Positions 1-64,000 of a DNA stretch of 64,000 nt are shown piece after piece. The number at the start of each line of letters is the position of its first letter. Position 1 is the first letter of the stretch. The stretch comes from Rhodocyclales bacterium (GTDB lineage: Bacteria > Pseudomonadota > Gammaproteobacteria > Burkholderiales > Rhodocyclaceae), in the NCBI GenBank assembly GCA_016214145.1, contig JACRPA010000002.1, positions 1 through 64,000 of the forward strand. The letters run 5' to 3'. Position numbers and translations under genes: made by a program. The notes beneath the pieces are model-generated. The model was not told the DNA's origin. It was given only the letters and a program-made list of their open reading frames with translations, and searched no databases.

Positions 1-47
1 CGTGGCTGGGCGCCAACTACGCTACGCTGCGTTGCCCCCCAGCCACG
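1..47. repeat. Inverted repeat with 10-bp perfect arms
   Basis: CGTGGCTGGG (1-10) pairs with CCCAGCCACG (38-47), and CAAC (14-17) with GTTG (31-34), giving one long hairpin at the window edge. A second small hairpin follows at 50-67 (TTCCCGG/CCGGGAA). They may be a terminator or part of the mobile element to the left. The base of an attC site is less likely, because no RYYYAAC/GTTRRRY core flanks them. Confidence 0.5.
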
Positions 48-141
48 CTTCCCGGCTCAAGCCCGGGAATGTCACTTGGTAGCAAAGAGTCTGTTACCCA
101 TGTCCCCAGACTTATTTGTTACCTATCTCCCCGACCGGTCA
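1..141 (+). mobile_element. Probable terminus of an IS481-like insertion sequence (partial)
   Basis: No gene is visible here. Two direct repeats lie 26 bases apart, TGTTACCCATGTCCCC (92-107) and TGTTACCTATCTCCCC (118-133). From memory, tandem copies of this kind are typical of the ends of IS481-family elements. Read inward from base 141 on the minus strand, the segment starts TGACCGG, so the last base of an element whose transposase would lie left of the window may be 141. The next base, 142, is the last base of the attC core of cassette 2, so the insertion would have split that site. No transposase or target duplication is visible, so the family assignment is an inference. Confidence 0.45.
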
Positions 142-148
142 GTTAGAC
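142..148 (-). other. attC of cassette 2: R'' core only, remainder missing
   Basis: On the minus strand 148-142 reads GTCTAAC, the exact complement of the GTTAGAC core (512-506) that opens the same cassette, as expected for the R'' box of a cassette's own attC. The stop codon TAA of the cassette 2 ORF lies inside it. No matching GTTRRRY core is found within the next 140 bases, where a normal attC would end. The site is therefore interrupted or unusually long. Confidence 0.6.
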
Positions 149-502
149 ATTTTGTTTTCCTTGGCGCTTTTGTTTCTTTTCTGCGACGGCTGCGGCTGCA
201 AGTTCAGCGGAGCTTGGCGTGCGTACAACCGTTTGAGGCGGACTTGGTTGCTCAATTTCCGTGATCTCAAAGGTAACGCGGTCGCCAAGCTTTAAATGAA
301 CATCGCTGCCCCAAGTGAGCTGGCGAGGCTGCGGACCGTGAACGGCAAGCCCCATTACGCTGAACACTACTTGGCCCACATTTATTGCTCGATCTTTGCC
401 TGCGCCAAAGCCAACCTGGCCGGTCAAAATAGAAAGATCTTCAGCACCGGCGATTGCGACTAGCTCGCCATTTACTTCAACGCGCAGAGCGGGAATTTTC
501 AT
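143..502 (-). CDS. Integron cassette 2 protein, 119 aa, function unknown
   Basis: The ORF fills cassette 2, starting 4 bases after the GTTAGAC core and stopping within the R'' core of the next attC, which is the usual fit of a cassette gene. The product is predicted to be soluble, with no signal peptide or membrane segment. Residues 1-80 look like a compact beta-rich domain (MKIPALRVEVNGELVAIAG at the start; SVMGLAVHGPQPRQLTWG in the middle). The last 35 residues are low complexity, rich in Ala, Glu and Lys, and probably disordered. There is no clear Shine-Dalgarno sequence, so translation may depend on the cassette promoter transcript. I cannot assign a function. Confidence 0.75.
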   Translation of the reverse strand: MKIPALRVEVNGELVAIAGAEDLSILTGQVGFGAGKDRAINVGQVVFSVMGLAVHGPQPRQLTWGSDVHLKLGDRVTFEITEIEQPSPPQTVVRTPSSAELAAAAVAEKKQKRQGKQNV

Positions 503-505
503 AAT

Positions 506-592
506 GTCTAACGTGGAGCTGACCGGCGCTGCGCGGCTTTATCGCGCAGCGTCCAGCGACCGAAGGGAGCGCGGTCGATCGCCGGGTTATGC
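506..592 (-). other. attC: attC recombination site of cassette 1
   Basis: Read on the minus strand, the site opens with R'' GCATAAC (592-586) and closes with R' GTTAGAC (512-506), 87 bases in all, a normal attC length. The interior is an imperfect palindrome with a strong central hairpin, CGCTGCGCG and CGCGCAGCG around a short ATAAAGC loop. The R'' box is the exact complement of the GTTATGC that begins cassette 1 at 992-986. Folded single-stranded attC DNA is the substrate of IntI; cleavage is expected between G512 and T511. Confidence 0.85.
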
Positions 593-991
593 CTACACCG
601 GTTGCGGGTCATTTAATAGTTACCTCTCGGAACGTGACCTTCGACTGGGAGTGTGAAGAACTGTAGGCGGTCAACTTGACTGCAGGCATTGCGCTCTCGC
701 TCTTCACTTGTTTTAGTCTCGCAACGACGGTATCGACGAGTGCTGCGTCTTTCGTTTCGTACAGCGAGACAAAGGCCATGTTGTACCCGGGAAGCCACGG
801 ATTTCCACCCTCCCAAAACACCACCTGCTTTCGCGTGCAGTCCTGAACGTTCAAGCAAATGCTTTCGGCTATCAGAACGCCCTGCACGACTTCGCTGTAG
901 CGCCGCGCTTCCGATGGATATGACTCACCACAGCCCGATAGACTGGCGGCAAAGACTAGAGCAAAGGAACAGAGGTAGTCCTTAGGCATAA
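512..991 (-). mobile_element. Integron gene cassette 1 (480 bp), first after attI
   Basis: The limits follow from the cut rule G^TTRRRY at both flanking cores: TTATGC at 991-986 on the left of the cassette and G512 at its end. The cassette holds one ORF (609-989) and one attC (506-592 by core limits). As the cassette next to the integrase it is normally the most recently acquired and the best expressed. The next cassette starts at 511 and runs left; its end is not intact in this window. Confidence 0.8.
609..989 (-). CDS. Integron cassette 1 protein: small predicted lipoprotein, 126 aa
   Basis: The N-terminus has a hydrophobic stretch (LCSFALVFAASLSGC) ending in a lipobox L-S-G-C with Cys20, so the mature protein is probably lipid-anchored. 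The mature part has two further Cys (45, 51) and no recognised domain. The ATG is the ATG of the GTTATGC core itself, so the start codon lies inside the recombination site. The frame downstream is fixed by the cassette, but what lies upstream depends on the integration point. There is no obvious ribosome binding site. The function is unknown; secreted or lipidated products are common among cassette genes. Confidence 0.75.
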   Translation of the reverse strand: MPKDYLCSFALVFAASLSGCGESYPSEARRYSEVVQGVLIAESICLNVQDCTRKQVVFWEGGNPWLPGYNMAFVSLYETKDAALVDTVVARLKQVKSESAMPAVKLTAYSSSHSQSKVTFREVTIK

Positions 992-1059
992 CGTTAAGTA
1001 GTTACCAAATATGACGGTAAAAGATTATTGGACAGTCCTGTAAAACTGAAACATGCGGT

Positions 1060-1090
1060 ATTATCATGTTAATTAACAATTAACTGTCAG
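1060..1090 (-). promoter_or_regulatory. Candidate cassette promoter Pc
   Basis: On the minus strand, CTGACA (1090-1085) and GATAAT (1065-1060) are separated by 19 bases and point toward the cassettes. Spacing is longer than the optimal 17, so this is weak evidence. In other integrons Pc lies in attI or within intI. Confidence 0.3.
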
Positions 1091-1101
1091 AAAATACAAT
1101 A
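1081..1101 (+). promoter_or_regulatory. Candidate LexA box overlapping the intI promoter
   Basis: CTGT (1084-1087), 8 bases, then ACAA (1096-1099) differs from the LexA consensus CTGT-N8-ACAG by one base, and AT-rich flanks fit. It overlaps a sigma70-like pair, TTAACA (1073-1078) and TACAAT (1095-1100), spaced by 16. The -10 ends only 4 bases before the intI ATG and no Shine-Dalgarno is seen, so the mRNA may be leaderless. SOS control of intI by LexA is known in other integrons. Confidence 0.5.
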
Positions 1102-1104
1102 AAC

Positions 1105-2112
1105 ATGTCCAATAAAACAAAAAACCATGAAAGCGGAAACCCGTCCGCCGAGGCACCCAAACTGCTGGATCAGGTGCGCGATCGGCTGCGGCTGAAGCAT
1201 TACAGCCTGCGCACCGAAACGGCATATGTCGGCTGGATTAAACGCTACATTTTCTTCCATGGCAAGCGCCACCCGAGCGAGATGGGCAAGGCGGAGGTGG
1301 AGGCCTTTCTCACCAGCCTGGCGGTGGAGCGCAACGTCAGCGCATCCACGCAAAGCCAGGCGCTCGCGGCCTTGCTGTTTCTCTACGGCGAGGTGCTGGG
1401 AATCGAGCTGCCCTGGCTCGACGAGATCACGCGAGCGAAAAAGCCGGTGCGGCTGCCGACCGTGTTGACGCGGGAGGATACGATGGCGCTGCTCTCGAAG
1501 ATCGAGGATGCCGAGCTGCATCTGGTCACAAGCCTGCTCTACGGCAGCGGGTTGCGCCTGCTGGAGGGCTTGCGCCTGAGGGTGAAGGATGTGGACCTGG
1601 CGCGCAATGAAATCGTGGTGCGCGATGGCAAGGGCGGCAAGGATCGCGTCACCATGGTGCCGCAGCAACTGGTCGCGCCCCTGCGCGCCCAGATCGCCAG
1701 GGCCAGGCTGGTGCATGAGGCGGATCTGGCGCGCGGCAAGGGCGAGGTCTGGCTGCCGGATGCGTTGGCGGTGAAATACCCGAATGCGGCGCGCGCCTTC
1801 GGCTGGCAGTATGTCTTTCCCGCCGCCGGGTTCTCGACGGATCCGCGCTCGGGCGAGGTGCGCCGGCACCACCTGGACGAGAAGCGCGTGCAGCGGGCGG
1901 TCAAGGCGGCGGCGCAGAGGGCGGGCCTCGTCAAGCCGGTCTCGCCGCACACCCTGCGCCATTCCTTCGCCACGCATCTGCTGGAGGGCGGCTACGACAT
2001 CCGCACGGTGCAGGAGCTGCTCGGCCATTCGGATGTGTCGACGACCATGATCTACACCCACGTGCTGAACAAGGGCGGCCGCGGCGTGACGAGCCCGCTC
2101 GACCGGGTTTGA
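1105..2112 (+). CDS. intI: Integron integrase IntI (tyrosine recombinase)
   Basis: The enzyme recombines attI and attC sites to insert and excise gene cassettes. At 335 aa it has normal length. Residues 20-105 form the core-binding SAM-like domain ([19 protein letters not shown] is typical of IntI) and 115-335 the catalytic domain. Catalytic residues visible are R151, K176 or K179, H282, R285, H308 and Y317. Between the second and third catalytic blocks lies the IntI-specific extra helix ([25 protein letters not shown] region, about 216-240), which separates integron integrases from XerCD; it is needed for attC recognition. The gene is divergent from the cassettes, the classical arrangement. 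The frame is intact, so activity is possible. Confidence 0.95.
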
Positions 2113-2123
2113 CCCCGCCTCCC

Positions 2124-2152
2124 GGAAAAGTCAGCTTGCGCAGGACGGCGAG
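2124..2152 (+). repeat. Dispersed 24-nt motif, copy 1 (intergenic)
   Basis: AAAGTCAGCT, 8 bases, ACGGCG, preceded by GG and followed by AG. Compared with the consensus AAAGTCAGTC-N8-ACGGCG it has two changes. It lies between intI and the Phd/RelE pair, the only copy outside a coding region. See the finding on this motif. Confidence 0.6.
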
Positions 2153-2194
2153 TTGGTCTATTTTATGACCATTATTAAGCCCTAATTAGAGCCC

Positions 2195-2440
2195 ATGGAA
2201 AAAGTCTACGCAGACGCCTCGGTGAGCGTCACCGACCTGAAGAAGAATCCCACGGCCGTGATAGAGCAGGCGGAGGGCTTCCCGGTCGCCATCCTCAACC
2301 ACAACAAGCCGGCAGCCTACCTGGTGCCGGCTGCGTCGTTCGAGCTGCTGATGGACAAGTTGGAGGATGTCGAGCTGGCGGTGCTGGTGCGAAGCCGCCA
2401 GAAAGAGCGCAAGATCAAGGTCGCGCTCGATGACCTATAG
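2195..2440 (+). CDS. Antitoxin, Phd/YefM (StbD-like) family
   Basis: At 81 aa, with the N-terminal Phd/YefM fold that binds DNA as a dimer (SVTDLKKNPTAVIEQAEGFPVAIL), followed by PAAYLVPAASFELLMDKLED and a basic C-terminal tail that would wrap the toxin. It overlaps the toxin gene by 11 bases (toxin ATG at 2430), indicating translational coupling. It should neutralise the downstream RelE-type RNase and repress the shared promoter. A small palindrome CTAATTAG (2182-2189), just before the ATG, is a candidate operator core. The pair lies directly downstream of intI; such pairs are common in and near chromosomal integrons. Confidence 0.85.
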   Translation: MEKVYADASVSVTDLKKNPTAVIEQAEGFPVAILNHNKPAAYLVPAASFELLMDKLEDVELAVLVRSRQKERKIKVALDDL

Positions 2441-2714
2441 CCTGGCCTTCCGCGAATCGGCGCTCAAGGAATGGAAGAAGCTCGATCCGCCGATCCGGGA
2501 GCAGTTCAAGAAGAAACTGGCCGAGCGACTTGAGCGCCCCCGCGTCGAGTCGGCCCGTCTGTCGGGCATGCCGGATTGCTACAAGATCAAGCTGAAGAGC
2601 GCCGGCTATCGGCTTGTCTATCAAGTCGAGGACAGGACGGTGACAGTCGTGGTGGTGGCCGTCGGCCGGCGAGAGCGCAACTTCGTGTACAAGATTGCCG
2701 TGAAGCGGGTCTGA
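2430..2714 (+). CDS. Toxin, RelE/StbE family mRNA interferase
   Basis: The protein has 94 aa from the ATG inside the antitoxin 3' end (MTYSLAFRESALKEWKKLD). A longer in-frame reading from 2367 would only add an Arg/Ser-rich translation of the antitoxin gene and is rejected. RelE features are ESALKEWKKLDPPIREQFKKKL, the central LSGMPDCYKIKLKSAGYRLVY and the C-terminal VVVVAVGRRERNFVYKIA. RelE-fold toxins cleave mRNA on the ribosome; here the basic and aromatic residues (R, K, Y near the C-terminus) are in place, so the toxin looks intact. Confidence 0.9.
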   Translation: MTYSLAFRESALKEWKKLDPPIREQFKKKLAERLERPRVESARLSGMPDCYKIKLKSAGYRLVYQVEDRTVTVVVVAVGRRERNFVYKIAVKRV

Positions 2715-2927
2715 GGGCTTGCACCGAACGAGCCGTCCTTCAGCTGGCCGGGAGTCCTTAAGCCCGCGACAGGGCGCGAGTTCCTTGCGCTGCCGTGTTG
2801 GCCCACGGCTCGATACTTCAGGCATGACTACCGACTTGGCAGAGGCATACGGGTCTTCCAAGGCCAAATCGCCGGCATTGCCTTCACGGCGCTATAGCGG
2901 GAAGATGGCGCTGTTGGAGGAGCTATC

Positions 2928-3779
2928 ATGAAAAAACTGGTTCTGGCCTTGGCATTGGTCCTGCTGGCCGGCGCGGCCCACGCCCAGCAGCAGCTGGAGA
3001 TCATCAACCTGAAGAGCCGCACGGCGGACCAGGTGCTGCCGCAGTTGCGGCCCTTCATCGAGCCGGGCGGCACGCTGTCCGGCATGAACAACCAGATCTT
3101 CATCCGCGCCTCCGACGCCAACCGGCGGCAGATCAGGGAGCTGCTCGCCGCCATCGACCGGCCGCCGCGCCGGCTGGTGATCTCGGTGCGGCAGGATGCG
3201 GACAGCGCGGCGAGCGCGCGCGGCGGCGAGGTGTCGGGCCGGGTGCGTTCGGGAGATGTTCGCATCGAGAGCCGCCGCACCGTTATCGGCGGTTCGGGGG
3301 TGGAGGTGCGTCGCGGCGACGACGTGGTGCGCGGCCAGGTTTACGATTCACGCAGTTCAGGCAGCGAGCGCGTCGCGCAGCAGGTGCAGGTGGTGGAGGG
3401 CGGCAAGGCGTACATCAACGTCGGCACGTCCGTGCCGGTGCCGCTGCGCCAGGTGATGATGACGCCGGGCGGCGCCGTCGTCTCCGACACGGTGGTGTAC
3501 CGCGACCTGGGCACCGGCTTCTCCGCCGAGCCGCAGCTTGCCGGCGACAACGTCACGCTGACCATCAGCCCGACGCACGACACGCCGGGCAGCCAAGGCC
3601 CGGGCAGCGCCAACGTGCAGCGCCTGACGACGACGGTGTCGGGGCGGCTGGGCGAGTGGATCGACCTCGGCGGATCGGTCGAGGAGCGCTCCGGCGAGGA
3701 AGCCGGCGCGCTGCGCTATTCCACGCGCGGCGGCAGCACGGGACGGCGCGTGCAGCTGAAGGTGGAGGAGTTGCCCTGA
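2928..3779 (+). CDS. Secretin-like periplasmic protein with an N1-type domain, 283 aa
   Basis: A signal peptide is clear (MKKLVLALALVLLAGAAHA, then QQQ). Residues 22-92 match the short N1/NolW-type domain of secretins (LEIINLKSRTADQVLPQLRPF ... IFIRASDANRRQIRELLAAIDRPPRRLVISV). Residues 150-220 resemble the start of a secretin core (VEGGKAYINVGTSVPVPLRQVMM ... LAGDNVTLTISPTHDTPG). The protein is too short to form a full secretin channel and no pilus or type II secretion gene is adjacent. It may be a periplasmic accessory or a reduced secretin. The start has a GGAGG-type site (ggaggagctatcATG). The 213 bases before it hold no other recognisable gene. Confidence 0.7.
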   Translation: MKKLVLALALVLLAGAAHAQQQLEIINLKSRTADQVLPQLRPFIEPGGTLSGMNNQIFIRASDANRRQIRELLAAIDRPPRRLVISVRQDADSAASARGGEVSGRVRSGDVRIESRRTVIGGSGVEVRRGDDVVRGQVYDSRSSGSERVAQQVQVVEGGKAYINVGTSVPVPLRQVMMTPGGAVVSDTVVYRDLGTGFSAEPQLAGDNVTLTISPTHDTPGSQGPGSANVQRLTTTVSGRLGEWIDLGGSVEERSGEEAGALRYSTRGGSTGRRVQLKVEELP

Positions 3780-3797
3780 TTCGCCTTGCGCGACCGG

Positions 3798-4256
3798 CTA
3801 TTTGTTGATATCGATCTTGTAGACGGCTTCGGTCTTGACCGCGTCGGATTTGGCAAGGTAGTAGCCGTCCGAGGTCTGGATAACATAGCGGCACCATTCT
3901 TCCGTCGGGTAGTTGCCCACCCACTCGATCAGGATGCAATAGCGGCCGTCGTTGGAGATATGCCATTTCCCTCTTGATGCGGACGCCGCCGTGCTCCTCG
4001 ACACCCCGGGATTCCGGTTCGAGGCGGACACGATGAATGCGCCACCCGATTCATTGGTCCAGTTGTGCTGCCAGCCGGACTTGGTCAGCCGGCTCATTTT
4101 CGCGCCGGGCAGCAGCTGGTTGAGCTCTTCGAGGGCCAGTTTTTTCGGATTTTTTCCGTCCAGGTCGCGCACGGTGAGCGCCGCTTCCTGGGCTGCGGCC
4201 GCCGGAACAAGAAGGCAGAAACAAGCAAAGCCAATCAGTGCATTCTGTCGGTTCAT
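3798..4256 (-). CDS. Small secreted protein, possibly DUF995-like, 152 aa
   Basis: The start at 4256 is chosen because GAGGAG precedes it at good spacing and it yields a signal peptide (MNRQNALIGFACFCLLVPAAAA). An upstream ATG at 4295 would add 13 residues without a ribosome site. The mature protein has LEELNQLLPGAKMSRL and a beta-rich middle (GWQHNWTNESGGAFIVSAS, GKWHISNDGRYCILIEW, EEWCRYVIQTSDGYYLAK) with two Cys that could form a disulfide. This pattern resembles DUF995-type periplasmic proteins. It is convergent with the secretin-like gene. The role is unknown. Confidence 0.7.
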   Translation of the reverse strand: MNRQNALIGFACFCLLVPAAAAQEAALTVRDLDGKNPKKLALEELNQLLPGAKMSRLTKSGWQHNWTNESGGAFIVSASNRNPGVSRSTAASASRGKWHISNDGRYCILIEWVGNYPTEEWCRYVIQTSDGYYLAKSDAVKTEAVYKIDINK

Positions 4257-4461
4257 GGTTGCTCCTCGAAATAACCTATGAATAGCCGGTGTCACGCTGA
4301 CGTCGAGCGTGCCCGGGCCGCTCGGGACAATGGCTTGACCATACTAGGCCTGCGCATGCCGTCTGGCAAGGCTGGCCATGCGAGCGGGTTAGCCCAATTG
4401 CATTTTGCCGGCCGATGCGAGCGGCTCGGGCAGGAAATGAAGGTCGGGCTGGATGTGATAT

Positions 4462-4498
4462 CCTTACCCTATAGTAAGGAAAGTGAATGGAGGTAAGG
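4462..4498. promoter_or_regulatory. Operator of the first AbrB/PIN pair
   Basis: CCTTAC (4462-4467) and GTAAGG (4474-4479) form an inverted repeat with a 6-base spacer. A third GTAAGG (4493-4498) lies between the ribosome site GGAGG (4489-4493) and the ATG at 4501. A -10-like TATAGT (4470-4475) sits inside the dyad. This fits autorepression by the antitoxin. The same half-site recurs before the second pair (5157-5169). Confidence 0.55.
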
Positions 4499-4500
4499 AC

Positions 4501-4746
4501 ATGGAAGCCACCCTCACCAGCAAGGGCCAGATCACCATCCCGAAGGCGGTGCGCGACTCGCTCAGGCTGCATGTCGGCGACCGCCTGGAATTCCTCGTCG
4601 ACCCGGACGGCTCGGTGCGCATGGTGCCGGCCACGAGACCGGTGACCGACCTGAAGGCGCTCCTGCCGCGGCCGGCGCGGGCGCTCAGCCTGGAGGAGAT
4701 CGACGCGGCGATCGCCGAGCGCGGCGCCCGGAAGAAGCGGCCGTGA
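4501..4746 (+). CDS. vapB: Antitoxin, AbrB/SpoVT (VapB) family
   Basis: At 81 aa, the swapped-hairpin AbrB domain is at residues 1-46 (MEATLTSKGQITIPKAVRDS ... GDRLEFLVDPDGSVRM), followed by a toxin-binding tail (ALSLEEIDAAIAERG). Start 4501 is preferred over 4483 because GGAGG stands 7 bases upstream. It overlaps the toxin by 4 bases (GTGA). It should bind its own operator at 4462-4498 and inactivate the PIN toxin that follows. Confidence 0.9.
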   Translation: MEATLTSKGQITIPKAVRDSLRLHVGDRLEFLVDPDGSVRMVPATRPVTDLKALLPRPARALSLEEIDAAIAERGARKKRP

Positions 4747-5141
4747 TCGGCCTCGACACCAACGTGCTGTTGCGCTACATCGTGCGCGACGACGCGGCGC
4801 AGGCCAAGGCCGCCAGCCGCCTCATCGAGGGCCGCTGCAGCAAGGACGCGCCCGGCCACGTCTCGCATGTCGTCCTCGCCGAGCTGGCCTGGGTGCTGGG
4901 GCGCGGCTACGGCTATGCCAAGGCGGAAGTGGTGAAGGTGCTGGCGGCCATACTTTCATCCGCCGAACTCAAGGTGCAGGAGTCGGCGCTCGCCTGGGCG
5001 GCGCTGCGCGCGTTCCAGGCCGGCCGGGCGGATTTTGCGGACTACCTGATCGGCGCGGTGAACGCATCCTGCGGCTGCGAGACGACCTGCACCTTAGACA
5101 AGCGCGCCGCCAAATCCGGCTGGCACAGCCTGGCGGGCTAA
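4743..5141 (+). CDS. vapC: Toxin, PIN-domain ribonuclease (VapC)
   Basis: At 132 aa with a GTG start coupled to vapB. The PIN acidic residues are visible: D5 in MIGLDTNVLLRY, E43 region in VLAELAWVLG, and the distal Asp in RADFADYLIGAVNASCGCETTCTLDKRA. VapC enzymes cut tRNA or rRNA in a metal-dependent way. The frame is complete and the toxin looks active. A second PIN pair follows 75 bases downstream. Confidence 0.92.
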   Translation: MIGLDTNVLLRYIVRDDAAQAKAASRLIEGRCSKDAPGHVSHVVLAELAWVLGRGYGYAKAEVVKVLAAILSSAELKVQESALAWAALRAFQAGRADFADYLIGAVNASCGCETTCTLDKRAAKSGWHSLAG

Positions 5142-5156
5142 TGGGCCAGCCGGTGT

Positions 5157-5169
5157 CTTACATGGTAAG
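5157..5169. promoter_or_regulatory. Operator of the second AbrB/PIN pair
   Basis: CTTAC-ATG-GTAAG is a perfect inverted repeat with the same half-site as the first pair but a spacer of 3 in place of 6. A -10-like TAGAAT follows 12 bases later (5182-5187). The shared half-site suggests that the two antitoxins could bind each other's promoters. Confidence 0.5.
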
Positions 5170-5216
5170 CCACGGCATGCTAGAATGAAGCCGTTCAACA
5201 GCCAGCGGAGTCGGCC

Positions 5217-5471
5217 ATGTCTTCGGTAACGGTTTCGGTGAAAGGCCAGGTGGTGCTGCCGGCGGACATCCGCCGCAAGCTCGGCATCGTCGGCGGCAGC
5301 CGGCTGGAAGTGGTGGCCTCGGAGGGGGGCGTGCTGCTGCGCCCCTTCAAGGGCAAGGCCTCGCGCGTCGAGGACGGCATCGGCCTGGTGCCCAATCCGG
5401 TCGGCCCGGCGCCGATCGAGGACATGGACGGCGGGCGGATTCTCGCCCGCTTCAAGGGGAAAGGCCTGTGA
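5217..5471 (+). CDS. vapB: Antitoxin, AbrB family (VapB)
   Basis: At 84 aa, residues 3-47 form the AbrB domain (VTVSVKGQVVLPADIRRKLGI ... GSRLEVVASEGGVLLRP). The tail (APIEDMDGGRILARFKGKGL) would contact the toxin. It is only moderately similar to the first antitoxin, so the pairs are not a recent duplication. It overlaps the next gene by 4 bases (GTGA). Confidence 0.9.
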   Translation: MSSVTVSVKGQVVLPADIRRKLGIVGGSRLEVVASEGGVLLRPFKGKASRVEDGIGLVPNPVGPAPIEDMDGGRILARFKGKGL

Positions 5472-5878
5472 TCGCCCTCGATACCAACGTCCTCGCCCGC
5501 TACTACGCCGTGCCGGGCCAGCCGTCCGAGGAGGCGGAGCAACTCCGGGCCGCCGCCTTGCTCGCCTCGGAGCGGGCGCTGTTCGTGCCGGTCACGGTGG
5601 CGCTGGAACTGGCCTGGGTGCTGATCGGCCGCTACGAATGCGATCCGCCGACCGTCGGCAAGGTGTTCGATCACCTGCTGTCGCTGCCCAACGTCACCAC
5701 CGAATCGGCCGCCGCGGTGGCGCAGGCGGCGGCATGGCATCGCAAGGGCCTGGACTTTGCCGATGCGCTGCATCTGGCCCGCAGCGGGCAGTGCACGGAA
5801 CTGGCCAGTTTCGACAAGAAACGCCTTGCCAACCGCGCCAGCCGGCTCGGCCTGAAGCCGGCCGTGCGCGTGCCGTAG
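5468..5878 (+). CDS. vapC: Toxin, PIN-domain ribonuclease (VapC)
   Basis: At 136 aa with a GTG start. Acidic PIN residues are visible in MIALDTNVLARYY (D5), VALELAWVLIGRYE and GLDFADALHLARS, with FDKKR near the end. It forms a type II toxin-antitoxin pair with the preceding AbrB protein. The arrangement and the signature AALELAWVL-like segment match the first pair, so both belong to the same VapBC subgroup. Confidence 0.92.
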   Translation: MIALDTNVLARYYAVPGQPSEEAEQLRAAALLASERALFVPVTVALELAWVLIGRYECDPPTVGKVFDHLLSLPNVTTESAAAVAQAAAWHRKGLDFADALHLARSGQCTELASFDKKRLANRASRLGLKPAVRVP

Positions 5879-5916
5879 CCCGTATCGGCGATTGCAGAGA
5901 TGACCGGCACATCGTA

Positions 5917-6022
5917 TGTAGGTCGGGCTGTAGGTCGGGCTTCAGCCCGACAGCTGCGGTTGATCGGCAGCTCATGTCCCACGGGGATTTCCTTCGGTCA
6001 TCGGCCTGAAGGCCGACCTACG
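5917..6022. repeat. Intergenic palindrome family A (GTAGGTCGGGC), copy 1
   Basis: GTAGGTCGGGCTTCAGCCCGAC (5930-5951), with a partial duplicate of its first 12 bases just before it, is matched by an inverted copy ending GCCGACCTAC (to 6021). Each unit is itself palindromic. Other copies lie at 13486-13553 and 42220-42276. The structure is that of REP/BIME elements; no associated RAYT transposase gene is in the window. Confidence 0.8.
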
Positions 6023-6055
6023 TCTGTTAGGCACTTCAGCGAGGCTCAATAGCGG

Positions 6056-7987
6056 ATGTCTGCACTCGTCAAGGCGTTTTCCGCCGACGGCGCGCTCGCC
6101 CGCGCCATTCCCGGCTATCGCGTCCGCCCGCAGCAGATCGAGATGGCCGAGCGCATCGCCGCCGCCATCCAGTCGCACGGCGTGCTGGTGGCGGAGGCTG
6201 GCACCGGCACGGGCAAGACCTTCGCCTACCTGGCGCCGGCGCTGATGGCCGGCGGCAAGGTGATCATCTCCACCGGCACCAAGACCCTGCAGGACCAGCT
6301 CTTCCAGCGCGACCTGCCGATGGTGCGCGACGCGCTGAAGGCGCCGGCGACGGTGGCGCTGCTCAAGGGCCGCGCCAACTACGTCTGCCATTACCACCTC
6401 GAACGCGCCCGCCAGGAAGGTCGCTTCCTCTCGCGCGAGGAGGCCGGCCACATCCTCGCCATCGCCCGCTTCGCCAGGACGACGCCGACCGGCGACAAGG
6501 CCGAGTGCGCCGCCGTGCCGGAGGATTCCGCCGCCTGGGCGGCGGCGACCTCGACGCGCGACAACTGCCTCGGCCAGGAATGCCCCAACGCCAAGGAGTG
6601 CTTCGTCATGGCGGCGCGGCGCGAGGCGCAGGCGGCCGACGTGGTGGTGGTGAACCACCATCTGTTCTTCGCCGACGTGATGCTGCGCGACACCGGCGTG
6701 GCGGAACTCCTGCCCGCCTGCAACACGGTGATCTTCGACGAGGCGCACCAGTTGCCGGAGACGGCCAGCCTGTTCTTCGGCGAGAACGTGTCGACGGCGC
6801 AACTGCTCGACCTGGCGCGCGATGCGCGCATGGAGGGCCTGGCGGCGGCGAAGGACTTCGCCGAGCTGCCGGAGGGGGCGCGGACGCTGGAGAAGGCGGC
6901 GCGCGACCTGCGCCTGGCCATCCCCGGCGAGAACGCGCGCTTCTCGCTGGCGCAGCTGGCGCCGGTGTTCCACGAGGCGCTGGAGAAGGTGGCCGACGAG
7001 CTGGCGCATTTCGGCAAGCTGCTGGAGTCGCAGGCGGAGCGCTCGGAAGGGCTGGAGCACTGCTGGCGCCGCGCGCAGGAGCTGATGCTGGTGCTCAAGC
7101 GCTGGCGGCAGCCGGAGGACACCGGCCTGGTGCGCTGGGTCGAGGTGTTCAACCAGGCGCTGTCGCTCAACGCCACGCCGCTGTTCATCGCCGACATCTT
7201 CAGGAAGCAGATGGAAGGCCACCCTCGGGCGTGGATCTTCACCTCGGCGACGCTGGCGGTGGAGAGCGACTTCTCGCATTACTGCAGCGAACTCGGACTG
7301 GAGGGCGCCGACACCGGCTGCTGGGGCAGCCCCTTCGACTACCCGAACCAGGCGCTGCTCTACGCGCCGCAGGCCATGCCCGACCCGAACAGCCGCGAGT
7401 ACAACGAGGCGGTGGTCGAGGCGGCCTGGCCGCTGATCCACGCCAGCCGCGGCCGCGCCTTCGTGCTGTGCACCTCGCTGCGCGCCATGCGGCGCATCCA
7501 CGAGCTGCTCAAGGCGCACTTCGAGGCGGAGGGCTTCGGCCACCCGCTGCTGCTGCAGGGCGAGGGCTCGAAAAGTGAACTTCTTGCGCGCTTCCGCCGG
7601 CTGGGCAATGCCGTGCTGGTGGCCAGCCAGAGCTTCTGGGAGGGCGTGGACGTGCGCGGCGAGGCGCTCTCGCTCGTCATCATCGACAAGCTGCCCTTCG
7701 CGCCGCCGGACGATCCGGTGCTGGCGGCGCGCATCGAGCACATGAAGAAAGAGGGCCGCAACGCCTTCATGGAGTACCAGTTGCCGCGCGCCGTCATCAG
7801 CGTCAAGCAGGGCGCCGGGCGGCTGATCCGCGACGAGGGAGATCGCGGCGTGCTGATGCTCTGCGACCCGCGCCTGATCACGAAGCCCTACGGCAAGCGC
7901 GTCTGGCGCTCGCTGCCGCCGATGCGGCGCACGCGCGAGGCGGATGAGGCGGTGGCGTTCTTCGAGATGGAGGCGGAGCGTGTATAA
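6056..7987 (+). CDS. yoaA: ATP-dependent DNA helicase, DinG/YoaA family (XPD-like)
   Basis: At 643 aa, this is a 5'-3' superfamily 2 helicase with an iron-sulfur domain, expected to act in DNA repair. Visible are Walker A (AEAGTGTGKT, residues 46-55), four Cys that can hold the 4Fe-4S cluster (111, 171, 176, 182), the DEAH box (VIFDEAHQLPE, about 225-235), LPFAPPDDP and the C-terminal motif VI (VKQGAGRLIRDEGDRGVLMLCDPR). The size agrees with YoaA (636 aa in E. coli). It stands alone between two repeat regions and therefore probably has its own promoter in the 177 bases upstream. Confidence 0.93.
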   Translation: MSALVKAFSADGALARAIPGYRVRPQQIEMAERIAAAIQSHGVLVAEAGTGTGKTFAYLAPALMAGGKVIISTGTKTLQDQLFQRDLPMVRDALKAPATVALLKGRANYVCHYHLERARQEGRFLSREEAGHILAIARFARTTPTGDKAECAAVPEDSAAWAAATSTRDNCLGQECPNAKECFVMAARREAQAADVVVVNHHLFFADVMLRDTGVAELLPACNTVIFDEAHQLPETASLFFGENVSTAQLLDLARDARMEGLAAAKDFAELPEGARTLEKAARDLRLAIPGENARFSLAQLAPVFHEALEKVADELAHFGKLLESQAERSEGLEHCWRRAQELMLVLKRWRQPEDTGLVRWVEVFNQALSLNATPLFIADIFRKQMEGHPRAWIFTSATLAVESDFSHYCSELGLEGADTGCWGSPFDYPNQALLYAPQAMPDPNSREYNEAVVEAAWPLIHASRGRAFVLCTSLRAMRRIHELLKAHFEAEGFGHPLLLQGEGSKSELLARFRRLGNAVLVASQSFWEGVDVRGEALSLVIIDKLPFAPPDDPVLAARIEHMKKEGRNAFMEYQLPRAVISVKQGAGRLIRDEGDRGVLMLCDPRLITKPYGKRVWRSLPPMRRTREADEAVAFFEMEAERV

Positions 7988-7989
7988 GG

Positions 7990-8065
7990 CCCGTCATCCC
8001 CGCGGAAGCGGGGATCCAGTAGTTGCGCAAAGATCCTGGATTCCCGCTTTCGCGGGAATGACGGG
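7990..8065. repeat. Intergenic palindrome family C (CCCGTCATCCCCGCG)
   Basis: CCCGTCATCCCCGCGGAAGC starts the left arm and GCTTTCGCGGGAATGACGGG ends the right arm, with inner GGGGATCCAG and CCTGGATTCCCG also pairing. This sequence type is widespread in proteobacterial intergenic regions. It fills the gap between the helicase gene and the sensor kinase gene. Confidence 0.8.
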
Positions 8066-8082
8066 TGGTCTGCGAGGAATTC

Positions 8083-10131
8083 ATGCGCTGGCCTGACCTC
8101 ATCGGCACGGTACGCGCCAAGCTGCTGCTGATCGTGCTGCTGCCGCCGGCGATCATGGTGCCGGCGCTGACCGGATTGCTGGTCTATTGGGGCGACGCCG
8201 CCTACGACAGGCTGCTGGTGTCGCGGGTCAGCGCCGAGATGATCACCGCCCACCAGTACATGGAGCGGGTGCTGGAGGCGAACGGCCGGGCTGTCGCCGG
8301 TTTCGCCGATTCGGCGCAGCTGGCGCGCGCCATGAGCAGGGGCGGCCTGCGTGAGCTGCTCAAGAAAACCGCGGCCGGCGAGAAGTTCGACTTCGTGCGC
8401 CTGCTCGACGCGGAGGGCCGCATCGTCGCCGCCAGCGGCGACACGCCGGCCGGCCGCTGGCAGGACTGGCCCGTGGTGCGCGAGGCCCTCGACGGCCGCA
8501 GCAGCGTGGCGATCGACATCTTCAATGCGGCGCAGCTCGCCGAGATCTCGCCGCAGCTGACCGAGCGGGCGCGGGTGCCGCTGGTGCCGACGCCGAACGC
8601 CGCGCCCGACCCGCGCAGCGAGGAGACCGGCGGCATGCTGATCCATGCCGCGGCGCCGGTGCACGGCGCCGACGGCCGGCTTGCCGGCGCGGTGGTGGCC
8701 GGCGTCATGCTCAACCACAACCTCGGCTTCGTCGACACCATCAACGACATCGTCTACCCCGAGGGCTCGCTGCCGCTCGGCAGCAAGGGCACTGCCACGC
8801 TGTTCCTCGGCGACGTGCGCATCGCCACCAATGTGCGCCTGTTCGGCGGCGATCGCGGAGAATCTGGAACGCGGGCGTTGGGCACCCGCGTCTCGCAGAC
8901 CGTGCGCGACGCGGTGCTGGGCGAGGGGCGCACCTGGCTCGACTCGGCCTTCGTGGTGAACGACTGGTACGTTTCCGGCTACGAGCCGGTGCTGGACAGT
9001 TACGGCAGGCGCGTCGGCATGCTCTATGTCGGCTACCTGGAAACGCCCTTCCGCGCCGTCAAGCGCAACATCCTGGGCGGCGTGATCGGCGTGATCCTCC
9101 TCGCCGCCCTGGTCAGCGTGCCGCTGCTGCTGTGGCGGGCGCGGCGCATCTTCGGCCCCCTGGAGCGCATGGACGCGACCATGGCGGCGGTGGAGGCGGG
9201 CGACGTCACGGCGCGCATCGGCGCGGTGGCCGGACGCGACGAGATCGCGCGCCTGGCCGAGCACTTCGACGTGCTGCTCGACACCCTGCACGAGCGCAAC
9301 GCCGAGCTGTCGCGCCTGAACACCGAGCTCGACTACAAGGTCATCGAGCGCACGCGCGAGCTGGCCCTGGCGCTGGAGGAGCTGCGCGCCGCGCAGAAGC
9401 AGCTGGTGCGCTCGGAGAAGCTGGCCGCCATCGGCCAGCTCACCGCCGGCGTGGCGCACGAGATCAACAATCCGATCGCCGTGATGCAGGGCAACCTCGA
9501 CCTGCTGCGCGAGGAGCTGGGCGCCGCGGCCGCGCCGGCGAGGAACGAGCTGCGCCTGCTCGACGAACAGATCCACCGCGTCCGCGTCATCGTCACCAAG
9601 CTGCTGCAGTTCGCCCGCCCGGACGAGTTCGCCGGCTATGTGGAAACGGTGGACGTGAATGCCGCCGTGGCCGACTGCCTGGTGCTGGTGCGCCACGAAC
9701 TGAAGAAGGGCGACATCGAGGTGGTGCAGGAACTGCGCGCCGCGTCGCCGGTGCATATCAACCGCAACGAGCTGCAGCAGGTGCTGATCAACCTCGCCGT
9801 CAACGCCGTGCATGCCATGGCCGGCGGCGGCCGCCTGACTTTCGTCACGGAGGGGTGGCAGAACAAGGGCGTGCGCATCGGGGTGCGCGACACCGGCGCG
9901 GGAATCCCGCCGGAGCACCTGGCGCGGGTGTTCGACCCCTTCTTCACGACGAAGAAGACGCACGGCACCGGGCTGGGACTTTCCATCTCGCTGGCCTTGA
10001 TAGAACGCTACGGCGGCACCATATCGGTGGACAGCCGCCCCGGCGAAGGCGCCGAATTCAGCGTCTTCCTGCTCGCCGAGCCGGTGTTCCGCGAGCAGGA
10101 AAACCTCGACACGATGGCGGCACATGATTGA
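8083..10131 (+). CDS. Membrane sensor histidine kinase, cache-HAMP-HisKA, orphan
   Basis: Start 8083 is preferred (GAGGA 6 bases upstream) over the in-frame ATG at 8065; this gives 682 aa. Order: TM1 (about 8-35), a periplasmic cache-like sensor of about 280 residues, TM2 (NILGGVIGVILLAALVSVPLLLW, about 325-348), HAMP (about 350-400), a short coiled coil, HisKA with H459 in GVAHEINNPIAV, and HATPase with DTGAGIPPEHLARVFDPFF and GTGLGLSISLAL. The H-box and ATPase type resemble NtrB-like kinases. No response regulator gene is nearby, so its partner must be encoded elsewhere. The signal is unknown. Confidence 0.92.
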   Translation: MRWPDLIGTVRAKLLLIVLLPPAIMVPALTGLLVYWGDAAYDRLLVSRVSAEMITAHQYMERVLEANGRAVAGFADSAQLARAMSRGGLRELLKKTAAGEKFDFVRLLDAEGRIVAASGDTPAGRWQDWPVVREALDGRSSVAIDIFNAAQLAEISPQLTERARVPLVPTPNAAPDPRSEETGGMLIHAAAPVHGADGRLAGAVVAGVMLNHNLGFVDTINDIVYPEGSLPLGSKGTATLFLGDVRIATNVRLFGGDRGESGTRALGTRVSQTVRDAVLGEGRTWLDSAFVVNDWYVSGYEPVLDSYGRRVGMLYVGYLETPFRAVKRNILGGVIGVILLAALVSVPLLLWRARRIFGPLERMDATMAAVEAGDVTARIGAVAGRDEIARLAEHFDVLLDTLHERNAELSRLNTELDYKVIERTRELALALEELRAAQKQLVRSEKLAAIGQLTAGVAHEINNPIAVMQGNLDLLREELGAAAAPARNELRLLDEQIHRVRVIVTKLLQFARPDEFAGYVETVDVNAAVADCLVLVRHELKKGDIEVVQELRAASPVHINRNELQQVLINLAVNAVHAMAGGGRLTFVTEGWQNKGVRIGVRDTGAGIPPEHLARVFDPFFTTKKTHGTGLGLSISLALIERYGGTISVDSRPGEGAEFSVFLLAEPVFREQENLDTMAAHD

Positions 10132-10149
10132 CGACAATCTTCAGTTTCT

Positions 10150-10208
10150 TGTAGGAGCCGCCTTGGCGGCGATTCGGCGGCTGCATCGCTGCCAAGGCAG
10201 CTCCTACA
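10150..10208. repeat. Intergenic palindrome family B (TGTAGGAGC), copy 1
   Basis: TGTAGGAGCCGCCTTGGCGGCGAT is matched by an inverted arm ending GCTCCTACA. Copies of the family are at 12177-12241, 20872-20936, 40892-40938 and 60630-60687, with constant outer GTAGGAGC / GCTCCTAC (GTGGGAGC at 20872) and variable inner arms. Confidence 0.8.
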
Positions 10209-10239
10209 GGCGAGGGGGCCGGATTCAGGTGGAAACGAC

Positions 10240-11535
10240 ATGACTACGCAGTGCAACCGCATGGCGGAAGCCCTCAACCGCGACTGCCAGTGCGTCAGCG
10301 TGGACCGGGAAAAGCTGCTCCGCGCGCTGGCGCAGGGCGAGGCCGGCGCCGACATGGTGCGCCTGATCGAGGAGGAGCGGCCGCATCTCTTCGCCGAATC
10401 GACGGTGTTCCTCGGCCAGGCCAGCGTCGAGCGCATGGCGGAGATCGTCGCCGCGATCGAGCGCGTGGCGGCGCTGCCGGCCTGGGCGGAGCGCGTGCTG
10501 GCCTGGGCGCCGCAGGCGGCGCGGCATGAGACCGGCGCGGCCGGCGTCTTCATGGGCTACGACTTCCACCTCGGCAAGGACGGGCCGCAGCTGATCGAGA
10601 TCAACACCAACGCCGGCGGCGGCCTGCTCAACGCCGCCCTGTCGCAGGCGCAGGTGGCCTGTTGCGAGGAGGTCTCCGCCATCCTGCCCGGCGTGCATCC
10701 CGCCGCCACGCTGGAGCAGGACTACGTCGACATGTTCATCGAGGAATGGCGCGCCGAGCGCGGCGCGGCGCCGCTCGGGCGCATCGCCATCGTGGACGAG
10801 AAGCCGTCGGAGCAGTACCTCTACCCGGAATTCCTCCTCTTCAAGAAGCTCTTCGAGCGCCACGGCCTGGCGACGGTCATTTGCGATCCGGCCGAGTTGC
10901 GCTTCGCGGGCGGAGCGCTCCATCATGGCGACGGACGCATCGACCTGGTCTACAATCGCCTGACGGATTTCGGGCTGGAAGCGCCGGCCCACGCTGCGCT
11001 GCGCGAGGCCTGGCTGGCCGGGGCGGTGGTGCTGACGCCGCATCCGCGCGCGCATGCCCTCTTCGCCGACAAGCGCAATTTGACGCTGCTCACCGACGAG
11101 GCGGCCCTGGTCGAACTGGGCGTGGATGCCGCGACGCGGGACGTGCTGCTGTCCGGCATCCCGCGCACGCGGGGGGTGCGGCGCGAGGACGGCGAGGACC
11201 TGTGGGCCGCTCGCCGGCAGCTCTTCTTCAAGCCGGCCGCGGGCTACGGCAGCAAGGCGGCCTACCGCGGCGACAAGCTGACGAAGCGGGTGTTCGAGGA
11301 CATCCTCGCCGGCGGCTACGTCGCGCAGGCGCTGGTGCCGCCCTCGGAGCGCCGCCTCGGCACGGAGGAGGCGCCGCTGGAGCTGAAGCTCGACCTGCGC
11401 AACTACACGTACCGCGGCCGGGTGCAGCTGGTGACGGCGCGCCTGTACCAGGGCCAGACGACGAATTTCCGCACGCCGGGCGGCGGCTTCGCGCCGGTAC
11501 TGACGGTGCCGCGCATGGAACAAAACCGCTCATGA
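10240..11535 (+). CDS. Circularly permuted ATP-grasp-like protein, 431 aa
   Basis: I do not recognise a named family. Two ATP-grasp signatures appear in reversed order: the metal-binding strand PQLIEINTNAGGGLLN (about residues 113-128) precedes the nucleotide loop LFFKPAAGYGSKAAYRGDKL (about 328-347). This order is seen in circularly permuted ATP-grasp proteins such as glutathionylspermidine synthase-like and DUF404/407-type proteins. Such enzymes join a carboxylate to an amine, often in peptide-like modification. The C-terminal end (LRNYTYRGRVQLVTARLYQGQTTNFRTPGGGFAPV) supports this. It is likely cytosolic. The substrate is unknown. It follows an orphan sensor kinase and precedes mobB; a link with either is not shown. 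Confidence 0.65.
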   Translation: MTTQCNRMAEALNRDCQCVSVDREKLLRALAQGEAGADMVRLIEEERPHLFAESTVFLGQASVERMAEIVAAIERVAALPAWAERVLAWAPQAARHETGAAGVFMGYDFHLGKDGPQLIEINTNAGGGLLNAALSQAQVACCEEVSAILPGVHPAATLEQDYVDMFIEEWRAERGAAPLGRIAIVDEKPSEQYLYPEFLLFKKLFERHGLATVICDPAELRFAGGALHHGDGRIDLVYNRLTDFGLEAPAHAALREAWLAGAVVLTPHPRAHALFADKRNLTLLTDEAALVELGVDAATRDVLLSGIPRTRGVRREDGEDLWAARRQLFFKPAAGYGSKAAYRGDKLTKRVFEDILAGGYVAQALVPPSERRLGTEEAPLELKLDLRNYTYRGRVQLVTARLYQGQTTNFRTPGGGFAPVLTVPRMEQNRS

Positions 11536-11626
11536 CGCAAAGAGCGCAAAGGCGCAAAGGGCGCAAAGAATACAATTCGTTTTCCCCTTTGCGATCTTTG
11601 CGTCTTTGCGACCTTTGCGTTGAAAG
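11534..11626. repeat. GCAAAG-rich inverted repeat (family D), copy 1
   Basis: The left arm has four irregular units (GACGCAAAGAGCGCAAAGG and so on) and the right arm the inverse (CTTTGCGATCTTTGCGTC). The second copy is at 14309-14400. Both sit next to molybdenum cofactor genes. The right arm ends only 7 bases before the mobB ATG, so it lies in the mobB leader. Confidence 0.75.
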
Positions 11627-11632
11627 AGGTTT

Positions 11633-12142
11633 ATGAAAGTTTTCGGATTCGCCGGCTATTCCGGCTCGGGCAAGACGACGCTGATCGAGCAGCTGATTCC
11701 GCGCTTCGTCATGGCGGGGTTGAAGGTCTCGCTCATCAAGCATGCCCACCACGGCTTCGACATCGACAAGCCGGGCAAGGATTCCTTCCGCCACCGCGAG
11801 GCGGGCTGCAGCGAGGTGCTGCTGACTTCGAACCAGCGCTGGGTGCTGATGCATGAACTGCGCGGCGGGGCGGAACCGACGCTGGAGGAGCAGATCGAAA
11901 TGCTGTCGCCCTGCGACCTGGCGCTGGTGGAGGGCTACAAGACCAACGACCTGATCCCCAAGCTGGAGGTGTATCGCCCCGCGCACGGCAAGCCGCCGAT
12001 CCATCCCGAGCACCCGAACATCGTCGCCGTGGCGAGCGATGCGCCGGTGCAGACGTCGGTGCCGGTGCTGGACATCAACGATCCCGATGCGATCGCCAAA
12101 TTCATCATGCACTACCTGGCGCTGGATGTTGTTAAACACTGA
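11633..12142 (+). CDS. mobB: Molybdopterin-guanine dinucleotide biosynthesis adaptor MobB
   Basis: At 169 aa, a P-loop GTP-binding protein that assists MobA in forming the guanine dinucleotide cofactor. Walker A is FAGYSGSGKTT (residues 6-16); then LIKHAHHGFDIDKPGKDSFRHREAG and DLALVEGYK are typical of MobB. The start has GAGG 6 bases upstream. It heads a run of molybdenum cofactor genes on the plus strand (mobB, moeA, moaD, moaE), each separated by a palindromic repeat except moaD-moaE. No mobA is visible here. Confidence 0.93.
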   Translation: MKVFGFAGYSGSGKTTLIEQLIPRFVMAGLKVSLIKHAHHGFDIDKPGKDSFRHREAGCSEVLLTSNQRWVLMHELRGGAEPTLEEQIEMLSPCDLALVEGYKTNDLIPKLEVYRPAHGKPPIHPEHPNIVAVASDAPVQTSVPVLDINDPDAIAKFIMHYLALDVVKH

Positions 12143-12176
12143 CCTCAGCCGGGACATGAACAACCTTGAAATACGC

Positions 12177-12241
12177 TGTAGGAGCGGCGTCCTCGCCGCG
12201 ATATTGGCGGTTGCTATCGCGGCGAGGACGCCGCTCCTACA
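12177..12241. repeat. Intergenic palindrome family B, copy 2
   Basis: Perfect 26-base arms (12177-12202 and 12216-12241), starting TGTAGGAGCGGCGTCCTCGC, around a 13-base spacer. It lies between mobB and moeA and ends 27 bases before the moeA ATG. A nearly identical copy is at 20872-20936. Confidence 0.85.
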
Positions 12242-12268
12242 GGTTCTTCACAACGATGCGGACCTGAA

Positions 12269-13474
12269 ATGAGCCTTTTATCCTACGACGAAGCACTGCA
12301 AAAACTCCTCGCCGCCGCCTGCCCGGTGGGCGACATCGAGGAAGTGGATACCGTGGCCGCCGCCGGCCGCACGCTGGCGCGCGCGCAGTCGAGCGGCATC
12401 GTGGTGCCGCCGCTGGACAACTCGGCCATGGACGGCTACGCGGTTCGCCTGGCGGACGTGCCCGCCGCAGGCACCAGGCTGCCGGTGTCGCAGCGCATTC
12501 CCGCCGGCAGCGTCGGCACGCCGCTCCAGCCCGGCACGGCGGCGCGCATCTTCACCGGCGCGCCGGTGCCGGCGGGAGCCGACGCGGTGGTGATGCAGGA
12601 GCTGTGCGAGCACGCCGAGGCGGGGGTGTTGATCAACCATGTGCCGCGCTTGGGCGAGAACATCCGCCGCGCCGGCGAGGACATCCAGGCCGGTTCGGCC
12701 ATCCTCGCCGCCGGCACGCGGCTCACGCCGCAGGACATCGGTCTGGCCGCCTCGGTCGGGCTGGCGAAGCTGCCGGTGTTCCGCCGGCTGCGCGTGGCGG
12801 TGTTCTTCACCGGCGACGAACTGGCCATGCCGGGCCAGCCGTTGCCGCCCGGCGGCATCTACAACTCCAACCGCTACACGCTGCGCGGGCTGCTCGCCGC
12901 GCTCGGCTGCGAGGTGCACGACCTCGGCATCGTGTCGGACAGCCTTGATGCGACGCGCGCCGCGCTGCGCGAGGCGGCCGCCGGCAGCGACGTCATCATC
13001 ACCAGCGGCGGCGTCTCGGTGGGGGAGGAGGACCACGTCAAGGCGGCGGTGCAGGCGGAGGGCGCGCTCGATCTGTGGAAGATCGCGATCAAACCGGGAA
13101 AACCGCTGGCCTTCGGAAAAGTCAGTCGCCGCAACACGGCGTTCATCGGCCTGCCGGGCAATCCGGTGTCGACCTTCGTCACCTTCCTCATGCTGGTGCG
13201 CCCCTTCCTGCTCGCCTGCCAGGGCGCGCGCGTCACCGTGCCGCGCGGCCTGATGATGCGCGCCGATTTCGACTGGCCGAAACCCGACCGGCGCCGCGAG
13301 TTCCTGCGCGTGCGCATCGGCAATGAGGGCGGCCTGGAGTTGTTCCCCAACCAGAGTTCGGGCGTGCTGACCTCCTGCGCCTGGGCCGACGGCCTGGTGG
13401 ACAATCCGCCGGCGCAGGCGGTGCAGCGCGGCGATCTGGTGCGCTTCATTCCTTTTTCCGAGTTGTTATACTGA
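12269..13474 (+). CDS. moeA: Molybdopterin molybdenumtransferase MoeA
   Basis: At 401 aa, normal for the family. The enzyme inserts molybdate into adenylated molybdopterin. Diagnostic segments are VVPPLDNSAMDGYAVR (about 45-61), the domain II PAGSVGTPLQPGTAARIFTGAPVPAGADAVVMQE, IIITSGGVSVGEEDHVK (about 247-262), and FIGLPGNPVSTFVTF. A dispersed 24-nt motif copy encodes the stretch GKVSRRNTAF just before FIGLPGNP, a position that is variable in the family. Start at the ATG at 12269. Confidence 0.95.
   Translation: MSLLSYDEALQKLLAAACPVGDIEEVDTVAAAGRTLARAQSSGIVVPPLDNSAMDGYAVRLADVPAAGTRLPVSQRIPAGSVGTPLQPGTAARIFTGAPVPAGADAVVMQELCEHAEAGVLINHVPRLGENIRRAGEDIQAGSAILAAGTRLTPQDIGLAASVGLAKLPVFRRLRVAVFFTGDELAMPGQPLPPGGIYNSNRYTLRGLLAALGCEVHDLGIVSDSLDATRAALREAAAGSDVIITSGGVSVGEEDHVKAAVQAEGALDLWKIAIKPGKPLAFGKVSRRNTAFIGLPGNPVSTFVTFLMLVRPFLLACQGARVTVPRGLMMRADFDWPKPDRRREFLRVRIGNEGGLELFPNQSSGVLTSCAWADGLVDNPPAQAVQRGDLVRFIPFSELLY
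13115..13141 (+). repeat. Dispersed 24-nt motif, copy 2 (in moeA)
   Basis: AAAGTCAGTC, 8 bases, ACGGCG, exact to the consensus in both blocks. It is read in the moeA frame as K-V-S-R-R-N-T-A, using the codon AGT, which is rare in these GC-rich genes. Confidence 0.7.
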
Positions 13475-13485
13475 AACCAATTGGC

Positions 13486-13553
13486 GTAGGTCGGGCTTCA
13501 GCCCGACTTTGGCGGTTGATCAGCCGCCGTTGTCGGGCTGAAGCCCGACCTAC
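13486..13553. repeat. Intergenic palindrome family A, copy 2
   Basis: GTAGGTCGGGCTTCAGCCCG opens the left unit and the inverse unit ends CCCGACCTAC at 13553, with an inner pair GGCGGTTGATCAGCCGCC. It starts 12 bases after the moeA stop. A further CAGCCCGAC remnant (13553-13561) follows before moaD. Confidence 0.8.
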
Positions 13554-13576
13554 AGCCCGACTTGCGTGAGGTGCTT

Positions 13577-13831
13577 GTGAGCGTGAAAGTCCTCTATTTT
13601 GCCGGCCTGCGCGAGGCGGTCGGCCAGTCCTCCGAACAACTGGCATTGCCGGCACAGATTGGCAGCGTCGGCCAGTTGCATGCCCATCTCGTCGCGCGCG
13701 GCGGCGCCTGGCAGGCGCTGGCGACGGCGAAGAACCTGCGCATCGCGGTCAACCAGAAGATCGCTGCGGTGGATGCGCCGCTGAAGGACGGCGACGAGGT
13801 GGCCTTCTTCCCGCCGGTGACGGGTGGATAA
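13577..13831 (+). CDS. moaD: Molybdopterin synthase sulfur carrier subunit MoaD
   Basis: At 84 aa from a GTG at 13577, chosen because GAGG lies 5 bases before it. A TTG-initiated reading from 13562 would only add five residues. The protein has the ubiquitin-like fold (VKVLYFAGLREAVGQSSEQLALP ... KDGDEVAFFPPVTGG) and ends in the Gly-Gly that is adenylated and thiocarboxylated. Its stop is immediately followed by the GTG of moaE. Confidence 0.95.
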   Translation: MSVKVLYFAGLREAVGQSSEQLALPAQIGSVGQLHAHLVARGGAWQALATAKNLRIAVNQKIAAVDAPLKDGDEVAFFPPVTGG

Positions 13832-14284
13832 GTGAAGATATCGGTGCAGTCGGAGGACTTCGATGTCGGCGCCGAGTGCGCCGCGCTGACGCGCGGCCGC
13901 ACGGACATCGGCGCCGTGGCGAGCTTTGTCGGGCTGGTGCGCGATTCGAACGACGGCGCCGGCGTGGCGCGGATGACGCTGGAGCACTATCCCGGCATGA
14001 CCGAGAAGTCGCTGGCGGAAATCGTCGAGGAGGCACGCGGCCGCTGGGACGTCATGGACGCGACGGTGATCCATCGCGTCGGCGAGCTCAGGCCGGGCGA
14101 CAACATCGTGCTGGTGGTGGTGGCGAGCGCGCATCGCGGCGATGCCTTCGCCGCCTGCGAGTTCATCATGGACTACCTGAAGACCCGCGCGCCGTTCTGG
14201 AAGAAGGAGAAAACGCCGGAGGGCGAGCGCTGGGTCGATGCGCGCGAGTCGGACGACCGCGCGGCGGAGAAGTGGAAGGGTTGA
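13832..14284 (+). CDS. moaE: Molybdopterin synthase catalytic subunit MoaE
   Basis: At 150 aa with a GTG start directly after moaD. It adds two sulfurs to precursor Z using MoaD. Visible signatures are GAVASFVGLVRDSNDG, LEHYPGMTEKSLAEI, HRVGELRPGDNIVLVVV, AHRGDAFAACEFIMDYLKTRAPFWKKE with the catalytic lysines. MoaA, MoaB, MoaC and MogA are not in the window. Confidence 0.95.
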   Translation: MKISVQSEDFDVGAECAALTRGRTDIGAVASFVGLVRDSNDGAGVARMTLEHYPGMTEKSLAEIVEEARGRWDVMDATVIHRVGELRPGDNIVLVVVASAHRGDAFAACEFIMDYLKTRAPFWKKEKTPEGERWVDARESDDRAAEKWKG

Positions 14285-14308
14285 TTACTTAAACTGCAAC
14301 CGCCATTA

Positions 14309-14400
14309 ACGCAAAGGGCGCAAAGACGCAAAGGTCGCAAAGAAACATCCCATGGTTTGCCTTTGCGTTCTTTGCGCCTCTGCGGTCTCTGCGTTGAAAG
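14309..14400. repeat. GCAAAG-rich inverted repeat (family D), copy 2
   Basis: AACGCAAAGGGCGCAAAGAC starts the left arm; the right arm has TTTGCGTTCTTTGCGCCTC and ends GCGTTGAAAG. Outer AACCGC / GCGGTT also pair, as around copy 1. It lies between the convergent moaE and phasin genes and may act as a bidirectional terminator. Confidence 0.7.
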
Positions 14401-14406
14401 CGGTTT

Positions 14407-14919
14407 CTACTCCACCTTGACGCTCTTGCCCTTGCCCGCGCCGGGCATGGTGAAGGCGGCGGCGGAGGCCTTGGCGATCTGGTCGAAGGCGTCCTTGGCG
14501 GTGCCGAAGGCCTTCTGCATGGCGGCGAAGGCGTCCTGGCTGTTGCCGGGCAGGGCGCTCACCGACATCATCTTCTTGAAGTTCTCCATCATTTCCTGGC
14601 TGGTGCCGGCCATCTGCTGGCCGAGCATCTTGTTGAACTCGGCCTGCGCCCCGGCCGTGAGGTCCGCCATCTGGCGCATGGCCTCCATCATACGGGCGGA
14701 GGTCTCCTGGGCGAACTGGGTGCGCAGGGCCAGCGCACCCTGGGGATCCTTCGCCTCGGTCAGCGACCGCGCGTTCTTCACGCTTTCCTCGAACAGGGCG
14801 CGCGCCGTCTCCACCTGAAGCTCCATGATGCGCTTGGAGTTCTCCAGCGACATCTGCGTCAGCTTCATGGCGGCGTCGATGTTCTTGCGGTGCATCTCGT
14901 TGAACTGGTCGTTGCTCAT
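14407..14919 (-). CDS. phaP: Phasin family protein
   Basis: At 170 aa from the ATG at 14919, which has AGGAGG 4 bases upstream; the longer open frame to 15033 lacks one and crosses a terminator. Phasins coat polyhydroxyalkanoate granules. The protein is mostly amphipathic helix (NEMHRKNIDAAMKLTQMSLENSKRIMELQVETAR), followed by a Met/Gln-rich helix and a Lys-rich tail (AGKGKSVKVE). It lies downstream of a CoA-transferase and an SDR that could be an acetoacetyl-CoA reductase, which fits a PHB-related role. A terminator separates it from them (14998-15023). Confidence 0.88.
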   Translation of the reverse strand: MSNDQFNEMHRKNIDAAMKLTQMSLENSKRIMELQVETARALFEESVKNARSLTEAKDPQGALALRTQFAQETSARMMEAMRQMADLTAGAQAEFNKMLGQQMAGTSQEMMENFKKMMSVSALPGNSQDAFAAMQKAFGTAKDAFDQIAKASAAAFTMPGAGKGKSVKVE

Positions 14920-14997
14920 CTCTCCCTCCTGGTTAAAGGTTACAACCCGCCGGAACATGATGCACCGATCGGGGCGGCTTGGAAAGCCGGCACAGGT

Positions 14998-15023
14998 GAA
15001 AAAAAAGGGGGGCGAGGCCCCCC
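14998..15023 (-). terminator. Rho-independent terminator after the CoA-transferase gene
   Basis: Minus strand: GGGGGGC, loop CTC, GCCCCCC, then eight T. It ends 23 bases past the stop codon of the CoA-transferase gene and about 80 bases before the phasin ATG. The phasin gene therefore needs a promoter of its own in that gap, or partial read-through. Confidence 0.9.
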
Positions 15024-15045
15024 TGAACTCCACACACCTGGAGAG

Positions 15046-16665
15046 TCAATCCGTGACCGGCAGGAGCGTTTCCGCCGCTTGCGCCGGCCTGACCGGCCGC
15101 GCGGCCGACAATCCCATCGGTTCCGGCCGGAACAGGCGGGCATCCATCAGCTTCGGCGCCGCCGGCATGAACGGGCGGAAATCCATGCGGGCGAGGATGT
15201 CGCGCTCGAGGTCGATGCCCGGCGCGATCTCGACGAGTTCCAGGCCCTGCGCGCCGAGGCGGAAGACGCAGCGCTCGGTGACGTAGAGCACCGGCTGGCC
15301 GCGGCGCCGGGCGTTTTCGCCGCTGAAGGTGAGGTGCTCGACCCGGTTCACGAACTTGCGGACATTCCCCTCGCGCAGGATGTGCAGGCGGCCGTCGCGC
15401 AGCACGGTTTCCTGCGGGCCGGCGCTGAAGGTGCCGACGAAGACCACCTTGCGCGCCGACTGCGAGATGTTGATGAAGCCGCCGGCGCCGGCCAGGCGCG
15501 CGCCGAACTTGCTGACGTTGAGGTTGCCCTGGCGGTCGGCCTGGGCCAGGCCAAGGACGGCGATGTCCAGTCCGCCGCCGTCGTAGAAATCGAACTGGTA
15601 GGGCTGGTCGATGATCGCCTCGGCGTTGCTGGCGGCGCCGAAGTCGAGGCCGCCGGCGGGCACCCCGCCGATCACGCCGGGCTCCGCCGTCAGCGTCAGG
15701 GAATCAAGAAGTCCTTCCTCGTTGGCGACATCGGCGACGCCTTCGGGCATGCCGATGCCGAGGTTCACCACCTGGCCGGCGCGCAGTTCCAGGGCGGCGC
15801 GGCGGGCGATCACCTTGCGCAGCGACAGCGGCATTACCGGCAGGTGTTCCGCCGGCACGCGGATCTCGCCGGCGTAGGCCGGGTTGTAGGCGCAGCCGAA
15901 GGTCTGTGCGTGATGGGCGGGATCTTCGGCCAGCACCACGGCGTCGACCAGCACGCCGGGAATCTTCACCTGGCGCGGATTGAGGCTGCCGCGCGCGGCC
16001 AGGCGCTCCACCTGGACGATCACCCGGCCGCCGGAATTGCGCGCAGCCATGGCGATCGACAGCGCCTCCAGGGTCAGCGCCTCCTTCTCCATGGTGACGT
16101 TGCCGGCGGCATCGGCGGTGGTGCCGCGCAGGATGGCGACATCGATGGGGAAGGCCTTGTAGAACAGGTAGTCGCGCCCGCCGAGCCGGATCAGTTCGAC
16201 CAGTTCCTCCCGGCTGCGGGCATTGAGACTGCCGCCGCCATGGCGCGGATCGACGAAAGTGTCGAGGCCGATCGAGGAGAGGTGCCCCGGCTTGCCGGCG
16301 GCGATGTCGCGGAAGAGATGGCTGATGACGCCCTGCGGCAGGTTGTAGGCCTCGATGCGATTGTCGACGGCGAGCGCCTGCAGCTTCGGCACCAGGCCCC
16401 AGTGGCCGCCGATGACGCGGCGCACCAGCCCCTCGTGGCCGAAATGATTGAGCCCGCGCTCGCCGCCGTCGCCCTGGCCGGCGGCGTAGACCAAAGTCAG
16501 TCCGTGCAGCACGGCGGGCTCCTGGCGGAAGCGCTCTTCGACGGCGACGGCGATGCCCTCGGCGAAGCCGATGCCGACGAAGCCGGCGGTGGCGACGGTG
16601 TCGCCGGCGCGGATCAGCCGTGCCGCCTCGGCGGCGCTGGCGAGCTTTCCTTCAGAGCGTGGCAC
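15046..16665 (-). CDS. Acyl-CoA:acetate/propionate CoA-transferase (YdiF/Pct type)
   Basis: At 539 aa, a fused alpha-beta class I CoA-transferase. The N-terminal half has [18 protein letters not shown] and [24 protein letters not shown]; the second half has [20 protein letters not shown], the catalytic Glu (about E328 in [13 protein letters not shown]) and [19 protein letters not shown]. It moves CoA between short-chain acids. Its ATG overlaps the end of the SDR gene by 14 bases, so the two are coupled. A 24-nt motif copy lies antisense near its start (16493-16517, [11 protein letters not shown] segment). A terminator follows. Confidence 0.92.
16493..16517 (+). repeat. Dispersed 24-nt motif, copy 3 (antisense in CoA-transferase)
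   Basis: AAAGTCAGTC, 8 bases, ACGGCG on the plus strand, exact in both blocks. Read in the gene (minus strand) it encodes AVLHGLTL with the codon ACT. Confidence 0.7.
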
Positions 16666-17473
16666 CGCCGGAGACCTCGATCACCGCGCCGTTGACATAG
16701 CTGGCCTCGTCGGAGGCGAGGAAGGCCGCCACGGCGGCGATCTCCTCGGGCCGGCCCATGCGCCCGGCCGGGATGCGGCCGACGATCTCGTCGAGCACCT
16801 TGTGCGGCATCGCGGCGAGGATCGGCGTCTCGATGAAGCCGGGGCAGAGGGCGTTGGCGCGGATGCCCTTGCGGCCCAGTTCGCGCGCCCAGGTTTTCGT
16901 CATGCCGATGACGCCGGCCTTGGCGGCGGCGTAGTTGGTCTGGCCGAAGTTGCCGTACAGGCCGACGATGGAGGAGATGCTGACGATCGAGCCGGAACCC
17001 TGCTCCAGCATGCCCTCGACGACGGCGCGCGTGCAGCGGTACACGCCGGAGAGGTTGACGGCGATGACCTGCTCCCACTGTTCGTCGCGCATGTTCTTCA
17101 GTTGCGCGTCCTGCACGATGCCGGCGTTGTTGACCAGCACGTCGATGCGGCCGAAGTAGCGGCGCACGACATCGGCCAGGGCGCGCACGCTCGCGCCGTC
17201 GGCGACATCGGCGGAGAAGCCGGCGGCGATGCCGCCTTCCTGGCGCAGGGCATCGGCGGCGGCCTGGGCGGCGTGGCGGTCGAGGTCGCACAGCGCCACC
17301 TGGGCGCCTTCCCGCGCGCAGCGGCGGGCGATGGCTTCGCCGATGCCGCGGGCGGCGCCGGTGACGAGCACGGTCTTGCCTTTGAGCCGGCGCGAGGCGG
17401 AGGGGGCAGGCTGACGGCCTTGGGCGGGCGGGTTGAGGGTGGCGGCGTCTGGCACTTCGGTTTCTCCTTGCAT
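16652..17473 (-). CDS. Short-chain dehydrogenase/reductase (FabG/PhaB-like)
   Basis: At 273 aa. The NADP-binding motif TGAARGIG is at residues 38-45, NNAG near 116, and the catalytic YAAAK at Y181-K185. The C-terminal [14 protein letters not shown] is typical of FabG or acetoacetyl-CoA reductase. The first 29 residues are a Pro/Ala-rich extension that most homologues lack; a later start near residue 30 is not excluded but lacks an ATG. It lies between the binding protein gene and the CoA-transferase and probably acts on a 3-oxoacyl-CoA. Confidence 0.88.
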
Positions 17474-17480
17474 GAAAAAA

Positions 17481-18614
17481 TCAGCGCAGCAGCTTGCCCT
17501 CGCGGCCGATCACAGTGACCTCGACGTATTTCGAGCCGATGCGGTTGTCGCGCGAGAAATTGACCTGGAAGCCGCCGACGTCGTGGCGGCCGAGCGATTC
17601 GAGGGCGCGCAGCACTTTCTCCGGCGTCGGCTTGGGGCCGGCGCGGCGCAGGCCCTCCACCAGCACCCTGGCGCCGATGAACTCCTCGAAGCTGGTATAG
17701 GAAATCGCCGCGTCCTTAGGTGCGTACTTCGCGAACAGCTCGCGGTATTCGCGGATCACCGGCAGCGTCGGCGAGTAGGGGAAGGGCACCACCTGCGAGA
17801 TGCCGAGGCCGTGCATGTTCTCCACGCCGGCCAGCCGCACCAGCTCGGCCGGGTCCACCACCGAGATGTTGAAGAGCTGGGCATTGCCGCCGGCGGCGCG
17901 GAAGGCCTTGACGAAGGCCGCCGTGGTGGGGTTGATGGAGATCATGATGATGGCGCTCACCGCCGACTTCTTGAAGGCGCCGACCGCCTGCGCCACCGAG
18001 TCGTCCAGCTTGTTGCGCTCGTAGGGGGCGCTGGCCGCCAGCTTGAGGCCGCGCCGCTGCAGCGCGGCCTCGACGCCGGCGAGGCCGGCCTTGCCGAAGC
18101 CGTCGTTCTGAAAATAGACGCCGATGTCCCTGATGCCGAGGATGACGAGCTGGCCGATCATGTGCTCGGCCTCGTCGGCATAGCCGGCGCGGATGTGGAA
18201 GAGGCTCGGGTTGAAGGGCGTGCGCAGCGGCTCGCCGCCGGTGTAGGGCGCCACCAGCGCGATGTTGGCCTCCTGCAGGATGTTGCGCTTGAGCAGCTCG
18301 GTCAGGTTGGCGGTGCCGGCGAAGCCGATCAGGGCGACCGCCTTGTCGCGCTCGATGGCTTCCTGCGTCAGGCGGATGGTCTCGTCGATCTTGTAGGCGT
18401 CGTCCTTGACGACATGGCGGATCTTCGCGCCGTGGATGCCGCCCGTGGCGTTGACGTGCTCGAAATAGATTTTCGCGCCGAGCACCATCTGCGCCCCGGT
18501 GGCGGCCAGCACGCCGGAGAGCGGCGCCACCTGGCCGACGACGAGTTCGGCGGCGGCGACGTGGGCGGCGAGGAGGAGGGACAGGGCGGCGGTCAGCAGG
18601 CGGCGCATGGGCAT
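17481..18614 (-). CDS. Periplasmic substrate-binding protein, Liv/AmiC type (type I fold)
   Basis: Start 18614 gives a signal peptide (MPMRRLLTAALSLLLAAHVAAA) with GGGAGA upstream; the longer open frame to 19091 is out of register with the membrane protein gene and is rejected. The protein has 377 aa. The mature protein has VGQVAPLSGVLAATGAQMVLGAKIYFEHVNATGGIHG, typical of branched-chain amino acid or aromatic acid binding proteins, and YTSFEEFIGARVLVEGLRRAG. No permease or ATPase genes follow; the next gene is an SDR only 8 bases away. It may serve a distant transporter or act as a sensor. Confidence 0.9.
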   Translation of the reverse strand: MPMRRLLTAALSLLLAAHVAAAELVVGQVAPLSGVLAATGAQMVLGAKIYFEHVNATGGIHGAKIRHVVKDDAYKIDETIRLTQEAIERDKAVALIGFAGTANLTELLKRNILQEANIALVAPYTGGEPLRTPFNPSLFHIRAGYADEAEHMIGQLVILGIRDIGVYFQNDGFGKAGLAGVEAALQRRGLKLAASAPYERNKLDDSVAQAVGAFKKSAVSAIIMISINPTTAAFVKAFRAAGGNAQLFNISVVDPAELVRLAGVENMHGLGISQVVPFPYSPTLPVIREYRELFAKYAPKDAAISYTSFEEFIGARVLVEGLRRAGPKPTPEKVLRALESLGRHDVGGFQVNFSRDNRIGSKYVEVTVIGREGKLLR

Positions 18615-18616
18615 GG

Positions 18617-19135
18617 CTATCTCCCGGTGGGTGAAGCGGAAAGGTCCTGGTTCCTCAGGCAGTCGCCCAGGCGTCCGAGGCGCGCGACGGCGGCCAGCGC
18701 CAGCACCAGGCAGCTGGCGCTGGCCAGGCCGCGCACCAGCCAGTGCAGCGGCGTGGGATGCGCGAGAGTGACGGTGCAGCTGGACGCCAGGATGCCGATC
18801 AACAAGGCCAGCGCTGCGGCGCAGCGGACGAACTCGCTCCCGGCCTGCCTGGGCCGCGCGTGCAGGGAAAGCAGGCCGCCGTACAGGCAGCCGAGGGTGG
18901 CCAGCAGGAGGGTCAGCGCAATGGCGCAGAGGTGCCAGAGGATTTGTCCCAGACCGTAAGCGCCGCGCCCCAGCAGGATGCCGCCCAGGCAGTCGAGATA
19001 GACCAGCGCGACCAGCAGCGGCCAGCGGCGCGCCATCGCCAGGCCGGCGACATTCAGCAGATGCTCGGCCCGCTGCGAAAACCGCGTACACCGCAGTGGC
19101 CGCGCCGGATCGTTCAGGGATTCCTCGAAAGCCAC
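18617..19135 (-). CDS. Hypothetical membrane protein, 172 aa, first gene of the sigma54 operon
   Basis: It is the first gene after the predicted sigma54 promoter. Four hydrophobic segments can be placed at about 37-57 (WPLLVALVYLDCLGGILLG), 63-88, 105-122 (AAALALLIGILASSCTVTL) and 130-148. The N-terminal 35 residues are polar. The stop codon overlaps the ribosome site of the next gene. I do not recognise the family. Because it is cotranscribed with a binding protein lacking a permease, a small accessory membrane role is conceivable but not shown. Confidence 0.7.
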   Translation of the reverse strand: MAFEESLNDPARPLRCTRFSQRAEHLLNVAGLAMARRWPLLVALVYLDCLGGILLGRGAYGLGQILWHLCAIALTLLLATLGCLYGGLLSLHARPRQAGSEFVRCAAALALLIGILASSCTVTLAHPTPLHWLVRGLASASCLVLALAAVARLGRLGDCLRNQDLSASPTGR

Positions 19136-19191
19136 GCTTGGCTGGTCCTCGGCTTGCGCCGTCGTTCAGCGACGGCCTCCGGCAGCCTTAT

Positions 19192-19207
19192 TGCAATGCC
19201 CATGCCA
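19192..19207 (-). promoter_or_regulatory. Sigma54 (-24/-12) promoter
   Basis: Minus strand: TGGCATG, 4 bases, TTGCA, a full match to the consensus TGGCAYR-N4-TTGCW with correct GG-N10-GC spacing. Transcription would start near 19182, giving a leader of about 47 bases before the ATG at 19135. It would drive the membrane protein, binding protein, SDR and CoA-transferase genes up to the terminator at 14998-15023. Confidence 0.85.
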
Positions 19208-19280
19208 ATCGCGCAATCCATTGAAAAGAAGATGGATTTTATTTTCGGCGGGCAGCCGGGGCGGAATGGCGGGGGAAAAA

Positions 19281-19296
19281 GTCTCCCGATGGAGAC
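19281..19296. promoter_or_regulatory. Upstream activator dyad, site 1
   Basis: GTCTCC-CGAT-GGAGAC is a perfect 6+6 inverted repeat, about 107 bases upstream of the predicted sigma54 start. A related site lies 66 bases further upstream. Likely bound by the adjacent sigma54 activator. Confidence 0.65.
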
Positions 19297-19346
19297 GTAA
19301 AGCCGGGCAGTTCTTGCAGGCTTATGAATTAAAGAGTGAAATTGCC

Positions 19347-19362
19347 GTCTTCAAGCGGAGAT
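19347..19362. promoter_or_regulatory. Upstream activator dyad, site 2
   Basis: GTCTTC-AAGC-GGAGAT has the same form GTCTYC-N4-GGAGAY as site 1. Centre-to-centre distance is 66 bases, about six helical turns, so two activator dimers would lie on the same DNA face. It lies 8 bases past the stop codon of the activator gene. Confidence 0.55.
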
Positions 19363-19369
19363 GGCCGTC

Positions 19370-20785
<1,416 letters not shown>

Positions 20786-20871
20786 GTGCGTTCTATGCAA
20801 GTCCTGTGCCGAGACTTTGAATTCTATATTGCCGGCAGTAAAGCCGGCTTATTGGCGATGCTCGGCAACCG

Positions 20872-20936
20872 TGTGGGAGCGGCGTCCTCGCCGCGAAATT
20901 GGCGGCTGTAATCGCGGCGAGGACGCCGCTCCCACA
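20872..20936. repeat. Intergenic palindrome family B, copy 3
   Basis: TGTGGGAGCGGCGTCCTCGC begins the left arm and GCGGCGAGGACGCCGCTCCC lies in the right. It is nearly identical to the copy at 12177-12241 except for compensatory G/C changes in the outer arm (GTGGGAGC/GCTCCCAC in place of GTAGGAGC/GCTCCTAC), which preserves pairing. Confidence 0.85.
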
Positions 20937-20989
20937 GCGCTGCTCCAAGTCCGTGCATGACCTGGCTGAAATTGCCTATCAGGCGCCGG

Positions 20990-21017
20990 CTTGAAAACCC
21001 TGCGGCCAGCCCCATCT
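20990..21017 (+). promoter_or_regulatory. Sigma32 heat-shock promoter of clpB
   Basis: CTTGAAA (20990-20996), 13 bases, CCCCATCT (21010-21017) is an exact match to the sigma32 consensus. The clpB ATG follows 33 bases later with GGAAGA as ribosome site. Confidence 0.9.
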
Positions 21018-21049
21018 AGCCGGAAGACAAAGCTTTCCGGAAGAAAATC

Positions 21050-23632
<2,583 letters not shown>

Positions 23633-23635
23633 CTT

Positions 23636-24037
23636 TCAGACCGGGTGGAACCTGAGCGCGGGTTCCGCCAGCGACAGGGATTCGTAGTCGCGGTCGTCGT
23701 GCAGCAGCGCGACGCCGTTCTCGATGGCGATGCGGGCCACCAGGCAGTCATGCGGGCTGCGGGGCGTAATGCCCTGCTGTCGGCAGCGCACGAAAAGCTC
23801 GGCCGCCGCTGCGTAGGTTTCGATGGCATGCCGTGGCAGCAGGAAGGGCAGGGTGCGGAAAGTGGCGCGCAGCTTGTCCAGCCGCTCCATGGATGCCGCA
23901 CCCTGGAGAATTTCCTGATAAATGACCGGCGCGAGCGCAGCCTCGTTGGCTGTGACCAGTTCGCTCAGGGCGCGCGTCTGCGCCGTATCGAGCCCGCGCA
24001 GCAGGTCGATCCAGACCGAGCTATCGACCAGAACCAC
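23636..24037 (-). CDS. vapC: Toxin, PIN-domain ribonuclease (VapC)
   Basis: At 133 aa. PIN acidic residues: D5 in MVLVDSSVWIDLLRG, E42 region in VIYQEILQG, D95 region in SPHDCLVARIAIE, and DDRDYE. The gene overlaps the antitoxin by 17 bases. It is a different subgroup from the two PIN toxins at 4.7-5.9 kb, as is its antitoxin. Convergent with clpB, only 3 bases between the stops. Confidence 0.92.
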   Translation of the reverse strand: MVLVDSSVWIDLLRGLDTAQTRALSELVTANEAALAPVIYQEILQGAASMERLDKLRATFRTLPFLLPRHAIETYAAAAELFVRCRQQGITPRSPHDCLVARIAIENGVALLHDDRDYESLSLAEPALRFHPV

Positions 24038-24239
24038 GGTTCATGCCGGTGCGCACCGCGCGGACATCGTAGTCGGGTGCGATCAAATCCTGGCCGACCA
24101 GGTCCAGCACGTTCTTGCGCCGCCTCCGGCTGACGAGTTCCCGCAGGGCCAGATCGACCGCCTCGCGCTTGCTGCGCGCCTTGGTGAGTCTCAGGGCCTC
24201 CGCCATCAGGCGGTCGTCGAGCACGATGTTGGTTCGCAT
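24021..24239 (-). CDS. vapB: Antitoxin, VapB family (ribbon-helix-helix-like)
   Basis: At 72 aa from the ATG at 24239 with GGAGG upstream; the longer open frame to 24356 has no ribosome site and crosses the operator. The sequence MRTNIVLDDRLMAEALRLTKARSKREAVDLALRELV is typical of VapB antitoxins of the DUF2191 type. The remainder (RRRRKNVLDLVGQDLIAPDYDVRAVRTGMN) would bind the toxin. Confidence 0.88.
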   Translation of the reverse strand: MRTNIVLDDRLMAEALRLTKARSKREAVDLALRELVSRRRRKNVLDLVGQDLIAPDYDVRAVRTGMNRGSGR

Positions 24240-24259
24240 ATACACCTCCAAAGGTGTAT
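24240..24259. promoter_or_regulatory. Operator of the third VapBC pair
   Basis: ATACACCT-CCAA-AGGTGTAT is a perfect inverted repeat with 8-base arms that starts immediately before the vapB start codon and includes its ribosome site. Binding of the VapBC complex there would block both transcription and translation start. Confidence 0.65.
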
Positions 24260-24328
24260 GCTGCCGCAATTCCCGGTGAATTGCAAGAAACGCTGAAGGC
24301 GCCGGTTCGATGCCTCGACAATGGCTTG

Positions 24329-26200
24329 ATGATGAAGAAAACCAAAGCAGCTCCATTTCTCGATGAGCTGATCGAAGAGGTCGCCGGCCTGCGCGCCGCG
24401 CTGGTCGATCTCGCCGACGAGGCGGTCGGCGAAGCGGAGGCGATCCATCCGCACTTTCGCGACAGCGCGCGCAACCTGGCCCATTACATGGCGCTGCGGC
24501 GGCGCGACCTGCGCCCGCTGCAGGCGCGCCTGGCCGAACTCGGCCTGTCTTCCCTGGGACGTTCCGAGCCGCACGTGCTGGCCAGCGTCGATGCCGTGCT
24601 GGGGGTGCTCCACCAGCTCGCCGGCCGCCCCGCGCCGAAGCACGCCGACGGATCGGCGCCGTTCGGCTTCGAGGCCGGCACGCAACTGCTGGCAGGGCAC
24701 ACCGAGGCGCTGCTCGGCGCCGCCCCGGTCGGGCGCAGCGTGCGCATCATGGTGACCATGCCGGGCGAGGCCGCCTTCGACTACGCCCTGGTGCACGACC
24801 TGCTGGCCGGCGGCATGAACTGCATGCGCATCAATTGCGCCCACGACGAGCCGGGCGCCTGGCTGCGCATGATCGAGCACCTGCGCCGCGCCGAGCAGGC
24901 GCTGAAGCGGCGCTGCAAGGTGCTGATGGACCTGGCCGGGCCGAAGCTGCGCACCGGGCCGGTCGCGCCGGGTCCGCAAGTGAAGAAGGTGCGCCCGCAG
25001 CGCGACGCCTTCGGCCGCGTCACCGCGCCGGCGCGCATCTGGCTGCATGCGGCGGACGAGGCGGTCGAACCGCCGACCGAGGCGGACGCCAGCCTGCCGG
25101 TCGGGGCCGACTGGCTGCTGCACCTCGCCGAGGGCGACCGCGTCGCCTTCGAGGACGCCGGCGGCCGTTCGCGCCAACTGGAAATCGTCGAGATCGGCTC
25201 CGGCCATGCCTGGGGACTGCTGGCGAACACCGCCTATCTGGCGCCCGGCATTGCGCTGCGCCGCGAGGGCGGCCACGGCAAGCACCGCGAGACGCGCGTC
25301 GGCGAGCTGCCGGCGCAGGAGGGCGCGCTGATGCTGCACCAGGGCGACCTGCTGCTGCTGACGCCGGACGACGAGGCGGGCGAAGCGGCGACGCTGGATC
25401 GCGCCGGCCGCGTGCTGACGCCGGCGCACATCGGCTGCACGCTGCCGCAGGTGTTCGCCGACGTGCGGCCGGGCGACGCCGTCTGGCTCGACGACGGGCG
25501 CATCGGCGGCGCGGTGGAGAAGAACAACCGCGCCGGCCTGCACGTGCGCATCGCGCGGGCGCGGCCGCGCGGCGAGCGGCTGCGCGCCGACAAGGGCATC
25601 AACCTGCCGGACAGCCCGCTGCAGCTGCCGGCGCTCACCCAGCAGGACCGCGACGACCTGCGCTTCATCGTCGAGCATGCCGACATGGTGGCGATGTCCT
25701 TCGCCAACAGCGTCGCCGACGTCGAGGCGCTCGCCGCGGAGATCGCCCGCCTCGGCCGCGGCACGCCGGCCATCGTGCTGAAGATCGAGACGCGGCGCGG
25801 CTTCGAGCACCTGCCCGGCATGCTGCTGGCGGCGATGCGGGGGGCGGCCTGCGGCGTCATGATCGCGCGCGGCGACCTCGCCGTGGAATGCGGCTACGAG
25901 CGGATGGCCGAGGTGCAGGAGGAGATGCTGTGGGTCTGCGAGGCGGCGCACGTGCCGGTGATCTGGGCCACCCAGGTGCTGGAGACGCTGGCCAGGGAGG
26001 GCATCCCCTCGCGCGCCGAGATCACCGACGCGGCGATGGGCCACCGCGCCGAGTGCGTCATGCTCAACAAGGGGCCGCACATCCTGCGCGCGGTGCAGAC
26101 CCTCGACGGCATCCTGCACCGCATGCGCCGCCACCAGGACAAGAAGCGGCCGATGCTGCGCGAGCTGCACCTGGCGCGCGCCTTCGCCGCGTCGGAGTGA
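24329..26200 (+). CDS. Pyruvate kinase-like protein with long N-terminal extension
   Basis: About 623 aa. The start is uncertain: ATG at 24329 or 24332, no clear ribosome site. The first 120 residues are a helical domain without match to classical pyruvate kinase. From about 137 on, blocks of the kinase barrel appear: RIMVTMPGEAAFDYALVHDLLAGGMNCMRINCAHD, VLMDLAGPKLRTG, then an enlarged B-domain-like insert, LPALTQQDRDDLRFIVEHADMVAMSFANS, IVLKIETRRGFEHLPGML, GVMIARGDLAVECGYERM and IWATQVLETLAREGIPSRAEITDAA. The C-terminal allosteric domain is missing. Key Lys and metal-binding Glu (KIET) are kept, so activity on phosphoenolpyruvate or a related phosphoenol acid is possible. Confidence 0.85.
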   Translation: MMKKTKAAPFLDELIEEVAGLRAALVDLADEAVGEAEAIHPHFRDSARNLAHYMALRRRDLRPLQARLAELGLSSLGRSEPHVLASVDAVLGVLHQLAGRPAPKHADGSAPFGFEAGTQLLAGHTEALLGAAPVGRSVRIMVTMPGEAAFDYALVHDLLAGGMNCMRINCAHDEPGAWLRMIEHLRRAEQALKRRCKVLMDLAGPKLRTGPVAPGPQVKKVRPQRDAFGRVTAPARIWLHAADEAVEPPTEADASLPVGADWLLHLAEGDRVAFEDAGGRSRQLEIVEIGSGHAWGLLANTAYLAPGIALRREGGHGKHRETRVGELPAQEGALMLHQGDLLLLTPDDEAGEAATLDRAGRVLTPAHIGCTLPQVFADVRPGDAVWLDDGRIGGAVEKNNRAGLHVRIARARPRGERLRADKGINLPDSPLQLPALTQQDRDDLRFIVEHADMVAMSFANSVADVEALAAEIARLGRGTPAIVLKIETRRGFEHLPGMLLAAMRGAACGVMIARGDLAVECGYERMAEVQEEMLWVCEAAHVPVIWATQVLETLAREGIPSRAEITDAAMGHRAECVMLNKGPHILRAVQTLDGILHRMRRHQDKKRPMLRELHLARAFAASE

Positions 26201-26204
26201 GCGC

Positions 26205-27419
26205 ATGACCGCGCTTCCCGCTTCCGCGACCATCCGCAGCGACATCCGCGTCATCGGCCTGATCGGCTTCGCCCACGGCACCTCGCATTTCTTTCACCTG
26301 CTGCTGCCGCCGCTGTTCCCCTGGCTGATGCCGGAATTCGGCCTCAGCTTCACCCAGGCCGGGGCGATGATGACGGTTTTCTTCGTCGTCTCCGGCATCG
26401 GCCAGGCGCTGTCCGGCTTCGTCGTGGACCGCATCGGGCCGCGCCGCGTGCTGCTGGCCGGCATCGCCTGCTTCGTCCTGGCCGCGCTGCTGCTCAGCGT
26501 CGCGAACAGTTATGCCCTGCTGCTGGCTGTCGGCGCCGTGGCCGGACTTGGCAACTGCGTGTTCCATCCGGCCGATTTCACGGTGCTCAACCGCAAGGTG
26601 AGCAGTGCGCGGCTGGGCCATGCATTTTCAGTGCATGGCCTGGCGGGCAACCTCGGCTGGGCGATTTCCCCGCTGTTCCTCACCGGCATCGCGGCGGCGG
26701 CAGGCTGGCGCGCGGCGGCGCTGGGGGCCGCCGCGCTGGGGGCGCTGGCGTGGGCGGTGATCTGGTTCAGCCGCGACACGACCGACGCCTTGCCCGCGCA
26801 GGCCGCGGAGAGGAGGCAGGACGGGCCGGCGAAGCCGACGACTTTCGGCTTTCTCGGCGTCGGGGCGGTGTGGATGTGCTTCAGCTTTTTCCTGGTGATC
26901 ACCACGGCCTTCGGCGCGCTGCAGAACTTCGCCACCCCGGTGATGCAGAACGTATACGACCTGTCGGTTGCCGCGGCGGCGGCGACGCTGACGGCCTTCC
27001 TGCTCGGCGGGGCGGCCGGCATCGTCGCCGGCGGCGCGCTGGCCGTCCGCAGCGAATCGCACGACCGGCTGATCGCGGCGGCGCTGGGCGGCGCGGCGCT
27101 GGTCGCCCTGGTCATCGCCAGCGGCATCCTGCCTGCCGGGAGCGTTTTCCTGGCGATGGGCGCCATGGGCTTCTGCGGCGGCATCGCCGGCCCCTCGCGC
27201 GACCTGCTGGTGCGCCGCGCCGCCACGGCGAACTTCGGCCAGCAGGCCTATGGCCGCGTCTATGGCTTCGTCTATTCCGGACTGGATATCGGCCTGGCGG
27301 TGTCGCCGCTGCTGTTCGGCCCGCTCATGGATGGCGGCCGCTTCGCGGCGGTGCTGGCCGGCGTGGCGCTGCTGCAGGGACTGGCGGTGCTGACCGCCTT
27401 GCGGGTGGGGAGAATCTAG
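26205..27419 (+). CDS. Major facilitator superfamily transporter, 404 aa
   Basis: Twelve membrane segments can be placed along the chain, with the MFS loop 2-3 motif in GFVVDRIGPRRVLLAG. The N-terminal helix IRVIGLIGFAHGTSHFFHLLLPPLFPWLM is typical of a subgroup close to fosmidomycin-resistance and cyanate/nitrate-type permeases. The start lies 2 bases after the stop of the pyruvate kinase-like gene, so the two are probably cotranscribed. This suggests transport of an acid that the kinase-like enzyme metabolises, but the substrate is unknown. Confidence 0.88.
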   Translation: MTALPASATIRSDIRVIGLIGFAHGTSHFFHLLLPPLFPWLMPEFGLSFTQAGAMMTVFFVVSGIGQALSGFVVDRIGPRRVLLAGIACFVLAALLLSVANSYALLLAVGAVAGLGNCVFHPADFTVLNRKVSSARLGHAFSVHGLAGNLGWAISPLFLTGIAAAAGWRAAALGAAALGALAWAVIWFSRDTTDALPAQAAERRQDGPAKPTTFGFLGVGAVWMCFSFFLVITTAFGALQNFATPVMQNVYDLSVAAAAATLTAFLLGGAAGIVAGGALAVRSESHDRLIAAALGGAALVALVIASGILPAGSVFLAMGAMGFCGGIAGPSRDLLVRRAATANFGQQAYGRVYGFVYSGLDIGLAVSPLLFGPLMDGGRFAAVLAGVALLQGLAVLTALRVGRI

Positions 27420-28426
27420 GCGGAAATGCCGTCCAGCGGTGCGGCCAGCACGGCGCGGTTGCGGCCCTCGTGCTTGGCGCGGTAGAGGGCGGCATCGGCG
27501 GCGGCGACCAGCCCGGCCGGCATGCCGGCGTTGGTCGCGTGGGCGCTGGCGACGCCGATGCTGATGGTGACGTGGTTGGCGACCTCCGAGCCGCTGTGCG
27601 GCAGGCGCAGCGCTTCGACCGCGGCGCGGATGCGCTCGGCGACGAGAAGGGCGCCTTCCGGCTCGGTGGCCGGCATCAGGACGGAGAATTCCTCGCCGCC
27701 GTAGCGGGCGACGGCGTCGCTGGCGCGCTTGACCACGCCGCTCATGGCGGCGGCCACCTGGCGCAGGCATTCGTCGCCGCCCTGGTGGCCGTAGGTGTCG
27801 TTGAAGCGCTTGAAATAATCCACGTCGATCATGAGCAGCGAGAGCGCGCGCGATTCGCGCGAGGCGCGCCGCCATTCCGTGTTCAGGGTGTCGTCGAAGC
27901 AGCGCCGGTTGGCGATGCCGGTGAGGCCGTCGCGCGTGGCGAGACGCTCGAGTTCGGCCTGGGCCTCCTTTTGCACGGTCATGTCGCGCAGGGTTTCCAC
28001 CACGGCCACCAGCGTGCCGGATTCGTCGTAGATGGGGCCGGCGTCGATGGCCAGATAAAGCCGCGTGCCGACCTGGGGCATGACGCACCAGTTTTCCGCC
28101 CTGCGCCCGTGCGCGGTGACGGCATCCTCGCCGGCGTGGTCGTGGTCGGCATAAAGGGCGTCGATCTCCTCCGTGCGACCCAGTGCGATAAGGTCGGCCA
28201 GACAGGGCCGCGGCGCGTCGTAGAAACCGCGCCAGTGTTCGCGGGTGCCGATGACTTCGCTGGCCCTGACGCCGGTCAGCCGCTCGCAGGCGCGGTTCCA
28301 GATGAGGACGCGGCAATCGGCATCGAGTACGAATGTCGGCACGACCAGGTGTTCCATCAGGCGGACGGAAAAGTCCAGCCTGCCATCTTCTTGATTATTC
28401 TTGTTTATTTGGTTCCGTGCCATCAT
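27416..28426 (-). CDS. PAS-GGDEF diguanylate cyclase
   Basis: At 336 aa, cytosolic. The PAS domain is at about 22-150 (VVPTFVLDADCRVLIWNRACERLTG ... VVETLRDMTVQKEA). The GGDEF domain is at about 165-330 with the active site as GGEEF (RYGGEEFSVLM). It lacks an obvious RxxD inhibitory site before the motif. It probably makes cyclic di-GMP in response to a PAS-sensed cue. It converges with the MFS gene (4-base overlap). Confidence 0.92.
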   Translation of the reverse strand: MMARNQINKNNQEDGRLDFSVRLMEHLVVPTFVLDADCRVLIWNRACERLTGVRASEVIGTREHWRGFYDAPRPCLADLIALGRTEEIDALYADHDHAGEDAVTAHGRRAENWCVMPQVGTRLYLAIDAGPIYDESGTLVAVVETLRDMTVQKEAQAELERLATRDGLTGIANRRCFDDTLNTEWRRASRESRALSLLMIDVDYFKRFNDTYGHQGGDECLRQVAAAMSGVVKRASDAVARYGGEEFSVLMPATEPEGALLVAERIRAAVEALRLPHSGSEVANHVTISIGVASAHATNAGMPAGLVAAADAALYRAKHEGRNRAVLAAPLDGISA

Positions 28427-28512
28427 GGGACCACCTCTTTTGCATTGCCGTCGAATGCATTACGGCAAACGGGAAGGGAGCTTGAGGACTTTGGCTGGAT
28501 GTATGCCGAAAG

Positions 28513-28719
28513 TTATAGCGGGAGGCGGCGCTTCGGGCCTGGCGCGGGTACCTCGGGCGGCTGCCCGGCCTTGACGGGCTTGCGCGGCGTATTCTTGTCT
28601 TCGTTGGCGAAGCGCACCTTGCCGTGCAGCACGCAGCCGCGCATGCCCGGATCGCAGGCGGCGCCGCTCACCAGTTGGCAGATGCCGTTCAGGTCGTGGG
28701 GGCAGGACCAGGCGCTCAT
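28513..28719 (-). CDS. Small Cys-rich protein, 68 aa, function unknown
   Basis: Four Cys (6, 14, 22, 29) in MSAWSCPHDLNGICQLVSGAACDPGMRGCVLHG could bind a metal. The rest is basic and Pro-rich (KPVKAGQPPEVPAPGPKRRLPL). It overlaps the tag gene by 4 bases, so it is translated from the same message. The Cys-spaced N-terminal half appears to be a real protein and not a random frame. Confidence 0.65.
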   Translation of the reverse strand: MSAWSCPHDLNGICQLVSGAACDPGMRGCVLHGKVRFANEDKNTPRKPVKAGQPPEVPAPGPKRRLPL

Positions 28720-29306
28720 GGCCGGATTTTACCCTGCAGCCGGCCGATCTCGCCGTGGCGGAAGCAGGCCGTGACGTGGTCGTTCACCATCCCTGTCGCC
28801 TGCATGTGGGCGTAGCAGATGGTCGAGCCGACGAACTTGAAGCCGCGCGCCTTGAGGTCCTGGCTGAGGGCGTCGGATTCCTTCGTGCTGGCCGGAATGT
28901 CCTTGAGGGTTTTCCGGCGGTTCTGGATCGGCTTGCCATCGACGAAGCGCCAGATGTAGTCGTCGAAACTGCCGAAGGCTTCCTGCACGTCGAGAAAGCG
29001 CCGGGCGTTGTTGACCGCGGCCTCGACCTTCAGGCGGTTGCGGACGATGCCCGGATCGGCCAGCAGGCGCTCGACCTGGCGCTTGCCGTAGCGGGCGACC
29101 TTTTCCGCGTCGAAGCCGCCGAAGGCGCGGCGGTAGTTCTCGCGCTTTCTCAGGATGGTGATCCACGACAGCCCGGCCTGGGCGCCTTCGAGGATGAGGA
29201 ATTCGAAGAGCAGCCGGTCGTCGTGCACCGGCACGCCCCACTCGGTGTCGTGATAGGCGACGTAGAGCGGGTCGTCGCCGCACCAGGCGCAGCGGCTGTT
29301 CTTCAT
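28716..29306 (-). CDS. tag: DNA-3-methyladenine glycosylase I
   Basis: At 196 aa (E. coli Tag 187). Removes 3-methyladenine in base excision repair. Signatures are RCAWCGDDPLYVAYHDTEWGVPVHDD, LFEFLILEGAQAGLSWITILRKRENYRRAF with the catalytic Glu, and the zinc ligands Cys/His at both ends (C6 region; NDHVTACFRH). It overlaps the kinase gene upstream by 4 bases and the small Cys-rich gene downstream by 4. Confidence 0.95.
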   Translation of the reverse strand: MKNSRCAWCGDDPLYVAYHDTEWGVPVHDDRLLFEFLILEGAQAGLSWITILRKRENYRRAFGGFDAEKVARYGKRQVERLLADPGIVRNRLKVEAAVNNARRFLDVQEAFGSFDDYIWRFVDGKPIQNRRKTLKDIPASTKESDALSQDLKARGFKFVGSTICYAHMQATGMVNDHVTACFRHGEIGRLQGKIRP

Positions 29307-30751
29307 GGCAGCGTGAAGAAGAAGGCGGCGCCCAGGCCGGGCGAACCTTCCGCCCAGATCTTGCCGCCGTGGCGGCGCAGGATGCGATAGACGATGGCCA
29401 GGCCGATGCCGGTGCCCTCGAAGCGCTTGGCGTCGTGCAGGCGCTGGAAGGGCTTGAACAGCTTGTCGGCATAGGCCATTTCGAAGCCGGCGCCGTTGTC
29501 GCGGACGCAGAAGGCCTTGCCGCCGCCCACATTGCAGAGGACGAACTCGATGCGCGCATCGGGGCTTTCACTGGTGAATTTCCAGGCGTTGCGCAGCAGG
29601 TTGTCGAGCAGGGCTTTCAGCAGCACGGGATCGCCGCTGGCAGACAGGCCGGGAGCAATGTTCCAGGCCACTTTGCGCAGGGGCGCCTGTTCCTCGACGA
29701 GCTCGCGGACCTCGTTGGCCATGGCGCTGAGATCGACCGGCACATGCTTCAATTCGTGCCGGCTGATGCGGGCCAGATCGAGCAGATCTTCGATGAGCTG
29801 CGCCATCCTCTGGCTGGAGGCGCGGATGCGCTCGATATAGTGGCGGCCGTCCTTGCCGATCTGCGATTGGGGGTCTTCGGCAAGCAGATGGCTGTATCCA
29901 TCGAGGGCGCGCAGCGGCGCGCGCAGGTCGTGGGAGACGGAATAGCTGAAGGCCTCCAGCTCCTGGTTGGCCGCCTCCAGTTCCGCGGTGCGTTCCTGCA
30001 CGCGCAGTTCCAGGGTTTCGTTCATGCTGCGGATGGTGGCGTTGCTGGCCCGCAGTTCGCCCAGCAGATTCTCGATGTTGCCCGCCATGCGGTTGAAGGC
30101 GCGGGCGGTCTGGGCGACCTCGCGCACGCTGGATTCGGAAGCCCGCCGGGAAAAATCGCCGTCGCCGAATTTCTGCGCGCTGGCGGCAAGCTTGCGCAGG
30201 GGTTTCAGGCCGCTGCGCAAGGTCAGGATGAAGAGGGGCAGGGCGACGACGAGGATGAAGAGGGACAGGTAGAACATCAGGCGGAGCTGGCGCCACAGGT
30301 CGTCTTCGAGAATTTTCGGCGACGGTGCGGCGACCAGCACGCCGTAAACGATGCCGCCGGCCTGAATCGGCATTTCGATCGGATCGTGGCGGAGCTTGAG
30401 CAGGGCCGAGAACCATGCCGGGGAGACTTGATCCGTATCGGCGCCGTCGAGGATGCGTCCCTCGACCAGAACCTTGTCGCCTGCGGCGTCGAGGATGGCG
30501 AGGCGGTCGAAATGCTCGTATTTCATGATGCTGTCGAGGATCTGCTGGGCGGTGGCGAGATCCCCCACCACCAGGTCGTTCTGCAGGCTCGGCACGAGGG
30601 CGGCGCCGATGCTGCGGGATTGTTCGTTCATGCGCCTTTCGCCATTGCTCACCTGGATATAGGCTTCGGAGAGGAAGTAAAGCAGGGAAATGGCGGCGAT
30701 CCCGGCGGCCGTGAGCAGGAGGATGCGCGCTTGGAGCCCGAGGCTTCTCAT
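29303..30751 (-). CDS. Membrane sensor histidine kinase (phytochrome-type catalytic core)
   Basis: At 482 aa. TM1 is at about 8-28, a periplasmic sensor of about 130 residues follows, TM2 is at about 160-178 (LMFYLSLFILVVALPLFILTL), HAMP at 180-232, a coiled coil, then HisKA with H274 in SYSVSHDLRAPLRALDGYSHLL and HATPase with VRDNGAGFEMAYADKLFKPF and GTGIGLAIV. The start overlaps the stop of the upstream PhnD-like gene by 4 bases (ATGA), so that binding protein is the likely periplasmic input. No response regulator is adjacent. The catalytic end shares a 110-base identical tract with the kinase at 31662-35390. Confidence 0.93.
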   Translation of the reverse strand: MRSLGLQARILLLTAAGIAAISLLYFLSEAYIQVSNGERRMNEQSRSIGAALVPSLQNDLVVGDLATAQQILDSIMKYEHFDRLAILDAAGDKVLVEGRILDGADTDQVSPAWFSALLKLRHDPIEMPIQAGGIVYGVLVAAPSPKILEDDLWRQLRLMFYLSLFILVVALPLFILTLRSGLKPLRKLAASAQKFGDGDFSRRASESSVREVAQTARAFNRMAGNIENLLGELRASNATIRSMNETLELRVQERTAELEAANQELEAFSYSVSHDLRAPLRALDGYSHLLAEDPQSQIGKDGRHYIERIRASSQRMAQLIEDLLDLARISRHELKHVPVDLSAMANEVRELVEEQAPLRKVAWNIAPGLSASGDPVLLKALLDNLLRNAWKFTSESPDARIEFVLCNVGGGKAFCVRDNGAGFEMAYADKLFKPFQRLHDAKRFEGTGIGLAIVYRILRRHGGKIWAEGSPGLGAAFFFTLP

Positions 30752-31557
30752 TCGCCGATGACCCGGTAGATGCGGCGGACGTTGTCGTATTCCCGGTCCA
30801 CGGCGGGTTCGAAGCCGGGAAACTTCAGCTTGAGCAGCAGGGGTGTCGCCCTGGGGTCGTGCTGCATGCCGATCAGGGCGCGGCGCAGGGCGTCAACCTG
30901 GCCCTTCGGCACGCGCGGATGAACGATGATCGGCAATTCGGCATAGGCTTCGGAGACGAAGATCTCGCGATACGACAGGTTTTCCCGCTGGGCGTACTGG
31001 ACGAGGAAGCGGGAATTGACCACGGCGCCTTCGACCTGCTGCGCCTTGAGCTGGGCGAGCGCGCCTTCCTGATTGCCGGCAAATACTTCCTCGACCTTGA
31101 CGGCGGCCGAGAGGAGGGCCACCTTGGGCACGGCATAGGCGATGAAGGCGTCCGCCGAGGGGAAGGCCAGGCGCTTTCCCTGCAGGTCCTTCATGGTCTT
31201 CAGCGGGCTGCCGGCCGGCACGACGATGACGCAGCGGATCGGATCGCCGCCCCAGCGCGCAATCACCTTGTAGACGCCGTCGAACTCGGTCTGGAAGTTG
31301 TGGTTGGTATAGGCGAGGTCGAACTCGCCGCGTCCCATCATCGCATCGGTTTCCTGCACGGTGCGGCCCATGCGCAGTTGCAGGGGGATGCCGGTGACCT
31401 GGGACAGGTATTGCAGGATAGGGTTCCAGCGCTCCGCGGTGAGCACGGGACTTTGCTGGTTGAGCACGCCGAAGACCAGCGGCCGCGGTTCCGCTGCATG
31501 CACTTGTGCGGCAAGTGCCATGAACATTGCCAGCACAAAGCGAACCGGGCGTGACAT
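30748..31557 (-). CDS. PhnD-like periplasmic binding protein linked to the kinase
   Basis: At 269 aa from the ATG at 31557, which gives the best signal peptide (MSRPVRFVLAMFMALAAQVHA); ATGs at 31575 and 31599 are possible and no start has a strong ribosome site. The mature part is of the phosphonate/phosphate-type binding fold (PLVFGVLNQQSPVLTAERW, FDLAYTNHNFQTEFDG, CVIVVPAGSPLKTMKDLQGKRLAF). No phn transport genes are present. Cotranslation with the kinase argues for a sensing role. Confidence 0.88.
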   Translation of the reverse strand: MSRPVRFVLAMFMALAAQVHAAEPRPLVFGVLNQQSPVLTAERWNPILQYLSQVTGIPLQLRMGRTVQETDAMMGRGEFDLAYTNHNFQTEFDGVYKVIARWGGDPIRCVIVVPAGSPLKTMKDLQGKRLAFPSADAFIAYAVPKVALLSAAVKVEEVFAGNQEGALAQLKAQQVEGAVVNSRFLVQYAQRENLSYREIFVSEAYAELPIIVHPRVPKGQVDALRRALIGMQHDPRATPLLLKLKFPGFEPAVDREYDNVRRIYRVIGE

Positions 31558-31661
31558 TTTCCGGGTAAATACCATTCGAATAGGCAAAATAGCATTCATC
31601 CGCCAGGGTTTCAAGGAGGCGGGCATGACAGTCTTCAGTGCGGCGCGATGGGCCGAAGGTT

Positions 31662-34600
31662 TCATGGCAGCGTGAAATGGAAGGCGGCGCCCTGGCCCGG
31701 GACGCCTTCGGCCCAAATGCGCCCGCCGTGGCGGCGCAGGACGCGATGGACGATGGCCAGGCCGATGCCGGTGCCCTCGAAGCGCTTGGCGTCGTGCAGG
31801 CGCTGGAAGGGCTTGAACAGCTTGTCGGCATAGGCCATTTCGAAGCCGGCGCCGTTGTCCCTGACGCAGTAGATATTCTCGCTTCCCTCCCGCGCGGCAG
31901 TCAGTTCGATGACGGCCTCTTCGCGTTCGGCGGTGAACTTCCAGGCGTTGCGCAGGAGGTTTTCCAGCAGGGCCTTCGCCAGCACCGGATCGGCCCGCAC
32001 CATGAGATCCGGCGTGATGTTCCAGGCCACCTTGCGTCCGGGCGCCTGTTCTTCGAGCGATTCGCGGATGTCGTTGGCAATGACGCTGAGGTCGACGCGG
32101 ATGCGCTTGAGTTCCTGCCGGCTGACGCGCGCCAGGTCGAGCAGGTTGTCGATCAGTTCGCCCATGCGCTGGCTGGCGGCGCGGATGCGGGCGAGGTAAT
32201 GCAGGCCGTTGTCGTCGAGCTTGTGGGAATACTCTTCCACCAGCAGATGGCTGAAGCCGTTCAGGGCGCGCAGCGGGGCGCGCAGGTCGTGCGAGACCGA
32301 GTAGCTGAAGGATTCGAGTTCCTGGTTGGAGGCTTCCAGTTCGGCGGTGCGCTCGCGCACGCGCTGTTCGAGGGTGACGTTGAGTTCGCGGATGGCATTT
32401 TCCGCGGCCTTGCGAGCCGAGATGTCGCGGATGACGGACAGTATGGCGGGACCGTCCTCCAGTTCGATGACCGTGGCCGATCCTTCGACCGGCACCCGCG
32501 TGCCGTCGGCGCGCTGGTATTCCTGCTCGGCCCAGGGCAGGCGGAACAACGTCGGATCCGATTCGAGCCGGGCTATGCGTTCCTTCACCAGGTCGCGCGA
32601 ATCGGGATGGATGAAGTCGAGCAGGTTGCGGCCGATCGCCTGCTCGACGGAGGTCGCGCCCCAGAGTCGGGCGGCGGCCGGGTTGGCGATCAGGATGACG
32701 TGATTCCGGTGCACGAAGACGGCGTCCGGCGACAGTTCGATCAGGTTGCGGTAGCGCTGCTCCGAGAGCCTGAGCGCGGCCTGGGCGTGTTCCTGCTCGG
32801 TGACGTCGGTGTAGGTGGTGACGAAGCCGCCGCCCGGCATGGGGTTGCCGCGCACTTCGATGATGCGGCCGTTGGGGCGCGTGCGGCGGAAGCAGTGCGG
32901 CTGGAAATTCCGCGCCCGCTCGACCATCTCGCGCACCTTTTCCTCGACGTCGCAGGGGCCGTATTCGCCGCGCAGGGCGTTGAAGCGGGCGAAATCGGCG
33001 AAGGTGGCCCCTGCCGCGGACATCTCCTGGGGCAGATCGAGCAGATCGCAGAACTTCCTGTTGAGCGCCGTCATGTTGAGGCCGGCGTCGACGACGCTGA
33101 TGCCCTGATCCATGGCTTCGAGGGTAGCCTGCAGAACGACGGTCTGTTTGAACAGGGCTTCCTCGATGCGCTTGCGCTCGGTCATGTCGATGCCGACGCC
33201 GACGAGGGCCGGGCGGCCGTCCTCCAGCACAATGCGCTCCCCGGTGAAGTAGAAGGGCCGCCTGACGCCATCCTTGGATACCAGCATCGCCTCGGCGGTG
33301 GCCGAGCCGCTGGCGAAGACGGCGCCGATGCGCTCTTCGATCCTCCGGCGGTCCTCGCCCTCGAACAGGTCGCGCGGATGAAGCGACTTCATCTCCTCGG
33401 CCGAATAGCCGGTGACGGCTTCGTGGTTGTGGTTCCACAGGAGGTAATGCCCCTCCATGTCGAACAGATAGAAGATGCCCGGGATGGACTCGATCAGGTG
33501 CTGGCGGAAATCCCGTTCCTGGCGAACCTGGGCGGCAATGCGCTCCTGTTCGGTGATGTCGGTGTAGGTCGTGACGAAGCCGCCGCCGGGCAGGGGGGTG
33601 CCGATGATCTCGATGGTCGTTCCGTCCGGACGGGTCCGCTTGATGCGGTGCGGCTGGAACTGTCGCGCCAGTTCGAGGCGGCTGCGGATCTGCGCCTCCC
33701 GATCCCCCTCGCCGTATTCGCCGCGTTCGGCATTGAAGCGGATGAAGTCCTCGAATTGCGCACCGTCGTGCGCCAAAGACGATGGCAAGCGGAGCAGATC
33801 CAGGAAGCGCTGGTTCCAGCCGATCAGGCGCAGATCCCGGTCGATGACGCTGATGCCTTGCACAATGCTTTCCAGCGTGGCCTTGAGGACGGCGGTCTGC
33901 CTGTCGCGCGCCTCCTCGGCCTTCCTGCGCTCCGTGATGTCCTGACCGATGCCGTGATAACCGGTGAAGCGGCCGTTCGCGTCGAGGCGGGCCGATCCCT
34001 TGATGCGAACCCAGTGCAGGGCGCCGTCGCTGCCCGTCACCGTGTACTCGATCTCGAAGGGCTGGTGCGCATCGAGGACTTGCCGATGCGCCAGCCATTG
34101 CTCCGGCGTAAAGGCGTCGGGGAACGCCTCCCAGCGCGTCTTGCCCTTGACCTGTGCGAGCTGCAGTTGGGTCGATTCCTGGGCCTTGCCGGTGATGCTG
34201 GTGAAGCGGTAGTCGGCGTCCTGCTCCCAATACCAGTCGGAGGACAGATCGGCAACGGCCTGCAGGTGTTGTTCGCTGGCGCGAAGCCCCCGGGTCATTT
34301 CCCCCGCCAGCCGGTAGGCGCGTTCCTTCGAGCGGACCTGCATCAGGTAAAGCGCCGACAGCAGAAGGCTGATGACGAGGCCGCCGAACAAGGTCAAGAC
34401 GTGAATGCCCGGTCCCGTCTGTCCCGGCAGCCACGCCGGGTAGGCGCTATAGGAGACTTCCCAGTTGCGGCCGCCGAATTCGAAAACCTTCGTTTTCGTG
34501 AATAGCGGCCTGTCATCGGATGCAGTGCTGCCGTGGAATACCGGCAGGTGCCGCCGGCTGCCGGCATCGGGCAGGGCAAGGCCGATGTCCTCAATGGTGA

Positions 34601-35390
34601 AGCTGATGCCCTCCGGATCCAGCCTGCTGAAGAAGCTGCCGAAGGCGGCATGGCTGTCCAAGGTGAGCACGACAAAGCCTTCGAGGGCGGCGCGGCGCTT
34701 CTCGACTGTGCCGGCGGCAAGGCCATGTCGATAGATCGGGGCGCGCATGACGATTCTTGGCGCGCCGGTCGGGCTTTGCACGATGCGGAAGGGTTCCGAT
34801 ACCTGGAACTGGCCGCTGTCGCGCGACAGCCGGATGGCATCGGCATTGCCCGGCTGGGTGCCGGCGTCGAAACCGAAGGCCGACAGGTTGGCGGCCATCG
34901 GCTCGATGAAATCTATTACGACATAATCGGACCGGTCGCCCTCGGGGCGGATGGCGAAGGCGGGATAGCCGTTCGGGTCCAGGCTGCGGTCGTGGCGCAC
35001 GCTGTCGATGAAGGCAGCCTTGTCCTTGTGCCGCACGTAGCGCTGGAAGGACAGCGCCTGCAGGCCGGGCAGGCGCTGGTTGAGATGAAGGTTCTCGCTG
35101 TAGCGGTGGAATTCCTCGCGATTGACCTTTTCCGAGGCGATGTACAGGCCCTGCAGGCCGAGGATCAGGTTGCGGAAATCGTCCAGCTGTTTTTCAAGCT
35201 GGGCAAAGGTGTTATGGGCGCTCGTCTCGAAGTGCGTCTCGGCCTCGCTGGCCAGATGGCGCGAGAGGGACCATGCAGCCAGGACGGAAACCAGCATGCC
35301 GGCCGCCAGCACGAGCAATGCCGCCATGCGTGGGGACAAGCCGCGCCGATCTTCGTCTCGATCCCGGTTTGAGTCGGAATGTCCCTGCAT
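31662..35390 (-). CDS. Large hybrid-free sensor kinase: CHASE, five PAS, HisKA, HATPase
   Basis: At 1242 aa, an unusually long sensor without a receiver domain. TM1 is at about 22-43; a periplasmic CHASE-like domain at about 75-290; TM2 at about 336-360; then five PAS domains at about 378-500, 508-630, 640-760, 765-880 and 890-1005. Two of these (2 and 4) are closely related to each other (both contain FIRFNAERGEYG / FARFNALRGEYG and PGGGFVTTYTD), so they arose by internal duplication. HisKA has H1034 in SYSVSHDLRAPLR. It lies upstream of the PhnD-like gene in the same direction with about 100 bases between. Confidence 0.93.
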   Translation of the reverse strand: MQGHSDSNRDRDEDRRGLSPRMAALLVLAAGMLVSVLAAWSLSRHLASEAETHFETSAHNTFAQLEKQLDDFRNLILGLQGLYIASEKVNREEFHRYSENLHLNQRLPGLQALSFQRYVRHKDKAAFIDSVRHDRSLDPNGYPAFAIRPEGDRSDYVVIDFIEPMAANLSAFGFDAGTQPGNADAIRLSRDSGQFQVSEPFRIVQSPTGAPRIVMRAPIYRHGLAAGTVEKRRAALEGFVVLTLDSHAAFGSFFSRLDPEGISFTIEDIGLALPDAGSRRHLPVFHGSTASDDRPLFTKTKVFEFGGRNWEVSYSAYPAWLPGQTGPGIHVLTLFGGLVISLLLSALYLMQVRSKERAYRLAGEMTRGLRASEQHLQAVADLSSDWYWEQDADYRFTSITGKAQESTQLQLAQVKGKTRWEAFPDAFTPEQWLAHRQVLDAHQPFEIEYTVTGSDGALHWVRIKGSARLDANGRFTGYHGIGQDITERRKAEEARDRQTAVLKATLESIVQGISVIDRDLRLIGWNQRFLDLLRLPSSLAHDGAQFEDFIRFNAERGEYGEGDREAQIRSRLELARQFQPHRIKRTRPDGTTIEIIGTPLPGGGFVTTYTDITEQERIAAQVRQERDFRQHLIESIPGIFYLFDMEGHYLLWNHNHEAVTGYSAEEMKSLHPRDLFEGEDRRRIEERIGAVFASGSATAEAMLVSKDGVRRPFYFTGERIVLEDGRPALVGVGIDMTERKRIEEALFKQTVVLQATLEAMDQGISVVDAGLNMTALNRKFCDLLDLPQEMSAAGATFADFARFNALRGEYGPCDVEEKVREMVERARNFQPHCFRRTRPNGRIIEVRGNPMPGGGFVTTYTDVTEQEHAQAALRLSEQRYRNLIELSPDAVFVHRNHVILIANPAAARLWGATSVEQAIGRNLLDFIHPDSRDLVKERIARLESDPTLFRLPWAEQEYQRADGTRVPVEGSATVIELEDGPAILSVIRDISARKAAENAIRELNVTLEQRVRERTAELEASNQELESFSYSVSHDLRAPLRALNGFSHLLVEEYSHKLDDNGLHYLARIRAASQRMGELIDNLLDLARVSRQELKRIRVDLSVIANDIRESLEEQAPGRKVAWNITPDLMVRADPVLAKALLENLLRNAWKFTAEREEAVIELTAAREGSENIYCVRDNGAGFEMAYADKLFKPFQRLHDAKRFEGTGIGLAIVHRVLRRHGGRIWAEGVPGQGAAFHFTLP

Positions 35391-35446
35391 GACTGCAGCT
35401 TATAATCTGCCCGTTATGGTTGCAATGCGAAATAACGTCCTTTCGG

Positions 35447-35998
35447 ATGGAAAACTTGAGGCACAAACACCCTGACATGCCTTCGGACTGGGTGAGGCGT
35501 TTTGCCGCATTGATTTCGCCGGCCGGTTCGGTGCTGGACCTGGCCTGCGGCCACGGTCGCCACACCCGCCTGCTGGCGGGCCTGGGCCACTCGGTGGAAG
35601 CGGCGGATCGCGACGCGGACGCACTGGCCGGGCTGGCGTCCCTGCCGGGCGTGACGATCCGCCAGGCGGATCTGGAGAATGCTCCCTGGCCCTATGCGGA
35701 CCGGCGCTTCGACGGCATCGTCGTCTCGAACTATCTGCACCGGCCCCTGTTTCCGCATCTCGTCGCCGTGCTCGCGGAGGGGGGCGTGCTCATCTGCGAA
35801 ACCTTCATGCTCGGCAACGAGCGCTTCGGCCGGCCGTCGAATCCGGATTTCCTGCTGCGGCCGAACGAGCTGCTGGAGGCCTTCGGCGCCAGGCTGCATG
35901 TCGTCGCCTTCGAGCAGGGCGAGGTGGCGCAGCCGAAACCGGCCGTGGTGCAGCGCCTCTGCGCCATCAAGGGATCCGGCCCGGCTCGTTTGCCCTGA
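35447..35998 (+). CDS. SAM-dependent class I methyltransferase, 183 aa
   Basis: Motif I is VLDLACGHGRHTRLLAGLG; motif II/acid is VEAADRDADAL; motif IV is RFDGIVVSNYLHRPLFPHL; then GGVLICETFMLGNERFG. The order fits a small methyltransferase of the TehB/Methyltransf_11 type. The start is uncertain: ATGs at 35420, 35447 and 35477 are in frame and none has a strong ribosome site. It is divergent from the large kinase. The substrate is unknown. Confidence 0.82.
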   Translation: MENLRHKHPDMPSDWVRRFAALISPAGSVLDLACGHGRHTRLLAGLGHSVEAADRDADALAGLASLPGVTIRQADLENAPWPYADRRFDGIVVSNYLHRPLFPHLVAVLAEGGVLICETFMLGNERFGRPSNPDFLLRPNELLEAFGARLHVVAFEQGEVAQPKPAVVQRLCAIKGSGPARLP

Positions 35999-36020
35999 GC
36001 GCGGTTTTCCGCCGCTTTTT
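35998..36020 (+). terminator. Probable terminator after the methyltransferase gene
   Basis: AGCGCGG, loop TTTT, CCGCCGCT with one bulge, then a run of T. It begins inside the stop codon region. Confidence 0.5.
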
Positions 36021-36120
36021 GCTCAACTCGCCCCCCGTTTCCGCCGTTTCGTCGCATTTGCCTTGAGCCGGCACCCGCCCGAGGCCTAGTCTGCCGCCAT
36101 CTTCACTCGATGGGGGCAAC

Positions 36121-36588
36121 ATGAACACCTACCTCGCGCTCAAGTCGCTGCACATCCTCGGCGTCGTGCTGTTCGTCGGCAACATCATCGTCACCGGCTG
36201 GTGGAAGGTGCAGGCCGACCGCACGCGCAACCCGGCCATCATCGCCTTCGCCCAGCGCCAGGTGACGCTGACCGACTGGGTGTTCACCTTCGGCGGTTCT
36301 TCCCTGCTTGTCGCCGCCGCCTATGCCAACGTCGCCCTGCACGGACTGTCGCTGTCCGCGCCGTGGCTGCTGTGGGGCCAGGCGTTGTTCTACCTCTCCG
36401 GACTGCTCTGGGTGGCGATCCTGATTCCCGTGCAGATCAGGCAGGCGCGCCTGGCGCGCGGCTTCGCCGGCGGCGGCACCATCCCCGAAGAGTACTGGCG
36501 CCTGAACCGCATCTGGCTGTGGGTCGGCATCCTCGCCACCGTGCTGCCGGCGGCGAACCTCTACTTCATGGTTTTCAAACCCGTCTGA
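36121..36588 (+). CDS. DUF2269-type integral membrane protein
   Basis: At 155 aa with four membrane segments (about 5-25, 52-74, 84-106, 128-150). The opening MNTYLALKSLHILGVVLFVGNIIVTGWWK and the later YWRLNRIWLWVGILATVLPAANLYFMVFKP are typical of DUF2269 proteins. A conserved His (H11) in the first helix is present. The gene starts a plus-strand run followed by a 2TM protein and a LytS/LytTR pair. The function is unknown. Confidence 0.8.
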   Translation: MNTYLALKSLHILGVVLFVGNIIVTGWWKVQADRTRNPAIIAFAQRQVTLTDWVFTFGGSSLLVAAAYANVALHGLSLSAPWLLWGQALFYLSGLLWVAILIPVQIRQARLARGFAGGGTIPEEYWRLNRIWLWVGILATVLPAANLYFMVFKPV

Positions 36589-36601
36589 AAGGAGCAATGC
36601 A

Positions 36602-36898
36602 ATGGAAACGACCCTCGAACAATCCCCCGAGTACAAGGCGGCGCGCTGCCAGGTGCGCCGTCTGCGCGGCTTCTACGCCCATCTCAGCGTCTACCTGGCC
36701 GTCAACGCCGGCCTGCTGCTCATCAATCTGTTCTCATCGCCGGGGCGCCTGTGGGTGGTATGGCCGCTGGCCGGCTGGGGCATCGCGATACTGATCCACG
36801 GCTTCGGTGTGTTCCTGGGCGGCAGTTTTTTCGGCGCCGAGTGGGAACAGCGCAAGGTGCGCGAACTGATCGAACGCCAGCAGCAGCGCCGGCAATGA
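36602..36898 (+). CDS. 2TM-domain small membrane protein, 98 aa
   Basis: Two helices (about 27-47 and 53-75) between a basic start (CQVRRLRGFYAHLSVYLAVN) and a polar tail (EWEQRKVRELIERQQQRR) match the 2TM domain. Such proteins often accompany LytTR-type two-component genes, which is also the case here. The gene begins 13 bases after the DUF2269 gene and has a GGAGC-type ribosome site. Confidence 0.82.
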   Translation: METTLEQSPEYKAARCQVRRLRGFYAHLSVYLAVNAGLLLINLFSSPGRLWVVWPLAGWGIAILIHGFGVFLGGSFFGAEWEQRKVRELIERQQQRRQ

Positions 36899-36943
36899 GG
36901 CTTCCGCGCGGCTGGATGGCGGGATCAGGCGGCGCCCTATAAC

Positions 36944-37951
36944 ATGCAGGCCATGCCGTTTTCTCCCATGCAACCCGTCGGCGTCGTCGTCGTCAATGCG
37001 CTCATCGCCGGTTTCCTGAGCGCGATCGGCGTGGGCAATGCGTTCGCCGAGAATTTCATCATCTCGCAGTGCATCGGACTTTCCATCTATGCCGGCTGCG
37101 CCGCGGCCTTGCGCTGGGCGCCCACGCCGCAGAGGCGGCTGGCCGGCGTGATTGCCGCCGTCCCGCTCGGCGCGACAGCCGGCGTGGCGATTTCCGCGGC
37201 CATCCTGGGGGAGGTGGATGGCGTCTGGGTTTCGGCCATGGCCTGGCAATCGCTGCTGATCGGCCTGCTGTTCGGCACCGCCATCAGCGCGCTGTTCTAC
37301 CTGCGCAGCCGCATGGACCAGCTGGAGAACGAGTTGAAGGCGCGCCAGTTGCGCGAGGCGCTGGCGGAGAAGGAGCGCGTCGGCGCGCAGCTCAGGATGC
37401 TGCAGGCGCAGATCGAGCCGCACTTCCTCTTCAACACCCTGGCCAACCTGTCCGCGCTGATCCGCACGGATGCGGCAACGGCGGAGCGCATGCTGGCGGA
37501 CCTGATCCGCTACCTGCGTGCGACCCTGCAGCGCACGCGCGAGGCGGAGTCGACGCTGGGCGACGAGATGGAGCTTCTGCGCAACTATCTCGACATCCTC
37601 GGCCTGCGCCTGGGCGGCCGGCTGCGCTGGACCTTTGATGTGCCGGAGGCGCTGCTGGCACGGCAGTTTCCCCTGATGCTGCTGCAGCCGCTGGTCGAGA
37701 ACGCCGTCACGCACGGCATCGAGCCGAAGGTCGGCGGCGGCGAGCTGCGCATCGCGGCCCGGCTGGAAGGAGGTCGGCTGCATTTGAGCGTATCCGACAC
37801 GGGTGTCGGTTTGAGCGGCGTTGTTGCGGGCAGCGGCTTCGGCCTGGACAACGTGCGCAGCCGCCTGCGCGCCCTCTACGGCGAGGCCGCCGCGCTGGAC
37901 GTGCGCGAGAACAGCGGCGGCGTCACATCAACCATCGAGCTGCCGGCATGA
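36944..37951 (+). CDS. LytS-type membrane histidine kinase
   Basis: At 335 aa (a start at 36953 is also possible). Four or so membrane segments occupy residues 10-125, then a coiled coil and the His_kinase domain with H in MLQAQIEPHFLFNTLANLSALI, followed by HATPase (LLQPLVENAVTHGIEPK, VSDTGVGL, GFGLDNVRSRL). The stop overlaps the start of the LytTR regulator (ATGA). This is a complete two-component pair. Confidence 0.93.
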   Translation: MQAMPFSPMQPVGVVVVNALIAGFLSAIGVGNAFAENFIISQCIGLSIYAGCAAALRWAPTPQRRLAGVIAAVPLGATAGVAISAAILGEVDGVWVSAMAWQSLLIGLLFGTAISALFYLRSRMDQLENELKARQLREALAEKERVGAQLRMLQAQIEPHFLFNTLANLSALIRTDAATAERMLADLIRYLRATLQRTREAESTLGDEMELLRNYLDILGLRLGGRLRWTFDVPEALLARQFPLMLLQPLVENAVTHGIEPKVGGGELRIAARLEGGRLHLSVSDTGVGLSGVVAGSGFGLDNVRSRLRALYGEAAALDVRENSGGVTSTIELPA

Positions 37952-38721
37952 ATCCCGGCGCGCTGATCGCCGACGACGAGCCGCTGCTGGCCGCCGATCT
38001 GAAACGGCGCATCGAGGCGCTCTGGCCGGAACTGGACATCCGCGCCGTCTGCCATGACGGACCCGATGCGCTGGCGCGCCTGGAGGCGGAGAAGCCCGAC
38101 GTCGCCTTTCTCGACATCCGCATGCCGGGCCTCACCGGGCTGGAGGTGGCGGCGCGCCTCGACTTTCCCTGCCATGTCGTCTTCGTCACGGCCTATGACC
38201 AGTATGCGGTGGAAGCCTTCGAGCGGGCGGCGGTCGACTATGTGCTGAAGCCGGCGGACGATGTGCGGCTGGCGAAAACGGTGGAAAGGCTGAAGCGCGC
38301 ACTGGACGGACCGTCCGATGCGGAGCGGGCCCGGCTGGCGGCGGCGATTGCGGAGGTGCTGGAAAAAGTCAGTCCCGGCAATACGGCGAAGCCGGCCTGG
38401 CTGAAGTGGATCCGCGCTTCGGTGGGCGACAGCGTGCGCCTGGTGCCGACCGAGGAGGTGCGCTACTTCCAGTCGGCCGACAAGTACACCAGCGTGGTCA
38501 CCGCGGCGGGCGAACTGCTCATCCGCACGCCGATCAGGGAGCTGATCGAACAGCTCGATCCGGAGGCGTTCTGGCAGGTGCATCGTGGCACCATCGTGAA
38601 CGCAAAGTTCGTCACCGCCGCACGCCACGACGAGAGCGGCCGCGTGCTGCTCAGCCTGCGCGACCGGCCGGAGACGGTCACGGTGAGCCGCGCCTACGCC
38701 CACCTGTTCAGGCAGATGTAG
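37948..38721 (+). CDS. LytTR-family response regulator
   Basis: At 257 aa. The receiver is at 1-120 with the phosphorylation Asp in KPDVAFLDIRMPGLTG (about D54) and K near 105. The linker holds a 24-nt motif copy (LEKVSPGNTAK). The LytTR DNA-binding domain is at about 150-255 (RLVPTEEVRYFQSADKYTSVVTAAGELLIRTPIRELIEQL ... FWQVHRGTIVN). The closest named relative is AlgR/LytR. It converges with selU and overlaps its end by 14 bases. Confidence 0.93.
   Translation: MNPGALIADDEPLLAADLKRRIEALWPELDIRAVCHDGPDALARLEAEKPDVAFLDIRMPGLTGLEVAARLDFPCHVVFVTAYDQYAVEAFERAAVDYVLKPADDVRLAKTVERLKRALDGPSDAERARLAAAIAEVLEKVSPGNTAKPAWLKWIRASVGDSVRLVPTEEVRYFQSADKYTSVVTAAGELLIRTPIRELIEQLDPEAFWQVHRGTIVNAKFVTAARHDESGRVLLSLRDRPETVTVSRAYAHLFRQM
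38361..38391 (+). repeat. Dispersed 24-nt motif, copy 5 (in LytTR regulator)
   Basis: AAAGTCAGTC, 8 bases, ACGGCG, exact, with GGAAA before and AAG after. It codes for K-V-S-P-G-N-T-A-K in the interdomain linker, almost the same peptide as in clpB, although the two proteins are unrelated. Confidence 0.75.
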
Positions 38722-39757
38722 CGAGGATCTGCGTCGCCAGCTTCGCCAGGCCGGCGGCCGAGAGATCGTCGGTGGCGAAGCGCGGCGCAGCGGCGAAATG
38801 CACGTAGTTCTTGCCCTGCGAGCGCCGGTAGAGCGGGTCGTAGTGCTGCGCCAGCAGTTCGCCCACCAGCGCCGGCCAGTCGCGCGCGTCGATCATATCG
38901 TTCCAGCGTGACAGTGTCTCGCCGCTCTGCAGTTCGCGCAGGCAGGCGAGCTTTTCCTTGAGGCTTGCCGGGTCGGCGAGGAAGTAGTCGTAGTCGCCGA
39001 TGAGGAAGGAGACGCGCGCCGCGTCGGTGGCCTCGATGCGCAGGCAGGGGCTGGCGCGCATGGATTCCAGCAGCGCGTCGGGCACCTGCAGCGCGCCGAT
39101 CCTGCGGCTTTCCGCCTCGACAAAGACCGGTTCGGAAAAAGTCAGTCTCCGCAGCACGGCGAGCAGGCGGCTCTCGAACATCTTCTGCGAGGGCTGCGTC
39201 TCATCGGGCAATCCTCCCAGCACTGAGCCCTTGTGCGCGGCCAGCGCTTCCAGGTCGAGCACCTGCGCGCCCTGCGCGGCGAGGGCTTCGAGCAGGCGGC
39301 TCTTGCCGCTGCCGGTGGCGCCGGTGATGACGCGGTAATTGAAGCGGCGCGGCAATTCGGCGAGTTCGACGACGACGTGGCGGCGCCAGGACTTGTAGCC
39401 GCCTTCGAGGGCGCAGGCATGCCAGCCGATCTGGCGCAGCACGTGCGTCATGGCGCCGCTGCGCTTGCCGCCGCGCCAGCAATACACCAATGGTTTCCAG
39501 TCGCGCGGCCGGTCGAGGAAGCGGCCCTCGACGTGCTCGGCGATGTGGCGGGCGACCAGCGCCGCGCCGAGCTTCTTGGCGGCGAAGGGCGATTCCTGCT
39601 TGTAGAGCGTGCCGACGCGGGCGCGCTCCTCGTCGGAGAGCACCGGGCAATTGACCGCTCCCGGAATATGGTCATCGGCGAATTCGGCGGGCGAGCGCAC
39701 GTCGATGATCTCGTCAAATTCGCCGAGCTGTGTTAGGTTTGCATTACCCAGTTTCAT
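38708..39757 (-). CDS. selU: tRNA 2-selenouridine synthase
   Basis: At 349 aa (also named mnmH/ybbB). The rhodanese domain carries the catalytic Cys93 (VYCWRGGKRSG), and the P-loop domain has GATGSGKS (146-153). It converts 5-substituted 2-thiouridine at tRNA position 34 to 2-selenouridine using selenophosphate. It is divergent from selD, the selenophosphate source, across a palindrome. Confidence 0.95.
   Translation of the reverse strand: MKLGNANLTQLGEFDEIIDVRSPAEFADDHIPGAVNCPVLSDEERARVGTLYKQESPFAAKKLGAALVARHIAEHVEGRFLDRPRDWKPLVYCWRGGKRSGAMTHVLRQIGWHACALEGGYKSWRRHVVVELAELPRRFNYRVITGATGSGKSRLLEALAAQGAQVLDLEALAAHKGSVLGGLPDETQPSQKMFESRLLAVLRRLTFSEPVFVEAESRRIGALQVPDALLESMRASPCLRIEATDAARVSFLIGDYDYFLADPASLKEKLACLRELQSGETLSRWNDMIDARDWPALVGELLAQHYDPLYRRSQGKNYVHFAAAPRFATDDLSAAGLAKLATQILATSA
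39134..39163 (+). repeat. Dispersed 24-nt motif, copy 6 (antisense in selU)
   Basis: GGAAA, then AAAGTCAGTC-like block (AAAGTCAGTC exact), 8 bases, ACGGCG, then AG. In the selU frame it encodes LAVLRRLTFSE with the unusual ACT and TTT codons. Confidence 0.75.
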
Positions 39758-39773
39758 ATTGAAAAACCTTCAG

Positions 39774-39840
39774 CCGCGGATTTCGCGGATTGACGCGGAT
39801 TTTTCCATTTCGAATCCGCGTTCATCCGCGAAATCCGCGG
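39774..39840. repeat. Palindromic repeat family E (CCGCGGATTTCGCGGAT)
   Basis: Left arm CCGCGGATTTCGCGGATT and GACGCGGATT; the right arm is the inverse, AATCCGCGTTC and ATCCGCGAAATCCGCGG. It fills the gap between selU and selD and ends 18 bases before the selD ATG. Confidence 0.8.
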
Positions 39841-39858
39841 CCATGGCTTTTGGATCCG

Positions 39859-40896
39859 ATGGACATCAAACTCACCCAATTCTCCCACGGCGGCGGCTGC
39901 GGCTGCAAAATTGCGCCGGCCGTGCTGACCGAGCTGCTCGCGAACACACCCCTGCGCAGCATGCCGAAGGAACTCATCGTCGGCACCGAGACCAGCGACG
40001 ACGCGGCGGTGTACAAGCTCAACGACGAGCAGGCCATCGTCGCCACGACGGACTTCTTCACGCCCATTGTCGACGACCCCTACGACTTCGGCCGCATCGC
40101 GGCGACCAACGCCATCTCCGACATCTACGCCATGGGCGGCCGGCCGATCATGGCGCTGGCGGTGGTCGGCATGCCGCTCGACAAGCTGCCGCTGGAGGTG
40201 ATCCGCAGCATCCTCGCCGGCGGCGAGTCGGTCTGCGCCGAGGCCGGCATCCCCATCGCCGGCGGTCACTCCATCGACGTGCTGGAGCCGATCTACGGCC
40301 TCGTGGCGCTCGGCCTGGTGCATCCGCAGCGCGTCAAGCGCAACAGCGGCGCGAAGGCCGGCGACGTGCTGATCCTCGGCAAGCCGCTCGGCGTCGGCAT
40401 TCTTTCCGCCGCGCTGAAGAAGGGCCTGCTCACGCCCGAGGGCTACGCCACGATGCTCCGCCACACGACGAAGCTCAACACGCCCGGCACGCGGCTGGCC
40501 GAGATGGACGGCGTGCATGCGCTGACGGATGTCACCGGCTTCGGTCTGGCCGGCCACCTGCTGGAGATCTGCCGCGGCTCGCGGCTCGCCGCCACGCTGC
40601 GCTTTGCCGACCTACCGCTGATTCCGGAGGCGGTAGGTTTTGTGCGGGAAGGCATCTCCACCGGCGCGTCGACGCGCAACTGGAGCGGTTACGGAACGGA
40701 TGTTGCGCTGCCGGCCGGCGCGCCCGAGTGGCAGCAGAAGCTTCTTACCGATCCGCAGACCAGCGGCGGACTGCTCATCGCCTGCGCGCCGGAAGCGGAG
40801 CAGGCCGTGCTGGCCGAGCTGCATGGCGCGGGCTTTGCCGAGGCACGCGCGATCGGACGCTTTGAAGCGGGGCTGGCGCGGGTAGAGGTCGTGTAG
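39859..40896 (+). CDS. selD: Selenide, water dikinase (selenophosphate synthase)
   Basis: At 345 aa from the ATG at 39859; an open frame from 39790 crosses the palindrome and is rejected. The active-site loop is HGGGCGCKIAP with Cys14/Cys16 and Lys17, so it is a Cys and not a selenocysteine form. Further blocks are DDAAVYKLNDEQAIVATTDFFTPIVDDPYDFGRIAATNAISDIYAMGG and GVGILSAALKKG. The stop codon TAG is part of a family B palindrome. No selA, selB or selC was found, so the product probably serves selU only. Confidence 0.96.
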   Translation: MDIKLTQFSHGGGCGCKIAPAVLTELLANTPLRSMPKELIVGTETSDDAAVYKLNDEQAIVATTDFFTPIVDDPYDFGRIAATNAISDIYAMGGRPIMALAVVGMPLDKLPLEVIRSILAGGESVCAEAGIPIAGGHSIDVLEPIYGLVALGLVHPQRVKRNSGAKAGDVLILGKPLGVGILSAALKKGLLTPEGYATMLRHTTKLNTPGTRLAEMDGVHALTDVTGFGLAGHLLEICRGSRLAATLRFADLPLIPEAVGFVREGISTGASTRNWSGYGTDVALPAGAPEWQQKLLTDPQTSGGLLIACAPEAEQAVLAELHGAGFAEARAIGRFEAGLARVEVV

Positions 40897-40938
40897 GAGC
40901 CAGCTTGCTGGCGATATCGCGGGCATGCCCGCTCCTAC
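40892..40938. repeat. Intergenic palindrome family B, copy 4
   Basis: TGTAGGAGCCAGCTTGCTGG starts the element and GCCCGCTCCTAC ends it. It supplies the selD stop codon (TAG at 40894-40896) and runs to the last codons region of tesA (stop at 40935-40937). The copy at 60630-60687 has the same GTAGGAGCCAG-T-TGCTGGCGAT left arm type. Confidence 0.8.
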
Positions 40939-41558
40939 CTGAGCAGCGGGCGCAATACCTTCCAGACGTTTTCGAGAATGACCGGCTGGGCCTCGGCGAC
41001 CGGATGAATGCCGTCGGGCTGGAACAGTTCGCGTTTTTCCGCCACACCCTCGAGCAGGAAAGGCACCAGCGCGGCCTTGTGGCTGCGCGCCAGATCGACG
41101 TAGCTTTGCTCGAATGCCCGCGTGTAGTCGATGCCGTAGTTGGGCGGAAGCCGCATGCCGACCAGCACGATGCGCGCCTTGTGCGCCCGGGCGTCCTCCA
41201 GCATGGCCCGCAGGTTGTCGCGCAGGACGGCGATCGGCAGGCCGCGCAGGCCGTCGTTGCCGCCCAGCGCGATGATCACCACCGCCGGGCGCGACCGGTC
41301 GAGCGCCGCGCCGATGCGGCTGCGGCCGCCGGAGGTGGTGTCGCCGCTGATGCTGGCATTGACGACGCTATAATCCAGCCGCTGTTCGCGCAGGCGCTTT
41401 TCGAGCAGCGACGGCCAGGACTGGTTCGGCCCGAGGCCGTAGCCGGCCGACAGGCTGTCGCCGACGACGAGGATGTTGCCCGCCGCCTGGACGGCGAATG
41501 AAAACAGAAGAAAGAATCCCGCAGAGATGAATCTCGTTATCGACACTTCGGCACCCAT
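40935..41558 (-). CDS. tesA: SGNH lipase/arylesterase TesA
   Basis: At 207 aa from the ATG at 41558; a GTG at 41546 with a shorter signal peptide (MSITRFISAGFFLLFSFAVQAA) is possible. The periplasmic multifunctional esterase has all four blocks: VVGDSLSAGYG (Ser), SISGDTTSGG, ALGGNDGLRG (Asn) and DGIHP (Asp, His). It is divergent from ybbA with overlapping 5' ends, as in E. coli tesA-ybbA. Confidence 0.94.
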   Translation of the reverse strand: MGAEVSITRFISAGFFLLFSFAVQAAGNILVVGDSLSAGYGLGPNQSWPSLLEKRLREQRLDYSVVNASISGDTTSGGRSRIGAALDRSRPAVVIIALGGNDGLRGLPIAVLRDNLRAMLEDARAHKARIVLVGMRLPPNYGIDYTRAFEQSYVDLARSHKAALVPFLLEGVAEKRELFQPDGIHPVAEAQPVILENVWKVLRPLLR

Positions 41559-42213
41559 GGTGGAAGCCGTCGCCCTCGGCAAGGAAGTGCCCAGCGGCGA
41601 CGATCGGCTGGTGATTCTGCACGAGATTTCCTTCCGGGTCATGGCCGGCGAGGCGGTGGCCATCGTCGGCGCGTCCGGCTCGGGCAAATCGACATTGCTG
41701 GGACTGCTCGCCGGCCTGGATGTTCCCTCGCAGGGGCAGGTGCGGCTGGCGGGGCGCGACCTGTTCGCCCTGGACGAGGACGATCGCGCGGCGCTGCGCG
41801 GCGACATGCTCGGCTTCGTCTTCCAGTCCTTCCAGTTGCTGCCGGCCCTGACCGCGCTGGAGAACGTCATGCTGCCGCTGGAACTGGCCGGGCGCAGCGG
41901 CGCGCGCACCGATGCGCAGCAGATGCTCTCGCGGGTCGGCCTGTCGCAGCGCCTCGGCCATTACCCGAAGCATCTTTCCGGCGGCGAGCAGCAGCGCGTC
42001 GCCATTGCGCGGGCGTTTGCGACAAAGCCGGGCCTTCTGCTCGCCGACGAGCCGACCGGCAATCTCGACGCCGCCACCGGCGCCGGCATCATCGACCTGA
42101 TGTTCGCCATGAATGCCGAGCAGGGCACGACGCTGGTGCTGGTGACGCACGACGAGGCCATCGCCCGGCGCTGCGGGCGGGTGCTCAAGCTGAGTGGCGG
42201 AAAGCTCGTGTAG
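41527..42213 (+). CDS. ybbA: ABC transporter ATPase YbbA (LolD/MacB type)
   Basis: About 228 aa from 41527 (41557 is also possible). Walker A GASGSGKSTLLGLLAGLD, Q-loop FVFQSFQLLPALTALENV, signature LSGGEQQRVAIARAF, Walker B LLADEPTGNLD and the H-loop VTHD are intact. It partners in other bacteria with the FtsX-type permease YbbP, but no permease follows here: the next gene is on the other strand. Thus it is an orphan ATPase or its partner has moved. Confidence 0.9.
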   Translation: MNLVIDTSAPMVEAVALGKEVPSGDDRLVILHEISFRVMAGEAVAIVGASGSGKSTLLGLLAGLDVPSQGQVRLAGRDLFALDEDDRAALRGDMLGFVFQSFQLLPALTALENVMLPLELAGRSGARTDAQQMLSRVGLSQRLGHYPKHLSGGEQQRVAIARAFATKPGLLLADEPTGNLDAATGAGIIDLMFAMNAEQGTTLVLVTHDEAIARRCGRVLKLSGGKLV

Positions 42214-42219
42214 ATTGTT

Positions 42220-42276
42220 GTAGGTCGGGCTTCAGCCCGACGACAGCGGCCATTGTCGGGCTGAAGCCCGACCTAC
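42220..42276. repeat. Intergenic palindrome family A, copy 3
   Basis: GTAGGTCGGGCTTCAGCCCG begins the left unit; the inverse unit ends GCCCGACCTAC at 42276. It starts 7 bases after the ybbA stop and overlaps the hpnE stop codon (42273-42275), so it fills the entire gap between the convergent genes. Confidence 0.85.
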
Positions 42277-43535
42277 GCAGAGACCAGCTGGGCGCAGGCG
42301 ACCCCGCTGCGCACCGCCGCTTCCAGCGTCGCCGGGTAGTCCGAGGCGACGTAATCCCCGCAGAGGTAGAAATTCGCCAGCGGCGTTTCGCAGGATGGCC
42401 GCAGCACGCCGGGCCGGCAGGCGAAGGTGGCGCGCTTCTCGACGATCACCTGGGACCAGTCCGGCCGGGGCGCTGCGCCGACGATTCCGCAAACCTCCGC
42501 GTGGATGCGTTCGACGAGGGCTTCGTGGGGCAGGTCGAGGTGCGGACCGTGCGCGCTGGTGACGGCGCTGAGGATGTCGTCAGTGCGCTGGAACAGGAAA
42601 TGCGCCGTGCCGCCGACGCCGACCATGGCGCCGGGCAGCTTCACCGGCCGCGGATAGCCGAGGTAGGCGGTGAGGATCGGCTCGTAGTCGATGCGCCCGA
42701 TGTCCTCCAGCACCGGCTGCAGGCGCGGCAGCTTCGCCGCCAGGCGGCCGAGATGATAGGGCGCCACCGCCGCGATGACGTGGGTGTAGCTGCGGCCGGA
42801 CGCATCGCCCTCGAGGCTGAATCCGTAGGGGTTCCAGGCGACCGCCCGAATGGACGTCCCGCGCAGCACTTCGCCGCCGCGGCTCAAGACAAAATGCTCC
42901 GCGGGTTCCGGGAAGAGGGCGGAGAAATCCGTCCGCGGCAGCAGCAGGTCGCTGGCTTCGCGGGCCGCCGCCAGGCTGTCGCGCAGGACATTGAGGAAGA
43001 CCTGGGCGGAGGCTTCCCGCGGCGGGGTGTTCAGCGCCGAGACGCACAGCGGCTCCCACAGATAGCGAATCACCGCATCATGCTGGCCGTGCCGCGCCAT
43101 CAGGTCGGCGAAGGTCATGTCCCGTGCGAGGCGGAAGCCGGCCTGCTTCATGTGCCGCATGAAGCCCACGGCGGCGAGCCGGGCGCCGAAGGACAGTCCG
43201 CGCGCGGTGAGCAGGGCGGCGGCCAGGTGCAGCGGCGCGGGCAGGCGCGGCGCGGCGAGGCGCATGCGGCCGGGAAAGACGAGGCTGAGCGGCCTGCGCT
43301 CGAGCAGGGCCGCCGGATCCGCGCCGACAAGCCGCATCAGGCGCAGCAATTCGACATAGGCGCCGACCAGGATGTGCTGGCCGTTGTCGAGCGGGTAGCC
43401 GTGCGATTCGACGCGCCGGGCGCGCCCGCCCAGCGTGCGCGAGGCTTCGAATACCGCGACGGGTATGCCGCGCGCAGCCAGTTCGGTGGCCGCCGCCATG
43501 CCGGCATAGCCGGCTCCGATGATGGCGACGCGCAT
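42273..43535 (-). CDS. hpnE: Hydroxysqualene dehydroxylase HpnE
   Basis: At 420 aa from the ATG at 43535, which is 2 bases after the hpnD stop; the longer frame to 43571 is rejected. The FAD-binding motif MRVAIIGAGYAGMAAATELA opens the protein, followed by VFEASRTLGGRARRVE and PLDNGQHILVGAY; the C-terminal YLCGDYVASDYPATLEAAVRSG closes the FAD site. The reaction converts hydroxysqualene to squalene. It is the last of a hpnC-hpnD-hpnE operon. Confidence 0.93.
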   Translation of the reverse strand: MRVAIIGAGYAGMAAATELAARGIPVAVFEASRTLGGRARRVESHGYPLDNGQHILVGAYVELLRLMRLVGADPAALLERRPLSLVFPGRMRLAAPRLPAPLHLAAALLTARGLSFGARLAAVGFMRHMKQAGFRLARDMTFADLMARHGQHDAVIRYLWEPLCVSALNTPPREASAQVFLNVLRDSLAAAREASDLLLPRTDFSALFPEPAEHFVLSRGGEVLRGTSIRAVAWNPYGFSLEGDASGRSYTHVIAAVAPYHLGRLAAKLPRLQPVLEDIGRIDYEPILTAYLGYPRPVKLPGAMVGVGGTAHFLFQRTDDILSAVTSAHGPHLDLPHEALVERIHAEVCGIVGAAPRPDWSQVIVEKRATFACRPGVLRPSCETPLANFYLCGDYVASDYPATLEAAVRSGVACAQLVSA

Positions 43536-43537
43536 GG

Positions 43538-44371
43538 TCAGCCTTTTCTCCAGGTGCGCCAGGCGATCCACAGCTTGCGCACCGGCGTCAGCGCCACGCG
43601 CCGGTCGAGCACGCGGCAGCCGTCGCGGCGTATTTCGCGCAGCAGGGTGCGGTAGATGGCCGCCATGACCAGCCCCGGCCGTTGCGCGCGCCGGTCCTGC
43701 GCCGGCAGCTGGGCGAAGGCCTGCTCGTAGTGCTGTTCCGCGCGATCGATCTGGAATTCCATGAGGCGGCGGAAGGCGTCCGAGGTGCGCCCATGCAGGA
43801 TGTCCTCGGCGGAAACGCCGAAGCGGCCGAGCTCGTCGGCCGGCAGGTAGATGCGGCCGCGGCGCGCATCCTCGCCGACGTCGCGGATGATGTTGGTGAG
43901 CTGGAAGGCGAGGCCCAGGTCATGGGCGTATTTCAGGGTGCGGCGGTCCGCGTAGCCGAAGATCTCGGCGGCGAGCAGGCCGACGACGCTGGCGACGCGG
44001 TAGCAGTAGAGGTGCAGCGACTTGAAGTCGGGGTAGCGGGTCTGCGTCAGGTCCATTTCCATGCCGTCGATGATCTCGGCGAGCAGTTCCTGCGGCAGGT
44101 TGAAGGCGCGCGCGGCTGCGGCGAACGATTGCATGACGGGATGGCTCGGCTTGCCGGCGTAAGTGGAGGCCAGCTCGGCGCGCCACCAGGCGAGCTTGGC
44201 GCGCGCCAGTTGCGCATCGGGGCATTCGTCGACGACGTCATCCACCTCGCGGCAGAAGGCGTAGAGGGCGGTGATGGCGCGGCGGCGCTCCGGCGGCAGG
44301 AAGAGGAAGCTGTAGTAGAAGCTGGAGCCGCTCTGTGCCGCCTTGCGCTGGCAGTATTCGTCCGGACTCAT
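43538..44371 (-). CDS. hpnD: Presqualene diphosphate synthase HpnD
   Basis: At 277 aa, trans-isoprenyl synthase fold. Asp-rich motifs are FCREVDDVVDE and NIIRDVGEDARRGRIYLP; SSFYYSFLFLPPERRRAI is typical of squalene/phytoene synthases. It condenses two farnesyl diphosphates. hpnC is 4 bases upstream and hpnE 2 bases downstream. Confidence 0.94.
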   Translation of the reverse strand: MSPDEYCQRKAAQSGSSFYYSFLFLPPERRRAITALYAFCREVDDVVDECPDAQLARAKLAWWRAELASTYAGKPSHPVMQSFAAAARAFNLPQELLAEIIDGMEMDLTQTRYPDFKSLHLYCYRVASVVGLLAAEIFGYADRRTLKYAHDLGLAFQLTNIIRDVGEDARRGRIYLPADELGRFGVSAEDILHGRTSDAFRRLMEFQIDRAEQHYEQAFAQLPAQDRRAQRPGLVMAAIYRTLLREIRRDGCRVLDRRVALTPVRKLWIAWRTWRKG

Positions 44372-44375
44372 GCGC

Positions 44376-45185
44376 TCACCCTACTACAGCATGGAGCAGG
44401 ATCTTCGGCCAGTCGCCGGCGGTAACGACCGGCCGTCGGCGGAATATGTCGCCTCTTGCGCGCTGCAGCTTGTCCAGCACGCGAAAGCCGCTGGCGACGA
44501 TCAGCCGCAGTTCGAAGCCGATGCGTCCGGGCAGTTCATGCACCAGCGGGCTGCCGGCCGCCATCATGCCGCGGGCGCGGTCGATCTGGAAATCCATCAT
44601 GGCCGCCCAGGCGGCGTCCCAGCGGCCCTCGGCGATCTGGGCCTCCGCGATGCCGAAGCGCGCCAGTTCGTCCTGCGGCAGGTAGACGCGGCCCTTCTGC
44701 CAGTCGAGCGCCACATCCTGCCAGTGGTTGATGAGCTGCAGGCTGCTGCAGACGCCGTCCGACAGGGACTGACTTTCGGGATTGTCGTTGCCGTAGAGAT
44801 GCAATAGCAGCCGGCCGATGGGATCGGCCGAGCGGCGGCAGTAGTCCATCAATTCACCAAAGTCGGCGTAGCGTTTTTTCACCACATCCTGGCTGAAGGC
44901 GTCGAGCAGGTCGCGGAACAGGGACAGCGGCAGCCGGTGCTCCGCGATGGCCGGCCGCAGGCGCAGGAAGACCGGGTCCTGCGTCGGGCGGCCGGCTTCG
45001 ATGGCATCCAGTTCGGCCCGGTAGCGCGCGAGGCCGTCGAGGCGCTCCTGGTCGGAGAGGGCGCCTTCATCGGCGATGTCGTCGGCGCTGCGGGCGAAGG
45101 CGTAGATGGCCGCCACCGGCTCGCGCAGCCGGGCGGGCAGCAGGAAGGAGGCGACGGGGAAGTTTTCGTAATGATCGATTGACAT
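44376..45185 (-). CDS. hpnC: Hydroxysqualene synthase HpnC
   Basis: At 269 aa. Asp-rich motif ARSADDIADEG; the second region is LINHWQDVALDWQKGRVYLP. It turns presqualene diphosphate into hydroxysqualene. It is the first gene of the squalene operon, which is enough for a hopanoid precursor; the cyclase shc is not in the window. A 24-nt motif copy sits in its middle (NPESQSLSDGV). Confidence 0.93.
   Translation of the reverse strand: MSIDHYENFPVASFLLPARLREPVAAIYAFARSADDIADEGALSDQERLDGLARYRAELDAIEAGRPTQDPVFLRLRPAIAEHRLPLSLFRDLLDAFSQDVVKKRYADFGELMDYCRRSADPIGRLLLHLYGNDNPESQSLSDGVCSSLQLINHWQDVALDWQKGRVYLPQDELARFGIAEAQIAEGRWDAAWAAMMDFQIDRARGMMAAGSPLVHELPGRIGFELRLIVASGFRVLDKLQRARGDIFRRRPVVTAGDWPKILLHAVVG
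44753..44779 (-). repeat. Dispersed 24-nt motif, copy 7 (in hpnC)
   Basis: Minus strand AAAGTCAGTC, 8 bases, ACGGCG, with CG before the first block. This copy is read in a different codon phase (E-S-Q-S-L-S-D-G) from the other genic copies, so the constraint is at DNA level. Confidence 0.7.
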
Positions 45186-45267
45186 GGAAAACGAGCTTGG
45201 CGAGTTTCGCTAAAAAATCTCGGCTGGACGGGCACTTGCACCTGCTGCCGGGGTCGCCAGTATAGGG

Positions 45268-45273
45268 TAGAAT
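45268..45273 (+). promoter_or_regulatory. Candidate -10 element of the tRNA-Leu gene
   Basis: TAGAAT, 9 bases before the first tRNA base. The -35 position carries a poor match, so only the -10 is supported. Confidence 0.4.
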
Positions 45274-45281
45274 GACGGCAC

Positions 45282-45366
45282 GCGAAGGTGGCGGAATTGG
45301 CAGACGCACTGGATTTAGGTTCCAGCGCCGCGAGGCGTGCGGGTTCAAGTCCCGCCCTTCGCACCA
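45282..45366 (+). tRNA. tRNA-Leu (anticodon TAG)
   Basis: An 85-base cloverleaf with encoded CCA. The acceptor GCGAAGG pairs with CCTTCGC; the anticodon stem-loop CTGGA-TTTAGGT-TCCAG has TAG; a long variable arm (GCGCCGCGAGGCGT region) marks a class II tRNA; the T-loop is GGTTCAAGTCC. It lies between hpnC and tig. Confidence 0.96.
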
Positions 45367-45415
45367 GGCCGGCTGACCGCCCCGCAAAACCAACCGATTC
45401 AAACTAGGATTTTTC

Positions 45416-46720
45416 ATGCAGACCAGCCCTCAACCCGCAAGCCCCCTGGAGCGCCGCATCGACATGACGGTGCCGATGGCGGATATCGAAAAGGACGTTG
45501 CGCAGCGCCTGAAGAAGATGGCGCGCACCGTGAAGATGCCCGGCTTCCGCCCCGGCAAGGTGCCGTTCAAGATGGTGGAGCAGCAATACGGTTCCCAGGC
45601 GCGCAACGAAGCCATCGGCGAGGCGGTGGAAAAGGCCTTCGGCAATGCCGTGCGCGAACAGAACCTGCGCGTGGCCGGTTACCCGCGCATCGAACCGAAA
45701 GGCGGGGAAGACAAGTCCCGGCTGGAGTTCTCCGCGGTGTTCGAGGTCTATCCCGAAGTGAAGCTGAACGGCATCGGGGACAAGACTGTCGAGCGGCCGC
45801 AGATCGAGGTGGGCGAGGCGGAAGTGGACAAGACGCTGGAAGTCCTGCGCAAGCAGCGCACCGCCTTCTCTGCGGCCGAACGTGCGGCGGCCAAGGGCGA
45901 CCGCGTCACCATCGACTTCACCGGGAAGCTGAACGGCGAGGTGTTTCAGGGCGGCCAGGCGACGGATTACCCCGTCGTGCTGGGCGAAGGTCGCATGCTG
46001 CCGGATTTCGAGAACGGCATTGAAGGATTGAAGGCGGGCGAGGGCAGGACTTTCGACCTGACTTTCCCGACCGACTATCAGGTGAGCGAACTGGCCGGCA
46101 AGCAGGTCAGTTTCGACGTGACGGTGAAGGGCGTCGAGGCGCCGCAACTGCCGGCGGTCGATGCGGATTTCGCCAGGTCCCTCGGCATCGAGGATGGCGA
46201 CGTGGCGAAGATGCGCGCCGAGATCCGTTCCAATCTGGAGAGCGAAGTGAAGAAGCGCATCAAGGCCCGCATCAAGGATCAGGCCATGCAGGCCCTGCTC
46301 GACGCCAATCCGCTGGACGTGCCCAAGGCCCTGATCGAACAGGAATCCGAGTCGATGGCGGAAGCCGCCCGCCAGGATCTGGCGAATCGCGGCATAGACG
46401 TCAAGAACATGCCGGTCGACGCGAACTGGTTCGCCACCCAGGCCGAGCGCCGGGTCAAGCTGGGCCTGATCATTGCCGAGGCCGTGAAGGGGAACGCCCT
46501 GCATGCCAAGCCGGAACAGGTGCGTGCGCTGATCGACGAGCAGGCGCAGTCCTACGAGCAGCCCGAAGAGGTGGTGCGCTGGTACTACTCGCAGCCGCAG
46601 CGCCTGGCGCAGGTCGAGGCGCTGGCGATCGAGGAAAACGTGGTGAATTGGGTGGTGGCGAATGCCCGAACCACCGACAAGGCGGCGTCTTTTGACGAAC
46701 TGATGGGAAATGCGGCATGA
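45416..46720 (+). CDS. tig: Trigger factor (ribosome-bound chaperone, PPIase)
   Basis: At 434 aa (E. coli 432). The ribosome-binding domain has the signature [17 protein letters not shown] at about 43-59 (GFRxGKxP). The FKBP-like PPIase domain is at about 155-240 ([50 protein letters not shown]). The C-terminal arms are helical. AGGAT precedes the ATG. It begins the proteostasis cluster. Confidence 0.97.
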
Positions 46721-46757
46721 TGCCCGAGCGAGCACATCGCGAAGCGATCACGAAGCT

Positions 46758-46780
46758 CCCCTCTCCCGCGGGGAGAGGGG
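46758..46780. repeat. Short palindrome CCCCTCTCCC-GCG-GGGAGAGGGG
   Basis: Perfect 10-base arms, followed by TTGGGGGAGAGGGA. It lies 25 bases before the clpP ATG and could modulate clpP expression or simply be a dispersed repeat, since this sequence is common in proteobacterial spacers. Confidence 0.75.
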
Positions 46781-46805
46781 TTGGGGGAGAGGGAGCGGAC
46801 GCAGG

Positions 46806-47447
46806 ATGATTTACGGCAACGGACATCCGCAGCAAGATCAGTGGGATCCCCAGGCCCTGGGCCTGATTCCCATGGTGATCGAACAGAGCGGGCGCGGCGA
46901 ACGCGCCTACGACATCTATTCGCGCCTGCTCAAGGAGCGGGTCGTCTTCCTCGTCGGCCCGGTGAATGACGTCACGGCCAACGTGATCGTCGCCCAGTTG
47001 CTCTTCCTCGAGTCGGAGAACCCCGACAAGGACATCTACTTCTACATCAACTCGCCGGGCGGTTCCGTCTCGGCGGGGCTGGCCATCTACGACACCATGC
47101 AGTTCATCAAGCCGGACGTGTCGACCCTGTGCATCGGCCAGGCGGCCAGCATGGGCGCCTTCCTGCTGACGGCCGGCGCCAAGGGCAAGCGCTTCTGCCT
47201 GCCCAATTCGCGCGTGATGATCCATCAGCCGATGGGCGGCTTCCAGGGCCAGGCCTCCGACATCGAAATCCATGCCAAGGAAATCCTCTACCTGCGGGCC
47301 CGGCTGAACGAGATCATGTCTCAGCACACCGGCCAGCCGATCGATCGCATCGAGCGCGACACCGATCGCGACAACTTCCTGTCGGGGGCCGAGGCGGTCG
47401 ACTACGGCCTGGTGGACAAGGTGCTGACGAACCGCGCAGAAGCGTGA
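46806..47447 (+). CDS. clpP: ClpP protease proteolytic subunit
   Basis: At 213 aa from the ATG at 46806; the open frame from 46710 runs through the palindrome and is rejected. Catalytic triad S115 (GQAASMGAF), H140 (MIHQPMGG) and D189 (DTDRDNF). Active with ClpX, encoded 34 bases downstream. Confidence 0.97.
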
Positions 47448-47481
47448 TAAAAGCGCGCGGCGTAAGAATACGGAGACAGAG

Positions 47482-48750
<1,269 letters not shown>

Positions 48751-48759
48751 TTGATTCCG

Positions 48760-48777
48760 CCGGGCCTTTTGGCCCGG
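48760..48777 (+). terminator. Hairpin between clpX and lon
   Basis: CCGGGCC-TTTT-GGCCCGG follows the clpX stop by 9 bases. There is no T-run, so it may be only a partial terminator. Confidence 0.5.
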
Positions 48778-48786
48778 GCTGAACTT

Positions 48787-48814
48787 CTTGAATTTCCAGC
48801 CGTTGACCCCAGAT
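48787..48814 (+). promoter_or_regulatory. Sigma32-type heat-shock promoter of lon
   Basis: CTTGAAT (48787-48793), 13 bases, CCCCAGAT (48807-48814) differs from the sigma32 consensus in two positions and keeps the exact spacing seen for clpB. It lies 35 bases before the lon ATG, so lon can be induced separately from clpX. Confidence 0.8.
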
Positions 48815-48849
48815 AGGTACAACGGCCGTCTCTACAAAGGATAACGATC

Positions 48850-51261
<2,412 letters not shown>

Positions 51262-51277
51262 AGCGTTCGGGCTGCAT

Positions 51278-51311
51278 GCATGCCCTGCCGCACACATGCG
51301 GCAGGGCATGC
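51278..51311 (+). terminator. Strong hairpin after lon
   Basis: GCATGCCCTGCCGCA, loop CACA, TGCGGCAGGGCATGC: a perfect 15-base stem 16 bases past the lon stop. The T-run is missing, so termination would be imperfect or the structure protects the 3' end. Confidence 0.75.
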
Positions 51312-51358
51312 GCATATTCCCCTCTGGTGTTTTCTTCGCCGCACCTCCCGAAAGTCGC

Positions 51359-51388
51359 TTGACACGATGTTTTTCGGCTTGCTATAAA
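51359..51388 (+). promoter_or_regulatory. Sigma70 promoter of hupB
   Basis: TTGACA (51359-51364), 18 bases, TATAAA (51383-51388). A near-consensus promoter 57 bases before the hupB start, consistent with strong expression. Confidence 0.85.
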
Positions 51389-51444
51389 GCCCCTTCGTCC
51401 TGCATAGTTTGCCATTCATCAATCCAAAGTCAGAGAGGGCTTTT

Positions 51445-51717
51445 GTGAACAAATCAGAACTCATCGATCAGATCGCCAAGTCGGCCGATATTTCCAAAGC
51501 GGCCGCCGGCCGGGCGCTGGACGCCACCGTCGGCGCGATCAGGACCTCCCTGAAAAAGGGCGGCATGGTGACGCTGGTCGGTTTTGGCACGTTTTACGTC
51601 GGCAAGCGCGCGGCGCGCAGCGGCCGCAATCCGCGCACCGGTGCGACGATCAAGATCAAGGCGGCGCGCGTGCCGAAGTTTCGCGCTGGAAAAGCGCTGA
51701 AAGATGCGGTAAACTAG
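51445..51717 (+). CDS. hupB: DNA-binding protein HU-beta
   Basis: At 90 aa from a GTG at 51445; the upstream ATG at 51409 lies in the leader and would add 12 non-homologous residues. [53 protein letters not shown] and [22 protein letters not shown] are HU signatures. It is part of the conserved clpPX-lon-hupB order. Confidence 0.96.
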
Positions 51718-51815
51718 CGCGCTTTTGGTTCCGGCATAACGCCCTCTGACGCGGGCATTAGCCTGCACTGAAACTTCGTTTTGCCGGCCCGTCTGGCGCG
51801 GGCGGTGAAGCAAGC

Positions 51816-51891
51816 GGGTGCTTAGCTCAGCTGGTAGAGCGTCGCCTTTACACGGCGAATGTCGGCGGTTCGATCCCGTCAGCACCCACCA
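51816..51891 (+). tRNA. tRNA-Val (anticodon TAC)
   Basis: A 76-base cloverleaf with encoded CCA. Acceptor GGGTGCT/AGCACCC; D-loop AGCTCAGCTGGTAGAGC; anticodon loop CTTTACAC; T-arm GGCGGTTCGATCCCGTC. It lies about 100 bases after hupB. Confidence 0.96.
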
Positions 51892-51963
51892 GTCAGGATG
51901 ATCTGGCGGGCAATGGAACAGAACGGCCAGGTACGGTATGTTCCTGGCGAAATGCAGGATTCA

Positions 51964-52040
51964 GGAGTGGTAGTTCAGTTGGTTAGAATACCGGCCTGTC
52001 ACGCCGGGGGTCGCGGGTTCGAGTCCCGTCCACTCCGCCA
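51964..52040 (+). tRNA. tRNA-Asp (anticodon GTC)
   Basis: A 77-base cloverleaf with encoded CCA. Acceptor GGAGTGG/CCACTCC; D-arm AGTTCAGTTGGTTAGAAT; anticodon loop CTGTCAC; T-arm GCGGGTTCGAGTCCCGT. A terminator follows immediately, so the tRNA-Val and tRNA-Asp genes probably form one unit. Confidence 0.96.
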
Positions 52041-52050
52041 ACATCAAGAA

Positions 52051-52076
52051 AAGGCGAACGTGAGTTCGCCTTTTTT
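52051..52076 (+). terminator. Rho-independent terminator of the tRNA-Val/tRNA-Asp unit
   Basis: AAGGCGAAC, loop GTGA, GTTCGCCTT, then a run of T. Confidence 0.92.
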
Positions 52077-52111
52077 ACTATCTTCCTCACGTTTGGATAC
52101 GGTGGTCGAGC

Positions 52112-54076
52112 ATGTTTGACGCGATTCGAAACAACAAGCGGATTGTCCAGGTCTTCCTCGCACTGATCACGCTGCCCTTCGTTTTCTGGGGCGTGGATTC
52201 CTATTTCCGCAGCAGCGGCGGCGCCAGCGAAGTGGCCAGCGTCGGGGGCAGTTCGATTTCGCGCCAGGAATTCTCGCAGACCATGCGCGACCAGCAGGAG
52301 CGTCTGCGGGGCCAGTTGGGCCGCGAGTTCAATCCGGCCATGCTGGAAACGCCGGAGGCGCGCCAGGCCATGCTCGACTCCCTGGTGACCCAGCGCCTGC
52401 TGTTGCTGCACGCGACGAAATCGGGCCTGACGGCCAGCGATGCGCAGTTGATCGAGGTGATCGGTTCGATTCCGGCCCTGCAGGAAGACGGCAAGTTCTC
52501 CAAACGCCGCTACGAGCAGGCCCTGCGCGCCCAGGGCCTGACGCAGGCCGGTTTCGAGGCCAAGCTGCGCCAGGATCTTACGCTGCAGCAGTTGGTGCAG
52601 GCGGTTTCCGATACCGCCGTGGTTTCCAATGCCGCAGCCGAGCGGGTGATCGCCATCCAGCTCGAGGAGCGGCAGGTGAGCGAGGCGGCGATCCGCCCGG
52701 AGCAGTACGCCGCCCAGGTCAGGATATCCGCCGAGGCCGTCAAGGAGTACTACGAGAAGAACCGCAAGCAGTTCGAGATTCCGCAGCAGATCCGCGCCGA
52801 ATTCGTCGTGCTGAGCCGCGAAGTCCTGGCGGATCAGACAACGGTCAGCGCCGACGAAATCAGGAGCGCCTACGAAAAGAACGCCAGGAATTACGTTGCC
52901 CAGGAGGAGCGCCGCGCCAGCCACATCCTCATCCAGTCGCCGGCGGATGCCACCGAAGCCGATCAGAAGGCGGCCCGCGCCAGGATCGATGCGATCCTCC
53001 AGCAAGTGAAGAAGAACCCGGCGGATTTCGCCAAACTGGCCAGGGAGCATTCGCAGGATCCCGGATCCGGCCCGAAAGGCGGCGATCTCGGATTCTTCCC
53101 GCGCGGGGCCATGGTCAAGTCTTTCGAGGAGGCCGTGTTCTCCCTGAAGGAAAACCAGGTGAGTGACGTGGTGCGCAGCGAGTTCGGTTATCACCTCATC
53201 CGGCTGACCGGCATCAGGCCCGGCAAGGTGCGCAGCCTGGAGGAGGCGCGCGATTCCATCGCGGCGGAACTCAAGCTTCAGGCGGCGGGCAGGAAATTCG
53301 CCGAGGCGGCAGAGGCCTTTTCCAATACGGTGTACGAGCAGGCCGACAGCCTGAAACCGGCGGCGGAGAAGTTCAAGCTGCCGATCCGGCAGACCGGCTT
53401 CTTCGATCAGGTCAATCGCGCCGCAGCCGGTCCCCTGGCCAGCAACGACAAGCTTTTCACGGCTCTCTTTTCCGATGACGCCCTGAAGAACAAGCGCAAC
53501 ACCGACGCCATCGAAGTGGCGCCGAACACCCTGGTCGCGGCACGCGTCCTGGAACTGCGGCCGGCCGAATTGCGCGCCCTGGAATCTGTCAGGACCGAAA
53601 TCGAGAAAAAACTGCTTGCCGAGGAGACCGCCCGCCTGGCGCTGAAGGACGGCGAAGCGAAGCTGGCCCGGCTGAACAAGGGTGAGGCGCTGGCGCTGGC
53701 GTGGGGCCAGCCGCAGACCGTCGTGCGGCAACCCATGCGCGGCCTGGCGCCGCAAGCCCAGCGCGCCATTTTCCAGGCGCCCGTCGACAAACTTCCCGCC
53801 TATGCCGGAATGCAGTTGCCGAACGGGGTGTACGTGCTCTACCGCATCTTGCAGGTCAGCGCCGGTGCGGCCAAAGGCGAGGGCGACCCGCGCGCCAAGG
53901 CGCAGCGGGCGCAATTGGCCCAGATGGCCGGCGCCGAAGACTTCAATGCCTACCTGGCGGCGCTGCGGCAGCGCTATGGGGTGAAGATCGACAAGGCCGC
54001 GCTGGCCAGGGGCGACGGCGAGGATGCGCCGGCGCCGGATTCCGCTCCCGTCCGTCCGAGGAGAGGCAAGCTCTGA
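52112..54076 (+). CDS. ppiD: Periplasmic peptidyl-prolyl isomerase/chaperone PpiD
   Basis: At 654 aa (E. coli 623). One N-terminal membrane anchor (RIVQVFLALITLPFVFWGV, about 10-28), a SurA-N-like chaperone domain, the parvulin domain at about 264-367 (RRASHILIQSPADA, FAKLAREHSQDPGSGPKGGDLGFFPRGAMVKSFEEAVF), then a C-terminal chaperone-like region. It helps outer-membrane and periplasmic protein folding. The position after hupB and two tRNAs is conserved in many betaproteobacteria. Confidence 0.94.
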   Translation: MFDAIRNNKRIVQVFLALITLPFVFWGVDSYFRSSGGASEVASVGGSSISRQEFSQTMRDQQERLRGQLGREFNPAMLETPEARQAMLDSLVTQRLLLLHATKSGLTASDAQLIEVIGSIPALQEDGKFSKRRYEQALRAQGLTQAGFEAKLRQDLTLQQLVQAVSDTAVVSNAAAERVIAIQLEERQVSEAAIRPEQYAAQVRISAEAVKEYYEKNRKQFEIPQQIRAEFVVLSREVLADQTTVSADEIRSAYEKNARNYVAQEERRASHILIQSPADATEADQKAARARIDAILQQVKKNPADFAKLAREHSQDPGSGPKGGDLGFFPRGAMVKSFEEAVFSLKENQVSDVVRSEFGYHLIRLTGIRPGKVRSLEEARDSIAAELKLQAAGRKFAEAAEAFSNTVYEQADSLKPAAEKFKLPIRQTGFFDQVNRAAAGPLASNDKLFTALFSDDALKNKRNTDAIEVAPNTLVAARVLELRPAELRALESVRTEIEKKLLAEETARLALKDGEAKLARLNKGEALALAWGQPQTVVRQPMRGLAPQAQRAIFQAPVDKLPAYAGMQLPNGVYVLYRILQVSAGAAKGEGDPRAKAQRAQLAQMAGAEDFNAYLAALRQRYGVKIDKAALARGDGEDAPAPDSAPVRPRRGKL

Positions 54077-54099
54077 ACGGGCATGCGGGCATGAAAGCG

Positions 54100-54125
54100 A
54101 AACGGGCTGCCTGGGCAGCCCGTTT
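54100..54125. terminator. Bidirectional terminator between ppiD and fabI
   Basis: AAACGGGCTGCC, loop TG, GGCAGCCCGTTT: a perfect 12-base stem flanked by A/T on both sides, between the convergent ppiD and fabI genes. Confidence 0.85.
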
Positions 54126-54145
54126 GCATTTCCGCGTCTGGCGGC

Positions 54146-54943
54146 TTACGGCAGCGGGTCGGGATTGCCCAGGGCGGTGGTGTTGAGGCCGCCGTCCACG
54201 TAGAGGATTTCGCCGGTGATGGCGCTGGCCAGGTCGGAGAGCATGAAGGCGGCGGCATTGCCGACTTCCTCGATGGTCACATTGCGCCGCAAGGGGGCGT
54301 GATGCGCGTTGTAGGCGAGCAGCTTGCCGAAGTTGCCGATGCCGGAGGCGGCCAGGGTCTTGATCGGGCCGGCCGAGATGGCATTGGCGCGGATGCCCTG
54401 CGGGCCGAGGCAGAAGGCCAGGTAGCGCGTGCTGGCCTCCAGGCTGGCCTTGGCCAGGCCCATGGTGTTGTAGTTGGGCAGGGTGCGCTCGGCGCCGAGG
54501 TAGGTCAGGCACAGCAGCGCGGGATTGCGTCCCTTCAGCAGCATCGGCCGCGCCGCCTTGGCCAGCGCCGGGAAGCTGTAGGAGGACACGTCGTGGGCGA
54601 TGCGGAAGGCGTCGCGCGTGATGCCGTCGAGGAAGTCGCCCTCGATGGCTTCGCTGGGCGCGAAGGCGATGGAGTGCACCAGTCCGTCGAGGCCATCCCA
54701 CTGCTTGCCGAGTTCAACGAAGAGCGCATCGATCTGTGCGTCTTCCGCCACGTCGCAGGGGAAGATCAGCTTGCTGCCGAATTCCTCGGCAAACTTCGTG
54801 ATCCGTTCGTGGAATCGGTCGTTCTGGTAGGTGAAGGCCAGTTCGGCGCCCTCGCGATGGCAGGCCTTGGCGATGCCATAGGCGATCGAGCGGTTCGATA
54901 GCAGGCCGGTGATGAGGATGCGTTTTCCAGCGAGGAAGCCCAT
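54146..54943 (-). CDS. fabI: Enoyl-[acyl-carrier-protein] reductase FabI
   Basis: At 265 aa from the ATG at 54943 ([27 protein letters not shown]). The last step of fatty acid elongation. Further signatures are the family SDR variant [19 protein letters not shown] with the Tyr-x6-Lys pair, [18 protein letters not shown], and [17 protein letters not shown]. The frame extending to 54991 is rejected for lack of homology. Confidence 0.95.
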
Positions 54944-55048
54944 CGTCGAATCCCGTAAAAATGATGCGTGATTATGCAAATGACCGCGCAATTATAGCGG
55001 AGGCACGCAGATGACGCCAATTCGCTCATCCGCTACACTCCGCGCACG

Positions 55049-57232
55049 ATGCGCGATTTTCAGGTTCAAGCTTGGCTGCTTCTCCTCGCCGCGCTTCTCT
55101 CCGGCTGCGGCGAGGTGTGGAACAACCCCTATCCGACGCAGGACGGCGGCAGGAACATCCTTTACAGCGCCTTTACCGAGCGGCCCAAGCATCTCGATCC
55201 GGTGCAGTCCTACAGCGAGGACGAGGCCGAGTTCAATGCGCAGATCTACGAGCCGCCGTTGCAGTACCACTACCTGAAGCGCCCCTATGCCCTGATTCCG
55301 CTGGCGGCGGAGGCGGTGCCGCGGCCGCGCACCGTGGATGCCGCCGGTCGCGACGTGCCGGCGGATTCGCCGCGCGTGGCCCACACGCTGTACGAGATTC
55401 GCATCCGGCCGGGCATTCTCTATCAGCCGCATCCCGCCTTTGCGCGCGATGCGGCGGGCAAGCTGCTCTACCACGACCTCAAGCCGGACGACCTGAAGGA
55501 CATCTATTCGCTGCGGGATTTTCCGCAAGCCGGCACGCGCGAACTGACTGCCGAGGACTATCTCTACCAGATCAAGCGCCTGGCCCATCCGCGCCTGCAT
55601 TCGCCCGTCTTCGGCCTGATGAGCGAATACGTCGTCGGCCTGAAGGAATTCGCCGAGACGCTGAAGGCCGAGGACAAGGCGCTGGCCGACTCGGGGAAAA
55701 AGAATGCCTGGCTCGACCTGTCGAAGTTCCCGCTCGCCGGCGTCGAACCGATCGACAAATACCGCTATCGCATCCGCATCAAGGGCCGCTATCCGCAGTT
55801 CGCCTACTGGCTGGCGATGAACTTCTTCGCGCCGGTGCCGATCGAGGCCGACCGTTTCCATGCCCAGCCTGGCATGGCCGAAAGGAACCTGACGCTCGAC
55901 TGGTATCCCATCGGCACCGGCCCCTACATGCTGACGGAGAACAATCCCAACGCGCGTATGGTGCTGGAGCGCAATCCGAACTACCGCGGCGAGGCCTATC
56001 CCGACGAGGGCGAGGAGGGCGACCGGCCGGCCGGCCTGCTCGCCGATGCCGGCCGGCGCATTCCCTTCATCGACAAGGTGGTGTTCAGCCGCGAGCGCGA
56101 AGGCATTCCTTTGTGGAACAAGTTCCTGCAGGGCTATTACGATTTCTCCGGCATCAGCTCGGACAGCTTCGACCAGGCGGTGCGCATCTCGGTGGAGGGC
56201 GAAGCCGGCGTCTCCCCGGAAATGGCGGCGAAGGGCATCAAGCTGGAGGCCTCGGTCGGCACCGCCACGCGCTACTTCGCCTTCAACTGGCTGGATCCGG
56301 TCGTCGGTGGCCAGGGCGACGCGGCCGGCCGCGAACGCGCGAAGAAGCTGCGCCAGGCGATCTCCATCGCGCTCGACTGGGAGGAATTCATTTCCATCTT
56401 CGCCAACGGCCGCGGCATTCCGGCGCAGGGGCCGATTCCGCCCGGCATCTTCGGCTTCAAGGCGGGCGGCGCCGGCATCAACCCGGTCGTGTACGACTGG
56501 GCGGACGGCGCGCCGCGGCGCAAGTCCATCGCGACGGCGAAAAAGCTGCTTGCCGAGGCGGGCTATCCGGACGGACGCGATGCGAAAAGCGGCCAGCCGC
56601 TGGTGCTCTACCTCGACACCACCGATCGCGGCCCGGGCGACAAGCCGCGCCTGGACTGGTATCGCAAGCAGTTCGCCAAGCTCGACGTGCAACTGGAGAT
56701 CCGCGGCACGGACTACAACCGCTTCCAGGAGAAGGTGCGCAAGGGCGCGGCGCAGATTTTCGTCTGGGGCTGGAATGCCGATTATCCCGATCCGGAGAAC
56801 TTCCTTTTCCTGTTCCATGGCGCGCAGAGCCGCAGCAAATCCCAGGGCGAGAATGCCGCCAATTATTCCAGCCCGGAATACGACCGGCTCTTCGAGCAGG
56901 TGAAGCACATGGAGAACGGCCCGGCGCGGCAGGCGCTGATCGACCGCATGCTGGTCATCCTGCGCGAGGACGCGCCCTGGTCCTTCGGCTTCCATCCCAA
57001 GGACTACAGCCTGCATCACGGCTGGGTGGCCAACCTCAAGCCCAACCACATGGCGCGCAACGGCCTCAAGTACCAGAAGATCGATGCCGCCCGGCGCGAA
57101 AAAAAACGCGCCGAGTGGAACCGTCCCGTATTGTGGCCGCTTGGATTGCTGGTCGTCGTCCTCGCCGCCAGCGCCGCGCCGGCGGCGCTGGGCTGGCGGC
57201 GGTGTGAGCAATCGAAGGGGCGCGCCGCATGA
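55049..57232 (+). CDS. Peptide ABC transporter substrate-binding lipoprotein with C-terminal anchor
   Basis: At 727 aa, longer than the usual 530-620. The signal peptide ends in the lipobox LLSGC (Cys20). The body is a family 5 extracellular binding protein (ILYSAFTERPKHLDPVQSYSEDE at the start, FVWGWNADYPDPENFLFLFHG later). Unusually, the C-terminus has a hydrophobic helix (WPLGLLVVVLAASAAPAALGW) followed by RRCEQSKGRAA, giving a second membrane anchor. The next permease overlaps its end by 4 bases. Confidence 0.9.
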   Translation: MRDFQVQAWLLLLAALLSGCGEVWNNPYPTQDGGRNILYSAFTERPKHLDPVQSYSEDEAEFNAQIYEPPLQYHYLKRPYALIPLAAEAVPRPRTVDAAGRDVPADSPRVAHTLYEIRIRPGILYQPHPAFARDAAGKLLYHDLKPDDLKDIYSLRDFPQAGTRELTAEDYLYQIKRLAHPRLHSPVFGLMSEYVVGLKEFAETLKAEDKALADSGKKNAWLDLSKFPLAGVEPIDKYRYRIRIKGRYPQFAYWLAMNFFAPVPIEADRFHAQPGMAERNLTLDWYPIGTGPYMLTENNPNARMVLERNPNYRGEAYPDEGEEGDRPAGLLADAGRRIPFIDKVVFSREREGIPLWNKFLQGYYDFSGISSDSFDQAVRISVEGEAGVSPEMAAKGIKLEASVGTATRYFAFNWLDPVVGGQGDAAGRERAKKLRQAISIALDWEEFISIFANGRGIPAQGPIPPGIFGFKAGGAGINPVVYDWADGAPRRKSIATAKKLLAEAGYPDGRDAKSGQPLVLYLDTTDRGPGDKPRLDWYRKQFAKLDVQLEIRGTDYNRFQEKVRKGAAQIFVWGWNADYPDPENFLFLFHGAQSRSKSQGENAANYSSPEYDRLFEQVKHMENGPARQALIDRMLVILREDAPWSFGFHPKDYSLHHGWVANLKPNHMARNGLKYQKIDAARREKKRAEWNRPVLWPLGLLVVVLAASAAPAALGWRRCEQSKGRAA

Positions 57233-58206
57233 TCGCCTACATCATCCGCCGGCTGCTCTACGCCATCCCGATCCTGGTCGGCGTGAACCTCCTGACCTTC
57301 GCGCTGTTCTTCGTGGTGAACACGCCCGACGACATGGCGCGCATGCAGCTCGGCATCAAGCGCGTCACGCCGGAAGCCATCCAGAAGTGGAAGGCGGAGC
57401 GGGGCTACGACAGGCCGCTGCTCTACGACGGCACTGCGCAAGGCACGGACAGGATCACGCGCACCATCTTCTTCGAGAAATCGGTGAAGCTTTTCGTCCT
57501 GGATTTCGGCCGCGCCGACGACGGGCGCGACATCGGCCACGAGATCAGGACCCGCATGGGCCCGAGCCTGGCCATCGCCGTGCCGGTGTTCCTCCTCGGC
57601 CTCTTCGTCACGGTGTCCTTCGCCCTTCTGCTGGCCTTCTTCCGCGCCACCTACCTGGATTTCTGGGGGGTGGTGGCCTGCGTCGCCATGATGTCGATCT
57701 CCAGCCTGTTCTACATCATCGGCGGGCAATACCTGGTGAGCAAGATCTGGCACCTGGTGCCGATCTCGGGCTATGCCGGCGGGGTGGATGCCGCGCGCTT
57801 CCTGATCCTGCCGGTGGCGATCAGCGTGGTGGCCGGCATCGGCAGCAGCACGCGCTGGTACCGCACCATCTTCCTCGAGGAAATCGGCAAGGACTACGTG
57901 CGCACCGCGCGCGCCAAGGGGCTCTCCGAGATGGCGGTGCTGTTCCGCCACGTGCTGAAGAACGCCATGATCCCGATCCTGACCGGGGTGGTCGTCGTGA
58001 TCCCGCTGCTCTTCATGGGTGCGCTGATCACCGAGTCCTTCTTCGGCATTCCCGGTCTCGGCTCCTACATGATCGATGCCATCAACGCGCAGGACTTCGC
58101 CGTGGTGCGCTCGATGGTCTTCATCGGCTCGGTGCTCTACATCGTCGGCCTTCTGCTGACGGACCTGTCCTACACCCTGGTCGACCCGAGAGTGAGGCTG
58201 CAGTGA
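57229..58206 (+). CDS. Peptide ABC transporter permease (DppB/YejB type)
   Basis: At 325 aa with the N-terminal IIRRLLYAIPILVGVNLLTFALFFV, about six membrane helices and the EAA loop region TARAKGLSEMAVLFRHVLKNAMIPIL. Together with the next permease it would form the membrane channel. Coupled to the binding protein by ATGA. Confidence 0.94.
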   Translation: MIAYIIRRLLYAIPILVGVNLLTFALFFVVNTPDDMARMQLGIKRVTPEAIQKWKAERGYDRPLLYDGTAQGTDRITRTIFFEKSVKLFVLDFGRADDGRDIGHEIRTRMGPSLAIAVPVFLLGLFVTVSFALLLAFFRATYLDFWGVVACVAMMSISSLFYIIGGQYLVSKIWHLVPISGYAGGVDAARFLILPVAISVVAGIGSSTRWYRTIFLEEIGKDYVRTARAKGLSEMAVLFRHVLKNAMIPILTGVVVVIPLLFMGALITESFFGIPGLGSYMIDAINAQDFAVVRSMVFIGSVLYIVGLLLTDLSYTLVDPRVRLQ

Positions 58207-59642
58207 TGCCGATCGTCCTGTGGACCGACGCCCTCGTCTTCCTGCTGATCGCCTGCGCGATCGGCTCGGGGGTTTACGTCAGCCGCCGCGAATACCTGCT
58301 GGCGTCGTGGCGGCGCGTCGGCGAGAGCCGCGCCGGCATGGCGGCGCTGACGGTGCTGGCGGCCTTCATCCTGGTCGGCCTGCTCGACTCCCTGCACTAC
58401 CGGCCGCGCCTGGAAGCCGTGGCCGGCCAATCCGCCAACGGCTTCGGCACCGAAGTGCGCAGCGCGCTCGACGTGCTCCTGCTGCCGCTGAAGGCCGCCA
58501 CCGAAAAGACCTATTCCGCGCCGCTGGCCACCCATCTGTATGCCAGGGAAACCGTGGAGTTGCCGGACGGCACGCAGGCACGGGTGTTTCCGCGGCTGAA
58601 GCACGGCGGCGTGCATCTCAAGGATCCCGCGCAGGACCGGGGCCGCGACGTGGCCAGGCACATCCTGCGCGGGCTCGTCCTCGCCGTACTGGCGGGACTG
58701 ACTTTTGCGGCGATCGCGCTGCAGGCGGCCGCCGTACGCTGGGGCGTGCGCTGGCCGGCGGCCTGGCGCCGCATCCGGCGCGGCGAGACGCGCTTCGCCT
58801 GGAACGCGGTGCTGGCCACGCTGGCCGTTCTCCTGCTGCTGGCGGGTCCCGTCGTCTCGCTCGCCGGCGGCTACCACGTCTTCGGCACCGACAAGGTCGG
58901 CCAGGACGTGCTCTATCTCACCCTGAAGAGCATCCGCACCGGGCTGGTCATCGGCACCATCACCACGCTGGCCATGCTGCCCTTCGCGGTGGCGCTGGGC
59001 ATCGTCGCCGGCTACCTCGGCGGCTGGGTGGACGACGTCATCCAGTACCTCTACACGACGCTGAACTCGATCCCCGGCGTGCTGCTCATCGCCGCCTCGG
59101 TGCTGATGATGCAGGTGGTGATCGACACGCATCCGGACTGGTTCGCCACTTCCGCCCAGCGCGCCGATGCGCGCCTGCTGGCGCTGTGCCTGATCCTCGG
59201 CGTGACCAGCTGGACGGGGCTGTGCCGCCTGCTGCGCGCCGAGACGCTCAAGCTGCGCGAGCTGGAGTACGTGCAGGCGGCGCAAGCCTTCGGCGCGTCG
59301 GCTTCGCGCATCATGGGCCGCCACATCCTGCCCAACGTCATGCATATCGTGCTGATCGCGGTGGTGATGGATTTCTCCGGCCTGGTGCTGGCCGAGGCGG
59401 TGCTGTCCTACATCGGCATCGGCGTCGACCCGAGCACCATCAGCTTCGGCACCATGATCAACACCGCACGCCTCGAACTGGCGCGCGAGCCGGTCGTCTG
59501 GTGGTCGCTGGTGGCCGCCTTCGCCTTCATGTTCGTCCTGGTGCTGGCGGCCAACCTGTTCTCGGATTCCGTGCGCGATGCCTTCGATCCGCGCATCGCC
59601 GGCCGTCGCATCGCTCCCGCCGCACAGGGGCAAGCCGCATGA
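58206..59642 (+). CDS. Peptide ABC transporter permease (DppC/YejE type)
   Basis: At 478 aa, longer than DppC (300) or YejE (341). The N-terminal 180 residues hold two or three extra hydrophobic segments and a periplasmic loop (about 60-150). The core permease follows from about 215 (VFGTDKVGQDVLYLTLKSIRTGL ... GIVAGYLGGWVDDVIQYLYTTLNSIPGVLL, EAA loop YVQAAQAFGASASRIMGRHILPNVMHIVLI). The stop of the first permease overlaps the ATG by one base. A 24-nt motif copy is antisense at 58680-58708. Confidence 0.9.
   Translation: MPIVLWTDALVFLLIACAIGSGVYVSRREYLLASWRRVGESRAGMAALTVLAAFILVGLLDSLHYRPRLEAVAGQSANGFGTEVRSALDVLLLPLKAATEKTYSAPLATHLYARETVELPDGTQARVFPRLKHGGVHLKDPAQDRGRDVARHILRGLVLAVLAGLTFAAIALQAAAVRWGVRWPAAWRRIRRGETRFAWNAVLATLAVLLLLAGPVVSLAGGYHVFGTDKVGQDVLYLTLKSIRTGLVIGTITTLAMLPFAVALGIVAGYLGGWVDDVIQYLYTTLNSIPGVLLIAASVLMMQVVIDTHPDWFATSAQRADARLLALCLILGVTSWTGLCRLLRAETLKLRELEYVQAAQAFGASASRIMGRHILPNVMHIVLIAVVMDFSGLVLAEAVLSYIGIGVDPSTISFGTMINTARLELAREPVVWWSLVAAFAFMFVLVLAANLFSDSVRDAFDPRIAGRRIAPAAQGQAA
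58680..58708 (-). repeat. Dispersed 24-nt motif, copy 8 (antisense in permease)
   Basis: Minus strand AAAGTCAGTC, 8 bases, ACGGCG, exact. In the permease frame it reads LAVLAGLTFAA, with the same ACT TTT codons and phase as the antisense copy in selU. Confidence 0.75.
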
Positions 59643-61660
59643 GCCTGTTGCGCGTCGAAGGCTTGCGCACTTCCCTGACGAGCGCCGCCGGGATTGTGCG
59701 CGCGGTCGACGAGGTGTCGTTCGAGGTCGCCGCGGGGGAGACCTTCGCCCTGCTGGGCGAGTCCGGCTGCGGCAAGTCGATGACGGCGCTCTCGCTGATG
59801 CGCCTGCTGCCCGACGCCGGCGCAAACGTCGGCGGCCGCGTGCTGCTGGACGGGCGCGACCTGCTGGCGCTGTCCGAGGCGGAGATGCGCGGCGTGCGCG
59901 GCCGCGAGATGGCGATGATCTTCCAGGAGCCCGCCACCAGCCTGAATCCGGTGCTCAGCGTCGGCCGGCAGATCGTCGAGGTGCTGGAACGGCACACGAC
60001 GACGCAAGGCGCGGCGGCGCGCCGACGCGCCCTGGAGCTCGTCGACGCGGTCGGCATTCCCGATCCGGCGCGGCGCCTCGACGAGTACCCCTTCCAGCTC
60101 TCGGGCGGGATGAAGCAGCGCGTCATGATCGCCATGGCGCTGGCCGGCGATCCCCGCTTGCTCATCGCCGACGAGCCGACCACCGCGCTCGACGTCACGA
60201 TCCAGGCGCAGGTGCTTGAACTGCTCGGCCAGCTGCAGCGCGATCGTGGCATGGGCATGCTGCTGATCAGCCACGACCTCGGCATCGTCTCGCAACTGGC
60301 GCAGCGGGTCGGCGTCATGTACGCCGGCGAGCTGGTGGAGGTGGCCGACCGCCAGACATTCTTCGCGTCTCCGCGCCATCCCTATTCGCGCAAGCTGTTC
60401 GCCGCCCTGCCGCGACCGGCGCGGTGCGGCGGCGCCCTGGAAACCATTCCGGGCAGCGTCCCGCCGCTGACGACGATTTTCACTTGCTGCCGCTTCGCCG
60501 ATCGCTGTCCGAGCGCCTGGGCGCGCTGCCGGGACGAGGTGCCGGCCTGGCATGCGACAACGGACGGCCATGCGGTGCGCTGCCATCTTTACGACCAGAG
60601 GGCGGGGATCGGGAACCAGGAAGAAGGAAGTAGGAGCCAGATTGCTGGCGATCAAGTCGCCGGATCGCGGGCAAGCCCGCTCCTACAGGGCGAAGCTCCT
60701 TTGCTGGAAGTGGCCGACCTGAAAATGCATTTCCCCATCCGCAAGGGCGTTTTCAAGCGGGTCGCCGGGCAGGTCAGGGCGGTCGACGGCGTATCGCTGG
60801 GACTGACTTTGGGACGCACGCTGGCGCTGGTGGGGGAGTCGGGCTGCGGCAAGACGACGGCCGGCAAGGCTATCCTGCAGCTCCTGCGGCCGACCGGCGG
60901 CAGCGTGCGCTTCGGCGGCGAGGAACTCACCTCCCTGCCGCAGGGACGGCTACGCGCGCTGCGGGCGGAAATGCAGATCGTCTTCCAGGATCCGTACGGC
61001 TCGCTTGACCCGCGCATGCGGGTGGGCGACATCATCGAGGAGGGCATGGCCGCCCTGGGCACGGCATCCGATCGCGCGGCGCGGGACAGGCGGATCGATG
61101 AGCAACTGGAACGGGTCGGTCTATCGGCCGGGATGCGCGGGCGCTATCCGCACGAGTTTTCGGGCGGGCAGCGGCAACGCATCGCCATCGCCCGCGCGCT
61201 GGCGGTCGAACCCCGCCTGCTGGTCTGCGACGAGCCGACCAGCGCCCTCGATGTCTCGGTGCAGGCGCAGATCCTCAACCTGCTGAAGGAGCTGCAGGCC
61301 TCGCTCGGCCTTGCTTACCTGTTCATCACGCACAACATCGCCGTGGTGGAGTATCTGGCCCACGAGGTGGCGGTGATGTACCTCGGCCGCATCGTCGAGC
61401 GCGGAACGGTGGAGGAAATCCTGCGCGACCCGAAGCATCCCTACACCGAAGCGCTGCTGTCCGCCGTGCCCCGCATCGAGGCTGAAGCGGGACGTCCCGT
61501 CATCGTCCTCAGGGGCGACATGCCTTCGCCCGCCAATCCGCCCCCGGGGTGCCACTTCCACCCGCGCTGTCCGCGCGCCATGCCGGAATGCGCCGTCACT
61601 TTTCCATCGGCAACACGCTTGAGCGAATCGCGCAGCGTGCACTGCCATCTCTATCGATAA
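59639..61660 (+). CDS. Fused double ABC ATPase for peptide import (YejF/DppD-DppF type)
   Basis: At 673 aa, two ATPase units in one chain. Unit 1: Walker A GESGCGKS (about 40), signature LSGGMKQRVMIAMAL, Walker B LLIADEPTTALD, and an oligopeptide C-terminal Cys motif (CCRFADRCPSAWARC). Unit 2: GESGCGKT (about 399), FSGGQRQRIAIARAL, LLVCDEPTSALD, and CHFHPRCPRAMPEC. The linker, residues about 331-350, is the in-frame translation of a family B palindrome (60630-60687). The gene overlaps the permease stop by 4 bases. Confidence 0.93.
   Translation: MSLLRVEGLRTSLTSAAGIVRAVDEVSFEVAAGETFALLGESGCGKSMTALSLMRLLPDAGANVGGRVLLDGRDLLALSEAEMRGVRGREMAMIFQEPATSLNPVLSVGRQIVEVLERHTTTQGAAARRRALELVDAVGIPDPARRLDEYPFQLSGGMKQRVMIAMALAGDPRLLIADEPTTALDVTIQAQVLELLGQLQRDRGMGMLLISHDLGIVSQLAQRVGVMYAGELVEVADRQTFFASPRHPYSRKLFAALPRPARCGGALETIPGSVPPLTTIFTCCRFADRCPSAWARCRDEVPAWHATTDGHAVRCHLYDQRAGIGNQEEGSRSQIAGDQVAGSRASPLLQGEAPLLEVADLKMHFPIRKGVFKRVAGQVRAVDGVSLGLTLGRTLALVGESGCGKTTAGKAILQLLRPTGGSVRFGGEELTSLPQGRLRALRAEMQIVFQDPYGSLDPRMRVGDIIEEGMAALGTASDRAARDRRIDEQLERVGLSAGMRGRYPHEFSGGQRQRIAIARALAVEPRLLVCDEPTSALDVSVQAQILNLLKELQASLGLAYLFITHNIAVVEYLAHEVAVMYLGRIVERGTVEEILRDPKHPYTEALLSAVPRIEAEAGRPVIVLRGDMPSPANPPPGCHFHPRCPRAMPECAVTFPSATRLSESRSVHCHLYR
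60630..60687. repeat. Family B palindrome inside a coding region, copy 5
   Basis: GTAGGAGCCAGATTGCTGGC begins and GCCCGCTCCTACA ends the element, as in the intergenic copies. It lies between the two ATPase units and is read without a stop as SRSQIAGDQVAGSRASPLLQ. Length is compatible with the frame. Confidence 0.85.
60785..60812 (-). repeat. Dispersed 24-nt motif, copy 9 (antisense in fused ATPase)
   Basis: Minus strand AAAGTCAGTC, 8 bases, ACGCCG (one change from ACGGCG). It encodes DGVSLGLTLGR near the start of the second ATPase unit. Weakest of the genic copies. Confidence 0.5.
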
Positions 61661-61686
61661 GGTTTCCGGCGTGCCGCCGTGTTGTG

Positions 61687-63057
61687 TCACTTGCTTGCGG
61701 GCGGGCGCTTGGCGGGAGGCTTCCTGACCGGCGGCTTGGCCTTCTTCCTGACCGGCGCCGGTTTTTTTCCGCCATTCGTCGAGATCTGCTGCCTTTTTCC
61801 CTTGATGGGCGCCTTGCTGACGGCAGGCCTGACGACGGGGAGGTTGACGGCGAGAAGGTTGGGTGCGGCCGCGTCCCCCTTGGCCGGCACCAGCAAGGTG
61901 TGGCCCGGGCCGATGCGCATTTTTCCGCTGATGCCGTTGACCTGCTTGATGCGCGCCATCGTAAGGCCATTCCGCTTGGCAACGCTTTCCAGGCTTTCGC
62001 CCTTCTTGATGGTGTAGGCCTGCCAGTTCGTCAGCGGCTTGTTGTGCGCTTCCAGGTTTGAAAGGAAGGTATCCACCTTTTCCGCCGGCAGCACGATGTT
62101 GGCGCCGCCCTTGTCGGGGATGACCGGCCGGTTGTAGGCGGGATTGAGGGCGAGAAACTCCTCGATGGTCATTTCCGCCAGGCGCGCTGCAACGGCCACG
62201 TCCATGTGGGCGGAGACTTCGACGGTGTGGAAATAGGGCTTGTTGGCAATCGGGTCCAGGCTGACGTTGAACAAAGCGGGCTGGGCGATGATGTTCTTCA
62301 GCGCCTGCAGCTTGGGCACGTACCAGCGCGTTTCGTTGGGCATGGTGAGGCTCAGGTAGTCGGTCGGCAGCCCTTTCGCCTTGTTCTTGTTGATGGCCCG
62401 CGCCACGGCGTTCTCGCCCCAGTTGTAGGAGGCCAGCGCGAGGTGCCAGTCGCCGTGCATTTCATAGATGGACTGCAGGTATTCGAGGGCGGCGCTGGTG
62501 GAGGCGATGATGTCGCGGCGCTGGTCCATCCACCAGTTCTGGTCGAGCTGGTAGGTCTTGCCGGTGGAGGGGATGAACTGCCACATGCCCGAGGCGTGGG
62601 CGCGCGAGTAGGCCATCGGGTTGTAGGCGCTCTCGACGATCGGCAGCAGGGCCAGTTCGGTCGGCATGCCGCGCTTTTCCAGCTCCTCGACGATGTGGTG
62701 CATGTAGCGGCGGCTGCGCTCGACGACGCGCCTCAGGTAGTCCGGGCGGGCCAGGTACCAGGCCTGCTGCTGGAGCACGAGAGGACTGTCGATGTTGGGC
62801 ATGCCGAAGCCGTGGCGGATGCGATCCCACAAGTCGTCGGGCGGCAGGGTCAGGTCGATCGTCGCCAGGGGCGGCGGGTCTTCCTTCAGCTCGATGGTCG
62901 GGACGGGTTCCGACGGCGCCGCTGCGGGAGAAGCAGGCGCGGGCGCGGAAGCGGCGGCGGTCGAATTTTGTTCCTCTGAGGCGGCGGCAGCGGCGGAAAA
63001 CAGGCAGAGGGCGAAGCAGGCGAGGATTCCCGGCAGAGCGGGCTTGAGCTTGAACAT
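61687..63057 (-). CDS. mltD: Membrane-bound lytic murein transglycosylase D (MltD-like)
   Basis: At 456 aa with a signal peptide (MFKLKPALPGILACFALCLFSAAAAA), an Ala/Pro linker, and the lysozyme-like SLT domain with the catalytic Glu in LALLPIVESAYNPMAYSRAHASGMWQFIPSTG (about 135-165). One LysM is at about 355-400 (YTIKKGESLESVAKRNGLTMARIKQVNG). The last 45 residues are a Lys/Pro-rich tail (KKPAPVRKKAKPPVRKPPAK) that may bind the cell wall or DNA. It cleaves peptidoglycan glycan strands in the periplasm. Confidence 0.93.
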   Translation of the reverse strand: MFKLKPALPGILACFALCLFSAAAAASEEQNSTAAASAPAPASPAAAPSEPVPTIELKEDPPPLATIDLTLPPDDLWDRIRHGFGMPNIDSPLVLQQQAWYLARPDYLRRVVERSRRYMHHIVEELEKRGMPTELALLPIVESAYNPMAYSRAHASGMWQFIPSTGKTYQLDQNWWMDQRRDIIASTSAALEYLQSIYEMHGDWHLALASYNWGENAVARAINKNKAKGLPTDYLSLTMPNETRWYVPKLQALKNIIAQPALFNVSLDPIANKPYFHTVEVSAHMDVAVAARLAEMTIEEFLALNPAYNRPVIPDKGGANIVLPAEKVDTFLSNLEAHNKPLTNWQAYTIKKGESLESVAKRNGLTMARIKQVNGISGKMRIGPGHTLLVPAKGDAAAPNLLAVNLPVVRPAVSKAPIKGKRQQISTNGGKKPAPVRKKAKPPVRKPPAKRPPASK

Positions 63058-63204
63058 GGAGCCTGGGCGTGCGAAAGCCCAATGCTACCGTCGCCACCTG
63101 CGGCCGTCAATTTCCCGCTATGAAACTCCCTAAAAAACGACGCTGTCGCGACGATATTCGGCTATTCTTCTGCCTGCAAGCCAGACCATTTTCGCGCCAT
63201 CCCC

Positions 63205-64000
63205 ATGAAAGCCCTCGTCATCGAAGACACCGCGACCAGCCAGGCGGTGATCTGCCATTTGCTGGAGCGGCTGGGCATCCAGCCGGTGCAGGCGCGCGAC
63301 GGCCAGTCGGGCATCGCCAGTTTCGAGCGGGAGCAACCCGATCTCGTTCTTCTCGACATCATCCTGCCCGGCATCGACGGCTTCGAAGTGGCGCGGCGCA
63401 TCCGCGCCATGGAGAAGCCCGGCGAGTGGACGCCGATCATCTTCCTGACCTCGCTGACCAAGGATGCGGACCTGGAGCGCGGCATCGAGGCGGGCGGCGA
63501 CGATTATCTCCTCAAGCCGGTGAGCGAGGTGGTGCTGGGCGCCAAGGTGCGCGCCATGCAGCGCATCATCCAGATGCGCCATTCGCTGCTGGTGCTGACG
63601 CGCAAGCTCGACGGCGCCAACCGCGAACTGACGCGGCTTTCCGCCGTCGACGGCCTGACCGGGATTGCCAACAGAAGGCAGTTCGACGAGGCGCTGTTGC
63701 GCGAATGGCGGCGCTGCCTGCGTGAGCAGGCGCTGCTGTCCCTGCTGATGATCGACGTGGATTTCTTCAAGCAATACAACGATGGCTACGGCCACCAGGC
63801 GGGCGACGAATGCCTCAGGGCGGTGGCCGAAACCCTGCGGGTGAAGCTGCGGCGGCCGGCCGATATCGTGGCGCGCTACGGCGGGGAGGAGTTCGCCGCG
63901 ATCCTGCCGGACACCGGCCTGGAAGGCGCCATGCTGGTGGCCGAGGCCCTGCGCTCGGCAGTTCAGGCGCTCGGCTTGCCGCATGAAGGCGCGACATTCG
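63205..64000 (+). CDS. Response regulator with GGDEF output (partial, cut by window end)
   Basis: The ATG at 63205 starts [24 protein letters not shown]. The receiver is at 1-120 with Asp in [15 protein letters not shown] (about D52) and Lys in YLLKPVSE. A coiled linker leads to the GGDEF domain from about 150 ([20 protein letters not shown] ... [15 protein letters not shown]). At least 265 residues are present and the frame is open at the end. This WspR/PleD-like protein would make cyclic di-GMP when phosphorylated. Its GGDEF is similar to the PAS-GGDEF protein at 27.4 kb. Confidence 0.94.

What the first reader, a model, noticed from the sequence alone, without database searches (positions are those of the whole stretch)
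2124..60812. A dispersed motif AAAGTCAGTC-N8-ACGGCG sits inside unrelated conserved genes
Seen directly: nine copies at 2124, 13115, 16493, 22597, 38361, 39134, 44753, 58680 and 60785, always with exactly 8 bases between the two blocks. Seven match both blocks exactly; the first and last copies deviate. Eight lie in coding regions of unrelated proteins (MoeA, CoA-transferase, ClpB, LytTR regulator, SelU, HpnC, permease, ABC ATPase). The same-strand copies in moeA, clpB and lytTR give the peptide KVS-N3-TA; antisense copies give AVL-N2-LT. The codons used (AAA, AGT, ACT, TTT) are unusual in this roughly 65% GC sequence, and the copies sit in variable or linker segments. This suggests selection on DNA, as for uptake sequences, Chi, KOPS or a protein-binding site. 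I do not know a description of it.
Basis: partly seen in the sequence, partly recalled or inferred. Interest (0 to 1): 0.88.

Follow-up and report, generated by a model that had tools for sequence, protein, structure and literature searches.

The report
Likely third family of DNA-uptake watermarks
A 24-letter DNA motif scattered about once every five thousand letters through the chromosomes of several genera of Rhodocyclaceae is kept almost unchanged even inside genes, differs slightly from genus to genus, and behaves like the self-DNA tags so far described in relatives of Neisseria and Haemophilus.

Summary
The motif is real. All nine copies are in the window (7 exact). The window's genome holds 567 copies at ≤2 mismatches, against 4 for the reversed pattern. 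Synonymous-codon shuffles do not explain it: 75 exact coding copies in sampled congener G010, against 0.25.

The N8 "spacer" is not free. The site spans 24-25 bp: AAAGTCAGTC.C..Crr.ACGGCG here, AAAGTCGGCGCTGGCG..ACGGCG or close dialects in other genera. Rich genomes were found in 8 of 68 genera of the family; outside it, in a sample of the order, the most was 14 copies.

Between congeners the two blocks are 96-99% identical in DNA whose flanks are 77-81% identical. In congener G121, which lacks the motif, the same block positions are only about 66% identical (7 distinct sites). Copies show no replichore polarity, are seldom under 500 bp apart, and are rarer in GC-poor windows.

This excludes chance, argues against KOPS and Chi, and fits DNA-uptake sequences with dialects, which would be a third bacterial family. 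No receptor was identified, no standalone ComEA was found in this genus, and uptake is untested.

The parts
2127..2150 (+). motif copy, 2 mismatches, intergenic; a near-identical variant is kept in G010 and G073
13118..13141 (+). exact copy in moeA (KVSRRNTA)
16493..16516 (+). exact copy, antisense in a CoA-transferase gene (AVLHGLT)
   Evidence: cross-genus counterpart
22601..22624 (+). exact copy in clpB (KVSPRDTA); G008 has its own dialect at the same place
38365..38388 (+). exact copy in a LytTR response regulator gene, between its two domains (codon 140)
39138..39161 (+). exact copy, antisense in a rhodanese-domain gene (SelU-like)
44753..44776 (-). exact copy, sense in a squalene/phytoene synthase gene (HpnC-like), another reading frame
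58682..58705 (-). exact copy, antisense in an ABC permease gene
60787..60810 (-). copy with 1 mismatch, antisense in an ABC ATPase gene

Best explanation
The motif is a self-DNA uptake sequence. A surface receptor, inferred to be a type IV (minor) pilin, would bind double-stranded DNA that carries this 24-25 bp site, so that DNA of the same dialect group is preferentially taken up and recombined. Over time the biased uptake enriches the site in permissive places of the chromosome (linkers, intergenic DNA), keeps it intact, spaces it out and leaves it rare in foreign DNA. Receptor divergence would produce the genus dialects, and loss of the system would let copies decay, which is how I read G121 (the direction of that change was not tested with a tree). 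Shown here: enrichment, dialects, strand neutrality, block conservation, absence of constraint at the same places in G121, fewer short gaps, fewer sites in GC-poor windows. Inferred: uptake, the receptor and the drive.
For: 567 copies at ≤2 mismatches in G000, reversed control 4; 601 and 600 in congeners G010 and G073. Exact coding copies in the G010 sample 75, codon-shuffled mean 0.25. G010 sample of 955 kb: 186 sites, of which 122 exact, 38 with 1 and 26 with 2 mismatches; 97+/89-; best arc split 58% against a permuted mean of 57%, p=0.28. Gaps under 500 bp: 5 observed, 17.1 simulated (under 1000 bp: 26 against 32.0, not significant); lowest GC quintile 93 per Mb, highest 316. 23 of 78 sites intergenic plus 9 at gene edges, with 12% of the sequence noncoding. 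Congener alignments: blocks 96-99%, flanks 77-81%; G121 blocks about 66%, flanks 81-88%. Dialects in eight genera plus a weak one, 0 copies in 240 kb of six motif-less genomes. Own-dialect counterparts at 4 of 9 cross-genus aligned sites, random places 1 of 43, plus clpB and moeA in G008. In three motif-poor genomes inspected in part, copies lie partly in clusters with accessory-looking genes, as islands keep a donor's dialect in Neisseriaceae (PMC7371117, passages). ComEC in 48 of 50 genomes, DprA in 43 of 44 at E≤0.001 and 41 over the cut-off, minor-pilin genes.
Against: No receptor was identified: the ComP_DUS family (PF16732) matches 59 of 60 genomes, with and without the motif; in G010 the match is the first pilin of an ordinary-looking minor-pilin operon, and pilin charge does not separate the groups by eye. 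No standalone ComEA-like protein was found in any of nine genomes of genus g1 by TIGR00426 or a protein query, nor in the five of them searched with HHH_3; the same searches hit a frame of about 800 aa (Tex-like, recalled) in many genomes but not in others such as G000 and G010, so sensitivity is in doubt. G073, which is motif-rich and complete, gave no DprA match; motif-rich G001 gave only a weak partial one. G121 lacks the motif although it has ComEC, DprA and the pilin. Density is about one per 5 kb; the neisserial figure is one per 400-1100 bp. No inverted pairs under 300 bp; of 5 gaps under 500 bp in G010 four are same-strand. Identity near sites is at most slightly raised. Some viral contigs carry a dialect-like copy. 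I saw no paper on transformation in these genera (10 of 52 listed).
Confidence: 0.66

Rival explanations
1. The sites bind a dispersed chromosomal protein (nucleoid-associated, condensation, segregation or occlusion factor) that needs one site about every 5 kb regardless of orientation.
For: Long conserved site, spread over the whole sampled chromosome, orientation-neutral, few short gaps, kept at orthologous places.
Against: Information content of about 24-31 bits per site in most genera (21.5 from the window's 11 hits alone) is at or above what is needed to be found in a 3 Mb genome. Poor genomes inside rich genera (G121, G247, G178, G224; the last three are 80-87% complete) are odd for a housekeeping function. 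Fewer sites in GC-poor windows.
Confidence: 0.17
2. A polar DNA-processing signal: Chi-like (recombination) or KOPS-like (FtsK guidance).
For: Density resembles that of Chi in E. coli (recalled, not looked up).
Against: No polarity along the sampled G010 chromosome: 97+/89-, best split 58%, p=0.28; no correlation with GC skew or gene strand. 24-25 bp is far longer than known Chi or KOPS (recalled).
Confidence: 0.04
3. Remnants or targets of a small mobile repeat that inserts in genes.
For: moeA copies sit in a segment 9 nt longer than in three relatives that have no copy there (G023, G055, G114); in G083 a duplicated transposase segment carries the motif twice.
Against: No clear conservation outside positions 0 to 25; 11 of 13 orthologous sites align without gaps; several frames and both strands; blocks maintained rather than decaying; own dialect at shared positions.
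Confidence: 0.03
4. A self-recognition mark for a defence nuclease or methylase rather than for DNA uptake.
For: The bipartite look recalls type I methylase sites (recalled); dialects could track enzyme specificity.
Against: Restriction sites are not expected to be enriched over 100-fold and conserved in genes (general knowledge; 567 against 4); presence is wide within eight genera whereas defence genes turn over fast (general knowledge). No methylation data were available.
Confidence: 0.05
5. Chance or a codon/peptide artefact.
For: Coding copies share two peptide patterns.
Against: Reversed pattern 4 against 567; shuffles; intergenic enrichment.
Confidence: 0.005

Closest known systems
DNA uptake sequence (DUS) of Neisseriaceae, receptor ComP
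   Same: Many dispersed copies in genes and between genes; lineage dialects with a common core; islands carry another dialect (PMC3630211 and PMC7371117, passages only). The reverse complement of the g9 dialect begins CGCCGTC and shares GCCGTC with the DUS 10-mer GCCGTCTGAA quoted; possibly coincidence.
   Different: 24-25 bp instead of 10-12; about one per 5 kb instead of one per 400-1100 bp; no inverted pairs under 300 bp; no ComP-like receptor singled out; uptake untested.
Uptake signal sequence (USS) of Pasteurellaceae
   Same: Long site with a strong core plus weaker segments; spread through the genome (PMC7811141, passages); both begin AAAGT or AAGT (Hin-USS AAGTGCGGT).
   Different: GC-rich second and third block instead of AT tracts; an unrelated gammaproteobacterial family; receptor and uptake unknown here.
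KOPS, Chi and other polar chromosomal motifs
   Same: Dispersed, over-represented, also inside genes (recalled).
   Different: No polarity here and a much longer site.

Membership tests
DNA uptake sequence (DUS/USS kind) | Strongly over-represented motif across the chromosome | tested here: met
DNA uptake sequence (DUS/USS kind) | Both orientations, no replichore polarity | tested here: met
   (955 kb of one congener)
DNA uptake sequence (DUS/USS kind) | Motif conserved while neighbouring DNA diverges; permissive positions | tested here: met
DNA uptake sequence (DUS/USS kind) | Lineage dialects with a shared core | tested here: met
DNA uptake sequence (DUS/USS kind) | Depleted in foreign DNA; foreign dialects mark islands | tested here: inconclusive
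   GC-poor windows depleted; partly clustered copies with accessory-looking genes in motif-poor genomes, only 3 genomes inspected in part; viral contigs: 66 copies in 65 stretches for a pattern that does not cover the AAAGTCGGCG dialect, some with dialect-like middles
DNA uptake sequence (DUS/USS kind) | Inverted pairs acting as terminators (common, not universal) | tested here: not met
   no opposite-strand pair under 300 bp in 955 kb of G010, 200 kb of G073 or the window
DNA uptake sequence (DUS/USS kind) | Competence machinery (T4P, ComEA, ComEC, DprA) | tested here: inconclusive
   ComEC 48 of 50; DprA 43 of 44, 41 over cut-off, none in G073; minor pilins present; no standalone ComEA in g1
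DNA uptake sequence (DUS/USS kind) | Dedicated receptor pilin | tested here: inconclusive
   PF16732 in 59 of 60 with and without motif
DNA uptake sequence (DUS/USS kind) | Motif-dependent DNA uptake | not testable with these tools
   needs an uptake assay
KOPS / Chi | Polarity from origin to terminus | tested here: not met

The most novel reading that the evidence does not exclude
Rhodocyclaceae hold a third natural self-DNA uptake code, separate from Neisseriaceae and Pasteurellaceae: a 24-25 bp three-block site with at least five genus dialects, kept by biased transformation in environmental bacteria (one of them an anammox-reactor species), and read by an unknown, probably pilin, receptor.
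Probability: 0.6. Interest if true: 0.9.

Novelty: new variant of a known kind. Interest (0 to 1): 0.84.

Why it matters
A 2025 paper calls Neisseriaceae and Pasteurellaceae the only families known to tell self DNA by such a tag (PMC12616744, passage), and a 2020 paper names the same two (PMC7811141, passage). A third, with several dialects and motif-poor relatives inside the same genera, would make the evolution of such codes and of their receptors testable by comparison, would predict natural competence and gene-flow barriers in environmental bacteria such as Candidatus Desulfobacillus, and would give a way to trace donor DNA. If it is not uptake, a motif this long and this conserved inside genes would point to an undescribed chromosome function.

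Tried and rejected
Replichore polarity: the place list showed only + copies over 892 kb of contig C3. This came from a truncated list; sampled sequence of G010 shows mixed strands. I did not re-check C3 itself beyond the window.

ComP_DUS as the marker gene: present nearly everywhere. Pilin charge: no separation. ComEC and DprA: not discriminating. ComEA: not found in g1, with searches of doubtful sensitivity. Prepilin N-terminal profile: 10-17 matches per genome in all 12 genomes searched, not discriminating.

First gene calling put clpB on the wrong strand; retrained. PWM refinement with a low threshold drifted for G114, G023 and G121; repeated with a higher threshold. De novo 9-mer search in 100 kb of G121 gave no replacement motif.

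Identity as a function of distance to a site: within 4 kb 0.4-4 percentage points higher than beyond 4 kb; confounded, not used.

Literature: the 10-mer and several longer strings gave only unrelated papers among those listed (20 of 36 and 15 of 79 listed); uptake sequence with Rhodocyclaceae gave 0 papers, and with both known families and betaproteobacteria 0; one search listed 15 of 259, none on uptake sequences. These searches cover the held open-access library only.

Rows dropped: sites without a full alignment across the site were left out (aligned: 14 of 35, 11 of 35, 16 of 28, 16 of 186, 15 of 186); the G121 rows (2, 5 and 3) are 7 distinct sites. In one search, 24 of 37 G010 sites did not align. 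In one search only 9 of 116 site queries aligned across the site. In some searches two stretches that overlap others (L215, L216) were counted once or left out.
Full report
THE OBSERVATION. One search finds the nine reported copies of AAAGTCAGTC-N8-ACGGCG in the window: 7 exact, one with 1 mismatch and one with 2, within 0-4 bases of the stated places. A tenth hit with 3 mismatches (9819) is chance-like. Shuffles of the window give 0.42 matches at ≤3 mismatches. Eight copies are inside genes whose families I checked. In the window's own genome (G000, 3,422,993 bases, 12 contigs) there are 567 copies at ≤2 mismatches, 275 forward and 292 reverse, against 4 for the pattern read backwards. Congeners G010 and G073 hold 601 and 600. 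G010 has the contig length (3,145,360) of the complete genome AP021857, Candidatus Desulfobacillus denitrificans, so the window very probably belongs to that genus.

MORE THAN CODON USE. In coding sequence called by my own simple gene finder (953 coding sequences, 905 kb, G010 samples plus window) there are 75 exact copies in G010 and 7 in the window; shuffling synonymous codons within each gene leaves 0.25 and 0 on average (20 shuffles). At ≤2 mismatches the figures are 122 against 15.1 and 8 against 1.15. Shuffling keeps the encoded peptides, which probably keeps the shuffled values up. In 400 kb of G010, 23 of 78 copies are intergenic and 9 straddle a gene edge, although only 12% of the sequence is noncoding; 46 are coding, in both orientations, 33 of them in two of the frames.

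ANATOMY. Logos show no clear conservation outside positions 0 to 25, so the site is not part of a larger repeat. The eight middle bases are biased (C at 12, C at 15, purines at 16-17). In other genera the middle is more fixed. Densities in these sets are 140-250 per Mb, the reversed profile finds 0 in every set, G121 gives 3 weak hits in 100 kb, and six motif-less genomes (240 kb together) give 0.

DISTRIBUTION. With the relaxed pattern at ≤1 mismatch, 395 genomes of the family were searched. By my hand count of that table 68 have at least 100 copies, in 8 of 68 genera: g1 13 of 16, g2 20 of 22, g19 16 of 19, g46 4 of 4, g64 9 of 9, g66 4 of 6, g9 1 of 1, g38 1 of 1. G023 (g23) has 89. Within rich genera a few genomes are poor: G121 (3), G307 (23), G258 (43), G242 (25), G247 (0), G178 (6), G224 (4). 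G121 and G242 are 98-99% complete, the others 80-87%. Among 399 sampled genomes of the order no other family exceeds 14 copies (G474); scattered copies elsewhere are often AAAGTCGGCGCTGGCGRGACGGCG. G412 has 10 places, nine of them letter-identical (AAAGTCAGTCCCCGCAAAACTGCG), probably a repeat element.

SELECTION ON THE DNA. Between G010 and G073 (two 200 kb blocks) 12 of 13 alignable G010 copies are kept; 24 of 37 did not align. Over five pairings of G000, G010 and G073 the 16 block positions are 96-99% identical, the spacer 82-84%, the flanks 77-81%. In the congener G121 the block positions at orthologous places (7 distinct sites in 10 rows) are only about 66% identical while flanks are 81-88%, and no copy is present. 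So the host proteins tolerate change there, and the blocks are held only where the motif is in use; whether G121 lost the motif or never had it was not tested with a tree, though loss is simpler. Across genera 4 of 9 alignable sites have a copy in the other genus's own dialect at the same place, against 1 of 43 random places. The clpB linker and moeA show it in full: in clpB, G008 has AAAGTCGGTGCTGGCGGGACGGC where the window has AAAGTCAGTCCCCGGGATACGGC.

POSITION. In 955 kb of sampled G010 sequence there are 186 sites, 97 + and 89 -. The best division into two half-chromosomes explains 58% of orientations; permutations reach 57% on average (p=0.28), and strand does not follow GC skew or gene direction. 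This argues against KOPS- and Chi-like signals. The run of + copies in the list came from a truncated list. Gaps under 500 bp are rarer than expected (5 against 17.1), under 1000 bp not significantly so (26 against 32.0). No opposite-strand pair lies within 300 bp; of the 5 gaps under 500 bp in G010 four are same-strand. Sites are three times rarer in the lowest GC quintile than in the highest (93 against 316 per Mb, G010 sample plus window).

TRANSFERRED DNA. In three motif-poor genomes inspected in part: in G083 five of six copies listed lie within 41 kb, with efflux and copper/metal-type genes and transposases; in G055 four of eight lie on one contig with nitrate-type genes; in G129 the listed copies spread over 330 kb, and the stretches read hold metal-efflux and defence-like genes (gene roles judged by eye from translations, no profile search). 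This recalls the way islands in Neisseriaceae keep a donor's dialect (PMC7371117, passages), but the number is small. In IMG/VR the pattern AAAGTCRGTS-N8-ACGGCG, which does not cover the AAAGTCGGCG dialect, gives 66 copies in 65 stretches, some with dialect-like middles.

MECHANISM. The set of features (enrichment, dialects, orientation neutrality, few short gaps, conservation in permissive places) is that of DUS and USS. I therefore propose sequence-specific DNA uptake through a pilus-borne receptor, with biased recombination as the force that builds and keeps the sites (0.66). The steps after 'selection on DNA' are inferred. Machinery: ComEC is found in 48 of 50 genomes; DprA in 43 of 44 at E≤0.001 and 41 over the cut-off, with none in G073 and only weak partial matches in G001 and G178; a pilE-fimT-pilV-pilW-pilX-pilY1-like operon in G010 (names judged by eye). 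A ComEA-like protein over the TIGR00426 cut-off was found in G148 and G064 (motif-rich) and G018, G057 and G005 (motif-less), not in genus g1. PF16732 (ComP_DUS) is in 59 of 60 genomes. None of these separates motif-bearing from motif-less genomes, so the receptor is open.

AGAINST. The missing ComEA, the DprA gap in a motif-rich genome, a motif-poor congener that has ComEC, DprA and the pilin, the lower density than in Neisseria and the absence of inverted pairs all count against a plain DUS. A dispersed chromosome-binding protein remains the main rival (0.17).

NOVELTY. PMC12616744 calls Neisseriaceae and Pasteurellaceae the only families known to do this, and PMC7811141 names the same two (passages read). 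Searches for the motif strings and for uptake sequences in Rhodocyclaceae found nothing relevant among the papers listed. In the Desulfobacillus genome paper the words competence, natural transformation, pili and repeat do not occur (PMC8402940, word search).

Noticed in passing
window 5922-5960, 13499-13570, 42233-42275: Palindromic REP-like repeats (GTAGGTCGGGCTTCAGCCCGACA type); similar CCCAACCTA/GAAGCCCAACA words are among the most enriched in G121.
   Followed up: no
G412 (family f19), several contigs: Ten places with a 24-mer near the motif, nine of them letter-identical (AAAGTCAGTCCCCGCAAAACTGCG), so probably a repeat element or another system.
   Followed up: no
L350-L351 (G083 1,497-1,505 kb): A duplicated transposase segment carries the same motif variant twice (1500590 and 1502243), so some copies may travel inside a mobile element.
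   Followed up: partly
G073 (complete genome): No DprA profile match in an otherwise motif-rich complete genome; G001 has only a weak partial match. The G010 DprA found nothing in the parts of G073 held.
   Followed up: partly
L169 (viral contig): Two exact copies of the Desulfobacillus blocks 428 bp apart on one strand; the other 64 stretches returned have one each.
   Followed up: no
L204-L223 (G010): Apart from the motif's own words, CCCTCTCCC/GGGAGAGGG is the most enriched 9-mer (30 in 400 kb, expected 1.1), also seen in G121 and G055.
   Followed up: no
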